DNA from: Siphonodentalium dalli
Taxonomy: Eukaryota; Mollusca; Scaphopoda; Gadilida; Siphonodentaliidae
Length of the DNA stretch: 64,000 bases
Assembly: GCA_032622095.1 (NCBI GenBank)
Contig: CP136065.1
Coordinates: forward strand, 208,980,151 to 209,044,150
Reading direction: 5' to 3'
A model generated the notes under the pieces. The model worked only from the letters and a program-made list of their open reading frames with translations, was not told the DNA's origin and searched no databases. Below are positions 1 through 64,000 of this stretch, one piece after another. Position 1 is the first letter of the stretch. Each line of letters begins with the position of its first letter. Position numbers and translations under genes: made by a program.

Positions 1-150
1 AAGCAATCTCTTAGGGATCTTCGCTTATTTTAGAGAATGGAATGGCTTAACAATATTTACCTCGACTTTGTAAGTCAGTGCATTATCTTATATATGTTAG
101 ACCTTAATTCTGCACCTGGGCAGCCCCTGTCATTATCCCGAAATATATGA
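1..150. repeat. Fragment of the palindromic TTAA MITE family
   Basis: Contains GGCTTAACAATATTTACC, GTAAGTCAGTGCATTATCTT and TATATG. The same order is found at 14338-14395, 39695-39750 and 46500-46560. One end is lost at the window edge and no clean terminus is visible. Confidence 0.6.
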
Positions 151-154
151 GCTC

Positions 155-330
155 CGGTCAGAGAGAGAGAGAGAGAGAGAGAAAGAAAGAGAGAGAGAGG
201 GTGAGGGAGGGTGGCAGGGAGGGAGGGAGAGAGATAGAGAGATAAAGAAAGAGAGATAGAGAGAGGTAGAGAGAGAAATAGAGAGAGATAGAGAGATAGA
301 GATAGAGATATAGAGAGAGGTAGAGAGAGC

Positions 331-368
<38 letters not shown>

Positions 369-513
369 GAGAGAGAGTATGTGTGTCTTACATGTACGTC
401 TGTCTGTCCGTCTGTCTCATCTTCTTGTTATATTTATTTCCTCAGTAAAACAAAATCATTGCTGGACAGCGATAGAGATAGAAAGAGAGAGGGGGAGATA
501 GATAGAGAGAGAG

Positions 514-564
<51 letters not shown>

Positions 565-653
565 GTTTGTCTTACATGAACATCTGTCTGTCCTTCTGCT
601 CATCTTCTTGTTATATTTATTTCCTCAGTAAAACAAAATCATTGCTGGACAGA
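155..653. repeat. (GA)n microsatellite with a duplicated 97-bp unit
   Basis: Two GA/GATA-rich tracts (about 160-377 and 470-560). Each is followed by a near-identical segment of about 97 bases (TATGTGTGTCTTACATG... to ...CATTGCTGGACAG) at about 378-472 and 561-653. The open frame here is driven by the GAGA repeat (RERERERE) and is not a gene. Confidence 0.85.
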
Positions 654-1006
654 ATTTGTTGGTGCGTCATGTGAGGAACATTATACCTGACAAAATTACA
701 ATGGATATAAATGACATATCAAGGACAACTTTGCTCACTACTCGGTGTTTTAGTAGTACATGTATATAGTATCGGCGGAATTATCGCCCCTCGGGGAAAT
801 TTCCATGAGAAGTTATTCCAGTTTTCAGATGGCGCCGAAATTGTCTGTTTTGCAATACAATACACAGTGGTTGAGCATATATGACCATGAAGACAAACTA
901 ACGATTTATCAATATAATGTTACTACTGTTCTTCCGTTTTGTTTTAGAATCCGTGGCCACGACTTAGCAAGATGCTATTTAAGAATACATGTAATAATTA
1001 GAGGCT

Positions 1007-1649
1007 ATTACTTGGTTGGTTTGATATTTGGTCCGATATCAGCCCTCGGTAACCCCAATACAGTCTGAGATCGTAGGTCCGTGTTATCGAGGGCTAATAT
1101 TAGGCCTATAATATCAAACCAACCCGGGGGGATTTATTCCGGGCACGTATGCCGGGGTGGGTGGGTGGTCGATGGGACCAACATTTTTTTTTTCCGCAAC
1201 TCAAAAATATTTGTCCTGCAAGTCTTTTTGACTGTTTTTGCAATGAGTTTGGTTTAAAACACATCTATATGTCAATATTAACATAAATGACAAATTTCAT
1301 GACGATGAGACAAACAGTATAGCCTATAGCCCATGCTATGGGATTTAATTTTGAAATTTTTGGCCGAATGACCCTAAAATTACTCGTTCCTATTTACATG
1401 TCAATGTTAACATCCATGACTAATAGTATGCACATAAATTCATATACAGCTGTTTACAGTGAATTCCCCCTCAAATCTCTGTTTTAGTGTTAAAGGGGGG
1501 TGGGTGTCCAAAAATGGTCGGAAAAACTGCCGAAAACGGAAACAATATTGGACGCGGTGGTAGGTGGGTCACAAGAAGGGTCGAAAGTATAAAATCAGCA
1601 TACGTGCCTGAAATGTTTTTCCGACCCCCCTCCCGACCAACCAAGTAAT
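1007..1649. mobile_element. Hairpin MITE split by a G-run element
   Basis: Left arm starts ATTACTTGGTTGGTTTGATA (1007). The hairpin right arm ends at about 1124, but its last bases (AAGTAAT, 1643-1649) appear only after the inserted G-run element. The arms are imperfect complements (TTGGTTTGATATT / AATATCAAACCAA). It is a host element carrying a later insertion. Confidence 0.7.
1125..1635. mobile_element. G-run element copy 1, 7-bp target duplication ACCAACC
   Basis: Starts CGGGGGGATTTATTCCGGG and ends CCGACCCCCCTCCCG, flanked on both sides by ACCAACC (1118-1124, 1636-1642). Sub-terminal inverted motifs are GGCACGTATGCC on the left and CATACGTGCCTGAAA on the right. No transposase frame. Copies lie at 27673-28225 and 63217-63375. 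Confidence 0.8.
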
Positions 1650-2290
1650 ATTTATTTATTAATTAGATCGCATATCAATTTGATCGACAATTTAACTAAT
1701 CCAATTAATTCAGAAGAGATATGGTTCATGTACTTGGCGCTCTTAGAAACAGTGGAAGACAGACGACTATTTCAAATTAGTGATGTCACAAAATATCTAC
1801 ACATTATTTAGAAATGAAGTAGAGTTATGGCACTCGGTAATGTCGCAAAACAATATTACTCGGATTGGTGATGTCTCAAAATGAAGCAATATTCACATAG
1901 TTCGATAACAAGTCGTTCAGGACAAAAATGTCATATCTAATTAATAAGTATTTTGCTCTTGTTTCGAACACCAGTTATTCTCAAGTTACAAGAACACTTC
2001 AACTATCGTGATCACAACAACATAACTTCAGACCGGCGATGTTCATCTGTGTTCGTTGGGTATTTAGGACAGTATGTTTGATCGGCTTAACACTTATAAC
2101 ATGAAGCGAACTTTCAAAAGCCTCATACATGGCGAACCAGACAGTTAATACCACACGCATAAACAGGTACACCGTTTACTATATTCCTTTCATATAAGGC
2201 GATTAATGGGGATGCGTAATGTTCCTTTGTTACAGAGCAACGTTGAAGTAATTTCTTGAATCGTTATAGCATTCTGTGTAATTATAATAG
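1650..2290. other. Upstream flank of OCA2 exon a, no feature seen
   Basis: AT-rich sequence with short direct motifs (GATGTC..AAAAT around 1780-1880). I looked here for an upstream OCA2 exon and found no frame resembling the cytoplasmic N-terminus. Confidence 0.5.
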
Positions 2291-2508
2291 TTGATGACCT
2301 TGGTGTGGGCCATTTAAAAGTTTGGATTACTTCCAGTGATGGGAAGAACTACGGATCTGGAGCAGACTCGAAGAATTCTCTGTCGGAGGAGGACAGTTTT
2401 TATTCTAGTGGGAACAGCGCAGTAACCATGCCGGACAAATGGAAGGTTGTGTCCAAACTCAGCATCATCAAAACTGCCATTCTATTCCTATTGACTGTTG
2501 GTTTTAGT
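2291..2508 (+). CDS. OCA2: OCA2 exon a: cytoplasmic tail end and start of TM1
   Basis: Encodes residues 1-72 of the visible product: a Ser- and acid-rich stretch ([18 protein letters not shown]), then basic residues and the start of TM1 ([15 protein letters not shown]). Donor GTAAGT follows at 2509, phase 0. The acceptor AG at 2289-2290 has a weak pyrimidine tract and the frame is closed by a TGA at 2257-2259. A stronger-looking acceptor inside the exon (TTTTTATTCTAG, ending about 2408) is an alternative. An in-frame ATG at 2428 could start a short isoform. The 3' end is firm, the 5' end less so. Confidence 0.75.
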
Positions 2509-5500
2509 GTAAGTATATATGTTATATTAGAGAAAACAAATCATATACCAACTTAGACTGCCTTTCTATTTCTTGTATAGTTGGATTCAATGTAATCCAC
2601 GCCAGGTTCTCTTCATGTAAGTGGTATTTGAATCCTTGATTCATGTGTATACCAGAGTTAGCATGCAGTTTTATATGTAGAAGATCTACACCGAGTCCAC
2701 AGTTTACAGCGGAATTTACAAAACGAGTTCAGTAAATTAGGTCTGAATCGAGTCCAGACCTAATTTACTGGACGAGTCCCAGATAAATTAAGACTATTTG
2801 ACGTATTTAATGGCGTATAGTTAATGATATAACTTTTAAAACTATTCATTCATTCGAGTTTATTGGGAAAATATTGGAAGCCATTTTATTTTGAGACGTA
2901 GCGTATGGAATGTAAACAGACGACAAACCGGCAGTCAAAGTTAGCCTGGCACTATTTCCTGTAATGAAACCAACATTTAAAGATACGGGCGGCGTTGGCG
3001 GTGGGTATGCTGTTAAAATATTCACCTCCGTCATAAACCGCCATAAACAGAAAGAATAGTAAAATATAGACAGACCTTGTTCTTATACCAATCAGAAATA
3101 TGGCATAAACAGTATGTTATTGTCAAATATTTTCCTTTGTTTTGTAAACAAAAGCAAAAAACGTTACAGAACCTGGCCTTTGTTTAGATTCTGATATGGT
3201 AAACATAAAGAGCGTTATTTGTTACTGTTTTCCTGATATGGAAATAATAGGGAGCGTTTATATCATTTGTGTGTAATTAACCAATATAATTGCGCTGTGT
3301 TATGTTAACAGAAGCAACACCTCTGTAACACGATCAAGCTCTTGTTTACGTACACAATCGTACGTATTGACGACAATATGCTATTTACGCGCTGATTATG
3401 TTTGGCATATGAACAAAACTATATGTATTTTAATATTTCTTCTGTTAGGGTGGATACACACATGCATGTAATGTCTGTATGTAAAATACATGTATTTTAC
3501 AAGGTACCACCAATCATTGATAGCATTAATCGCCTGCACGCGATCGTTCCATTTCAACAGGCGAGACCGGTGAGTAGTTATAAGCCAAAATCAAACTAAC
3601 TGTTATCAAGAGATTTCAGGCCAGTCATAAACATGTCTTTTTTCATGGATGCCGAAATGAATAAATCCTGTCTGATATATGTTGCTGTTTTTCACGAGTT
3701 TTAGTTCATTTCGAAAAATGGATTTGAGTTTGTTTGTCATTTCTTGGAAACAGGGTCATCCAAAATAAAAATAAATGTGTATACTTTTGAAGCTATTTTA
3801 GGACGATTGTGATACATTAGTGTTTAATGCCCCACACACTGACTCCCAATTTGATCTCGTCCAGCAGAACCCGAACGGCTTTCTGGCTCCACATTTTGGA
3901 AGTGCTATATTAATACACATGGCAATCAACTAACTCATACATGGTGGATTCCATGTTATAAAGTGATTTAGCCTAATCGGACAACGCCGAATCGAGTCAG
4001 GATAAGGATATTTGTTCCTCGACTATGCATGGCCTCAGTTCAAATTTTAACAATCCGATATGGTGCTCTCATGCCTTGAATACAGGCATTGTAACATTAA
4101 GACAGACAATACCAGTTTGTTGAGATTGCTCGGATAATTTGAGGGCGAGCTCATGTGATAACTTTCAATTGGGATTTCTTTGCATATATCCATTACAGCG
4201 CCAAAAACATTAATGCAGGTACAACGTTGAAAGAAAAAAGAGTCACCCCCCCCCCATTTTAACCCAGAATTTACAGAGCAGTATATACTTCTCATTCCAA
4301 AGGATGAACAAGTTCCTAACTGTCACTATTTTAGCCTGTACAGGCTTGAGTTATCACATTTTGGACTATAATCCATGATTGGGGGAGGGGGCTGGTTCTC
4401 GAAAGTTTCGAATAACTAAGGGATTTAATTGAATGTATCGGCCGGGATTATCTGGGCAAGAATGTACAACATAATGTTTTACTTAAATATTCCATAGTTG
4501 TAAATTGTGTGTATATAACACAAGAGAGGAAAGGTGACGTAGTTGTGGACTCGTAGCTGGACAACCCTTTTCCCGAATGAAGTCACACATGCAGCAACAC
4601 CACATTCTGTATACCTTCAAATTTAAAGCTGTAATAATATGTTCATAATTATATGAATAGCATCAATTGCTGCATATGAGATTAATCACTCGTAGCAAAC
4701 AGGCAAGGCAGATATGAATGTCAACTACAATATTTACAAATCAGGATTGGCTTCGTGGCTTCAGGGGGGTAGGCCTCATGTTGCTACATGCCCCCCCCCC
4801 CCACCCCGGTCGATGAAATATGTAATGATCAGTCCGGTAGCTTCCGGTATAATATAGCCCCTGCATTGTGGAAATCCTGGGACCATCACTGGTATACAAC
4901 CAAGAGAAGACTGACAATGATTTAAACAGAACGTCCAACATTTGGATTATCGCGCGAACAATTATTTTAAGCGGCCTGACGACTTCGTCCAGTCAACGAC
5001 ACTCTATACGTTCAGAGCGTTACTCACTGTGGTCAAACCTAGCCGCAATGATTGGTTTATCAGCAGACACATATTACATGGTCTGTATGATCCATGTAAA
5101 ACGCCAAATACACGATATTTACAGAGATTACATGCATGTGTGTATCCACCCTTAATGGCGATTTGAACAAATATGAATATTTCTGCAACGAACACCGCCC
5201 GTGCCTTTAATATCACAATTTATAGAATGGGTTTATTGAATGGAATTAGGGTAGGATCATGTAATCAAATATGCGAGTAAAATATAACACGCCTTTGGAA
5301 TAAATCTAATGCCGAATATATATACACAGAAAGCTATTGGCTATATTTCATAGACTACATTGCCATTGCTACCGACCCTTTGGCAAACGAAGTGTACCTA
5401 TATCATCATGAATTCGGACATCCAAAACGGACAAAGAATCACATAAACGCCACCAAATATTATACATGTAGCTACCAAATCAATCAATCACAACCCATAT

Positions 5501-8500
5501 TCAGTAATGCTCCAAGTAATCGACTGTGATTAAGGAGTCGATTATATAGAGCATCTATTACTGTAGCATGGAAGGCACCATACGAAGCACAATAAAATCA
5601 CATAATCATACATGTAAATATGATCAGCTGTCATCTTGTAAACATTTGGTATCCTTAAATGTTTGTATTGGGAGAGAGTCTTCATAAGTTGATACAACTT
5701 GTGCCCGATCCATTTTGTATTATATGCAAATAAAATATGTTTCAAATCATACTGACCACTCGGTTATATTACTTCGATGACCACGTGTCATACAGGTGAT
5801 TCACGATGTAACCATTGACCTGCAGATCAATGGCTTCATCGTAAATCAGCTGTATGTCATTTAATTAATATCTGTATTTTCTTGTATTTATTGCGATATT
5901 ATCACGATTAAAATTGTCTATGTCTGGCTCAGTTCATATTGTACATATCACACCGAAAGAATTCCCATTAGTGCACACATTTGGTGGTCAAAATAAGATA
6001 ATAGGTGACTACATATAGTTTTTCGTACGTGGATTACCCACATGAAAATACAGGTCAAGTTAGAATTTGATATCGGGTCCGCCCATTTTTACCGGTTTTT
6101 GGTCCCTATCGGCTTAGATTTGCCGGTTATTTTGGTTTCCAGATGACAACTTTAGGTTTAGTCGTCTGATTGTTTAAACATTGCATACGTGGATTACTTA
6201 CATGGAAATACAGGCCAAGCTCGAATTGGAGTCTGCAGCTGGAGTTATGGTCCTTGTCGACTTAGAATAATTTTGTGCTGATATTTTGGTTTCCGGTTGA
6301 TATCTTTTATTTTAGTCGTCTGATTGTTTTCAAATTTGTATTTGGAATAGCACATGAAAATACAGGTCAAGTTCGAATTTGAATTCGATCCGCCATTTTT
6401 TTTCCGAAGTTGTGGTCCGAAATTTCTGATTATTCTGGTTTCCGGGTGATAACTGTAAGTAGCTATTATCTGATTGTTTTAACATTTGGCATATGGATTA
6501 TTCATATAAAAATACAGTTTAAGTTAAAATTTGGGTTCCGTCCGCCTATTTTTTACTAGAATTATGGTCCTTGTTAACTTATAATTCGACGATTATTTTG
6601 GTTTCCGGGTGTTACATTTAGTTATAGTTTTCTGTTTGTTTTCAAATTTGGTATATGGATTACTCATACGAAAATACAGATCAAATTCGAATTTAGGGTC
6701 TGTCCAGTTTTATCCAGTTATGGTCCTTGTCGCCTTATAATTGTTCAACTTAGTATTTTGTTAATCTTGTGCCTATTTGAGGTTATATTTCCACTTTAAT
6801 GATATGGGCGGCGTTGGCGGTGGGTATGCCGTTAAAATATTCAAATACGCCAAACACCGCTATAAACAGAAAGAATAGTAAAATATAGACAGACCTTGTT
6901 CTTACACCAATCAGAAATATGGCATAACAGTATGTTATTGTAAATTTTGTTTCCTTTGTTATTTAAACAAAAGCAAAAAACGTTACGTTACCTGGCTTTT
7001 GTTTAGATCCGGATATGGTAAACATAAAGAGCGTTGTTGTTAATGTATTCCTGATATGGAAATAATAAAGAGCGTTTATATCATTTGTATGTGATTAACC
7101 AATATAATTGCTCTGTGTTATGTAAACAGAAGCACAACTTCTTTAACACGAGCAGGCTCTTGTTTACGCACACCATCGTACGTCTTGACGACAATATACT
7201 ATTTAAGCGCTGATTATGTTTTGCATATGAACAAAACTATATCTATTTTAATATTCCTTCTGTTGATGGCGATTTGAAAAAATATGAATATTTCTGCAAC
7301 GAACACCGCCCGTGTCTTTAAGAGTTTTTTTTTTCTTTTTCAGTTTTGTTATTTTTATGCAGCTCAGTGTAATGCACAAATATTTAATCCATATAATATA
7401 TTTCTACAACCCCCCCCCCCCGCTCAAAAAGATGCCACTATTTCGGGTTAATTATGTTTGACAGGCTAAGTCAAAATAAAGCTAACGAATTGGATATAAT
7501 TGAACATGGATGACCATATATATAATAATAATTGATATCAAAAGTTTCCACCGTACTCACAAGGATCAGACTGGCTTGATGTTTCACTTTGACAGTCTCT
7601 TCCAATTTATAATATGGATAACGTTATGCAGCCTATAATGACGAGAAATCACCATGTACCTCGAGATACCTAACACCTATATAACTATCTATATAATTAT
7701 ATGTAATTCACTTTATTATGTTTTCTCAAATACTGTATTTGTATATGGTTTAATGAGAATAAACATATTTGATTTGAACAGCGTGTTTGTTTTACAGATC
7801 CTGTGGATCCTCTACCCGGAACAGGAAGCCATATGGCATCAGATATCAGTAGACAATGATTCTCCACACGGTCAGTGCCATTATATGTGTTGTTATTATT
7901 AACATAAATCCACACGGTCAGTGTCCATTATTGTCCACCGAAAAAAATATTTTCGGGGGACTATAGAAACGGGCTCCGTCCGTCCGTTCGTCCGCCCGTC
8001 CTTCCGTTCGTCCGTCTTTCCGTTCGTCCGTCCGTCACACTTTTGAGTACCTTCATGGTGTAATCATCTCCTCCTACAGATTTCATCCCAGAGATTTGAA
8101 ACTTCAGAATATTGTTGCCCCTATAATGAAGATGTGCAACATGTATATAGATGAGTTATTGACCCTTTACGACTTTCAACATTTTTTATAATTTTCAGTA
8201 TGAAGGTACCTTCATGGTGTAATGAATTCCTCCTACAGTTTTGATCGTAGATATTTGAAACTTCAGAGTATTGTTACCCACATATTGGAGATGTGCAGTA
8301 TGTATATAGATGACGGCCTTTTTTTTACGGAGTTATTAACCCTTTTTGACTTAAAATATTTCAACATTTTTTATAATTTTCAGTATGAGGGTACCTTCAT
8401 GGTGTAATCAACTCCTCCTACATTTTTGATCGTACATATTTGAAACGTCAGAGTATTGTTACCCACATGTTGGAGATGTGCAACATGTATATAGATGACG

Positions 8501-11500
8501 AAAAAATTATTTTTTTACGGAATTATTAACCCTTTCGACTTAGATCATTTCACATTTTGTTTTATTTCTTTAACAAAGCGACATCGACTTGCCACGTTGT
8601 CGGGGGACACTGGTCGTCTGACCTTTTATATGTTCTATTATTATTAACGTAATTCCACACGATGATTGTCAATTATCTGTTTTGTATTACCTTGACTGCC
8701 AGTGTATATCTTATTATTATAACATTGTTCCCCACGCCCACGGTGTAATAGTATAATTCCACACTCACATGTATAAATTAGGATCTATATTCTTGCTTCA
8801 GTCAATGCCTCTCCAGTGCAATATAAGCCGCCATGCATAAGCCGTACGTGAAATATATCTGGATCAGAACAGTGTGGGCATGTATACGAATTTTCCCCGG
8901 GTGATACAATCAAACAGTTTGGACACTTTCCTTTATGTGTATCGAAGTGGGTTAAATTAATTTATTTGCAGCCATTTTATGTACGTTACGGATAATGACA
9001 AAGTGCGTGGTCGGCTGTATCTGACTTCAAATATGGAGCGGTTTTTGGTCAGGGTTCCAGACTACAAATCCTATTAATCGGATAATCCTTTTGGCGTCGA
9101 TGTCTGTCCGATCAACGAACGCAGATATGGTCATGATGGTATACACCACATTGTTAAAGGCCCACTTAATTTTCGACCCCCGATCATATATATTAAGTAT
9201 ATGCATATATAATATACCATTTGAAAGAGGAAGCTCCAAAACATTGTATTATCAACTTATCCGGTGTAATACACTGGATATGTTGTTTTTGTTGAGTTAC
9301 CGACGTATTTTTGTGATAAAGTTTCATCTGGTTTTGGTGTGCAAAGTGTATTATTTTCAATGGAGGGGGAAATAACTCTATATTTTAAAGATAGACTTAT
9401 TCCCCTTCCATTGAAAATACATTCTGGGAGGAAACGGGGGAATCTTTTTATGATTTCAGCTGTTTTATATTTCTCTATGGGCATCTTCTGAAACACAGGC
9501 GTTTCAAATGGTGATGAATTATAATATTTTAATCATATTTTATGGCACAGATTGTTATTAAAACCGTATATCAAGGCTCTATAAAGAAAGAATCGGTGAC
9601 TCGAAAATTAAGTGGACGTTTAATTATGTAAACATATTTTGTGAATATGCATTATAATCTCGTTGGTTTATTAATACCATCAATGGCAACATTTGAAGTC
9701 AGACCGAAGTTGCCCACCTGTGGTGTTGTAAAATGTATCAGAAAATCCTTTATTTAGTCGAAAGTACGTTATATATAGAGTTGAAGTTTTTTGTGTTAAC
9801 AATGATAACGGCGCGGCGCCGTTATCATTGTTAACACAACCGAAATTTACTTTTGCCAAATAATTTGCCAAATGAAAATATTTTTTGCCAAATTCAATTA
9901 TAATTTGCCAAATGTTATCCCTGATAGTATCATTTTCTGCAACTTTGATTGAGTTTTATATTTTGACACTCGCAGTTTGAACGATCGATAGGAAAGCAGT
10001 TAGTTAATAATTGTTGCCCAATCCTCTTTTGAACAATTTATAATTATATGTCATGTATTTATTGTTTGTAATTCTGTTCTGTTTAGTTCAAATAAAATAT
10101 TGTTTAAACCAATAATTATACTCGCATATCTATTGTGTTTTATCATACAACAATAAACCAATCACCGAAAATGGACGAAGAGTTGCTTCATCAGAAGGGA
10201 ACATCAAAAGAGGATTAGCTATGTAAACACCACCACCACACTAAATACTGGTAATCCATCCACCTATCGATAATAATGTTACCAGATTAACTGCATCTTA
10301 ATGGGGGTGTTAATTTTTTCCGAAACCATTAAAACACCACTAATCCTATTGTAATAGTTTCCTAAAATTAATGGTATTGATTGACCGATATTTTTCGACT
10401 TTATTGAGGAATTAAAGTGACTTGCCAAAACTTTTGCCAAATGAAAATATTTTTTGCCAAATATGAATTATTTTTGCCATTGGCAAATTTGGCAAGTGGC
10501 AGCGCGAACCCTGAGTCGGCGCCATCAGACGGAAAGCGGATCTGAATGTAGAAAGATCATGCAGATCTTGTTAGCGCTACCAGGCCCCCCAACTTTTAAA
10601 ACAGATTTCGCGTGATAGCGTATTCCAGTTTGGTGGTTTATACCATCAATGGGAACATGTGAAGTCAGACCGAAGTTGTCACATGTGGTGTTGTAAAATG
10701 TATTAGCAAAATCCGTTATTTTGTCGAAAGTTTGTAGTTCTTTTTATTACACGTACCGCGTGTATACTAATGTAGAGATTCTTGTTTCGCCTAGGAGCAT
10801 GGGGGTTTTATTTATAGAACTGGGAATTTGTGTGAGGATTAAAAGTCGAACTGCGACCAGGAGGCCGAGTCCGGTAAAAGGTGTAGTTGGGAATTTCAAT
10901 TTCGTTTATTGTCGTTAACATTATGTCAATAATGTTGATTTTTGGTTTGTGATAAGCTATGCCAATTACAAATAAAAGAAATGAAAAAGATTATTTGCAC
11001 GTCTTATATTTCAACTTTTATAGACATTTTTCGTTCTGCAGCCCGCTTGGGGGTTGTGGTCAGAGACGGCCGAGTCGGCCGCCGATTCGTTAATTGGGTG
11101 GTTATTGTTATTTTAACGGAATTCTGAGTTGGTCATTCGCGAAACCAATATATTTTATATTCTATAATTACAATCATGGGTATATAATATATGATCTTGA
11201 GCGCGTTACCATTTCTGACATTGGTTTTCTTGTTATCAATGTTAGCGGTGCCACCAGACGGAGAGTGGATCTGAATTTAGAAAGATCATCCAGATCTGGT
11301 TAATGCTGCCAGGGCCTAACTCTTTAAACAGGTTTCCCCTGGTAGCGTATACCATTTTGTTAACAATATTAGCGGTGCCATGCTGGTGGAGAGCGGATCT
11401 CAATATATAGAAAGATCATATCTTCTTAGCGCTGCCGAGGCATGCCTTTTAAAACAGATTTACCTTGGTAGCGTATACCATGTTGACAACAATGTTACAG

Positions 11501-14500
11501 CGGTGCCAAGCAACAGTTGCTGAAGGAGAGCGGATTTCATCTAGAAAGATCATGCAAATCTTCTCAGCGCTTCCAGGGGCTAACTTTTAAAACAGATTTC
11601 CATGGTAGCGTATACATTTTTTTTTTACAATGGCTGCGGACACACGTACCACAGTAGCGATGGCATAGTAGGTGTGACAATTTATTATGGTGGAGTTTGG
11701 TGACAATTGTGATACAATAATTCTGTGTCATAGCAAGCCATGTTGGCCGCCGAGTTTCCGCACAATGAGTTGACTGGACCAATTAACCCATTGCGTTTCA
11801 CCAAGGTTGATCGAGGCTCATTACTGTTTGCTACATTGTATTCTCTACGATATATATAATTGCACGATCGATCGTCCAGAATTGTGTTTGACATTGGTAA
11901 TCCGTCATTCACTCACATATCATGCACGTATAGTTTTTTATTGATATGATCTCACTACTTATATTAATTTCATGCGTATTAAGACAGTTCCACAATTGCG
12001 TTTTTAATTTTGCGACCTTTAGTTCTACTCATAATTCCGATGAAGCTGTGTCAGAACTGTTGGGGGAAATGCAGCTGAAAGAAAATAACTAGATAAACAA
12101 AGCGAACAATATACACAAAGACCAAAACAAGAAAAAGGCTGATCATAACGAACTTTAGAAGACTCATTGTGCGAATATGCAGCGGGCGACATGACTAGCT
12201 ATGGCATATTAATTGTGACGACCAATTGTCACCAAACTCCACCATAATAAATTGTCACACCTACTATGTCATAGCTACTATGATACGTGTGTCCGCAGCC
12301 AAACCCCACCATAAATAAATTGTCACACCTACTATTCCATAGCTACTGTGGTACGTGTGTCCGCAGCCAAACTCCACCATAATAAATTGTCACACCTACT
12401 ATGCCATAGCTACTGATAAATTGTCACACCTACTATGGCATAGCTACTGTGATACGTGTGTCCGCAGCCAAACTCCACCATAATAAATTGTCACACCTAC
12501 TATGCCATAGCTACTGATAAATTGTCACACCTACTATGTCATAGCTACTGTGATACGTGTGTCCGCAGCCAAACTCCACCATAATAAATTGTCACACCTA
12601 CTATGCCATAGCTACTGTGATACGTGTGTCCGCAGCCAAACTCCACCATAATAAATTGTCACACCTACTATGCCATAGCTACTGATAAATTGTCACACCT
12701 ACTATATCATAGCTACTGTGATACGTGTGTCCGCAGCCAAACTCCACCATAATAAATTGTCACACCTACTATGCCATAGCTACTGATAAATTGGCTGCGG
12801 ACACACGTACCACAGTAGCGATGGCATAGTAGGTGTGACAATTTATTATGGTGGGAGAGAGAGAGATAATGTTTATTCCTCCAACACATGAAGATAATAT
12901 ATACATGAGTGAGTTGCACCGTCAATGACATGACCAGTGATGTACAAACAATAATTATATACAGAAAGAGTGCACATGAATGTTATATGCTATTAATCAT
13001 ACATGGATGTGTCAATTAAGCACAAAATACATATAAATGTGAGGCAGTCCATGAAAAGAATTTCCTCGTCACATAATTGCGTCATAGTTGGGTGACTGGT
13101 GCCACCGGCTGCATATGCGAGAAATGCTTCTGGTGTGAGATTGTCTAGCAATGTGTATACTTGAACTCCGTGTTTGTTTAGAATTTTGTACCAGAAGGCG
13201 TTTCTCAGTTCTTGAATGTGAGGGGAGAAGCAGTGAAGGAACATATGTGACATCAGGTATGAATACGAGGAGTGGCAGTGTTTGCACACTGCAGCGTTGT
13301 CATATGTAGTTTTGGAGAGGATGTTTGCCATGCAAAGAGATTTCGCCAATATTTTGGGTTTTTCTCACACCTACTATGCCATAGCTACTGATAAATTGGC
13401 TGCGGACACACGTACCACAGTAGCGATGGCATAGTAGGTGTGACAATTTATTATGGTGGAGTTTGGTGACAATTGGTACGTCATAATTATGTGCCATAGC
13501 TATCCATGTCGCCCGCTGATTTTCCGCACAATGAGTCGACTGGACCAATTAACCATTGCTTTTCACCAATGTTGATCTCTACTCATTACGTTTTGCTAAA
13601 TTGTATTCACGACGATATATATAATTGCACGATATATCGTCCAGATTTGTGTTTGACCGTGGCCTGGTGGCAATTCCTCATTGACTCACATATATATCAT
13701 TATAGTGGTACGTTTTTTTTATATGATCTCAATGCATGCATGTTTATCTACTTATATTAATTTCATTAGTAAGAACAATCATGGCTGTTGAGATGGGTTA
13801 TTCATTAAGTTATCAAGTGGACTTGTGTGTTAGCATGCAAAATATAACACTGCGTGTTGAGTAAAGATCAACATCGACAAGACATTCAGGTAGATACTTC
13901 CTTGAGAGATCGACCGTCGCTGGTAGTGCTTGGTAGACTCATTGTGCGAATTTTCAGAGGGCGACATGGCTTGCTATGGCATAGTATTTATGACAACCAA
14001 TTGTCACCAAACTCAACCATAATATATTGTCACACCTACTATGTCATAGCTACTGTGATACGTGTGTCCGCAGCCAAACTCCACCATAATAAATTGTCAC
14101 ACCTACTATGCCATAGCTACTGTGGTACGTCTGTCCGCAGCCAATGTTATAGCAGTGTCAGCAGACGGAGAGATGATCTCAAGCTAGGAAGATCATGCAG
14201 ATCTTTATTATCGCTGCCAGGGCCTAACCTTTTAACCCTTACGTGACTGGAGCTTCCTGGAATATTGCGAACACCATGTGCCAATGCATTCTCTTACATA
14301 TGCGAGTGTCCCATAGGGCGCCTAGCATATATACGAGAATGCATTGGCTAACAATATTTACCTGGACCTTGTAAGCCAGTGAATTCTCTTATATATTATA
14401 GGCTCCCTATGGGATAATTTCGTATATAAGATAAAACACTGGCACATGGCCTTTAATGCTGCATCAGCGAAGCTCCCTTTACCAAAGGGTTAAATGATTT

Positions 14501-17500
14501 TCCGTGGTAGCGTATAACATCGCGTAAGAATCCGGTTGTTGAATAGACACTCCATAAAAGTCAACCTCTTTTGGTATTGTTTCATATTCGTGTGGTCTAT
14601 TTCAGGGACACGATCATCGTAATGATGGCTATAGTCGAAGTGGGCGGATAGGTTCCCTCCAGGCACCGGTCAGCCAGATAATTCACTTCTGCAAAAAAAA
14701 AACACAAAAAAAAAATACAAAAAAAAAACAAAACAAAATCGGGAGTGAGTCTTGTCGCTATGACAGTATTCCTGTGTAAATGACGCGAGTGTATCAAATA
14801 AATCGATAGTCTTATATAGTAATGGGCACATCCACCCTGTTGTGGGTGGATGTGCCTTCAATGAATGCATTAGCGATATATAATATATCATATTACATAT
14901 ACTATAATATAATAATTATGTACCTGTTAAATGTGCTTTTGTCATATATTTGTATTTGAATTTTGTATATATCATATATCATGATTGTTGATTTATTGAG
15001 ATTAAAGAATTGAATTGAGTCTTAAGACTGATTTCACGTTAAAGGATGTTAGTGCCATCCAAAAAGCCGGACTCGGTAAAAGCATATGAAAAGTAATAAT
15101 TGGCATCAACTTGTGTACCACAACATTGATAATAAGTGTACTCAGTATGCTTATATTATCTGAACATAATCGAACACGAAACTTTCAATGCATTCTTTTA
15201 TAACTAAAGGATAGGCTCCATTCAATAATAATTGGATTACATTTCTTTACTTTACAGTTCTTCATATCAATGAACACTATTACTCACCGGTTGTGAAGAT
15301 GGAAGTGGTGGGCCCGCTATCAACCACCTGCGGGAATAACTGTACATCAGACGTTACATTCCGGATGTTTGGAAACGATTCGGGGGAAGTGGTATGCATA
15401 TTTATTACACTAGGAAATTATGGTTTCTGAAACAAGGAGTTCCGGGGATATTTATTTATTAGACGAGAAGGGCCCATATATTAACAAACTATATCATACT
15501 GCTATTGATGACATGAGCTTCAGAACTCCCTTTTTAAAAATATACAGTATTTTTTTCATGTATATACCCTATCTTTGACATCATTATTCAAAACTACCAC
15601 CATTGGAAGTATCGTGCGAAATTCTGACAAATCCAACTCCAATTTTGTTCAAAACCTGGGCAATTATGATTACAAAATGTCCGATGGCATTGTAAACGGT
15701 GGATCAGCTTTGATTATGAAAATATATAATTACTACTGGTCGATTCGTACTCAATCACGTCGTACTCAGTACAGTGAAAGCTTTGGTCGATTAACATATT
15801 TTATTCCATTTCCATTGGTACTCACACTTGGCATGTTGGTAAAGTTCTTGTTATTACTTCAGGTCAAACAAATCCATCAAATACAGACAATTTGAGTACA
15901 CAGTCTCCCTTCACCGTTAGATAAATATTAATGAATAATCAATAATAATTATTTGGAACTCTATATGGAATTTCCACGACCTCACGTGCTTTCCTTGTAG
16001 CGAAATACCAAGTTATAATTATGAGCTATACTGATTGTTTGCAGTCGTGGACCATAGGAGTGAATGAATCAAACGTAATCGACGGAACGCAGGTCACGAT
16101 CACTGAAACTTTCAATAACGCGTAAGTATACATGTATATAAACACCCTCCACATAGTGGCTAAGATACTGTTCTCGCCTTACGATGAAAAGTTAAATAAG
16201 GTCGTTCATGATCGATGCATGACATAATCTATAGCAAGTAAACACTAGAATATCTTTTTATTTTACGGTTATAAGAGAATTTTACAACAATAATGTCTCT
16301 CTTAACCAAAGCCGGCTGCTGAACTCAGTCTTACGTCACTGTCGACGGTAGAGAAATATAGTCCCCAATGAATCCATTGATGCACATGTATCTCGAATGT
16401 AAAAAACAAGTTGTATAAGGATTTGTGATACTAAAAGTAAGGATAACTCGACCGATTCATGGGGAGTTTGAAATATCCCGCCGCACATTGGTGCGCGTAA
16501 GTGAATCGGTCCCTCATGAGATATCATGAAAGTAGGGCTGACGGGGTCATCGTCGTAACGTTAAAACATGTGATACATACAAGCACACCGTGTGCATTTT
16601 TGTATATAAAAAAAACACACCAGTCTCGCGTAATGTCACGTGACTAGTGTTTTATACATAAATGTGCACTTATTCAGCTGACTTATTGATCATTTTTGTC
16701 AGCAGTTCAGTTCCATCACCTCATCGATCAAACAGCTAGTAGTCTATAACATATGCAAAATCCGCTAAAATCCGCGTTGAGCATTTTTTGTTTTTGTAAT
16801 TCAAGATGGCGATCAAGAGGGCTGCCATTTTCCGTTACGTCAGTTTGATGCAATTATAGTGAGAAAATATTGTCATATGCCTTTTATGCCAAAATTGGAA
16901 CTTCCGTCCAAGATGGCCGCCAAAATGGCGAACGGAATTGGAAAATGTTACGTTTTTTACTGATATATTTAAGATAAGTTTCTGCTGTTTAGAACTGGTT
17001 GAGAATTGTGACTTTATTCTGTATTTATCATGTTAACTGACCAATGGAGCAATGCAATATGGCACTCATGGGGTCCTTACTGAAAGGGTCATAATTTTAA
17101 TTTACACATATTCCAGCGTGCAGGTTGATCCCACCATCGTCATAACAACGACGTCTAACGCGAGCGTTGCCATAGCAGTGACGCTGCACTACATCTCCGA
17201 GGGAGTTCAGCACCAAGTAATCTACGCTGCCGCCATTCTTCTCTGTGTATACGGACTCATCATATTCGAGGTAATCAGACGTCCTTATGCAGATTCAACT
17301 GTGCATATATATTGCTACACCAATAAAATTGACCCATTTTGTACATACATGTAGGCCTACATGCATTTCATAATATTTGACTTAATGTGATGTGTAACAC
17401 TAGGGTAAGGTGATCAAATATATATGGAGAAAAATCTTGCTCAAAATAGTTATTGTTTTTACAAATATTATATCCAAATTGGCAACACACCACATCATTC

Positions 17501-20500
17501 TTATATATTAATTAAATGCAGTGACTCTCGATGGCGAAATCGATTTCGTTAGTCTATCGCCGCTATATATTTTCGTCCCGAATCGAGAATTAAATATGTA
17601 CAATTGAGCTTAGTTCAGACGATGTTTTCTATAGTGGTACGGTCGATTTGCTTGAGATTTTTGTCGATATTAGTAGAATGCTACATTCCTCCAGTTGATG
17701 TAGCGCCTGAGTACTAACTTATCAGTTTCACGCACCGAACAGGTCCACAATATGTCGTTAATTACTTCCAACATAAGGTGTTATATATAGTGAGGGTGTA
17801 TCGAAATCAATATATGCTATAGGTCAATTAGGTGAAATTAGAAACATTGTACATATATAAATACTTGATTTCCACTCCCACTTTCCGATATATTAAATGG
17901 ATATCTCAAGTTTGTCTGCATGTTTTAGTCGAAAGGGTGGGTAATGCGCATACATGTATGTATGGTAGACTGTAATAAGGCAGCTTTGTTGAAGTAACTA
18001 TTGGCAACCATTGTGGACACTGCTAACCAGGCTGTTCCAAATATATGTAGGGTGGTCTCCTCCCATCTTTGTTAAGTTAATAATGGTTTAACGTCGTTTT
18101 AGCAGCTAAGCTATATCTCGGCGAGGTACCATCTCATGAACTCATACGTAAGGTAGACATGATGTTATGTATGAACATTTCACCGTCTCTATTTCAGTTA
18201 GTTCATCGTACAGTAGCAGCAATTTTAGGGTCCGTTGCTGCAATTGGTGTATTATCAGCCTTCAATGAGGTAGGAACTTTAAATTATATCAAGCGCGTAC
18301 CTTTAAATATTGCTTTACGTGAGCACCATGGTCGCTATATCCATGACATACCAATATATTGTTTATGCCAAAATGCGTATATTTGTTAAATGCCCGACGC
18401 TTTCTATGTGAATAAGCGGATTTGAAAATAAGTCGAGTGATGAATCAAGTAAGTTTCTGACAAAAACAAATTATAAAAAGCCTCTTACTAGTACCAGCAA
18501 TGTGTGTGGGAGAGAGAGAGAGAGAGTGAGAGAGAGAGAGAGGGAGAGAGAGAGAAAAGAGAGAGAGTCATATTTGATAAATCTCACATTTTTCGTATTT
18601 GTATTATGTTATGTCGCATTATGACATTTAACCATTTTCATACTGAATTGATTGTTTGTGTTATAAATGTTATGTCGCATTAATTAACCCTTTTCATACT
18701 GAATGGATTGTTTGTGTGATTTTGTAGAGGCCGACCATGCCTGAGATTATTGACTGGATCGATCTGGAGACGGTCATGTTGCTGTTTGGGATGATGATCA
18801 TCGTCTCAATCTTTTCAGAAACCGGATTCTTCGATTACTGTGCGCTCCAGGTGAGAATTAATGGCAGGTGGTCAGCTCTTAAGAGTTTCCCGATGCGCAC
18901 TCCATACCTCAGACCATATTAATGTACCAACATACACACAGTATATATGGCTGAAGGGGTCACTCTCACCTAAGAATGCGCTGAAGGGTACACAGGTTTT
19001 AAAAAGGTGCTGAAGGGTACACATGGTTTACTATCGCCGCTAATGCTGTTACGTCAACTGTGTTCCAGAAAGGCTGGCGCCAATCAGTTTGTTTTCAGTT
19101 AGTTTTAATTTTCATTGAAACGTAAACAATTATTCTCTAACAGATATCATGACAAGCGCGAACTTTAACGTATTTTCGGAAGAGATTTCAAAACCTGTGT
19201 ACCCTTCAGCACATTTTAAAAACCAGTGTACCATCAGCACTTTTTGGGGGAGGGAGCGTGACCCCTTCAGCCCCAATATGTGCAGTCCTATATATAATAG
19301 CATTCGCACCCATCCGCACCCCAATTTACGGGTGTTGTTTATTTGCTGTGGTCACTCCTGTCAAAATGTTTAGGTGGATGATAATCATAGAACAAAATAA
19401 CGAACTACTTAATATTTTGTTAGTCATACATTATATAACAGATTGGCACAAACGAGTAAATTCTATGAGTAAATGTTCTTTATATAAGGTGTTCAAAATC
19501 GATTTTAGAGCCGAACGTTATTTAAATAGCACGTCTATCAAGGACGTCATAACTATGGCTAGGTTCAGATGCAGAAGCCATCACTTACCCATTGAGACAA
19601 GTACATGGAATAAATCCAGAAACACTCAATTATGTAACTTGTGCAGCGGAGATAGAGTTGGAGACCAATACCATTATAACATGAATTATGACGCTATATA
19701 TTCACTGAGAAGATGATTTATACCTTTGTCGTTAACAAGTTTCCCTAACTTGATACAGTTTAAGATTCACCACCAGGACAAAGGAATACAATATATTATT
19801 TGTGACCTCCCAGACTTGTCAATGTTTTGACCTATTGAGAGTGAATAAAGAATTGAATTGTTAGATCCGTTGCGCTCTCAGTTTAGTAGTGATCGTGGGA
19901 AGTGTAATTTGGTTCTTGGTTTATCACAGGATGACATTTTGTCTAATAATGAAAACAAATAATGGTTATTTCTTGAGAGCAAATGATTACACATCCGTTT
20001 TGCTTTCCTCGTGGACAGGTTTGTATGGGGGCCAGTCTCAACGGTTCGGTCATTTACGCTTTCGCGTGGAAATAATCTCTCACATAAATAGACACCATAA
20101 TTATTCGCGTAAGGCTACAACAAACGCCACTGGTTATAATGCGATGGTTGACATTGACTCGTCGAGGCATAGATGTGAATTGAGCAACATGGCTGCATGG
20201 GTGTACCGAACTTGATCATGCACTCATAGTGATAAAACATACCCGAATCAACAAATGGGACGTGAAACTAACATCGGCTTCTATATGACCTGCGATGACT
20301 TTGCATGTAACTATGCGTGATTTACCCGCTCAAAGAAATTGCTTATCACAGTTTATAGAATGGGTTTTTATTGAATGTAACACGGGTCGCACATGACAAA
20401 CAAGCCCTGTCTATTTCTGAATAAACATTGTCAGCCTTTATTTTTCAACTGATGGATTCTAGGACAGGTTGCGCGTAATAAACACACAACGACACGTGTG

Positions 20501-23500
20501 TTAATGGGGTTGTCGATACGACACTTGTGCCATCGCGGAAGAGAAGAACTCGAGGCTGCGCCCCTTGTTCCGCGTTTGTACTCGAGCCGGAACGACAAAG
20601 CCACTAACACACTCACGTCGTTCTGTGTATTAATTTGGTATTTGAAATTCCAAGCCTTTAGACACTTCAGGCGTTAATGACCCAAACGTATGTGACATTT
20701 CTCGATATGTTCTGTATTATTTCGAAAATGGACATACATGTTTTATAACGCCGTGTTAATGATTAATTCCAGGCCTACAAACTTGCGAAGGGTGAAATGT
20801 GGCCGCTCATCACCTTGCTCTGTGTATTTAGTGCCGTTGTATCAGCGTTCCTTGACAACGTCACGACGATCCTCCTTCTAACCCCTGTCACCATAAGGTT
20901 CGTACCCAGCCCATATCCAATCTACAACTATATAATCTACAACTAAGTAAGTACATAGAAACGTTGCCAACTTATATAATGCTATATATTTACATACTAA
21001 GTGTGATTATCACTAAATCCAGCATTCCGATTGGACGGCGCCCACGTGACTAGTTGCAGTTATTTCTCGGTGAACGCGCAATAGGTCATAACTGCAGCCC
21101 CATAATTACACCGACGCGTCATCGGTTTCGGAAAGAAGAACGCGTAATGTTTTGGGCGCATTTAGACTCGCGCAGGATTGACTTAATAAATCATCATGTT
21201 TCAATATAAAGAGCCTCGTTGTTCCTGTTAACTTTGCCAAGGGAGCTATGGGATATTTTGGGCTGGTTTTGTCACGATACACTTTTCGATTTAAATACAT
21301 TTACAAAAGTGGCTTTTTTGCTAAATGTATATAAATATAAGGATTAAATGTCTTGTGGACTGTTTTTATGGAGATGTAACCGTGAGATAAGTGGTCATAA
21401 CTTGTATGTAAAACCCTTCGGATTTTACACAAGTTATGACCACTTACCTCACGGTTACATCTCCATAAAAACAGTCCACATGACAGTTAATCCTTATATG
21501 TATGCACAGACAGGCTAAATTTAAATGTTACTGATTCAACGTCAAAAGCTACGTGTAGCAGACGAAAGCTATATGGTTCGAAAGCGGCCAAGTTCATCGT
21601 TGCTTTTGCAGAAATGGAGCGGCATTTATAATGTTTATCAATATACATGCAGTAAAGGACAGGAAGGTATGCTATTCATTATACCCATGATCCTTTCGAT
21701 GTGGGGTCAAGATAAAACTTGAATACTGCCTGCCACCCCCACCATTTCAAGACCCTCAAGTGACGTATGGCATCCCCGCTGCATCCATACTAGTAAATTA
21801 ACTAAATTATGTAGGCCTACGTGGCATTACATGAATATAGCCAAACGAGAAACAACTTCATTTCAAACATCTCTGGTACATCTTACATATTGAGCTGTTT
21901 GATTGAATATTTTATTTGAATAACAACAATTACTAAAGGCATTGCTTTCGTTTAGTGATAAGAAACGCACATGTGCAGCATGGCCATATCGGTTATGATT
22001 TTTCAGACATTTTTTTACTTTCTGTTTTAGACTCTGCGAGGTACTTAATCTGGACCCGAAACATGTTCTGATAGCAGAGGTGATGTTCTCGAATATTGGT
22101 GGAACCGCCACGGCCGTCGGTGACCCACCCAACGTCATCATCGTGGCCAACAAGGAAATGTCTGAAAAGGTAATCAAAGCCAAGCGATATAAAATTGTAT
22201 AGCCCTCCTTATTATAATACACAACTTTGACCGAGTTTGTTTTTCCTACATGTTCTGGTCCATTTTTTAACCCTTTACCCAACAGAACGGCCCTGTGCCA
22301 ATGCATTCTCTTATATATGCGAGTCGACCATAGGTCGCCTCGCATATGTAAGAGAATGCATTGGCTTAACACATTAAAATTTTTTAAAATATATAAAATT
22401 GTTAAAGAATGTAAGAAAAATGGTAAAAAAAGTTTTTTTTTAGGCCAATGCATTCTCTTATATATGCGAGGCGACCTATGGTCGACTCGCATATATAAGA
22501 GAATGCATTGGCACAGGGAATAACTGTAACCATCACAATGTGGTCAATGAACCGGTTCCAATGATATCCATATTTGTATGGTTTTATTGAGACAGACCCA
22601 AGATAATTTAGGCTGTTGCAGCTTTATTTGGCCGTTTTTGGCCGGTTTATTGGGTAAAGGGTTAAAGTTATTTACAACCACGCAAGGGAGCCTATGGATG
22701 TGCGATTATGAGCTCGGTCTGACTATTTTGTAATGGAGTTACCCCCCTTTTCTTATACATGTACTTTTGTCCATGTATGCTGCTGCTGGTGAAAATGATG
22801 CTGAATTTGACACCGTCAAGTCACTATAATTATTCATACTCAGATTAACTACCAGGATGTTTGCCAACCCGAGCGTGTCGATGTATATTATGTATGTAAT
22901 TACATATCACATGTTTCTCTCTATCCATATCTTTGAAAACTATCCCCATTTAAATTTAATAATATTTAAAATTTATGTACATTGGATCAGAGAATAAAGC
23001 AAATTAATTTGAATACCCGCGGTAAATCTTATAATTATGGGAGAGGTCCGATATTGCCACTTAGTATCAGCATTTTGAAATTAAAGGGGGGGGGGCTGTA
23101 CACTAAATCCGGCCATTTATGGGACCATCTCCTTTTATTCTCAACAGAATATATGCAACACATCAATGAATTTGAGCCATGGATTTGTGCAAAATACAAT
23201 CGTGTGCTCTATGAATGATGCTACAAGGTGGTAATTATAACGATGCAAACAACAAGGTAATTATTATGAAAATGAGTATAACACTCGAGTCATATTTGAA
23301 CCTTGTTAAAAAATTCTCCGTCAGATTATCTTTCACAAAGCTTCGGATCAGCAACCATACTTTGGAAATTGAGAAAGGCAAACACAAACGATCTAAAGTA
23401 GCCACTGATGAGAGAATTTGCAAAAATTGTGGAATGGAGGTAGAAACCGAAGAACACTTCATTATGAGATGCCCCATTTATGAAAAATCTAAGAAAACGT

Positions 23501-26500
23501 TTATTTGCGGAAATAAGCGACAATATTCAGACCTTTAATAATATGGCTGACCAACAGAAATTCTTAAACAAATGGTGAACGCAAAACATGTAATATCATC
23601 TGCAGCATGGTCCAACTCTTTCTACATGAACGGTGTGAATCACCAAACATTGAACATTAATATATTTATGTTACTATACTTATAATAACATTTTATTTAT
23701 GTAACTCGTTTGACATCGGCCTCGAGTGGGCGTATTTGTCAATAAATTTATCTTATCTTATCTTATCTTAAACTCATTTTCATTATACTTACCATGTTGT
23801 TTGCATCCTTCACAGAGCGTATTTTGCACTAAGCCATGGCTCAAATTCATTCATCCGTTGCATATATTATGTTGAGTATAAAAGGAGATTGTCCCATTAG
23901 TGGCCGGATTTAGTAAATAGTACCCCTTTAAGCATGTACAGTTAGTTGACAGACAACTTGATTGTCTGGTCCCCTATTATTTAATGTGTTACCATCATTT
24001 ATGTCTTTCCAGGGGATAAACTTCGCTAACTTTACAGCCCACATGTCCGTTGGGATCGTATTTACATCCGTTGTTGCGTATGGATTTCTGAGGCTGCTAT
24101 ACCGACATAACAGCGGTCTAATGAACAAAGATCCACCTGAAATCACAGGTGAGATTCACTGACGCATTCATTGGTTTAAACATAGTTCATGTCTAATAAT
24201 ATACGGTAATTACATGGTGTATAAGGGATTGGAGGACAAGTTCTGAAAATAACTCATATGAACTTCCGTTCTCTACAACAAATATGCATATATGTTAAAA
24301 CATTTATTAACAAAGTAAATATAACAGGCTTTGTTATGACGGCTATGGCGTGTCATATATGTATACTAGTTTGAAATTGGTTGAATCGGATTGGTTAAAG
24401 GTGCATAATCCGATTCGATTGCCCCTATCACCCAGTTACAACAACAACACCAACGGAATTTCACCCAAAACCGATTTTTTAGATGGCCCCCTATCACCCA
24501 GTTACAACAACAACGACAACAACGACAACAACAACAACGGAATTTCACCAAATTAGTTTATTACCAATAAATACTCACAACAATGACAACCACGATATCA
24601 TATTTGCCGTAAAAGTCCAATAATAACGGGGTTTCTTTGCAGTTTGGAGGTGAGCGAGTGTGAAAATTCCCCAACAATTGTTGTTCACGAATGTAAACAC
24701 ATAATATTTCCACTGTAACCATATAACATGTATATTTGCATGGATAAAACTTGATTACCGATTCATAAATAAGTATAATGCATGTATCCCCACGTCAACT
24801 ATCACAACCTATTGTGTTATTGTTGATGGCGATGCTTTTTAACGACCTCTATTCCGATGTCCGACATTAATTGGTCGCCACTGATCGCACATGGGGCCGC
24901 GACCTTAGTGACCACTCGAAACGGCGTGCGCGCATGTATGTACTATTTCTGTATAAAGTCAGCTGATTTTTGCCGGGCCGCCAAATATTCATGGTGGTGA
25001 AAAATAACAGATTTAAAATATCGATATCTAATAACTCCGAGCTTCGATGGGTGGGTTCCTCGACTCGAATCAAATATTTTTACACCCGAAGCCAAAGAAA
25101 TAGTAACTTAGGGGCGTTTAATCGGATTGTGCATTTTTAAACAAACAAAGAATTGTGATTGGGTGTGTGTATATATATACAAAAGACCATTTGGATGGAT
25201 ATAACCATATAGAGATATAGGAGGGTCATTAAATATAAATTAGGTATGTTGTCCGGTTAGGAAGATTAATATGTAGGTAAGGGATCGATCGATTGGGGTA
25301 CAGTAGGAGGGGTGGTAATGGGCGGCGTGTAGTCTTATGACATGGACTCCAAAGTTTGAGTGAGTTCACATGAGCTTTGAACGGCGAATATACACAAATA
25401 CATCTGGTTATATAAAATGTTACCCTACTCCCTAACGCGAGACCATAGCCACTCCAAACAGCAACAGCATGCAGCAGCCACTTTAAACACAAATTTTGAA
25501 CCTATCTCTAAATACATTTATTAGCAGCCGAATGCCATATAGGAGAGGGGCTCTGATAAGTTCCGCAACTTGTGCTCCGATCCTCTGTGTCCACACAACT
25601 ATATGTGTCTATAATAATATGTGTAATGTATATATACGTTGTGGGTCACAATAAATATGTTCAACAAATGTGCGGCGTGTAGTATTATGACATGGACTCC
25701 AAGGTTTGAGTGAGTTCACATGAGCTTTGAACGGCGCATATACACAATACATCTGGTTATATTGTGCATATATGCATATGCACATGTGCCGATGTCTGTT
25801 GAATCAAACAATATTTACTTTGACCTTGTAAGCCAATGTATTCTCTTATTTGTGCGAGGCTTAACGCTGCACCAGCTTAGCTCCAGCAATGAGATGATTA
25901 AGCATTCAAACATGACTCGACAATTCAATCTATTCTTCAGAAATGAAGCACGAGATCGAAATGTGGAAACGGGCTGCGTCAAGGGTATCTGTTGCGTCCC
26001 GCGAGGAGAGCGTGATGAAGGCGCTGTTCGCACAAAAGGCCTTACAACTCGAGAATGCACTCACACGCCAGCTCTACAAAACACAGTGAGTAAAACAAAA
26101 TCATCGTCAGAAATGCCCTCAAGATCATATTATTGTATAGGCATATAATTATATAATATAAAATATATTGTTTCATGAATGCACCACCTCAGAGTTGCGT
26201 TAAAAGAACTACGGCAAAATATTATCACATCAGGTTTCTCATTCACCACACCAGAATGCATCTAATTGAGGACCAAAAATCTACTAATCGGATTATATAC
26301 ACACCGATACTTCACAATACGACCTTTAGTCTACTTTCCAACTGAGACATGCGTCATATCAGAAATGTCAGCTGTTATATTATGCATTGTGTTCCCGCAA
26401 TAAAATGTTCAAGAGTGGCCCAGCCATTGTTCACACCCAAATATCGAAAGCAATTAAAAATAAAAGTTACATACTGCAACAATGAGACATCCGCGAATAC

Positions 26501-29500
26501 ATACATCCTGCAATAAAGTATAACTGGTACGCAATATAGCTAGTACATTTTAAATCATATTTCCTAAAATAAGAATTGTACAGTATCAACTTCACATATA
26601 CCCATTGTCGTATTTGTTTCAGGAAGAATAACAAACACGATTTCGAGACAAACGTGCGGGAGTTAGAGAAAAAGGTGAGATACAAGGACTGTTCGTGTGC
26701 AAAACTTCTGCGCCTCGACATCTATAGTTCCGAATGACCACTCATTTGCTCACGAACATCGTCGGTTTCTGCTCGTAATTTTGAAATCAGACATGTACAC
26801 ACTTATGAGGAATCAGTATTGCAATTCGTTATGTATCTATTTCATCTTACATGACTTCCATATACATGCACTGATGTTTTTGGATTTCCATCTTTTAAGT
26901 AGTGGGTAATATACATGATTATAATGTACTGCAACATAACAAATCTTAATTAACATCGTGTTCTGCTTTAGTCTGTTTAAAAAAATGTTGAAAACTAAAT
27001 ATGGCATGGAACTAGACAAAAAAAAAAAATTTGTTACTGAAAAATAATTTTTGGCCTCTAAGACATCAAAACAATCAGTCTTTGAATAGCCGATGAAAAT
27101 CCTGTCGGTTGTACGTCTCTAGATGTGTCCATAATATTTAATTTCTACGACGACGCGGCATTCCCAACATGACGTAATAAACCGTTTCCAAATATGAAGT
27201 GCATTCCTGGTGTAGTATAAATGTTTGTGAGAATCGTAGTATTTAGAAATAGTTATAAATACACCTAGATGCGAAAGAATAATCAGCCATGAATATCGTT
27301 GACTGATAAACAAAAACTCGAAGATGATGTCTCCTAAATTGCGATGAGTAAAATGAATTATGGATATATCGCCTGTATTCAGTTTTCCAACAATAGTTGA
27401 GTTTGACAATGCGTGGGGAAAATTGTCAACACGTCCTTGACCTCTGATCTCGGACGTGATTTGCTATGCCATCAACCAGTGAAATCGCGTGCAGTCTGCG
27501 CCACTCTCCAATGAAATGGAGGGAATCCCTTCAACACAGAACCTAATTTTAATAGAGAGTTCTAGAGACGAAATTCCGATATAGGATTTTTGTCGGCTTT
27601 TCAAAGAGACTGCAAAACAACATGATATAAGGTAATAGGAAATTAAATAGCAAACAAAATAGCGTGTTTCTACAGGGGGGGGGGGGGGGGTAAAAAAAAT
27701 TCTGGCACGTATGCCGGGATGGGTGGGTGATCAAAGCCACCAACAAGCAATTTTTTCCGCAACTAAAAAAAATATTTCCTGCTTGGTTTTTTAGTGTTTT
27801 GGCAATGAGTTGGGCTTCAAAACCACTTTGAATGAGAGAAATAATGTAATTCTAACTGGTAAAACTGACTGCACGCAGTTATCGTGTTGTATTTTGTTGC
27901 AAATTTTGAAATCCAAGATGGCCGCTGGCAGCCATGTTTTTTTGGCCGAATGACCTCAAAATGACTCATTCCTATTTACATGTCCATGTTAACATCCATG
28001 ATAAATAGTATGCACAGAAATTCATATACAGCTGTTTACAGTGAATTTCCCCCGGCAAATCTCTGTTTTATTGTTAAAAGGGGGGGTGGGTGTCAAAAAA
28101 TGGTCGGAAAAAACTGCCGAAAACGGAAAAAAAATTGGCGGTTGGGGTGGGTGGGTAAAAAAAATGATCGAAAGGGAAAAAATGCCATACGTGCCTGAAA
28201 TTTTGTTCCGACCCCCCCCCCCCTGGTTTCTAGAGGAAATTCTTGTTCCAATCATGTTATATCATACACCAGAATCTAAAACAAAATTTTAAATATAGGT
28301 TTTACAAAAATTAGCCTGGGAACCTGAATGCATATTTTAGTATAGAACGTGTGTGCTTGCTACACATCACGTGACCAAGTGTTTCAACTGGGAGTCTTAA
28401 CTTTTCTATACAAAATATTTTCTCACGTTCAGTTTTACAAGTATACATTGGATCTATTATTCATTTGGTGGGATGTTAAGGTCATAAAATCAGACGACAG
28501 ATAAATAAAAGTGGAGAAAAATTCCTATATACCGGGGAAATATTTTAGATAATAAGTTCAACAAACGACATATTATCTGAATATTTCCTATGTAATAATT
28601 AATCATCAATGATGCTTTATTATAGAACGTCTTAATGTGGTACCTACTGTGGAGGTACGTGTAAGTGGAATTTTTGAGTTCCTACAAGTGGTTATCTTGA
28701 CTTATTTTCTCTTTTCAGTACTGCATCACCGATAAGGTCCTTCTATATAAGTGCGCAGGTGTTCTCATCGTGACGATCTTCACATTCTTCGCGTCGGCAT
28801 TTATCGATGGAATTCACATGGATCTCGGTACGTAATATTTGGTTTATGGGGGGCGGGGACAACATATCACAACGTTGTCAAAGGATTGATTCGGGATATA
28901 ATTCCACTGCACATAGAAACCACCGATCCCAACGTAGCCGCTGACATACTTGCTCAGATACACGAATCAGGTTATCGCCCCTCTTTGTTAGTTTAAACAA
29001 TATTTATTATTTTCAAATACCATCTATACATATAATCATGGATGAATGAAGAGGGGATTGGATAACAAGCATACCTTGCTTTTATAAGTCCTCTCCCCTC
29101 TGACTGTAAACGTCTGGATGGTAAAAAAAAAAAAAAAAAATAAGGAAAGAATTGGGTGGGAAAAATAGAAAGGATGCAGATCTGTGATCCAGGTGAAATA
29201 AACGTAATGGTCGGAAGAAATTAATAGCGGATGAAGGCCCCTGTTTGTTGACCACATATCCAAGCTCATCGGTTTCGCCATCGCTGTTGGTCTAATGCGC
29301 CATACACCTTACTAACTGAGCCACCAGTGTGGTACATTCACCTCAGTAATATCAATAATCTGCTGTTAATGGAATTATTAATTAGCTGCAGGTTATCGGC
29401 CGCAATAAATAGAACGCTGTCCGCGTCATAAGTAACAAAATGTCGGCCAATAAGTAGAAAACGCGGCCAATAAGTCAAGGTAAAGTAAATGACGTCATAC

Positions 29501-32500
29501 GTAATTAGCTAGATCGGCAAAGAATATTGGGTCGACGGAAGATAGATTACAGTTTCTTTCGGATGAATTACGGACTGTCCCTGTTTTGGGGAGTAAATAT
29601 ACGTGGATGAACTAAATGTATCCGTATCAATATCATTCCCAGTGGAAAAAGACAGTACTGTGAAATCGCTTCAAGTTATTCACTAAGTTCACAAGAATAA
29701 AAATTGCAGGAATAATTGTTAATTTAATACAGCGCACAATGGTGTATATCAATGTTAATATATTCAGCGTGTGAAATAACAATTGCCAATGTTGCTAATT
29801 AATAAAATACTTATTAATTGGTTGTTTCCACATTGACCGATTTATGAGGCCTCAGTCTGTCGTATTAGTCTTCGGCCTGCGGCCTCATGCCAATACGATA
29901 GACCTCGGCCGCATAACTCGGCCAATATGGAAACAACCAATTAATAACATATACTAATATCCAACTTCCGTGCACATGTTTAACAGGTTGGCATTAGCAA
30001 TGTTCAATCAAACGTACGTGTAACTTGTAACGTGTGTTACTATTGTATGTCTATGCACTTGACGGGAAAAGTCATGTGTTTTTACGGCGCCAAAGCTACA
30101 CGTTTTGAGATATCGGCCCAACTTGTAGCTGAACGTGTAAACAATAATCCGACGGCAGAGACAAGCTGTCCAAAGTGCGACCGTCGATATGCTTAATTGT
30201 TGTCAGTCAAAACATTATCTTACAGACACATTAGTTGCTCACTATATAGAAGATATTACATTCGCACAAAAGCGGCGAAAGAATGCCAGAAAACACTGCT
30301 GCGAATACACAAAGGCAATTTAGGTTCCAGGCGGCAGTCGAAAAAAGTATTTGCCATCAAGGCAACAACCCCTTTTGGAAAAACGAAAAAGTAAAGGTTG
30401 GGTGACCGTTGCTTAATAATTTAACAACATTCACGAAACTCACGCAGATTCGCCGATTGATCATATTGTATTGCTCCGTTTTGCTTCATGTTTGATACAA
30501 AACTTCTAAACTGTTCGACCGCGTACGTGTAGGCGTAATGGTCACGTGATTCACGTGACTTTCGTTGCCAATGGCAACATACGTTAAAAGTTACATGTAC
30601 GTGTGGCTGATCGACCTGTCAAAACAAAAAGAACGAAATCCTTTAAAGCTCACCTTCCATGAAATACAGTAATGCTCTAATTAATCGACTCCGTAACCAC
30701 AGCAGAATTATGGGTAACTTTTCAGGATTTAGTCGGAAATATGGCTTGTTGTCATTCATCGGAAAGCTCTCCCCGAGAGCTTTCCGGTGAATGGTAACAA
30801 GCCATATTTCCGACTAAATCCTGAAAAGTTACCCATAATTCTGCTGTGGTTACGGAGTCGATTAATTAGAGCATTACTGTAAATGGCAAAGAGTAGATAT
30901 TAATTTGTATACATATTTGTATATAAAGGTACACCAGGTTTGATACTCTGGGTCATCGTCTAAAAGGTTGGATGGTCATATAATATAGTCATATATAGAT
31001 TGCCTGGTAGCAACCGCCAACCGATCATAGCCTAGTAGCAACTGCCAATCGACCATAGAATGGTAAAAACCGCCAACAACTTGGTAGCAACCGTCAGCCA
31101 TGCATAGCCTGGTAGCAACAGCCAACCGGCCATAACCTTTTAGCAACCGTCAGCTCGACCATAGCATGATAGCAACAGCTAACCGACCATAGCATGGTAG
31201 TAGCAACCAACCGACCATAGCCTGGTAGCAACAGCCAACCGGCCATAACCTGGTAGCAACCGACAGCCATTCATAGCCTGGTAGCAACAACTAACCGGCC
31301 ACAGCATGGTAACAACCACCAACCTAGTAGCAACTGCCAACTTGTAATAACACGGTAACAACAGCCACCCGGCCATAGCTAATTATAGGGAAACTAGAAA
31401 AGGTTGGATGTAAAAGAAAACCAAATTTGTTAATTCACCTGAGCTCAATTTGGATTCAAACTACATGTACACAATTCATTCAATTAATAACAATTTATCG
31501 TCATGATTAAGTATCTTATGAGTTTTATGACAATAAGTATTATGTAATATTTGATCGCCATGCTTGTTTTCGAGACTTTTTCATCTTCCCATTCAGGCGG
31601 AATAGCTTTGGTTGGTGCTATCTGGCTTCTAGTGCTTGCTGACATCAGTGATATGGAAAACATCCTTCACAGAGTAGAGTGGGGTACCCTCATATTCTTT
31701 GCTGCTCTCTTTACTCTCATGGAGGTAAGAACAATGGAAATTCAACAAACATGCACACATCCATTACCTGTAATCGTTTTATATCCACATCTGTAAACTT
31801 AAAGTGGTGTGAAACACCCCGGTTGAGTGATCAAATAGAAATGGAGAATAATCTTGCTCAAAGTAGTTATTTTCTACGAATATTAATCGAAATTTCCAGC
31901 ACACATATCGTCATTTGTATGTATTAATGTATAAATGCAATGACTCTCGATGGCGAAATCATTTGTGTTAGTTTATCGCCGATAGTTGCGTCCCGAATCG
32001 AGAATTATATATTTACAATTATGCGTAGATCAGACGATGATATCTATGGAGTGGTATGGTTGATTTCTTCGAGATTTTCGGCGATGTTAGTAGAATGCTA
32101 CATTCCCACAGTTGGCATAGTGCCTGAGTACTAGCTTATCAGTTCCACGCACCCGAACAGGTCCATAATAGGTCTTTAATGTTAATGCAAATTAAATTTG
32201 TGTTTCAGGCGCTGCAAGAACTGGGGTTGATAAAGTTTATTGGGGACTCCATGAGCAGTATGGTCAAGGAGGTACCGCCAGATGACCGATTGCTGGCGTC
32301 ACTCGTCATCATTGTCTGGATCTCGGCCATAGCGTCCAGCTTCATAGACAATATTCCATACACTACAGCTATGGTACGTATTGCTGCTGTTAAATGTATA
32401 CATATATTGTATCGAGATAATGTTAATTGTATGGAGAGTATTGTATGGAGAGTATTGTATGGCGAGTATTGTATGGAGAGTATTGCATGGGGATTATTGT

Positions 32501-35500
32501 ATGGAGAGTATTGTATGGAGAGTATTGTATGGAGAGTATTGTACGGAGATGTTGGAAACAAGTTAGGCCGATTCGTCATCTTGAATTTAACACTTACCAT
32601 TTAACCCTTTACCCAACAAACCGGCCAAAACCGGCCAAATAAAGCTTCAACAGCCTAAAATATCTTGGGTCTGTCTCAATAAAACCATACAAATATGGAT
32701 ATCATTGGAACCGGCTCATTGACCACATTGTGATGGTTATAGTTATGCCCTGTGCCAATGCATTCTCTTATATATGCGAGTCGACCGTAGGTCGCCTCGC
32801 ATATATAAGAGAATGCATTGGCCTACCATTTTTTCTTACATTCTTTAACAATTTTATAATGTTTAATGTGTTAAGCCAATGCATTCTCTTATATATGCGA
32901 GGCGACCTATGGTCGACTCGCATATATAAGAGAATGCATTGGCACAGGGCCGTTCTGTTGGGTAAAGGGTTAAACATGGTTATGCAGTAATATGTCATTT
33001 ATACCTTTGATCTTCGGCCAAATTCTCGGGCCATGTGCGTCTGCGTGAGTTAATATTTTTGTTTTGTTGGTTGTGCGCTCAAACTCCTTTTAAATTTATG
33101 TGGCTCATTTCTCCAACAGTCATTTAGGTTTGATTTAAAATTAATTAAGGAGCCCGATAAAACATATTCAGTTTGTTCCAATTATTGGTGCATCTAGAAA
33201 CAAAATTGTTGCTGACTTTCCTTGTATTCTAGCGCTTTTTTTGGATCTTCTTATTATTTCCTCTTGTACGGGACTCCTATATATTTTTTAATGATGATAA
33301 TGACACCTCGTCTGATTTATGATCATCTTTAAAACAAAGAGAAAGTTTGTGAAAACAATATGATTATGAATAAACGTTGATGCGTATATCGTATCGACGT
33401 TTGTTTGTACTGACTGTATTACAAACATAAAGCCAAAGTCCGCTTATTTTCAAGTGGCATAAAATTTGCCAACATTTATAGAGTCTGGTCACTTTCACCA
33501 CTGGAAACCATCGTCAATTAAATTAAAAACGGAAAAAAACCCATAATTTCAGCATAGAAATCTGACAATGTCTTCCTTCTTTGTGACTCGACTGAACTTT
33601 GCTGCCATTTGTATTTCTATAACTGTGAATTGGGTGGGTTTCGAAACCCGGCCCATGCCGGCGAGCGCGCCTTGCATATAGTGTCCTAAGTTCGACATCG
33701 AATACAGCGGCCATTTGAGTTACTTTGTGGGGGGGGGGTCGCTTCGGTGCCCGTGTGTTATTGGTCGGACTTTGAGTCGTAAGGCGCGCTTGCTGTCATG
33801 GACACTTGCTTCTAAAAATAGGTGCTTGTGTGTTGTATATTCCAAGATATGTTCAAAGAGCAACGGTCGGTATGTGTGGGAAACGTATATATAACATGCT
33901 ACATATCTACTATATATAACCGAGTCGTCAACAATATTATTATCTGAAGAACGTGCTTATCTCGGTGGCAAAACGCAAAATGCAACATAGATGAATCACT
34001 ATGAAAGTCACACTGTAACATGACCAGTTAAAGTGACTGTACTGTTTGGCAAACTTGGAACTATACCACTTGGAAAATATGTCTTTAACCCGGGTAAAGT
34101 ATGTGGCGCTTCGATAGCTAAACGATTGACAGCGCACGCGTGTGATACAGGCTTGATATAATTTTTTGGCGTTCATTGCAGATTCCGATATTGATACAAT
34201 TGAACGAAGATCCTACACTGAATCTCCCTCTCCTGCCAATGACCTTTGCCTTGGCGTTCGGGGCTTGCCTAGGAGGTACGTATTCAACCTATTAACAACC
34301 AGTCCGGATGACATGTACATTGTAGATGTACCTTTTCAAGTTTTCAACAAACTTATCTCCGATGAAGGATGGATGGATGGACATTTCGTCGAGGTAGAAA
34401 TAGGACATACACACCACTCAGATTGAAGTTCCCAAATTGTGAATTTTGTGATGTACACCCATTGGGAACCTCGATTGTGCAATGTGTCGTCTGCCAATTT
34501 CAGGATATAGAGAAACTAAACTAAAAAAGAAGAAGTTTCTATAGAAATTTGATAATGAAGAAACTTTCCGGAGAAGATGATGCCTAAGCAGAATGAGGTC
34601 CCCAGAGGGTGAATTTAGTGATGCTAGCCCGCTATGCGGGATAGCTTCACTAAATTCACCCTCTTGGGACCTCATTCTGCAATTGGCAGGGACACTAAAC
34701 TCAGTCTTTAAACAGGAAATCTTTTGACATTACTACGTATACCAAAGCCTGGATTGTGAATATTGCTAATTTAAAATGTCCAAATATCTCCCTTATTTCG
34801 TCAATTATTATTGTTGCTTGCTTGGTTTTTGGGTGAGATATTCTTCCAATGCAGTTTGACTTTTGTTACGGATTAGAGATAATTACATTGTTCTTGTTTC
34901 CTTAAAGGGGTACTGTACGCCATTTTCAATAAATTCCCGGTAATAACAACGATCCAATATCGAAAATATATAGAACAATAAGTAATTTGAGTCGAAGATG
35001 TATTCTGTAAACGTTCAGATTAATGGGTTAAAATCAATGTTAATAATTTGATATAAATTTAATTTATGGCTCAAGCCATAAAATAATTTTAAAATTTCCG
35101 TGTACAAGACTTATCAAATTAATTGACGGATAGTGGATTGGTCATCCCGTGGCACACATGATCGTGTAAAAATATGTTGATACGGGGCGTAAACCCAAGC
35201 CACTCATTGACATGACTATACAATAACTTATAATACTAGTATATGGGACTAGTATGCATATAATATAACATTTATTTGATACATTTGCTTGAAAACTGTA
35301 CAAAAATTACTCGACAAGGACAATTTGTATTTTCGCATTCTGTCTAATCTGCCATCCGTAATATTACTTCGTACTCAACAGACTTTCAAATAATGGAAAT
35401 CTGGTTACCTTATTCTACGACTCAGAGACTATAGAAGCCAAACAACAACAACAACATTTGAGTACAGTACCCCTTTAAGATATTTTGTCCGATGCTATAC

Positions 35501-37659
35501 TGTATAATTTATATACATTCTCCAGCAATAATGCTTTTTATAAAATATTCTTGAACATTTGCATTTCTTCATAGGTAACGGGACTTTAATCGGAGCATCT
35601 GCCAACGTGGTGTGTGCTGGTATAGCAGAGCAACACGGTTATGGTTTTACATTTAAAGAATTCATGAAGTAAGTGTACTGTTTAATATACACCTTTAACA
35701 TAATGAACTACTACTGATAAGAGATTACTAATTACGAATAGGGTACTATGTCACTAGAATTTGTGTTATTTCTATCAGTTGTCGTTTAGCCATGGCCTTT
35801 ATAGTTACCAGTACGGTCACAAGAAGCCAAGCATGGGCACACGAGATTTGCATTCAATCATCGGGTCTACCAGTGACTGTGATCTGATAACAACACAAAT
35901 AAGTACAGACTAATCACAGCAAACATAATCATATCACCTCACTGTGAGTGGCAAGACGTTTGAACGGCACTATTTTATCACAAACGGACTCATTGTCGTC
36001 AATTATGCGAAATATTTATGGACCGTCCTGGACCGTCCGAACAATTTATGACTGTTATTAGCTATTCGTAATTCTTATATTTAGTAGTTCATTGTGCGAA
36101 GCTGTTCAATGTTGTCGGTGAAATATCGACGCATTACGGATGTATCAGTTCAGTATAGTATGAAGGTTTTTGACTGAAACGAGTTGTCAATCAAATTTAT
36201 CAAACGAGTTTCATAAAATCTTATATCCCAACATAACTAGTTGAAGATCGTGTATATCACATGAATAAAACTAGAGCTTTGTGCCTCTTTAACAAATCAA
36301 AATCGTTAAAAGAAGCTGAAAAATGCATGTAAAATGCATAAATGCATGGCGTTGGCTGAGACCCTTCACAGCCGCATATTTGGCTTTTGCTTGCGACGAA
36401 AAAATTAGCCCCCCAATTTTCCTCATTGTTTTTGTGCCTATTTTCGTTAGTTTGACAATAATTGAACTGTAATGAACAAATCAATCATTTTGCAATGTCT
36501 GCTGTTGGTGTGAAGCGCGACTTTTCAAAAATAGTATTAATCCGCGCTGTAATTTTGTTGGCGGGATGCCAAGTATCCCGGGAAGCACGGGGCTATTCGT
36601 CACTAGTGAGATATAAGGATATATGTAATGGCTTTTTAAAAGATATCATAGGGGTTTCATGTGATATTGAGCATATACATAGTGTGCTGATAAACTCAGC
36701 ATAACGCCAAGGTTAACACTACGCACGAGTAGAGGCCTTACTTAATGTTGACGTTAAAATGGCAAGTTTCATGTCTCATTGACAACCAATGAACGAATTA
36801 GTTAAAATGTTAGATAACCTGAACCTGTTATCACTATCGCGGGAAGCTATTTGGTTATCCTATGGGTCTCGTTTCTAATGTGCAATGCCGAAGCAGATAA
36901 CTCCACTGATTCATAATGGGAGAAATCTTAATAAAAACCCCTGGACTTGCTGTTTAATCCCCTTTCCATTTCGCCTATCTATACTATATTGTCAAAACTT
37001 TTGTTAAATGTTTATATATGTTACACGTATTAGGATTGGAATAAAATATGTTTACATAAATATGGCTTGAACGGGGCGATATTCCGTATTCCGGCAAATT
37101 TCATGGACACAATACAACCACAGGGACGTGGCCATATGTTCACCGTCTGGGGGAGGGGGGGGGGGGAGATGGACCACCATGAAATTTCTAAATGTACCCC
37201 CCTTGAACCAAACCAAACTCTCATATTTGCGAAATAAAATTTGCACCCCACTAAGGGTGATAAATTTCCAACTGATGGCCGTTTCAGATAAAACATGACC
37301 AAAAGTAGAAAAGTATGCTGCTGGTCTGTAAACAACATATTGCCCACTACTGGTTGGGAAATCAAACACTGAGAATAATTTCAACCTATTCGTGGTATTT
37401 CCAAATAATGTTGTGTCAGCGTTGAAATTTCCAACTATCGAACTTTTGACCAAAGTTGGGATAAGACACCCCCTCCCAAACCACAAAGTATCAGTTTCTA
37501 TGTCTAATTCCACTACAATTTCAGCTATAAATTGTTCATAAACAATAATATTCTTATTCTCTTTCTTACAGAGTTGGATTTCCTATGATGTTGGTGACTA
37601 ACGTTGTAGCAACAGTATATCTCATAATATGCCACATTCTTATTGGTTGGAACACGTAG
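2291..37659 (+). CDS. OCA2: P protein / OCA2-like 12-TM transporter, 18 exons, N-terminus missing
   Basis: Eighteen exons join without a frame break into 707 residues and a TAG stop (37657-37659). Exons: 2291-2508, 7798-7870, 15258-15391, 16045-16121, 17117-17270, 18198-18269, 18728-18850, 20773-20897, 22031-22169, 24013-24148, 25941-26085, 26623-26674, 28719-28827, 31597-31724, 32209-32373, 34182-34275, 35575-35668, 37572-37659. All junctions are GT-AG. Family knowledge: P proteins are melanosomal or endolysosomal membrane proteins of the ion transporter superfamily that affect organelle pH and pigmentation. Visible marks are a glycosylatable luminal loop after TM1, two pseudo-repeats each with a D-N hairpin motif (D311-N312 and D608-N609), and the Gly-rich partners [12 protein letters not shown] (348-359) and [12 protein letters not shown]. 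The human protein is about 838 residues, so roughly 130 N-terminal residues are absent. Role in this animal is inferred from the family. Confidence 0.93.
2731..2769. repeat. Perfect 14-bp-arm hairpin in intron a
   Basis: AGTAAATTAGGTCT and AGACCTAATTTACT flank an 11-base loop. Probably a deletion relic of a longer hairpin element. Confidence 0.6.
2976..5210. mobile_element. TIR element (family with GGGCGGCGTT ends), interrupted by a 1.7-kb insertion
   Basis: Left end TTTAAAGATACGGGCGGCGT and right end ACACCGCCCGTGCCTTTAA are imperfect inverted repeats. Outside the insertion (3448-5151) it aligns along its length with the copy at 6794-7321. No coding capacity. Confidence 0.75.
3448..5151. mobile_element. 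1.7-kb TIR element with TTA target duplication, Harbinger-like, non-autonomous
   Basis: Ends are GGGTGGATACACACATGCAT at 3448 and its exact complement ending at 5151; the perfect TIR is about 25 bp. TTA flanks both sides (3445-3447, 5152-5154). The paralog at 7261 shows the uninterrupted site CTTCTGTTGATGGCG. A 3-bp TWA duplication is typical of PIF/Harbinger. No transposase or DDE frame was seen among the short open frames inside. Confidence 0.72.
5502..5564. mobile_element. Deleted copy of the 30666 hairpin MITE
   Basis: CAGTAATGCTCC...AATCGACT and AGTCGATTATATAGAGCAT repeat only the outer arms of the long hairpin at 30666-30880. Confidence 0.65.
6010..6790. repeat. About 155-bp tandem repeat, five diverged units
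   Basis: The motif CATGAAAATACAGGTCAAG recurs at about 6041, 6201, 6353, 6503 and 6665. Each is followed by a GTCCGCC-like block, TTATGGTCCTTGTC and TTTTGGTTTCCGG. Spacing is 150-162 bases. Confidence 0.85.
6794..7321. mobile_element. Uninterrupted copy of the GGGCGGCGTT-ended element
   Basis: Runs from TTTAATGATATGGGCGGCGT to CACCGCCCGTGTCTTTAA. It is the empty-site paralog that dates the insertion at 3448. Confidence 0.75.
7798..7870 (+). CDS. OCA2: OCA2 exon b: end of TM1, start of luminal loop
   Basis: Reads [24 protein letters not shown] (residues 73-96). It completes TM1 and enters the luminal loop. Acceptor TTTGTTTTACAG, donor GTCAGT; ends in phase 1, matching the next exon. Confidence 0.85.
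7922..8620. repeat. Dispersed repeat: (CCGT)n tract and three tandem units of 159-185 bp
   Basis: GTCCACCGAAAAAAATATTT and CGGGGGACTATAGAAACGG precede a CCGTCCGTTCGTCCG tract. Then GTACCTTCATGGTGTAAT recurs at 8047, 8206 and 8391, each with ATTTGAAAC.TCAGA.TATTG and ATGTATATAGATGA. Ends near GTTGTCGGGGGACACTGG. It has the look of marine-invertebrate repeat tails; class unassigned. Confidence 0.7.
9153..9628. mobile_element. TIR element containing an inner hairpin
   Basis: The outer pair is GGCCCACTTAATTTTCGACC (about 9160) and TCGAAAATTAAGTGGAC (about 9600). An inner near-perfect hairpin lies at 9348-9421 (GTATTTTCAATGGA.. and its complement). No gene. Confidence 0.55.
9660..9840. repeat. 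Dispersed repeat ending in a 49-bp perfect palindrome
   Basis: GGTTTATTAATACCATCAATGG.. to ..AAAATCC recurs at about 10629-10715. The palindrome at 9791-9839 has 24-base perfect arms (TTGTGTTAACAATGATAACG then GCGC) around a single G. Confidence 0.75.
9842..10500. repeat. Repeat bounded by TTTGCCAAAT motif clusters
   Basis: About 75-base clusters of TTTTGCCAAATGAAAATATT flank the segment as direct repeats (9842-9915 and 10425-10497). The interior is AT-rich and noncoding. Class unknown. Confidence 0.5.
10513..10640. repeat. About 120-bp repeat unit (GGATCTGAAT..AGATCATGCAGATCT)
   Basis: Sequence GCCATCAGACGGAAAGCGGA...GGTAGCG-like block. Related units at 11247-11363, 11364-11487 and 11488-11617, and split around the MITE at 14232. 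Confidence 0.7.
10720..11235 (+). mobile_element. About 500-bp dispersed non-autonomous element
   Basis: Holds GGGGGTTTTATTTATAGAAC, ATTAAAAGTCGAACTGCGAC, GGCCGAGTCCGGTAAAAGGT and ends ..ACATTGGTTTTCTTG. A full reverse copy lies at about 39935-40375, and an internally deleted + copy at 38655-38960. The short open frames inside are not conserved. Confidence 0.72.
11236..11620 (+). repeat. Three tandem copies of the ~120-bp unit
   Basis: Each unit reads GTGCCA..GAGAGCGGATCT, AGAAAGATCAT.CAGATCT, GCGCT.CCAGG..CTAAC, TTTTAAAACAGATTTCC, TGGTAGCGTATAC. The TTTTAAAA core is the empty form of the TTAA insertion site used at 14232. Confidence 0.8.
11625..12850. repeat. 82-bp repeat array with inverted outer copies
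   Basis: Units CCAAACTCCACCATAATAAA, TTGTCACACCTACTATGCCA and TAGCTACTGTGATACGTGTG recur from 12236 to 12790, alternating full and partial (about 38-bp) units. Copies at 11632 and 12793 are on the opposite strand. A region of about 300 bases (11750-12000) between them is duplicated at 13505-13790. Confidence 0.8.
12853..13363 (-). mobile_element. 5'-truncated LINE 3' end, minus strand
   Basis: The minus frame over 12993-13349 ends with the zinc knuckle C-x2-C-x8-H-x4-C ([19 protein letters not shown]). This is typical of the C-terminus of non-LTR retrotransposon ORF2. The 3' tail reads GGAATAAACATTATCTCTCTC. It is inserted into a copy of the 82-bp repeat, which resumes at 13364. The whole reverse transcriptase core is absent. 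Confidence 0.72.
13364..14147. repeat. Second copy of the 11.6-12.3 kb repeat block
   Basis: 13385-13480 repeats 11632-11715. 13505-13790 repeats 11750-12000 (CCGCACAATGAGT.GACTGGA, GATATATATAATTGCACGAT). 13940-14145 repeats 12170-12330. This makes a dispersed duplication in the largest OCA2 intron. Confidence 0.75.
14138..14520 (+). repeat. ~120-bp unit split by a TTAA MITE
   Basis: The left part ends CCAGGGCCTAACCT at 14230 and the right part resumes ATGATTTTCCGTGGTAGCG at 14494. Relative to the unbroken units at 11236-11620 the break falls exactly in the TTTTAA core. Confidence 0.82.
14232..14493. mobile_element. TTAA-flanked MITE, piggyBac-like ends, with palindrome module
   Basis: Starts TTAACCCTTACGTGACTGGA and ends CCAAAGGGTTAA. 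Inside are CCAATGCATTCTCTTACATA / GAGAATGCATTGG arms around CGAGTGTCCCATAGGGCGCC, then a second half module. CCC..GGG ends with a TTAA duplication are typical of piggyBac MITEs (inference). Confidence 0.82.
14994..15017 (+). mobile_element. LINE family A 3' tail only
   Basis: GAGATTAAAGAATTGAATTG matches the 3' termini of LINE fragments at 19862 and 43552. The upstream flank shows no coding remnant. Confidence 0.45.
15258..15391 (+). CDS. OCA2: OCA2 exon c: luminal loop with N-glycosylation sequons
   Basis: Residues 97-141. Contains two N-glycosylation sequons, N124-C-T and N136-D-S, and a Cys pair at 121/125. The luminal loop after TM1 is also glycosylated in vertebrate P proteins. Acceptor CTTTACTTTACAG, donor GTATGC. 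Confidence 0.88.
15418..16030. other. OCA2 intron c, no clear feature
   Basis: AT-rich. A weak inverted pair (GGAGTTCC about 15440, GAACTCC about 15523) may be an eroded hairpin element. A 106-codon frame at 15575 has no recognisable domain. Confidence 0.4.
16045..16121 (+). CDS. OCA2: OCA2 exon d: luminal loop
   Basis: Residues 142-166, beginning [14 protein letters not shown]. It includes a further sequon, N148-E-S. Acceptor TGATTGTTTGCAG, donor GTAAGT; phase 2 end joins the next exon to form GCC (Ala). Confidence 0.86.
16130..17100. other. OCA2 intron d, no clear feature
   Basis: Unique-looking sequence with CAAGATGGC..GCCAAAATGGCG-like motifs around 16800-16930, which occur also near 27915. 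Nothing coding was recognised. Confidence 0.4.
17117..17270 (+). CDS. OCA2: OCA2 exon e: end of luminal loop and TM2
   Basis: Residues 168-218, [12 protein letters not shown] onward, ending in the hydrophobic segment [18 protein letters not shown], which is TM2. This is one of the most recognisable P-protein blocks. Acceptor TATTCCAG, donor GTAATC. Confidence 0.93.
17398..17760 (+). mobile_element. ~360-bp dispersed element, copy 1
   Basis: Contains TATGGAGAAAAATCTTGCTC, ACTCTCGATGGCGAAATCG, TATCGCCG.., CCCGAATCGAGA and GTAGAATGCTACATTCC. Other copies: 31801-32170, 42245-43625 (split), 46705-47090 and reverse at 58975-59335. Noncoding. Confidence 0.8.
18198..18269 (+). CDS. OCA2: OCA2 exon f: TM3 (LVHRTVAA...)
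   Basis: Twenty-four whole codons, residues 219-242, [20 protein letters not shown] plus AFNE. The LVHRT start is typical of IT-superfamily P proteins. Both ends are phase 0. Confidence 0.93.
18508..18567. repeat. (GA)n microsatellite
   Basis: Near-pure GAGAGA tract with minor interruptions, 160 bases upstream of exon g. Confidence 0.9.
18728..18850 (+). CDS. OCA2: OCA2 exon g: TM4 with LLFGMMI and SETGFFDY
   Basis: Forty-one codons, residues 243-283. The core [20 protein letters not shown] is the most conserved part of the family. Phase 0 at both ends; acceptor GTGATTTTGTAG, donor GTGAGA. Confidence 0.95.
18948..19278. mobile_element. MITE with GGCTGAAGGGGTCAC ends
   Basis: The left end ATATGGCTGAAGGGGTCAC pairs with the right end GTGACCCCTTCAGCCCCAAT. 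Inner arms GCTGAAGGGTACACA and TGTGTACCCTTCAGC also pair. About 330 bp, noncoding. Confidence 0.75.
19430..19862 (+). mobile_element. LINE family A 3' end, truncated and degraded
   Basis: Frame ending [18 protein letters not shown] then [21 protein letters not shown]-x2-C-x9-H-x4-(C to Y), a decayed C-terminal zinc knuckle. Ends at GTGAATAAAGAATTGAATTG. Same family as 42595-43552. Confidence 0.72.
19870..20760. other. Rest of OCA2 intron g, no clear feature
   Basis: No gene recognised. TTTATAGAATGGGTTT at about 20353 also occurs at 5221, suggesting a shared repeat edge. Confidence 0.4.
20773..20897 (+). CDS. OCA2: OCA2 exon h: first substrate hairpin, FLDNVTT
   Basis: Residues 284-324. [20 protein letters not shown] leads into the first D-N hairpin motif (D311, N312, T314, T315), then LLLTPVTI. 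In structures of the superfamily this re-entrant hairpin lines the substrate site. The donor GTTCGT is weaker than the others, but the phase-2 end (AG) joins A to give Arg and keeps frame. Confidence 0.93.
21336..21500. mobile_element. Near-perfect long hairpin MITE
   Basis: Arms ATATAAGGATTAAATGTC..GTGGACTGTTTTTATGG and the matching complement pair over about 75 bases to the centre (AAAACCCTTCGGATTTT). Arms are almost identical, implying recent origin or arm conversion. Confidence 0.85.
22031..22169 (+). CDS. OCA2: OCA2 exon i: [15 protein letters not shown] partner motif
   Basis: Residues 326-371, starting [17 protein letters not shown], then [20 protein letters not shown]. The Gly-rich unwound segment is the partner of the first hairpin and is fully intact. 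A TTAA-flanked MITE starts about 100 bases after the donor. Confidence 0.95.
22267..22665 (+). mobile_element. TTAA MITE with two palindrome modules, copy 1
   Basis: Starts TTAACCCTTTACCCAACAGA and ends TATTGGGTAAAGGGTTAA. Modules: 22289-22367 and 22443-22513, each CCAATGCATTCTCTTATATA around TCGACC..GGTCGC. Lies within OCA2 intron i. The same element sits reversed at 32601-32973. Confidence 0.88.
23081..23931. mobile_element. TTAA-flanked foldback MITE split by a LINE
   Basis: TTAA plus AGGGGG on the left (23081) and CCCCT plus TTAA on the right (23931). Arms of about 150 bases pair (ACTAAATCCGGCCA / TGGCCGGATTTAGT; TTGAGCCATGGATT / AAGCCATGGCTCAA). The loop has received LINE family B. TTAA with AGGGG ends is Kolobok-like (inference). 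Confidence 0.75.
23276..23768 (+). mobile_element. LINE family B 3' end with (TTATC)n tail
   Basis: The frame over 23215-23538 contains [20 protein letters not shown] (C-x2-C-x8-H-x4-C), the LINE C-terminal knuckle. It ends CAATAAATTTATCTTATCTT with a TTATC repeat, a common non-LTR 3' tail. The reverse transcriptase domain is missing. Confidence 0.75.
24013..24148 (+). CDS. OCA2: OCA2 exon j: [11 protein letters not shown] and following TM
   Basis: Residues 372-416: [20 protein letters not shown], a membrane segment, then [19 protein letters not shown] leading into the cytoplasmic loop. Ends in phase 1; G joins AA to make Glu. Confidence 0.93.
24423..24553 (+). repeat. Duplicated ~65-bp unit with (CAA/CGA)n
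   Basis: CCCCTATCACCCAGTTACAA followed by an ACAACAAC tract and GGAATTTCACC occurs twice in tandem. The second copy has a longer trinucleotide tract. Confidence 0.85.
24830..25140. repeat. Dispersed repeat shared with 41080-41160
   Basis: GATGGGTGGGTTCCTCGACT and CGAATCAAATATTT recur on the opposite strand at about 41115. Class unassigned. Confidence 0.5.
25316..25762 (+). repeat. Direct repeat of ~93 bp, 356 bp apart
   Basis: GGCGTGTAGT.TTATGACATG, GACTCCAA.GTTTGAGTGAG and GAACGGCG.ATATACACAA occur at 25321 and 25675. Could be the ends of an LTR-like or satellite unit. Confidence 0.65.
25800..25905. mobile_element. Fragment of the palindromic TTAA MITE family
   Basis: CAATATTTACTTTGACCTTG, TAAGCCAATGTATTCTCTTA and GCTGCACCAGCTTAGCTCC keep the order seen in the complete members. 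It ends only about 35 bases before the exon k acceptor. Confidence 0.65.
25941..26085 (+). CDS. OCA2: OCA2 exon k: large cytoplasmic loop
   Basis: Residues 417-464, starting [20 protein letters not shown], with charged helical sequence to RQLYKT. The loop separates the two pseudo-symmetric halves of the transporter. Donor GTGAGT; phase 2 end makes Gln with the next exon. Confidence 0.92.
26623..26674 (+). CDS. OCA2: OCA2 exon l: short cytoplasmic-loop exon
   Basis: Only 52 bases. With the split Gln codon it gives [18 protein letters not shown] (residues 465-482). Acceptor GTATTTGTTTCAG and donor GTGAGA are strong, and the frame on both sides requires it. Confidence 0.9.
26700..27660. other. 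OCA2 intron l, first part, nothing recognised
   Basis: AT-rich noncoding. A 27420-27540 stretch is more GC-balanced but shows no frame of interest. Confidence 0.4.
27673..28225. mobile_element. G-run element copy 2, 7-bp duplication GTTTCTA
   Basis: CAGGGGGG.. (about 16 G) to ..CCCCCCCCTG, flanked by GTTTCTA at 27666-27672 and 28226-28232. It aligns with copy 1, including TCCTATTTACATGTC and CATATACAGCTGTTTACAGT. Confidence 0.85.
28440..28625. repeat. Hairpin-type repeat (GGATGTT..AGATAATAAGTTCAAC)
   Basis: Related sequences at 54880-54960 and 62740-62910 share GATAATAAGTTCAAC and its inverted partner TTATTATCTGAA. Boundaries unclear. Confidence 0.45.
28719..28827 (+). CDS. OCA2: OCA2 exon m: YCITDK and TM opening second half
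   Basis: Residues 483-518: [14 protein letters not shown], then the membrane segment [20 protein letters not shown], ending LDL plus split Gly. Acceptor TTTCTCTTTTCAG. Confidence 0.93.
28850..29800. other. OCA2 intron m, first part
   Basis: No gene. A poly(A) run at 29120-29140 and a minus-strand TGGCTCAGTTAGTAAGG near 29300 resemble an A-box, so a tRNA-derived SINE is possible but unproven (no clear B-box). Confidence 0.3.
29810..29946. mobile_element. Hairpin MITE, ~137 bp
   Basis: TTATTAATTGGTTGTTTCCA at the left pairs with TGGAAACAACCAATTAATAA at the right. The interior (GAGGCC..GGCCTC) is also partly palindromic. Confidence 0.8.
30666..30880. mobile_element. Perfect ~215-bp hairpin MITE
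   Basis: ACAGTAATGCTCTAATTAAT through GGAAAGCTCTC pairs base for base, with very few differences, with the right half ending ATTAGAGCATTACTGT. A short deleted copy lies at 5502-5564. Confidence 0.9.
31000..31382. repeat. ~28-bp minisatellite in OCA2 intron m
   Basis: Diverged units CATAGCCTGGTAGCAACCG / CCAACCGAC repeat about 13 times. The minus frame (31179-31376) is open because of the repeat and is not a gene. Confidence 0.85.
31597..31724 (+). CDS. OCA2: OCA2 exon n: [13 protein letters not shown] and [11 protein letters not shown]
   Basis: Residues 519-561. [20 protein letters not shown] followed by [25 protein letters not shown] is a family signature and corresponds to exon g in the first pseudo-repeat. 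Confidence 0.95.
31801..32170 (+). mobile_element. ~360-bp dispersed element, copy 2
   Basis: Fills nearly all of OCA2 intron n, ending about 40 bases before exon o. Shares ATGGAGAATAATCTTGCTCA and GACTCTCGATGGCGAAATCA with the other copies. Confidence 0.82.
32209..32373 (+). CDS. OCA2: OCA2 exon o: second hairpin, [12 protein letters not shown]
   Basis: Fifty-five codons, residues 562-616, phase 0 at both ends. The second D-N hairpin motif is D608-N609 in [13 protein letters not shown], the inverted-repeat counterpart of FLDNVTT. A 15-bp tandem repeat starts about 55 bases after the donor. Confidence 0.95.
32429..32553 (+). repeat. 15-bp tandem repeat after exon o
   Basis: GTATGGAGAGTATTG in about 8 copies with single-base variants. 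Being a multiple of 3 it opens several frames on both strands; none is a gene. Confidence 0.9.
32601..32973 (-). mobile_element. TTAA MITE with two palindrome modules, copy 2 (reverse)
   Basis: TTAACCCTTTACCCAACAAA to GGTAAAGGGTTAA. It is the reverse complement of 22267-22665, with matching modules at 32753-32822 and 32876-32946. It lies in OCA2 intron o. Confidence 0.88.
33000..34170. other. Rest of OCA2 intron o, nothing recognised
   Basis: Contains a G-run (33727) and a palindromic GGGTTTCGAAACCC (33630). I see no gene. Confidence 0.4.
34182..34275 (+). CDS. OCA2: OCA2 exon p: [11 protein letters not shown] to [11 protein letters not shown]
   Basis: Residues 617-647: [20 protein letters not shown] then [11 protein letters not shown]. 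Phase 1 end (G) combines with GT to form the next Gly. Confidence 0.95.
34597..34681. mobile_element. Short hairpin element in OCA2 intron p
   Basis: GCAGAATGAGGTCCC.AGAGGG and TGAATTTAGTGA pair with TCACTAAATTCACCCTCTTG and GGACCTCATTCTGC around a 15-base loop. A diverged half-copy precedes it at 34430-34500. Confidence 0.75.
34902..35478. mobile_element. TTAA element with AGGGGTACTGTAC ends
   Basis: TTAAAGGGGTACTGTAC at the left, GTACAGTACCCCTTTAA at the right, TTAA duplicated. Same terminal family as 23081-23931 and as the sequence entering at 63953. Noncoding, Kolobok-like by ends. Confidence 0.8.
35575..35668 (+). CDS. OCA2: OCA2 exon q: [20 protein letters not shown]
   Basis: Residues 648-678. 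[20 protein letters not shown] is the Gly-rich partner of the second hairpin and is nearly invariant in the family. Then [11 protein letters not shown]. Donor GTAAGT. Confidence 0.96.
35701..36095. mobile_element. MITE with AATGAACTACTA ends
   Basis: AATGAACTACTACTGATAAG..AATTACGAATAG pairs with CTATTCGTAATTCTTATATT..TAGTAGTTCATT. About 395 bp, noncoding, inside OCA2 intron q. Confidence 0.75.
36100..37110. other. Rest of OCA2 intron q, nothing recognised
   Basis: AT-rich. An 80-codon frame at 36462 has no recognisable motif. Confidence 0.4.
37121..37485 (+). mobile_element. hAT-like element fragment
   Basis: Begins CAGGGACGTGGCCATATG and runs through the repeated GAAATTTCCAAC blocks to GACCAAAGTTGGGATAAGAC. 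The right terminus is lost, so there is no target duplication. Same family as 44327-45081. It ends about 85 bases before the last OCA2 exon. Confidence 0.72.
37572..37659 (+). CDS. OCA2: OCA2 exon r: last TM, C-terminus and stop
   Basis: Twenty-eight codons, [20 protein letters not shown] then HILIGWNT and TAG. Ending at GW-N-T matches the usual C-terminus of P proteins. No clear AATAAA was found within the next few hundred bases, so the 3' UTR end is undefined. Confidence 0.94.
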
Positions 37660-38640
37660 CAACGTGAATCGCCTGCGGCAAATTCTATGCTACACGAATA
37701 GCGGTGACGAGTACCGGTGGAACTGAACAATTTCTGTGATATTGACATTAATATTAACAATGTTATTTTTCATAGACTGATTCACGGATTATAAATTTAT
37801 TTGATATTGTGTGTTTTATGGACTCATTTCACGTCAAACTCGTAAACTCGCAACATGATATGACACAGGACAGTATGGGTACATTCTGTTTATCGGCAAC
37901 GTCATTTGTGACATTGGTGACATAAGTCACGCGACGAGCATCTGTGGGGGATGACATATATTAACACATATATTAAGTTCAGCGGATGCTACATGTACCT
38001 TAATTTAATTGATCAGCAATCTTGAATAATATAAGCAACTAGCAGGGTGACACGGCGTTGCCCAGGTTAAAGTGATGTGGACCCCTCCCTCCGCTGCATG
38101 TGGACGATTGATAGTAATATAGAATACTCTTGATCAAAGTGTTATTCTCATAAATGTTATCCCCAAAATTTGCATCACAAAAACGTCATTCTCATACAAG
38201 GATTATAAGGAGTGGCCATCCTTGACGAAATGATATTTGTGTATCGCGATTAATTAGTCCCGCGCGAGTATAAATAGGTATTATTTACACCTGTGCGTTC
38301 TTCAGATGTTATCCTTGTTTTAATTGTACAATCGATGTGGTTGTGATTCTCGTGAATAGTAGATGATTGTCACTTTCTTCCAGATTGGATAATACCCGAG
38401 TACGTACTGATAAAAACTTGACACACAGATTGCCTTTAAAAAAGTAACCAAATATTCTATATGGTTAAATTTTATATTGGCAATTTATTTAATTTTTTTT
38501 TAATCAATTTTGGTGCCGCGACCCCGCCCTAACTTAGATGGTGCATGTCAGTTTGGCATTTTCAAACCCATCCCCGTACTGAGATTCCGCGTATCATGTA
38601 AATGACTAATATACATTTAGAGGAAATTTCGTAACCAACA
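37660..38640. other. OCA2 3' flank
   Basis: Presumed 3' UTR then intergenic. No canonical AATAAA is obvious near the stop. No other gene seen. Confidence 0.4.
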
Positions 38641-38654
38641 CGGTTTTATTCCGC

Positions 38655-38960
38655 GCTCCGCGTGTATACTAATGTAGATATTATTGTATCCTATGTGCGC
38701 TGGGGGTTTTATTAATAGAATGGGAATTTTTGGACGGATTAAAAGTCGAACTGCGACCCGGAGGCCGAGTCCGGTAAAAGGTGTAGTTGGGAATTTCAAT
38801 TTCAATTTCAATTGTTGTTCGGATGCCAAGAAGTGCAAGGCTAGTAATTCTATGAGTTGGTCATTCGTGAAACCAATATATTTTATATTCTATAATTACA
38901 ATCATGGGTATATAATATATGATCTTAAGCGCATTACCATTTCTGACATTGGTTTTCTTG
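38655..38960 (+). mobile_element. Internally deleted copy of the 10720 element
   Basis: Both ends match 10720-11235 (ATTAAAAGTCGAACTGCGAC; ATGGGTATATAATATATGAT), but about 200 internal bases are replaced by TTTCAATTTCAATTG. Confidence 0.75.
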
Positions 38961-39007
38961 TAAATTCTGGTGTCGCCGCTCCCCATACTCAACATCACTC
39001 AGGGCCA

Positions 39008-39850
39008 TTAACCCTTTCTGGAGCTTCCTGAAATTTTGTGAAAACCCTGTGCCAGTGCATTCACTTATATATGCGAGTCTCCCATAGGACGCCTCGCACA
39101 TCAGGCTATGGTCTTACAATCTCGTCCAAATACGGATACGATAGGCGAGAATCGCATGCGTTTTGATATGTCGATGCCGTCTGGAGAGTTTGGCGGGACC
39201 AGCATCCCGTCTCGATTTGCTCAGTCTACCCTTGATGCTATAAAGTGGTAGCCGCGGGCGCTTATATATAGAGTTGTTTTTATGTGCCATCAGGCCCCCG
39301 CGGCAGCGGTCGCTGGCGCGACCTGACTGCCTCGATATCAATTTGAAAAAGGGGTGACGTTGCAATAACAGTTTGAATTTTGTGTTTCCCAACAGGTCTT
39401 AGACAGTGACGGCCGCCTCCCCCAAGCCCACCCACCCTAAAAGTGATTTTTCCTATAGTGTTTTTGAAACGTGTCTCTTTGTGGTGTCATTCTTTTGGTA
39501 TGATTTTTTACTAAATAACGGGTATGTTAGAGTTACATTTCTTTGAATTTTACAATCGAAACATATTCGCATGCGATGCTGAGTCACGCGGGACACGGCA
39601 AACTAAATCGCGCGCAAATTGGCTTGCGATTTTTCAGCATCCCACCCCATTTGGCATGCGATAGCGTTTGTACTTGTGCGCACATATAAGAGAAATGCAT
39701 TGGCCTAACAATATTTACATTGACCTTGTAAGCCAGTGCATTCTCTTAAAAATGCGAAGCTCCCCATGTGAGACTCGCACATATAAGATAATGCACTGGC
39801 ACATGGTCTTGAATACCTCATCAGCACAGCTCCCGTCATGAAAGGGTTAA
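39008..39850. mobile_element. TTAA MITE interrupted by ~570 bp
   Basis: Left: TTAACCCTTTCTGGAGCTTC with half a palindrome module to about 39105. Right: from about 39685 the rest, ending GTCATGAAAGGGTTAA at 39850. The intervening sequence (39106-39680) is of unknown origin, with a 92-codon minus frame of no recognised family. Confidence 0.65.
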
Positions 39851-39934
39851 ATAGTGGAACATAGCCGTGGCATAGAACGTTCTATAGCAATCACATGGAC
39901 TGAGGCGATGGATAACACAGTAGTACAAGAACAC

Positions 39935-40375
39935 CAATGTCAGAAATGGTAACGCGCTCAAGATCATCTATTATATACCCATGATTGTAATTATAGAATA
40001 TAAAATATATTGGTTTCGCGAATGACAAACTCAGAATTCCGTTAAAATAACAATAACAACCAGCACCTAATTAACGAACCGGCGGCCGACTCGGCCGTCT
40101 CCGACCACAACTCCCAGTGGGCTGCAGAACGAAACATATCTATAAAAGTTGAAATATAAGACTTACAAATTATCTTTTTCATTTCTTTTATTTGTAATTG
40201 ACATAGCTTGTCACAACCAAAAATCAACATTATTAACATAATAATGTAAAGGACAATAAACGAAATTGAAATTCCCAACTACACCTTTCATCGGACTCGG
40301 CCTCCGGTTCGCAGTTCGACTTTTAATCCTCCCAAAAATTCCCATTATCTATAAATAAAACGCCCCCGAGAGATT
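39935..40375 (-). mobile_element. Reverse copy of the 10720 element
   Basis: CATTTCTGACATTGG complement at the left to GGCCTCCGGTTCGCAGTTCG and ATAAATAAAACGCCCCC at the right. Confidence 0.75.
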
Positions 40376-40798
40376 ACTTCCGGTTTATAGTGGCGAATCA
40401 CATTAAGTTTCAACGCGTATCGACAACAGCCCGGACTATTTTTGCATTTTCACGTTTAGAGAAAGCGTTCTTCGCCCTGGATTGTTCTTCTGTCAGGACT
40501 ACATTATAGTAAATTGTTATCATTAAATTGAATATTTTCATTTCTCGCATCTTTTCATAATAAAACAATTGGGACTCTTTCCTTTGTGTGTGTTTTCGGT
40601 TGTGCTCGATATTTGTCGTTTAAGTGGTGAACAATTAAATCAATCGATGGGGTGTAAATATTGCCACTTCCGACTGCAAATATCAAAGTTATCTAACTGT
40701 AGAACAAAACTTGCAGTTTTTGTGGAATTTTATAACATAACGCATGTAATGAAAAGAACACCTACGCGTTTTATTTGAAGACCCGGATTATCTCATTC

Positions 40799-40843
40799 GT
40801 GGCTACAAGGAAATACAGAATTTCGGTATTTCCTTGTAGCCAC
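40799..40843. repeat. Short perfect hairpin
   Basis: GTGGCTACAAGGAAATAC and its complement flank a 9-base loop. Confidence 0.75.
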
Positions 40844-40907
40844 TCATGAAAAAATCCAAAACCCGCCAAAAAAATACGACGCCACCTTTAAATATGCATA
40901 ATACGAA

Positions 40908-41069
40908 TTAACCCTTTCAGTGCCGAGTCCGATTTTTGTATCAACACATATTTCCTTGATCATTTTTCAAATTTATTGATTATAATAATATGATGCATTG
41001 ATGGAAAGAGCTCTAAGAGCTCTTTCCATCAATGTATCACATTATCGGACTTGGCACTGAAAGGGTTAA
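40908..41069. mobile_element. 162-bp TTAA MITE without palindrome module
   Basis: TTAACCCTTTCAGTGCCGAG to TTGGCACTGAAAGGGTTAA. The centre is a perfect hairpin (TGATGGAAAGAGCTC / GAGCTCTTTCCATCA). It shares termini with 56039-56295, which does carry the module. Confidence 0.88.
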
Positions 41070-41839
41070 CGCTCGCAAATTACTATATTATGGCTTCGGG
41101 GGTAACAAATATTTGATTCGAGTCGAGGAACCCACCCATCAAAGCTCATAGTGATGTTTGAAATCAACTTTTTCTACCACCGATAATTTTCAAGTGGCCC
41201 AGTACACAGTCGACTAAAAGACTTTCTATGACCAAATTGCGGACGAAGTGGCTTTTTTTGTGTCAGATATTTGACAAACCGACAAAATTTCGTTGAACAA
41301 AATGTTGATAAATAACAGGTTTTGGGCAATTTTATACTAACGTTGACTGTGTTAGCATTATTTTTGGGTAATTACTCGATTCTGATAACTGAAGCGGCAT
41401 TTCAAATTTTTTTGTTTTGTTGGAATTTTATGATATGGGGACCATCGATTCGGATACGTACCTTTAAACCCACATCATTAGATTATATGTATAGATAATT
41501 CCAGACTCATTTGACTTCTTTAAACCTCACCGCTAGACTCCTCATATCATGGCGAGAGCATATAAGTTAGGTGGAAATCGGCGACATAAAATCATATATC
41601 CTACAGCGTATCTTTAGAAATTTTAGCCTGCACCATTATCTTCCGCGTACATCTAAACTCGTGATATCAAAAGTTAAAAACTGTTATCGGGCCGATTGGT
41701 CGGAATCTGTTGCCAATGATTCAGATCTAAGTTTCTTTTTGTGATATCACTCAGACCCTCTCAATCTATGGAACGTATGAGATCTCGTATCAAGGAATCG
41801 CCATCGTTCAAAAGAACTGCCACATCTTGTACTTATTCT

Positions 41840-42170
41840 GACAAAACGTCGTACGCATGTCCGTGATGTGCTCGGTGCGGCTCGATATAAACAACGAAAT
41901 TCTACACGTAACATCTGACTGTCGAGCTGAATCGTTGTTTCATCTGAGAAATATATTCTGGGAGAGAGTGGTCGATGTGTATATATGGCATCCAGGGCTA
42001 CGAATTCCTGGCCTCAATCTTTGTGGACACATTCGCATCTCTCCTTCTTGATAACTCTAGCATATGCGAACAGTCAAACCATATCCACAATTCCGCGAAC
42101 CTTGTTATTGATGCTGCTGTCTTTCTCTCCCACTCTTGCAACATTGCGAAGGGTGTTTGTAACTACTAGC
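41840..42170 (+). mobile_element. Degraded LINE-like C-terminal remnant
   Basis: INNEILHVTSDCRAESLFHL has the H-x4-C half of a LINE zinc knuckle with typical context, but frame shifts split it. The continuation (VDTFASLLLDNSSIC) is in another frame. Tentative. Confidence 0.4.
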
Positions 42171-42244
42171 TGTGGGTTGGGTCCAAAACAAAAAAAATTG
42201 ACCTAGAACAAATTAAATAAATTGCACAGACGGACCACAACTCT

Positions 42245-43625
42245 TTAAAGTGACGTGAAGCACTCCATGCAGCATGGTGAAGCAGGGTGAAGCAGGGTGA
42301 AGCAGTGTGATCAAATAGAAATTGAGAATAATATTGATCAAAGTAGTTATTTTTTACAAATATTAATCCAAATTGACAATACACACCGTCATTCTTATAT
42401 ATTAATTAAATGCAATGTCTCTCAATGGCGAAATCATTTGTGTTAATTTATCGCCGATAGTTGCGTCCCGAATCCAGATGAAAATATTTACAATTGGGCC
42501 ATAGTTCAGATGACGTGTTCTTTTTATATGGAGTGGTATGGTCGGTTTCTTTGAAATTTGCGGTGATGTTAGTATAATGCTACATTCGCCAGGGTAATTT
42601 ATAAACTAGCACATTCGATGTTCGATATAAACGACGACAGATTCCCCTGGTTGCATACAGTTTATACTATATTAAAAGACAACGAACAAATACTTTTTGG
42701 CACATGGAACAGATACCGGAAAGCAACCAACTTATCTCATACCTGAAATGTAGTCTAATATCACAGTTTAGAAACTCATGGGAAACGGACTGAACTAACT
42801 CGAGCCGTGGCCGCATACACAACTGGCAAAAATAGAATTTTCAAGAACGATTTATCATTCGAAAATTACCTTGTAACACTCAACACAGCAGATCGGTTCA
42901 TCTTATGTAAATTTAGAACAAGCAATCATCGACTCCCGATTGAAATAGGTCGTTGGAGAAACTCCGAACAATCCGATCGTGTATGCCAACTATGCATCTC
43001 CGGTAAAATTGGAGACGAGTTCCATTACCTTGGCGAGTGCGAAAGCTTATCTAAAGCCAGGCGCCGTTTATTAATAAAGTTTTCGGACAAACAAAGGCCC
43101 CAATACAATCACTATGAGCGAACTACTTAATCAGAAAAATCCAACAAGCCTACGACGATTATGTGATTTTGTTAAAATTGTTAACCGCGAACTACCGAAT
43201 ATTGAATGGTGCGATTATAATACTCCATACGATATTATAAAGATAACTTGACGCGCCACCTTGTATATAATGCATATATATTATTGATAAATTTATATAT
43301 AACTGTGTGTGTATTTGTGCATAAATTTATATGTTCACTTCTAAGCCTATTATTACTATAAATGAATAGTGTTAGATATAGCAATGATAGTGCTATTATA
43401 TTTATTTATTTATACTGTGTTTATTTATATTTATTTACAATAATGTGTATAATATGTTTATATATGTACCATGATATATGTAAATAATGTACAAATGTTA
43501 TCTCGATACCTATGTATTATAAAAATAGATCATGCGAATAAAGAATTGAATTGGCATATCGCCCAAGTACAAACTTATCAATTTCATGCACCCGAACAAG
43601 TCCATAAGATGTCTTTAATTGCAAT
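42245..43625 (+). mobile_element. ~360-bp dispersed element copy 3, split by a LINE
   Basis: Left part 42245-42594 ends at TGCTACATTCGCCAGGG. The element resumes at 43553 with GCATATCGCCCAAGTAC. The break falls where intact copies read CAGTTGGCATAG. Confidence 0.78.
42595..43552 (+). mobile_element. LINE family A 3' end, best preserved copy
   Basis: The frame over 42807-43130 carries KFRTSNHRLPIEIGRWRNSE then VCQLCISGKIGDEFHYLGEC (intact C-x2-C-x9-H-x4-C). A stop then separates it from a downstream piece in another frame. The 3' tail is GCGAATAAAGAATTGAATTG. 5' truncated; no endonuclease or reverse transcriptase core is present. Confidence 0.78.
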
Positions 43626-43678
43626 AAAGCAGTAAACAAATAATAAATAACATCCCGTTGATAGTAAGGATACACATC

Positions 43679-44146
43679 ATTACCCTTCCATGACTGGAGC
43701 TTCCTGATTTTTTGCGGAAACCATTTGTTGCCTCGCATATACAAGAGAATTCATTGGCCTAACAAATTTTATATTATTTTTCATAATTGTAAAAAAATGT
43801 AAGAAAAAATGAAATAAAATATAAAAAATTGTTAAAGAATGTAAGAAAATATGATAAAAAGGTTATAAAGAATGTAAGAAAAGAAGAAAATAAAAAAAAT
43901 TTATATTGTCAAAGAACGATAGATAAAATGATAAAATTGTTAAGAATATAAGAACAAATGATAAACATTCTTATAGAATGTACGAACAAATTATGAAAAA
44001 ATAATAAGAATTGTTAAAGAATGTAAGCAAATAGTATAAAAAGTTATAAAAATTGTTAAAGAATGTAACACAAATAGATAACAAAAATGCATTGGCACAG
44101 GGTCATTAATTTTGCACCAGCGCAGATCCCGTCATGAAAGGGTTAA
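43679..44146. mobile_element. TTAA-type MITE with an expanded AT-rich spacer
   Basis: ATTACCCTTCCATGACTGGA to CCGTCATGAAAGGGTTAA. Between a half palindrome at 43730 and GCATTGGCACAGGG at 44090 lie repeated TTGTTAAAGAATGTAAGAAA units, an expansion of the spacer seen once at 22380-22430. Confidence 0.72.
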
Positions 44147-44326
44147 TGCATATTGGATGTGGTGCCAGTAGGTGACAACACAATAATGCTCAGCAGCCAG
44201 CGGTGGTAAGATAAGAAGTTGATGCGTCAATTTCATTCGCACAACTGTTTTATACACGGAGTACACAAAACCATGGAAGGAGCAAGCTTATTAATTGAAT
44301 GATATGTACCCGTGGATACATGTATC

Positions 44327-45081
44327 CAGGGACGTGCATATGGGATCTCCGTTCGGGGGGTGTCCACATTGATAATTCCGACTGCACCCCCCCCCCCTTG
44401 AATAAAACTAGAGACAAGGTTTTGCACAATTCCATTTGCAACCAAAACACCCCTTGAATCAGACCAAAGGTTTTGCATTATGTCATTCCCTCCTTGCACC
44501 TAAGTGTTCACAGGCCTTAATAGCCTATATATAAACCTCAAGCTTTCCTAGTGTTGGAAATTTCAAACCTCATACTCTCCCTTAGTTTGGAAATTTTCAA
44601 TCAAAAATTTTAACCAAATGTAGTAAAATATTGTTTTCTTAAACTCATTAGTAGTTTTTTATTAGCCACGGGGAGAAACCAGGACACACCGGGCCGACCA
44701 TGGTTCGGTCCGGTGTGGGAAATTTTTTCCAGTGACAATTTTGACCATATTATTTTCTTAAATTAACTAGAAGTTTTTGACTGGCCACGGGACACAAGCT
44801 TTCCAAGTGTTGGAAATTTCCAACCTGACACCTCCTAAGGTTGGAAAATTTCAGTCCAAATTTTTACCAAAAGAAGGAAAATATGCAAATATTGGTCCAA
44901 AACAATAAATTCCGCCCAATAAATTGTTATAAAATCAAACTACAAGAACATTTTCAACATATTGTTGGTGTGAAATTTCCAACGAATGTTGTGTCAGGTA
45001 TGGAAATTTCCAACTGTAGAAAATTTTGACCAAAGTTGGGGTGAGACACCCCCTCCCAACCCTCCTGTCGCCACGTCTCTG
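44327..45081 (-). mobile_element. hAT-like non-autonomous element with 8-bp target duplication
   Basis: CAGGGACG at the left and CGTCTCTG at the right, with CATGTATC on both sides (44319-44326, 45082-45089). CAGGG termini and 8-bp duplications define hAT. The interior has repeated GGAAATTTCCAACC blocks and a single copy of the motif that is amplified at 49290-51240. No transposase frame. Labelled - because the larger copy at 47879 runs the other way. Confidence 0.85.
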
Positions 45082-45224
45082 CATGTATCCATGTAGAAAT
45101 TTGGCAAATACATAACATTAGCTAATCTATTTAGGGATTTCTATGTGATCGCCTCCGTCTGAACAGAATATACAGCGTCTGGACAAACTATTGTTCGATC
45201 GGTCCGGAAACATGCCTATTTGAG

Positions 45225-45425
45225 CGTATATGAGCGAGGTCAAGGTCAAGGACACGGTCGCACATGAAATTGGGCCAGCCCATAGTGTTACCGGGATCAA
45301 AGTAGGCCTATATATACCAAATTTGAGTCAGATCGGTCGAGCAGTTTTCGAGTCTATAACACACATACATACATACATACACGCATACACACACACATAC
45401 ATACACACAGACAGAAGTTCCAAAA
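45225..45425 (+). mobile_element. Probable RTE-like LINE 3' tail with (ACAT)n
   Basis: AAATTTGAGTCAGATCGGTC, GAGCAGTTTTCGAGTCTATA then ACACACATACATACATACAT. This order (CAAATTTG..GATCGGTC..GTTTTCGAG..ACA repeat) is familiar from RTE-type 3' ends. No coding part. Confidence 0.45.
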
Positions 45426-45429
45426 TATA

Positions 45430-46380
45430 TAATAGACATATAGTAGTCGGCTTTGGAACCGCAAGTTGATAGGGTTTTTTAATTTCAGTTTTTCGTTAGC
45501 TATAAGCATTACTCCACATATTTTGGCAGAAATTTGCTAGAACATATTGTCCATACTTGAGTTTTGACAATTGTTGTCTTGTTGCATATATTTTCACCAC
45601 ATTAGTAACCAGATTCATTTTTTCTGACCTTACTGAACTGTTAGTAAACGTTTGACTTTATTATGTTGGCAAACCATGACCTATCAGGACTGCCTGTACT
45701 TTATAAATCGCCCAGTCATGTTGCCGTCCGAGTATAATTATGGGTCCTCATTCGAAGAATTAGTCTAATTTAGATATATCATGGCATGATGAATTAGCTA
45801 TTTTCATTATCGAAAATGTTAAGCGCAGTGCGGTTTCATTTTTCAAACATTGACATCAACAGTCGGATAACACCCTATACTGACCTATATATCTACTGAC
45901 CTATTTTTTACACATTTGACTTATATTGGTAGTTTTGTATCGTCTCTCGGTGATTAGTATAGAAAACACGAATCATTAAAATATTCAGCTAGTTAATATT
46001 CGTGTTTTGTCCATAATTAAGTTGATCGGCATGACTGCGAAATGGAAATTTGCCTACTTTGGATTTCTCTGATGCTCATTTCACTCCCGTGCCTGCCATT
46101 TGACGCACTATAATCGTCAAAGTATATACATTTTACACATTTATAAACATACACACGTACTTCAACCTTTAAAAACTCAGCCAAATTCCGAGTGTTTGCG
46201 CCACATTTATCAACTGGAAGATGGGAACTATTACTTCGCTGTGTGGTACATATGAGCGCCATACATCTGCGAATAGTTTTCAAAGACTTTGGTTTTACTG
46301 AAATCGGCTTGACTGAGAAACTCCCACATGATGTGATGTGACCGAAGTCGCTTATATAGAGTAGATGAATATCTAGAATA
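45430..46380. other. Intergenic, nothing recognised
   Basis: AT-rich sequence. The 88-codon minus frame at 46017-46283 has no recognisable domain. Confidence 0.4.
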
Positions 46381-46385
46381 TCGGT

Positions 46386-46648
46386 TTAATCCTTTCATGA
46401 CGGGAGCTCCGCTGGTACAACATTAAATACCATGTGCCAGTGCATTATCTTATATATGCGAGTCTCCCATAGGGAACCTCGCACATATAAGAAAATGCAC
46501 ATGCTTCCAAGATAAAAGTAAATATTGTTATGCCCAAGCATTCTCTTATATATGCCATGCGCCCTATGGGCGACTCGCATATATAAGAGAATGCATTGAC
46601 ACAGGGTTTTCGCAAAATTTCAGGAGGCTCCAGCCATGGAAGGGTTAA
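46386..46648. mobile_element. TTAA MITE with two palindrome modules, subfamily B
   Basis: TTAATCCTTTCATGACGGGA to CCATGGAAGGGTTAA. Modules at 46437-46500 (GAGTCTCCCATAGGGAACCTC) and 46530-46600 (GCGCCCTATGGGCGAC) differ in core sequence from the 22267 modules, but their arms still pair. Confidence 0.82.
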
Positions 46649-46704
46649 TATGAATCCGGAGCGACACTTTGCAAAAATAATGTGAATCCCTAAAACTGAA
46701 TTGT

Positions 46705-47090
46705 TAAAGTGATGTGAAACACTTCGGTTGGGTCAGCAAATAGAAATGGAGAATAATCTTGCTCAAAGTAGTTATTTTTTACGAATATTAATCCAAATTG
46801 ACAACACACACCTCCATTCTGATATATTAATTAAATGCAATGATGCTGGATGGCGAAACCGTTTGCGTTAGTTTATCACCGATTGTTGCGTCCCGAATTG
46901 AGATGTAAATATTTACATTTGAGCGTTGTTCATGCGCTGTTTTATATGGAGTAGTATGGTCGATTTCTTTGAAATGGTCGGTGATGTTAGTAGAATGCTA
47001 TATTCCCCAGGTTGGCATAGAGCCCGAGAACTAACTTATAAGTTTATCACACTCGAACAAGTCCATAATATGTCTTTAATGGGGTCAGAT
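46705..47090 (+). mobile_element. ~360-bp dispersed element, copy 4
   Basis: AAAGTGATGTGAAACACTTC through ATGGAGAATAATCTTGCTCA to AACAAGTCCATAATATGTCT. Confidence 0.82.
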
Positions 47091-47099
47091 ACAGAAAGA

Positions 47100-47870
47100 A
47101 CAGCTTAGGATTATGATCAATGCTCAATCGACAGTAATCCAAGAAGGCTTGGTTACAGGTTTGTTGATGGTCTCGTCTTCTGAATGTTTGAACTTTGAGA
47201 CAAGCTGGAGAAGAATTCTGCTAAGTGCCACGTGTACGTGGTATCGACAAACCGAGGGTATCGCCAAACCAGAGAACATGGGAAAGTCATTTCCACGTAT
47301 ATGATATGGGGAATATGTTTGTTTCTCATCGTAAAACAGACAACGAACAACGCATGTGTATGCCCACATGAAGCAGGAGTATTTATCCACCCGCTGTCAA
47401 TCAGTTTTCCCAGATCAAACCATTTAATATTTTATTTTCAATAGTGTTTTTGCTTTTGATCACTAAAATTTTCCAGAACATCCACCCACTAGTATAGTTC
47501 CTGTACTTCCAAACTGCCAAGCAAATGCCGGTATATAGTTGAATCTGTCAATGAAGCGTAGGATTGAACGGAATTAAAAAAATCAGTGTCGCTCTCAATA
47601 TCCGCGCGATATGAAGGGACCACTGTCGGCCCAGATAGATGTCAACATCGCAAACGAAGATGTCACCAAATATGCGCATCACTTAAGGAGTTCTGATGAG
47701 TTTTCGAGTGTTTTTATGTGTATCTGAGACTGATCAATTGGACTGCGAATGTCATCTGAAATATGAATCCATAACATATTCGAAATATTGTGTACGTATC
47801 TATTATGAATGTATTTCAATTGAAATTAATTGAACATCCATCTCAGCATTCAGATTTGCGATCTCAAAAA
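47100..47870. other. Intergenic, nothing recognised
   Basis: Short frames only. CCAAACCAGAGAACATGGG and nearby sequence show no domain I can name. Confidence 0.4.
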
Positions 47871-48346
47871 GGTGAATGCAGGGACGTGGCGACAGGTGGG
47901 GTTGGGGTGTGTCTCACCCCAACTTTGGTCAAAATTTTCAACATTTTGAAATTTCATACCTGACACATTAGTTGGAAATTTCACATCAACAATAGGTTAA
48001 AAATGTTGTTGTAGTTTGATTTTCAAATAATTAATTGTTGTTTTTGGACCAATATTTACATATTTTCCTACTTTTGGTCAAAATTTTTAACTGAAATGGC
48101 CATCAGCTGGAAATTTTCCAACCGTGGGGGTCAAAATTTGAGAAAACAATATTGTCCTACATTTGGTCAACATTGCCATTGGAATTGTCATCGTTGGAAA
48201 TTTTCAAACCTAAGTGGGGGTGTCAAGTTTGAAATTTCCAACTCCAGGAAGGCTTGAGGCTAGTCTAGATGGTAGGATTTTGCGATTTTCCATGGTCCGC
48301 CCGGTGTGTCATGGTCTCTATCCCGTGGCCAATAAAAAAACTGATA

Positions 48347-49104
48347 AGTAATGGTTAGAGCACAAGAATTGTTCTTTACCAGAATCAATCGAGTCGGAGA
48401 CGAGATTTATTCTGGCAGAGAACAAGTCGCGTGCTCTGACCGACTTAGAGCAGAATTGATCACACATAATGCAATAAACTGGAAATGTGCCGCGCGCTGG
48501 CCGCGATTGGACACAATAGCCGGTTAGTCACGCCCAAAAACGTGATTAACATGAACTGAATAGATATGTCCGAAACAACACGGACTGTTCCCACTTTGAA
48601 GCGCCCGTGCGATTTGTTTGTTATGAGTTGCGGGTGCCTAACAATTGGATAATCATTGAATCATCGCCAGCCTTGGGAATTGGTGTACGTTACCAAAAAT
48701 CATGGAACGATTGCAACAATGGGATTGTGCTCTAATTAGTTTTAATGCTGGCGAGGGAATAGTTCAGTGATTATCCCATTGTTAGGCACCCGCTACTCAT
48801 AACAGACAAATCGCAAGGGCGCTTCAAAGTGGGACCAGTGCGTGTTGTTTCGGATATATCTATTCGCATTAATCGGCAATCAGTTGATGTTAATCACGTT
48901 GTTGGGCGTGGCTAACCGGCTACTGTGTCCAATCGCGGCCAGCGCACAGATTGGGCGTCGTGGTCAAAGCAGTTGATTGCATTATATGGGATCAATTGTG
49001 CTCTAAGTCGGTCAGAGCACGCGAATAGTTCCTTACCAGAATAATTCTCGTCTTCAACTCGATTGATTCTGGTAAAGAACACTTATTGTGCTCTAACGAT
49101 TACT
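48347..49104. mobile_element. 758-bp foldback element, arms ~345 bp
   Basis: AGTAATGGTTAGAGCACAAG at the left and TTGTGCTCTAACGATTACT at the right. The arms stay complementary to near the centre (CTGGCCGCGATTGGACACA, CACTTTGAAGCGCCC, GGGTGCCTAACAAT), with scattered differences and small gaps. It is inserted in the hAT-like element, since sequence on both sides continues that element. Noncoding. Confidence 0.85.
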
Positions 49105-49289
49105 AAGAAAACAATATTTTACTAAATTTAGTCAAAATTGCAGACTGAAATGTTTATCAGTTGGAGAATTTCCAACCTAAGAGAGAGTATGAAATTTCCA
49201 ACTCTAGAAAAGCTTGAGGCCAGTTTAGATGCTAGAATTTTGCGATTTTCTTGTTCAGTTTTCAAAATGTTCTCACACCAGTCTGAACA

Positions 49290-51240
49290 ACCATGGTCGG
49301 CCCGTTGTGTCCTGGTCTCCTGCCCGTAACCATGATCGGCCCGTTGTGTCTTGGTCTCCTGCCCGTAACCATGATCGGCCCGTTGTGTCCTGATATCATG
49401 CGGTAACCATGACCGGCCCGTTGTGTCCTGTCCGTAACCATGATCGGTCCGTTGTGTCCTGGTCTCCTGCCCGTAACCATGATCGGTCCGTTGTGTCCTG
49501 GTCTCTTGTCCGTAACCATGATCGGCCCGTTGTGTCCTGGTCTCCTGCCCGTAGCCATGATCGGCCCGTTGTGTCCTGGTCTCCTGCCCGTAACCATGAT
49601 CGACCCGTTGTGTCCTGGTCTCCTGCCCGTAACCATGATCGGCCCGTTGTGTCCTGGTCTCCTGCCCGTAACCATGATCGGCCCGTTGTGTCCTGGTCTC
49701 TTGCCAGTAACCATGATCGGCCCGTTGTGTCCTGGTCTCCTGCCCGTAGCCATGATCGGCCCGTTGTGTTCTGGTCTCTTGTCCGTAACCATGATCGGCC
49801 CGTTGTGTCCTGGTCTCCTGCCCGTAGCCACGATCGGCCCGTTGTGTCCTGGTCTCTTGCCCGTAACCATGATCGACCCGTTGTGTCCTGGTCTCCTGCC
49901 CGTAACCATGATCGGCCCCGTGTGTCCTGGTCTCCTGCCCGTAACCATGATCGGCCTGCTGTGTCCTGGTATCCTGCCCGTAACCGTGATCGGCCCGTTG
50001 TGTCCTGGTCTCCTGCCCGTAACCATGATCGGCCCATTGTGTCCTGGTCTCCTGCCCGTAACCATGATCGGACCGTTGTGTCCTGGAACCATGATCGGCC
50101 CGTTGTGTCCTGGTCTCCTGCCCGTAACAATGAGCGGCCCGTTGTGTCCTGGAACCATGATCGGCCCGTTGTGTCCTGGTCTCCTGCCCGTAACCATGAT
50201 CGGCCCGTTGTGTCCTGGTCTCCTACCCGTAACCATGATCGGCCCGTTGTGTTCTGGTCTCCTGCCCGTAACAATGAGCGGCCCGTTGTGTCCTGGAACC
50301 ATGATCGGCCCGTTGTGTCCTGGTCTCCTGCCCGTAACAATGAGCGGCCCGTTGTGTCATGGAACCATGATTGGCCCGTTGTGTCCTGTTCTCCTGCCCG
50401 TAACCATGATCGGCCCGTTGTGTCCTGGTCTCCTGCCCGTAGCCATGATCGGCCCGTTGTGTTCTGGTCTCTTGCCCGTAACCATGATCGGCCCGTTGTG
50501 TCCTGGTCTCCTGCCCGTAGCCATGATCGGCCCGTTGTATCCTGGTCTTTTGTCCGTAACCATGGTCGATCCGTTGTGTCCTGGTCTCCTGTCCGTAACC
50601 ATGATCGGCCCGTTGTGTCCTGGTCTCCTGTCCGTAACCATGATCGGCCCGGTGTGTCCTGGTCTCCTGCCCGTAACCATGATCGGCCCGCTGTGTCCTG
50701 GTCTCCTGCCCGTAACCATGATCGGCCCGTTGTGTCCTGGTCTCCTGCCCGTAACCATGATCGGCCCATTGTGTCCTGGTCTCCTGCCCGTAACCATGAT
50801 CGGACCGTTGTGTCCTGGAACCATGATCGGCCCGTTGTGTCCTGGTCTCCTGCCCGTAACAATGAGCGGCCCGTTGTGTCCTGGAACCATGATCGGCCCG
50901 TTGTGTCCTGGTCTCCTGCCCGTAACCATGATCGGCCCGTTGTGCCCTGGTCTCTTGCCCGTAACCATGATCGGCCCGTTGTGTCCTGGTCTCCTGCCCG
51001 TAACCATGATCGGCCCGTTGTGTCCTGGTCTCCTGCCCGTAACCATGATCGGCCCGTTGTGTCCTGGTCTCCTGCCCGTAATCATGATCGGCCCGCTGTG
51101 TCCTGGTCTCTTGCCCGTAATCATGGTCGGCCCGTTGTGTACTGGTCTCCTGTCCGTAACCATGGTCGGCCCGTTGTGTCCTGGTCTCCTGCCCGTAACA
51201 TTGATCGGCCCGTTGTGTCCTGGTCTCCTGCCCGTAGCCT
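49290..51240. repeat. 39-bp minisatellite, about 50 units
   Basis: The unit is CCATGATCGGCCCGTTGTGT plus CCTGGTCTCCTGCCCGTAA. Six units are 27 bp (missing TCTCCTGCCCGT). A block of about 700 bp is itself duplicated: landmarks at 49745 and 49921 recur at 50438 and 50653, offsets 693 and 732. Because 39 and 27 are multiples of 3, long frames stay open on both strands (up to 646 codons). They have no start context, no diversity and no domain. The single ancestral motif is visible in the hAT copy at about 44684-44720. Confidence 0.92.
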
Positions 51241-52283
51241 CGTGATTTTGTCTGCAGTTATACCACTAGATGTTAGGATTTATGCAATTTTCAGGTTCAT
51301 ATATCTGAATGTTCTCATACCAGTGTATATAGAACCATGGTTTATGTGAATGTATAGGCTATTAGACCTGATCACTGAGGTGCAAGGGGGTACGAATGGA
51401 ATTATGCAAAACTTGTATTTGGTCTGAACCAAGGGGGATGCAGTTAGAATTCTCCAAGGTGGACACCCCCAACGGAGACCCTCTAGCCGTGTCCCTGTAC
51501 GCTTGTCTCACTCGGTACCGTCACTACGCAGCTCTAAATAATCGATGATATTGCCAACGGCAAATGCGTTTCTTGGTGATATATTCCACTGAGATACGTA
51601 CATCTTTCATTGAAACGTATGTGATGTCTAGTCTAATATGGTATAAACGTACGTGACATAAAACTCTTTAATTTACCACACGTGCGCTTCTCAAATAATA
51701 ATATAACGAACATTCTGAACTGCTATTGACGAAGATGTGATTATAGAGTTGCGTCTCTTCTCTTGCTTTCATTCGTAGCAGTTCTTAGGGGGCAGACGCA
51801 CGTTTTGCATAAATCCGGCCCAAGAATTTCTCTGGCTCTATCAGGCGAAAAATCGTGAATTTCATATACCATCTTCTTCACAAAATCTAAGAACAGTAAA
51901 TCTTCTTCAGTATTAAATTAATTTGAAGCTTGTTTCACAAATCGTTGATTCGCAAGGGGGGGGGGGGTAGTAAAAATATTTCGGGAATGTATTTAGGGGT
52001 GGTGGGTGGCCCGAGGGGCAAAAAAAAAACGCGTTTTTTACACCCTCATGCATATTTTTTACTAAAGACCTTTTGTGCCCTTATATGACATTGGAAACAA
52101 TTTAAAACATATTATAAGAAGTTATAACTGCAAAAACACCATATTTATGTTACTGGGACCTCATATGGGCCTTAGTAGAGATGACATTGAGCTATATGGC
52201 ATGTTGCATATGCGGCGGTGGGGTGAACAAATTCCTTCCCGACACCCTTCGGAAAGTAGATTCGAGAAATGAAAACTGAAATA

Positions 52284-54165
52284 AATAAACTTGTCTTGAT
52301 GTAACTAAAGCCAAGATCATTGTGTGCATGGAAAAAGAGCTAGCAACTGTCTTAAACATTAATGTGACTATCAATGGCTAGATTATAACTGCCATCACAC
52401 TGTTCATCAGTGCATCAAGCCAATCAGTGAAATATGTGCATGGCTATCAACTCATATGATCTAAAATATCCAACCCTGGCATAGTGACTGTTTGTCATTT
52501 ATTATAACAGAGGTTGCTCCAGTAGACTAGTGTTAAGGCATAATGCTAGATAATGGGCTGGTTGACAGACTAATCGGGAAATGGTTAGAAATTACGGAAT
52601 TGTGTGTATCCTGTACAATGACCTAAGTTTGCATATATAAGTAAACTTGTCCCGATGTAACTAATACCTAGATTATTGTGTGCATGTAAAAAGAGCTAGC
52701 AACTGTCTCAAACATTAATGCGACTACCAATGGGTAGAACATATCTGTCATCAGTGCATCAAGCCAATCAGTGAATTATTTGCATGTCTTTCAACTCAGA
52801 AGATCTCTCGCAAGACCGAACGTATCCATGTCTGGTATAGTGCTGTGACTGCTTGTCATATATATATATATATACTAGCAGGTGGACCCGACTTCGTCCG
52901 GGCTGTTTCGGCGAATTGCATGATTTGACCTTGAATAGTCCATTTTGACGATTTGGCCCGGACAAAAGTACCCGACAAAAGTACCTATCGAAATCCATCC
53001 GGTTTTACCCGATTTGACCTCGAATTGATCATTTTGAAGGTCAAGGTCAGGTCGGGGTCACGATTTGACCCGTCCAAAACACTCCCTGGAAAAAAATACC
53101 TCTAAGTATAGAATTTCGTCAAAATCCGTCTGGCAGTTTTCCAACACCAACACCAACACCCCAAAAATGGTGGAAATCGGCCCAGCGGATACCGGGAAAT
53201 CGGCACAGCGGATACCGAGATACCCTATGTATCAAATTTCGTCCGTAAAAATCCGCCAGTTTTACCCGATTTGATTTCCACTCAAGTATATAAACGCGCC
53301 TCAAATACACACGCTCATTAATTATCAGGCTTCAACGTAAAGATAAATTAGCATTGTGTGTATTTAATAAATTTTAACTAATTATAACTAATTATTTTCT
53401 CGCCGTCAAAGTTCAACAATGTCGATGTTGTTGGCATTGATGGCTTGGGGGCCACCGGTAGATTCGTACACGCAAGCCATTTCAGCTAAATGGATTCTTG
53501 GATGAGATTCCAGACCATAAAGATAATTTAGCGAACTTTTACCCGCGGGGTAACTGTACACGACAATCTATCGACAATAGACCTAAGAATATGAGCTGTA
53601 ACAAAATTTATATATCAGAAATTGTAAATGATATATTTTGGGATAGATACACGATTGTTAAAGGCCTGCAAATTGACAATATATATTGTAAATGTTATAA
53701 TTTTGGGGTAAATACACGATCCGTAATTGCCTGCAAATTGACAATATCTCTTACGTTCCAGGACGACGTATGAATATAGAGTTATCCTCCCTGCATCGGG
53801 TGACAATCACGCGGGATCCGGATATATGAGTTTTATTAAATTGAGAACGGAATTCAAACTTAAAAAAAATATATATTGAAATAATATATATATATATCAA
53901 AATGTTTCAATGACCAAACGTGCTTGAAGCGCACAAAGGGGCTGCCGCTAAATGAAGGCTCTGTCTAAGATCAAAATGTTTGCGAAGTCCCACAAAGGGG
54001 GCCACTAGTTTCAGCTAGTTTAGTATAATAGAAGTAAGTTGCTCCAGTAGACTAACATAAGTGGTATGGAAAATGTTAGATAATGGGCTGGTTGACAGAC
54101 TAATTAGGAAATAGTTATAAATTGTGAAATGTTGTGTATTCTGCACAATGACCTAGGTTTACAGA
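52284..54165 (+). repeat. ~355-bp tandem duplication, second unit split at 52855-54035
   Basis: AAAAAGAGCTAGCAACTGTC is at 52334 and about 52687. GATAATGGGCTGGTTGACAG is at 52550 and 54089. The second unit is interrupted by the AT-flanked insert described separately. Confidence 0.75.
52855..54035 (+). mobile_element. Unclassified insert, ATATAT..ACTAGCAGGTGGACCCGACTT
   Basis: Begins at a TA repeat and CTAGCAGGTGGACCCGACTT, with GATTTGACC and CCGACAAAAGTACC motifs repeated. It has direct repeats at 53100-53220 (AATCGGC.CAGCGGATACCG) and at 53655-53760 (TGCAAATTGACAATAT). Ends near CTAGTTTCAGCTAGTTTAGT. No coding frame. Confidence 0.5.
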
Positions 54166-54449
54166 TGATCAGCAATTTATAAAACTTTTTTTTCAATTAA
54201 AACAGCTTCTGAAACAGGTTAAACTGTTATTTGAACTAATTGAGATCATTCCCAGTCATATGAGTGATATCAGTAGAGTTTTATGTGATTTTAGACCAAT
54301 TTTAGTGAAATCTGGGGGGTGGGTGTAAAAAAATTGGGGTGGTGGGTCCCCGAAATTGCCAGATGCAAAAAAACGGCATACCTTCAAATCTTTTACTACT
54401 CCCCCTGGATTCGCGAACATTTTTGTTTGAGCTATCAGTTTCAGATCAC

Positions 54450-55760
54450 CGATCAGTTATAAGGGGTATTCACGTACCGGCTAAAATTCTCTGAAAGAGG
54501 GGCCAGGTTTCTAAAAATAATGTGTAAAAGCAAATTGTATATAATAGAGAATTCGGTACCAGAACTATGCTACAAAACACTTTAGTGCAATAGTAGAACA
54601 CAAGGGTGATGGAGACAAGCCTACCTGTCTGGAATGTATTATGCCCCCCCACCCCCACTGGATACACAGCCAAGTATTCCGTGCCAAATTCTTGCAATTC
54701 GATGTCCTCTGGTGGTTAATGATCCCTTTCATAGTGAGAATTCTTTCCGTTTGAATGTATTACGATCTTACTGTTCTTATACCAGATACATATATCGACA
54801 AAATACAAAAAAAAACAAAAAAAAACACAACAATACCCCCTTAACCTTTTCTTTACTAAATACTCATTGATGGGTAGTTCCCAAGGAAATGTTCAGGTAA
54901 TAAATTGAACAAATTTTGAACTTATTATCTGAACATTCAATCCAATGAATATGCATCCATTGAACTTTTACTATGTATTCGTCACCCTGTTTTATACTTA
55001 CATTTCCTGCCCATACCTGAATATAATAGACCATGCCAATGTATACTTTCAAAACAGATCGGAGAATATATTTAATAAGGAAAGAGTAAATTTCAAATGT
55101 GTGGTTATTGTAATATGTCTGACCTGATGAGGCCCTATAGGAAATCTACTTTTCTTGCATGATATTGTTGATGACCATATCATGTTTTGTGAACGATTCG
55201 TATTATCTGTCGCTAATGAAATAATGAAAGCACGGTGTCCCTATTGACTGTTTAGAATATCCCAGACGTCTGATCACCACGAACGATATACTCTGGGCGT
55301 TTGACACGGGCAGGCGTAATGTAGGGTGGTCAATTTTCCTTTCAATGTTGGACACGACAAACACTCGCGTCATTTCGAGTGTACTGAAGGGAATTCGTGT
55401 GTGATATGTACGCTGTCAGGAGGTCACGCGCATGCCTAACAGAGTCAGACTTATGTCCAAAGGCAGACATCAAATACAATATTTCTTATTGTGAAGGAAT
55501 AATCAGTGATGACCCGAGGCAATGTGCAAAAAGTGGAAACGTGGAAAGGTGAAACGTCTGCAAGTTGTATAAGGCGAGTGTAAGCAGAGTGAATATTGTT
55601 ACGTACACTGAACAAAAAATGTAGAAAATATACTTTAACCACCTATACTAAGGCATTATTGATGAGTATAGTCATCCAAAGGGATATAGCGTGCTTTATT
55701 AATGTCTTGAGCAAGGACGAGAAACAACAATTATTGCGTTTCCACACATATATGGATTGG
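54450..55760. other. Intergenic, nothing firm
   Basis: A hairpin-type repeat at 54880-54960 (AAATGTTCAGGTAATAAATT / AACTTATTATCTGAACATT). Otherwise unassigned. Confidence 0.4.
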
Positions 55761-55768
55761 ATTCAAAT

Positions 55769-55961
55769 ATAACCCTTTCGTAACGGGAGCCACGATGGTG
55801 CAGCACTACATTTCCTGTGTGGGTGCAATCTCTAATATATGCGAGTCTCACATAGGGAATCTCGCATATATAAGATAATGCACTGGCTTACGATGTCAAG
55901 GTAAATATTGTTAGGCCAATGCATTCTCTTATATATGCGAGGCTGCAATTTTATTGCAATG
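55769..55961. mobile_element. Partial palindromic MITE
   Basis: ATAACCCTTTCGTAACGGGA with a full module at about 55815-55880 and a half module at 55918. No right terminus before the next element begins. Confidence 0.6.
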
Positions 55962-56366
55962 TTAATCCTTTCATGAATGGAGCTGCGCTTGTGCAGCATT
56001 AAAAATCACGTGCCAGTGCATTCTCTTAAGAGATTATCTTAACCCTTTGAGTGCCAGGCCGATTTTTGTATCAACCCATATACCCTGTGCCAATGCATTC
56101 TCTTATATATGCGAGTCGACCATAGGTCGCCTCGCATATATAAGAGAATGCATTGGTCTAACATTTTTTTTTATTATTTTTTTTTTTTTTATTATAAATT
56201 TTTTACAATTTTAATATATTTTATTATATTCTTTAACAGACTTATTGTGTAGGTTTAGGGCCGATTAGATCGGCCCCTGGCACTCAAAGGGTTAAAAGAG
56301 AATGGATTGGCACGGGTGTTTTTTTTGTGTGCAAAATATCAGGAAGCTCCAGTCATGGAAGGATAA
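55962..56366. mobile_element. Outer TTAA MITE hosting an inner MITE
   Basis: TTAATCCTTTCATGAATGGA to CCAGTCATGGAAGGATAA (last TTAA mutated to ATAA). Its own body is split at 56039-56295: AGAGATTATC before and AAGAGAATGGATTGGCA after. Confidence 0.75.
56039..56295. mobile_element. Inner TTAA MITE with a palindrome module
   Basis: TTAACCCTTTGAGTGCCAGG to GGCACTCAAAGGGTTAA. Relative to the module-less relative at 40908, the palindrome (about 56085-56162) appears directly after TATCAACCCATAT. Confidence 0.87.
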
Positions 56367-56401
56367 AGAGTAGAATATCTACACCAATTTATTTCAGTGT
56401 A

Positions 56402-56591
56402 TTTTGGTTCCGGAAGGTGTTACTTGCCGGTAATCAGGGGCGATTAAAAGTCGAATCTAATTGCCACATTGATACAAAGGTTTCAACTTTCAGAATTGAA
56501 ATGCCACATGAAATTGGACCCTTTACTGGTATAGATTCGATGTTTAATTGTCCCTGATTGCCGGCGAGTAACACCATCCGGATCCAAAATT
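56402..56591. mobile_element. Hairpin MITE (TTTTGGTTCCGGAAGGTGTTA ends)
   Basis: TTTTGGTTCCGGAAGGTGTT..GGTAATCAGGGGCGATTAAA pairs imperfectly with TTTAATTGTCCCTGATTGCC..ACACCATCCGGATCCAAAA. Confidence 0.75.
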
Positions 56592-56599
56592 ACCAAAGC

Positions 56600-58960
56600 A
56601 GTCCATAACAGTTTCCTAGCTGGGTCACCACTCAGTCGGGATGACGCATTGCTCACCTGGCTGTCACCACACAAATATCGATGGGAAAATGGCTATATAG
56701 TCCAGATAAACGCGGATGTGTTATTTGCGGAAAGCTGATTTCGGCATCACGAGGAACTTTCAAGGGTGTGAGGTTTTATAGTACAGAGTTGTACCTGTAG
56801 TGTTACTGTGGAATAAATTCGCTGCACATTCTTGCTTCCAATAAAACGGAAAATGTCTTAATATGTCATTGCGGCTGAAACTACCAAATGACCAGCAAAA
56901 CTGCCAGATTAACACGACGTCGTAGACAGTCCAGTATCAGCGTGGTTTCCGTAGGTTAATGGTCAGATAGGTTATCAGACGGCCTTGATGATTTTGGGGG
57001 ACGTCTAAGTAACGAAATATATTGAGTGGATATCCCAAAGGCGACAGGGACAGTAAATCCCTATTATCTGGCGACAAACAATTTGAGAATGTCCCTGGAG
57101 GATCTGTCTGCTACATCCCGCTCGTCGGCTTCCCGCTTAGCACACGTCCTAAACACATATATCTAGTGGGCGGTCAATACTCGCTTCGCCGGGGAGTTCG
57201 ACGATGGTCTATACGTGTTCTGTGATAACACAATCAAGACTCGTGAAATGAATACATTCAGGTGTATTCACGGTTGCAGATCAATTTTCATGAAAGGATC
57301 TGTCCATCTATTTTCATTTCGATGTTTAACTGTATCGGGCAGATGTACCCTTGTCAGATGCCAGTATTGGAGGATCACGAAAAGCCACGTACTACTGACT
57401 GTGTTTTCTTTTATCTCAGCAGATGTGAAACTATATTTCACTACACACTGCATATGACCACTATTTTTGAACAGGCCATCTATACATTTCCATCTCTCTT
57501 GCCAGGTTGTATATTTTTTGTGGAAAATATCTAGAATGGGACAGACTCAACTGTGTTATAATACATAAGCCACTCTAACATGCCATCCTCTGATGTTTCA
57601 ATGTCCCTCAGTTTGAATATATGATTATCTTAAATATAATGATTAATATACTTTTGATACACGCTTTCGTCTATGTATCTGTTTTGCTAGCTCACTATAT
57701 GCATGACCTGATTCCCGTCCCTATACAAACATAACAGCTGAGAAGAAATAATTGGTCAATGACTAAATTCTGTCACCATATGTCGAGATTGTGAATTTGA
57801 ACGACAAAACCTCATTTGTCATATAAATTTAACCTCGTATTTGCCTAACATCATCAAAGGTGGCATAACTCGACGTCTGACAGATTTTGATATAGAGCTA
57901 AATTTTAAAACAGCTAATCGAATGCTGAAATGTGAAATTCCCGACCAACAAAACACAAAGTAATAATTAACAATGAGGACCCTAAATTGATCCTTTAGTA
58001 TACGTCCGTAGATTCTCCATACAACATCAGACTGCGCATACGGTACCTAATTAGAATTCACTGTGTGTCAATGGGGTTACAGCTGCATTACCAACTAAAA
58101 GTCGATTCATTAAAATTGGAAGATGATGAGAAAGTATGATTCCTGAAGTCATGGGACATACCAGAAAAATGCCACCGGAGGTGTTGGAGCAAAAACGGTG
58201 AGTCAGGAAGCGACAAGCGGGTATACTGGACAATCTGACTACCCAGTCAAGGCAGAAAACAAATTACTCATAAGAACGTCAAAGGACGTTGCATCAAAAT
58301 ACACAGAAATTGAGAAACATACTTTAGTCAATCAACCGACATACTATATTCACCCGATAGAATATAACAAGGATACTTCTCATCATTCATGTCGGAGATC
58401 AGTCCAAATTATGGATATTCCAGAAAATACGCTGTTCATTGCCTGCGTGCTACTTCCAATCCTGAAATGAATGATGATGGATTTGAGCTCCGACACATCT
58501 TGCTCACGACCAGCAAGAGCAGCACTCGATGTTACAAATGTGAGTTTTTCTACAAAACAGATCAGCACCCTGAGCTCTTGTGCGAGATGCGATGAATTGA
58601 ACAGACGCCCACCAGCTCCTAGTAATTCCACAGCTTTAGCAATTCCACCACGTCAGACGTTAATACCAACGAAATAATTGGGAATTACTTCGTGATCGTA
58701 CAGACTTATGGAGCAGTTGTCAACGCCTCACCAAGTGCGACCAGTGTGAGCTCTGTGGAGTTGCAAAATTCTGCGTTAAAAATGTACATTTACAATTAAC
58801 ATGATTCCGTCATCAAAAGGAGTACGGTACATTCAAATTTGATAAATTGTTTAGATGTTCTACGAGACTTTTCGGACGTTCTACGACTACAGGAAATTTA
58901 TTCAGAACAGCTGTTAACTTGCTAACTTGCTTCAATTAAAACAATGATGTTATTAAAATT
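56600..58960. other. Long unassigned stretch with short + frames
   Basis: Base composition is less AT-rich than its surroundings and there are frames of 67-90 codons (57022, 57262, 58198, 58389, 58471). None resembles a family I know, and no consistent exon chain could be built. It may be decayed transposon or gene remnants. Confidence 0.35.
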
Positions 58961-58974
58961 GTTTTAAAGACATA

Positions 58975-59335
58975 TTATGGACTTATTTGGGTGCGTGAAA
59001 TTGATAAGTTAGTATTCAGGCACTATTCCAACCTGAGGAATGTAGCATTCTACTAAAAATTCAAAGAAATCGACCATACCACTCCACCGAAAACATCGTC
59101 TGAACTACGCCCAATTGTAAATATTTACATCTTGATTCGGGACGCATCTATCGACGATAATCTAACACAAATGTTTTCGCCATCGAGAGTCATTGCATTT
59201 AATTAATAAATAAGAATGATGGTGTTTATCGTCAATTTGGATTCAATATTCGTGACAAATAACTACTTTGAGCAAGATTATTCTTAATTTCCATTTGACC
59301 ATTTGATTAGCCTATCGGAGTGTTTCACATCACTT
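58975..59335 (-). mobile_element. ~360-bp dispersed element, copy 5 (reverse)
   Basis: GGAATGTAGCATTCTACTA, TCTTGATTCGGGACGCATC and GAGCAAGATTATTCTTAATT are complements of the + copies. Confidence 0.82.
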
Positions 59336-60370
59336 TAATTCACTGAAGAGTCATTTGCTGTAGCGGAACTCTCTGATTGTGAACTAAAACAATAATGAAG
59401 AGCTAGATTTGCACTAAGTTTCACAATGAGATAAATAAAAAAAAAGTTGTTTGTGATGCAGTGATTTTTATTTATTTATTAGTCTAAGTCTTTATTCATT
59501 CACAATTGTACATACATAAGTGTTATATACATGTATATTAGAATATATATAATTATAAGTATAACGGTCAGTACGCATCAATAATTTTGAAATAGAAAAG
59601 AAAGTGATGTGGATTGCAATGAGTAAGTTATCCAGGAGAGCAGTTTGCAGTTTCATTAATAAGTCGGATTGTTTTTCAGCTGACAATATTATATGTTAGT
59701 TAATATACATGCTATGTTCACTTTGAAACCCACTTATTGGTAATGTTTTATTTTTGGAAATATAAATTATGTTTTTAAAAACAACAAAAAAGTAACTATG
59801 GTAATAAAACCACAATAACATAAACCATAGTTAATCAGGGTGGATAAAATAGCAAATCTTATGTATGATCATAATGTATTGTATTGTAAATTATATTTTA
59901 ATATAGCTGGTGAGATAGTATCCACCAAATAGCTCACTGAAACACTGTCATGTCGGCTGGAACTGCTAGCTAAATTTAGTGATGGATTCATTTATATGCA
60001 TTGTTATACACAGTACCGGTATATAAAGGTACTGAAAATAACTATTTTACTATAGTATACACAAAATAAACCATATATCATGGCTATGGGTTCTAATATC
60101 CGATTCCGAACATGACAACTGAGAACTTGGTGTGAATTGAAGAGTGGTGGTGTCTCAAGCATATCTAACCCTCCACGTTAGGAACATGCCATTAAATGGC
60201 ATAAGTATAATCTAGCTTGAGGACAGAAGTGATCCATAAACCCCTCTATTAATTCAATCAGGTCCTCGCGCGCGATGTATGGTCGATCACATGATGATCT
60301 AGGGGGGATTAGAATTGTTGTATAAAACAGCACAACATGTAAATATAAAATAAAATAGTGCTACATCTTA
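59336..60370. other. Intergenic, mostly unassigned
   Basis: TTTATTTATTTATTAGTCTAAGTCTTTATTC at 59468-59500 looks like a minus-strand LINE-type AATAAA tail, without a recognisable coding remnant. Confidence 0.35.
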
Positions 60371-60700
60371 TTACAGACTATTGCCACATATAATCAGTGA
60401 CTATACATACAGTCTGACAAAATATAGTTTCAGTGACGCTCTATCCGAAGAGGGGAATAATTTCATCTGCTACAGTCAATGGAGCAATTATGAATATGGA
60501 AAGGTGAAATTTCTAAGTAATACTAGATATCGACATGACGCGATAACATATAACGAAAATGCAATATGGTCGCTGGCGACCATTTTTTCCTATGAAATTC
60601 AAAAAATATTTTATAGCTCTCATCTGATAGATCAATATCAAGATAAATATGAAGTTTGGTGATGATCCGATGAGTGAAGTGGACTGTGGTCTGTGCTAAA
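60371..60700 (+). other. Uncharacterised 93-codon frame, possible transposon remnant
   Basis: The frame from 60381 (TTG, no ATG start) to 60662 follows a possible acceptor (CATCTTATTACAG). The product is polar and Tyr-rich and matches nothing I know. The sequence after it (ATGAAGTTTGGTGATGATCC) resembles RTE-type 3' ends, so a LINE remnant is as likely as an exon. Confidence 0.25.
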
Positions 60701-60711
60701 CGGTTTAGTAA

Positions 60712-61193
60712 TGCTTAAAAATATTCTTACCTTAATATTTTTAAGTTCGCTTTATAAACTTCACTGAGTCATCTTTGTCATGTATTGAATTTGATATCTT
60801 TTGTTAACAGTTAATAAATCATGTATGCCTCATGTTTGTTATTTTAATTTATGTGTTTATTATCATTAAATTAAGTTGCATTCCTTAAAAAGATTCTTAC
60901 CTTAATATTTTTATGTTCACTTTATAAACTTCACTGAGTCATCTTTGTCATGTATTGAATTTGATATCTTTTGTTAACAGTTTATAAATCATGTATGCCT
61001 CATGTTTGTTATTTTAATTTATGTGTTTATTATCATTAAATTAAGTTGCATTCCTTAAAAATATTCTTACCTTAATATTTTTATGTTCACTTTATAAACT
61101 TCACTGAGTCATTTTTGTCATGTATTGAATTTGATATCTTTTGTTAACAGTTTATAAATTATGTATGTCTCGTGTTCGTTATTATATTGTATG
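60712..61193. repeat. 170-bp tandem repeat, ~2.7 units
   Basis: ATATTCTTACCTTAATATTT starts units at 60721, 60891 and 61061. Units differ at few positions; the third decays after about 100 bases. Confidence 0.92.
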
Positions 61194-61312
61194 TCCTCAA
61201 TTATTATTTCACAAAAAAACTCAAATACCCCAAAACACAATAGTTTAGAGTCGCCACTTAGTTAATCCGATTACCTATAACACTAAGCACATAAGCCGCT
61301 TAACTTTTAAAT

Positions 61313-61700
61313 GGGGCCGACTGTTTACACTTTATAGAATGAAAGAACGAAAAGTTGAATAAAATCAACAAATTTGTGAATTTAAGAACAATTCAAACGT
61401 TAATGTTGTCCATGTCATAACCCGGACATATGTACTATATTTCAGTCTTCTCCATTTATAAACAAACGATAATGCGACATCAAGTCCGCTCACACCTTTT
61501 ATTTTGGAGCCGGTCGCATACACTTTATAGTGTGTTTCAGAACGAATTTTTTTTTAATAAAATCAACACATTTGTAAATTAAAAAACAATTCAAACGTTG
61601 TTGTATTCCATGTCCAAGCCCGGACATATACACCAAATTTCAATAATATTCATTGAGAAACAACGGACCAAACGCTATATAACACTCCGTATACACCTTT
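61313..61700. repeat. ~190-bp tandem repeat, two diverged units
   Basis: ATACACTTTATAGTGTG-like start at 61318 and 61510. AACAATTCAAACGTT, CCATGTC and CCCGGACATAT occur in both. Confidence 0.8.
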
Positions 61701-61799
61701 TATTCCGAGCCGGACTCAGCCTCGGGTACATTTTTAGTGTGTACCGAATTGGCACACGTCGACTGTGGCGAGTTGGCCCTGGGGAGATTTGACCGATTC

Positions 61800-62595
61800 C
61801 GACACCTTCTATAATTTACAGTATGTACCCGTTTACGCGTAGTTTACTTTAGAAAGTTCCGCAATTAATACCGTAAATAGAGCGACTGTATTTGACAGAG
61901 AATGCCTCTGTTATTGATTATCAAGTTGCTATACATTAAAAACGACAAATTCACATGCTCGTTCAAGCGCAGTAGTCTATTTTCCCCATGTTAAAGGACA
62001 TCCACAAATAGTAAATAACGCTAACCAACTGCAAATGTTTTACACGACAACTGTTAACAAAATTGGACTGAATTCATCTGATGCGGTATTATTCCTCAAA
62101 ATAAACAACAAAACCATCGTTACTTGGAAATGTAGTTTGGGCTAACATTTACATAAATCCTCCACATGATTTATCCCGACACACACGTCAAATGAAAAAC
62201 AGCCACCAGAGAAACGCCCAAATTGGGCGAAATGATAGGACATATAACATCATATGTAAGGCTTGATATTGAATAAATAAAATATATCCAAACTTTGTTC
62301 ATGCACCTTCACTGGTGGCCTGAGGTATTATAGTTGGGTTTAGTATAGCATACAACACACAGCTATTCATAGTGTTCGATTGTTGATTCTGGAAACATTT
62401 ACTTTGTATCTTCACTCTGGTCAATCGAAGCATGACTGTGGCCTATTCCTTCGTGTCACACAATTTGTTAAGGTATTGTGCATGTTACTATGTATATACC
62501 TGGCCCATCCAATACAAAACAGACTTGAGATACATTCAGTCGACATTGGTTTTGTGTGACCTCTGATGCACGGGACTCTCAGCTGACTATAGATC
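61800..62595. other. Intergenic, nothing recognised
   Basis: Could contain the promoter region of the gene beginning near 62.6-63.8 kb. No TATA box or CpG-rich segment stands out. Confidence 0.35.
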
Positions 62596-62599
62596 ATTC

Positions 62600-62664
62600 A
62601 CACTTTAGATTAACTGAACAAGTATATATTCTCTGTCCGGCCCAAATATCGTCAATTCCAAGAG
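62600..62664 (+). other. Possible 5' UTR exon of the gene starting at 63849
   Basis: The sequence ending TTCCAAGAG is followed by GTGAGT at 62665. This is a consensus donor upstream of the acceptor at 63826, with no coding potential needed. The start is unknown and 62600 is only nominal. Speculative without transcript data. Confidence 0.2.
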
Positions 62665-62972
62665 GTGAGTAACATAATGCTTTACGTTTCCATTGAAATC
62701 TTAACCCGTTCTATACTAAATTGATTCTCCAATTCATTTATAATAGTGTACATTGGAATATATTATTCATCTGGAGGGATGTTCAGGAAATAAGCAGACG
62801 ACATACTACATGTAGCATACAGATAATACAAGTCTTAGAGCAGAATGATTCATATTAATTGGAAGGAAATGTTCAGATGATAAGTTCAACCTATGTTCGG
62901 TGTTTGAATGTTTAACCCCACTCTTCGTCGGTACAATAATTTATGAAAGTGTACACTGCTAGATGCTACATA

Positions 62973-63123
62973 TACAGTTTTTGTTTGAATATCGAAATAT
63001 CTCATGAGTGTCTGGATAGAAATATCGAATTTTCACGCGCGGCTTTAAGCCACGAGTGAAAACTCGATATTTCTTCCCAGCCAAGAATGAGATGTTTCGT
63101 GTATTCAAACAAAATCTGTAGGT
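62973..63123. mobile_element. Hairpin MITE (TACAGTTTTTGTTTGAATA ends)
   Basis: The left arm TACAGTTTTTGTTTGAATAT..AAATATCGA pairs with TCGATATTT..GTATTCAAACAAAATCTGTA around CGCGGCTTTAAGCC. Confidence 0.78.
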
Positions 63124-63216
63124 ATTTTTCTTATTATATGTGCCTTATTAATGCTCAAAGTTGCTAAATGATGTTGCATTTTAACTGTTAATAGTGCAGC
63201 AAATTGAACAATACTC

Positions 63217-63375
63217 AGGGGGGGGGGGGTCTGAATTTTTTTTCAGGCACGTATGGCATTTGTTCCCTTTCGAATTTTTTTTTTAGTTGCGGAAAAAATT
63301 GCTTGTTGGTGGCTTTGACCACCCACCCACCCCGGCATACGTGCCGGAAATGTTTTTTCACCCCCCCCCCCCTGT
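63217..63375. mobile_element. G-run element copy 3, short, 7-bp duplication AATACTC
   Basis: About 160 bp: AGGGGGGGGG..TTTCAGGCACGTATGGCA to GGCATACGTGCCGGAAATG..CCCCCCTGT, flanked by AATACTC (63210-63216, 63376-63382). An internal-deletion derivative of copies 1 and 2. Confidence 0.85.
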
Positions 63376-63826
63376 AATACTCGGAAGGAAACAACTGGTT
63401 GAAATAACGAACACGTATTCCACTGTAGCATCTGAGAGATACATATACGACGATCAATGTTTCGGTAACTTTTCGGTATTCTATAGACAAGCCTATAAAA
63501 CATGTAGTGTCTGCATGTCTGTAACTATATTGCACACGGTATACCGACCCGGGCTTGATTCCCGCAGTGCGATGAACACGAGCAATCACTTTGTGGTATA
63601 CTGCAGCTTGAAGATCACGTACTGCGTTAATCGTTTAGGTTCGTGTACATGGTGTATAACAGGTTTATCATGAATAACAGAAAGAATGTGTGACATACAT
63701 ACCGTTGGAATCAACATTGTCGACAAATTCGACGACAATTCATCTCCGTCATCTCAACACATGATAATGATGTTTTCGCAACATGCATTTCCTCGATATT
63801 AGCATGTTTTTGCATTCTATATGCAG

Positions 63827-63942
63827 GCTATAGTGCAGAGGAGCCGAGATGGGCAGGACGGAAGTGGCAATCGTGGTGTTCGCCTTTCTTGCCATCGCTG
63901 CTGTTATTGTAGCCAGTGTGTACCACATTTGGACCACAAAGA
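63827..63942 (+). CDS. First coding exon of an unidentified membrane or secreted protein (partial)
   Basis: Acceptor TTCTATATGCAG ends at 63826. An ATG at 63849 opens MGRTEVAIVVFAFLAIAAVI then VASVYHIWTTK, and a good donor (GTGAGT) follows at 63943. The product begins with a 4-residue lead and a hydrophobic stretch of about 22 residues, so it is a signal anchor or signal peptide. The rest lies outside the window. A possible upstream 5' UTR exon ends at 62664 with donor GTGAGT. I do not recognise the family. Confidence 0.55.
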
Positions 63943-63952
63943 GTGAGTAGAG

Positions 63953-64000
63953 CTTAAAGGGGTACTGTACCCCAATTTCAATAAATTCCCGGTGACAATA
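63953..64000. mobile_element. Left end of a TTAA element with AGGGGTACTGTAC, cut by window end
   Basis: TTAAAGGGGTACTGTACCCC and TTCAATAAATTCCCGGT match 34902 onward. It begins about 10 bases after the donor of the 63827 exon. Confidence 0.7.

Follow-up and report, generated by a model that had tools for sequence, protein, structure and literature searches.

How does one hairpin come to lie inside small mobile elements whose ends are unrelated? The question is raised by the window analysed here (the whole stretch of DNA, 64 kb), in which a block common to several TTAA elements had been predicted; the block is borne out at all listed sites, with a length of 67 bp instead of about 70 bp, and the interpretation placed on it is, as a whole, partly supported. 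The finding of different-ended small mobile elements with one hairpin middle suggests that middles have been swapped between families.

The module and its carriers

The module is a 67-bp quasi-palindrome that aligns without gaps, and the 64-kb window holds 11 full and at least three partial copies, including those at 22298, 22445, 32755, 32876, 46437, 46533 and 56090 and a half copy at 43720. A profile built from the 11 copies and searched against the window at E<1e-5 found 14 places, 12 of them at 47.6-79.8 bits and two weaker (43720 and 55916, 22.8 and 26.5 bits); the top score in 20 dinucleotide-shuffled windows was 10.8 bits. All carriers in the window are piggyBac-type TTAA MITEs, belonging to three terminal types (A, B and C), and in A and B elements the module is mostly present as an inverted pair flanking a spacer. 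The elements and modules are as follows.

1-145, plus strand: remains of a decayed A-type element at the window edge, containing parts of two modules (10.4 and 16.3 bits)
14232-14493, plus strand: A1, A-type TTAA MITE, 262 bp, two inverted modules
14281-14347, plus strand: module A1_M1 (alpha side)
14376-14442, minus strand: module A1_M2 (beta)
22267-22665, minus strand: B1, B-type TTAA MITE, 399 bp, TTAACCCTTTACCCAA termini, two inverted modules
22298-22364, plus strand: module B1_M1
22365-22444, no strand: AT-rich spacer of B1 with TTGTTAAAGAATGTAAGAAAA, found also in A4 and B2
22445-22511, minus strand: module B1_M2, identical to C1_M
25780-25890, plus strand: decayed A-type remnant with a half module at 25833-25861 (15.2 bits)
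32601-32973, plus strand: B2, B-type TTAA MITE, 373 bp, two inverted modules
32755-32821, plus strand: module B2_M1
32876-32942, minus strand: module B2_M2, identical to C1_M
39008-39850, plus strand: A2, A-type TTAA MITE whose first module is split by a 584-bp insertion
39052-39101, plus strand: left part of A2_M1, the rest lying at 39686-39703
39733-39799, minus strand: module A2_M2 (beta)
40908-41069, plus strand: C0, C-type TTAA MITE, 162 bp, without module, with its own palindrome (23-pair stem)
43679-44146, plus strand: A4, A-type MITE, left end ATTA, right end TTAA
46386-46648, minus strand: A3, A-type TTAA MITE, 263 bp, two inverted modules
46437-46503, plus strand: module A3_M1 (beta)
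46533-46599, minus strand: module A3_M2 (alpha)
55769-56364, minus strand: A-type nest with decayed ends (A5/A6), holding C1
56039-56295, plus strand: C1, C-type TTAA MITE, 257 bp, single module
56090-56156, plus strand: module C1_M

The elements at 22267 and 32601 had been assigned to one family, which is correct (361 of 372 aligned bases are identical), but they lie in opposite orientation and each has two inverted modules. The element at 43679 is likewise a carrier as predicted, but only of half of one module (43720-43757) and, beyond a long AT-rich B-type spacer, the stub of another. Further carriers were found at 14232-14493, 39008-39850, 55769 and 55962, and as remnants at 1-145 and 25780-25890. 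In the nest, A5 has a module at 55820-55886 and a partial one at 55916-55943, and a second A-type head with a shrunken hairpin starts at 55962 and contains C1, nested at a TTAA.

Like piggyBac/TTAA MITEs generally, these elements have a TTAA target and CCCTTT-like termini and are short and apparently non-coding. TTAA stands at both ends of seven of the nine elements examined (B1, B2, C0, C1, A1, A2 and A3), the exceptions being A4, whose left end is ATTA, and the A5/A6 nest with its decayed ends. Left ends start with CCCT in 8/9 elements (TCCT in A3) and right ends finish with AGGG in 8/9 (all save the decayed nest), and left and right arms are similar at p<0.02 in A1, B2, C0 and C1 but not in A2, A3, A4 and B1. 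Lengths are 162-468 bp, and 843 bp in the element with the insertion. Among nine ORFs scanned, no transposase or reverse transcriptase exceeded the Pfam cut-off, the sole match above it being CitMHS; Rfam gave no matches at gathering scores, and no tRNAs were found.

Unrelated arms around a shared interior

That three terminal types bear the module is upheld by comparison of their outer arms: between A, B and C, 0/96 comparisons reached p<0.02, that is, no similarity was detectable, whereas 39/57 did so within families (C[AC]TGTG was trimmed from arms that ended exactly in it, so that A4R retained the motif). The interiors agree: C1_M, B1_M2 and B2_M2 are identical at 67/67 bp, and the six full A modules match C1_M at 49-60 of 67 positions. 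Outwardly, similarity begins abruptly at C[AC]TGTG in 11/11 full copies (at the longer CC[AC]TGTG in 10/11, A5_M1 having TCCTGTG), and inwardly the common block runs on into the spacer for A4 and B. In particular, the 21-mer TTGTTAAAGAATGTAAGAAAA is found exactly in A4, B1 and B2 only, and the A4 spacer resembles those of B1 (score 75) and B2 (score 57), both at p=0.002 in the matching (reverse) orientation, which was compared after the other orientation had given p=0.047 and 0.136. Because a B-type spacer is thus also present in one A-type element, the families have in common an interior cassette that is more than a palindrome, with the order C[AC]TGTG, 67-bp hairpin, spacer, inverted hairpin, CACA[GT]G. 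The C1 spacer is weakly similar to that of A4 (p=0.012) and B1 (p=0.053), and short A spacers resemble B spacers at p<0.05 in 1/10 comparisons. The element at 40908, as predicted, has C termini without the module (left arm similar to that of C1, score 49, p=0.002). Its own palindrome was considered as a module homologue, which was not supported (p=0.086).

One may argue that all carriers go back to a single ancestor with the module and that their termini diverged little by little, with no exchange. All ends do start with TTAA[CT]CCTT or a decayed form of it, and C[AC]TGTG lies 37-44 bp from the end in the six complete A arms and 44 bp from it in the left arm of C1 (24 and 147 bp in B). However, B and C arms have no detectable similarity past their first 10 bases, in contrast to modules that are identical throughout, and C0 joins C arms to another interior, so this explanation, already disfavoured, is improbable. 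Another explanation makes the palindrome, or the whole module-spacer-module unit, an independent mobile element with TTAA MITEs as its insertion sites, as in the original idea of a self-mobile, hitch-hiking palindrome. The sharp start of similarity at C[AC]TGTG and the symmetry of the unit in B agree with it, but by eye no target duplication or TTAA lies directly at the module boundary, 14/14 strong profile matches fall inside TTAA-type elements, and the shared part exceeds the palindrome. Given that neither target duplications nor free copies were seen in the window, an independent palindromic transposon is rejected, and we regard it as very improbable.

We favour, as the probable explanation, a cassette common to piggyBac-type TTAA MITEs of three unrelated end types, whose interiors are passed on by recombination or template switching and whose hairpin arms are kept matched. 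Interiors would move between families by such recombination or template-switched copying, not by transposition of the palindrome, and gap repair after excision or the resolution of nested insertions may be the routes; how, when and in which direction exchange took place is inferred. No donor or intermediate was seen in the window. Exact-pattern scans of viral and genome contig collections (not animal genomes) for the module and the spacer-module junction, and of viral contigs for the A terminus, gave no matches, and diverged copies would escape such scans. The evidence comes from one window, with arms of three types, two elements of type B and a single module-bearing C element, so that one or two events may account for the sharing.

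Paired changes in the hairpin arms

Interrupted and partial copies (A2_M1, A4, A5_M2, A6 and the remnants) are excluded from the 11-row alignment. The predicted core GACC..GGTC is present in 5/5 B/C copies, but the second predicted group is better written TCMC..GGGA (four A copies, beta), and two further variants occur, GCCC..GGGC in A3_M2 and, without pairing, TCCC..GGGC in A1_M1. Base pairs 4:64, 29:39 and 30:38 are changed on both sides between subtypes; these three paired changes are real and mark the subtypes. Cells changed on both sides number 12, whereas shuffles give 5.6 +- 1.8 (0/500); the covariation score is 0.146 against 0.085 (0/500), with slid structures at most 0.068. There is no excess of pairs with a change on both sides (4 versus 3.3, 209/500) or of further pair types (9 versus 9.9, 456/500). 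When A is taken by itself (six rows), own-arm matching does not reach significance (P=0.10), and the set labelled 'distinct8' in the same analysis, which has seven rows, gives P=0.021.

Between the B/C and beta consensus, 3/4 differing pairs are compensated, whereas among changes private to single copies only 1/37 pair changes is. The earlier proposal of structure selection or arm conversion is compatible with this contrast between two-sided subtype pairs and private changes that are seldom paired. The contrast agrees with correction of the arms, or selection on them, in source elements and with neutral decay afterwards. The 27:41 mismatch is retained (T.C in 10/11 copies, T.T in 1/11) and counts against full homogenisation of the arms, which would erase it. 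In the interrupted A2_M1, left columns 4 and 29 are in the beta state and right columns 64 and 39 in the alpha state, but it is not a clean chimera because left column 11 is also alpha; the alpha consensus consists of two copies, which differ from each other at column 29, ties being assigned the B/C state.

Pairing might instead be kept by function, the hairpin being a selected cis-acting site, bound by a piggyBac-type transposase or host factor or architectural in role, that raises mobility, so that its carriers succeed whatever their ends, with exchange still occurring. We consider this possible, if rather unlikely. Invariance of 28/67 columns over the 11 copies and the mostly paired differences between subtypes agree with it; moreover, piggyBac and piggyBat transposases are described as binding near-end palindromes through cysteine-rich domains (PMC11707139), and the authors of the coral CMITE report propose a transposition role for the common interior (PMC2872659). 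However, the palindromes described for these transposases are short (19 bp in piggyBac, 14 bp for the innermost of piggyBat; PMC11707139) compared with 67 bp, and private changes appear free. In addition, a module pair is not required, since C0 lacks the module despite its TTAA ends and C1 has a single copy. Under the favoured cassette exchange, template-switch correction would keep the arms matched during the copying of source elements, selection for a mobilisation-aiding hairpin perhaps adding to the effect, and copies, once inserted, would decay without compensation. Template switching can fix stem pairing, and template-switched quasi-palindromes have paired stem changes and patchy arm matching, as here (PMC8794818); such correction is demonstrated there for RNA genes, and for the present MITEs we infer it.

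Relation to coral CMITEs

A common interior in TTAA MITEs whose ends differ has already been published for the CMITEs of Acropora, which are TTAA-flanked, have piggyBac-like termini, form several families with different TIRs, are more conserved across families in the interior than in the TIRs, and include element-in-element insertions (CMITE-IN) (PMC2872659). Differing TIRs with a conserved common interior, the CMITE criterion, are also found here. Different MITE families typically have dissimilar interiors according to the same source, whereas here one interior goes with unrelated arms (PMC2872659). Acropora CMITEs are about 100 bp long with a 75-bp interior (PMC2872659), in contrast to the long hairpin, usually an inverted pair, and the covarying subtypes described above; the long hairpin pair and the arm covariation are where the present elements vary from them. 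Judged by title and start of abstract, none of the other papers listed in a literature search (40 of 49 for one query, with most subscription journals outside it) dealt with MITEs that join a common interior to different ends.

MITE families are sorted chiefly by their termini, and wherever interiors are passed on to unrelated ends, the two have separate histories that such sorting hides. Moreover, setting paired subtype changes against unpaired private changes is a simple test of whether a MITE hairpin is kept up while mobile. A broader and doubtful extension is that TTAA MITEs have a portable engine in a self-correcting hairpin cassette, captured by unrelated termini through template switching at the hairpin, acquiring paired changes only while mobile, making almost any TTAA terminus successful, and recurring in corals and other animals. 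As a separate observation, homology of the module to the CMITE interior was considered and not supported, the published 60-bp consensus being no more similar to it than shuffles are (p=0.57); this consensus folds weakly (with RNA parameters, its energy is -11.0 kcal/mol and that of the module -50.9 kcal/mol).

Module copies and the elements that carry them

The module, a 67-bp quasi-palindrome inside piggyBac-type TTAA MITEs, consists of outer arms of 26 bp, an inner stem of 5 bp and a loop of 3 bases, and its 11 full copies align without gaps, with a mean column identity of 90% and 28 invariant columns. The bases directly outside it read CC[AC]TGTG in 10 of these 11 copies and TCCTGTG in A5_M1, the first module of A5. 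Three terminal types of element are found: A-type termini are near TTAAYCCTTTCATGACGGGAGC at one end and near CATGACTGGAGC at the other, B-type termini are TTAACCCTTTACCCAA, and C-type termini are TTAACCCTTTSAGTGCC.

Elements by terminal type (window positions)
14232-14493, A1, A-type
39008-39850, A2, A-type
46386-46648, A3, A-type
43679-44146, A4, A-type
55769-56364, A-type nest
1-145, A-type remnant
25780-25890, A-type remnant
22267-22665, B1, B-type
32601-32973, B2, B-type, reversed relative to B1
56039-56295, C1, C-type, single module
40908-41069, C0, C-type, without module

An inverted module pair with a spacer between is present in the B elements (B1 and B2 are identical at 361/372 aligned bases) and in A1, A2 and A3. 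A profile built from the 11 full copies matched the window at 20 places with E<1, 14 of them with E<1e-5; 11 of these strong places lie within elements bounded by TTAA on both sides, and the remaining three within A4 or the nest of A5, the termini of which have decayed in part. Weaker matches occur at 76-101 (16.3 bits) and 25833-25861 (15.2 bits), while those at 8-44 (10.4), 39679-39703 (10.8), 56013-56029 (8.5) and 15186-15219 (5.8 bits) are no better than shuffles, since the best of 20 shuffled windows reached 10.8 bits. The first three of these low matches are assigned to A-type elements by position, and 15186-15219 was taken as chance.

Different arms with a common interior

Local alignment, with shuffles as the control, was used for 153 comparisons among 18 arms, each trimmed of its first ten bases and, if the arm ended in the C[AC]TGTG motif, of that motif too. 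Similarity at p<0.02 was found in 39 comparisons, every one within a family (A 30/45, B 4/6, C 5/6), and in 0/96 between families A, B and C. The C1 module, by comparison, is identical over 67/67 bases to the second modules of B1 and B2. The A4 spacer is similar to those of B1 (score 75) and B2 (score 57; p=0.002 each; p=0.047 and 0.136 in opposite orientation); the short A spacers are alike among themselves and reach p<0.05 against B spacers in 1/10 comparisons. C0 and C1 have common left arms, and C0's own palindrome has no detectable relatedness to the module (p=0.086). From these comparisons, C arms are found with two interiors, and a single interior with three arm kinds. The A4 spacer (43786-44070) is a degenerate array of a GTTAAAGAATGTAAG unit that is single-copy in B1 and in B2.

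Exchange of interiors is the explanation that needs the fewest assumptions. Nested insertion is directly seen: C1 is inserted at a TTAA of an A-type element, within the remains of that element's hairpin. By eye, a second A-type head (56013-56310) has a shrunken hairpin of ~45 bp with C1 excluded, in which modules and spacer seem to have collapsed into one stem.

Coral CMITEs (PMC2872659) are TTAA MITEs that differ in their TIRs but have in common an interior of unknown origin. The elements described here are of the same kind, having different ends with a common interior, but the module is not similar in sequence to the CMITE interior given there (p=0.57). Features beyond those of CMITEs are the long hairpins in an inverted pair, a relative in which another palindrome takes the module's place, and covariation between subtypes.

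Paired changes in the stem

The module subtypes (alpha, beta and B/C) are told apart by paired states, and both sides change between subtypes at pairs 4:64 (A-T or G-C; paired in 11/11 copies), 29:39 (G-C or T-A; 10/11) and 30:38 (A-T or C-G; 11/11). When 9 distinct rows were tested against 500 shuffles, cells changed on both sides (12 vs 5.6) and the covariation score (0.146 vs 0.085; slid structures <=0.068) were reached in 0/500, a signal carried by few events and inflated by relatedness of rows, while pairs with double change (4 vs 3.3; 209/500) and pair types (9 vs 9.9; 456/500) were not above shuffles. When the arms were re-paired between copies, P was 0.00085 for 11 rows, 0.021 for 7 rows and 0.10 for the 6 A rows.

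Of the pairs at which the B/C consensus differs from that of beta, 3/4 are compensated, compared with 1/37 private pair changes (Fisher p=0.0015, on non-independent counts and with consensus ties set to the B/C state). We read this contrast as pairing that is restored in copies that transpose onward and lost once inserted. Stem pairing can be restored by template switching, as outlined in PMC8794818. The mismatch 27:41 is retained (T.C in 10/11 full copies, T.T in 1/11), which argues against full homogenisation of the arms. The hairpin may additionally aid transposition; palindromes near transposon ends are bound by piggyBac-type transposases, but those described in PMC11707139 are far shorter than the 67-bp module.

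In the first module of A2, the left side shows beta states at columns 4 and 29 but the alpha state at column 11, and the right side shows alpha states at columns 64 and 39. Such mixtures would arise by copying that switches between modules; independent mutation could also be their source. This module is split by a 584-bp insertion (39102-39685), and the direct repeat CGCACAT on its flanks points to another transposon that would have duplicated ~7 bp of its target.

Surrounding sequence

At 32128-32601 an ORF has a match to Pfam CitMHS that exceeds the cut-off (E=3.1e-10); it may be an OCA2/P-protein-like exon, the host gene probably being OCA2-like. The window is rich in repeats, and some fragments resemble non-LTR reverse-transcriptase tails by look, which together would point to an invertebrate animal; a Pfam scan of two of these fragments, though, gave no reverse-transcriptase match. 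Adjoining A1, at 11631-14145, are satellite-like repeats that run in both orientations, their units being 67 and 101 bp long (ATAAATTGTCACACCTACTAT..). A minisatellite (49289-51236) has 52 copies of a 39-bp unit, with several reading frames open, and a near-perfect palindrome at 30665-30881 has arms of 107 nt that are 97% complementary, with 3 nt between them.
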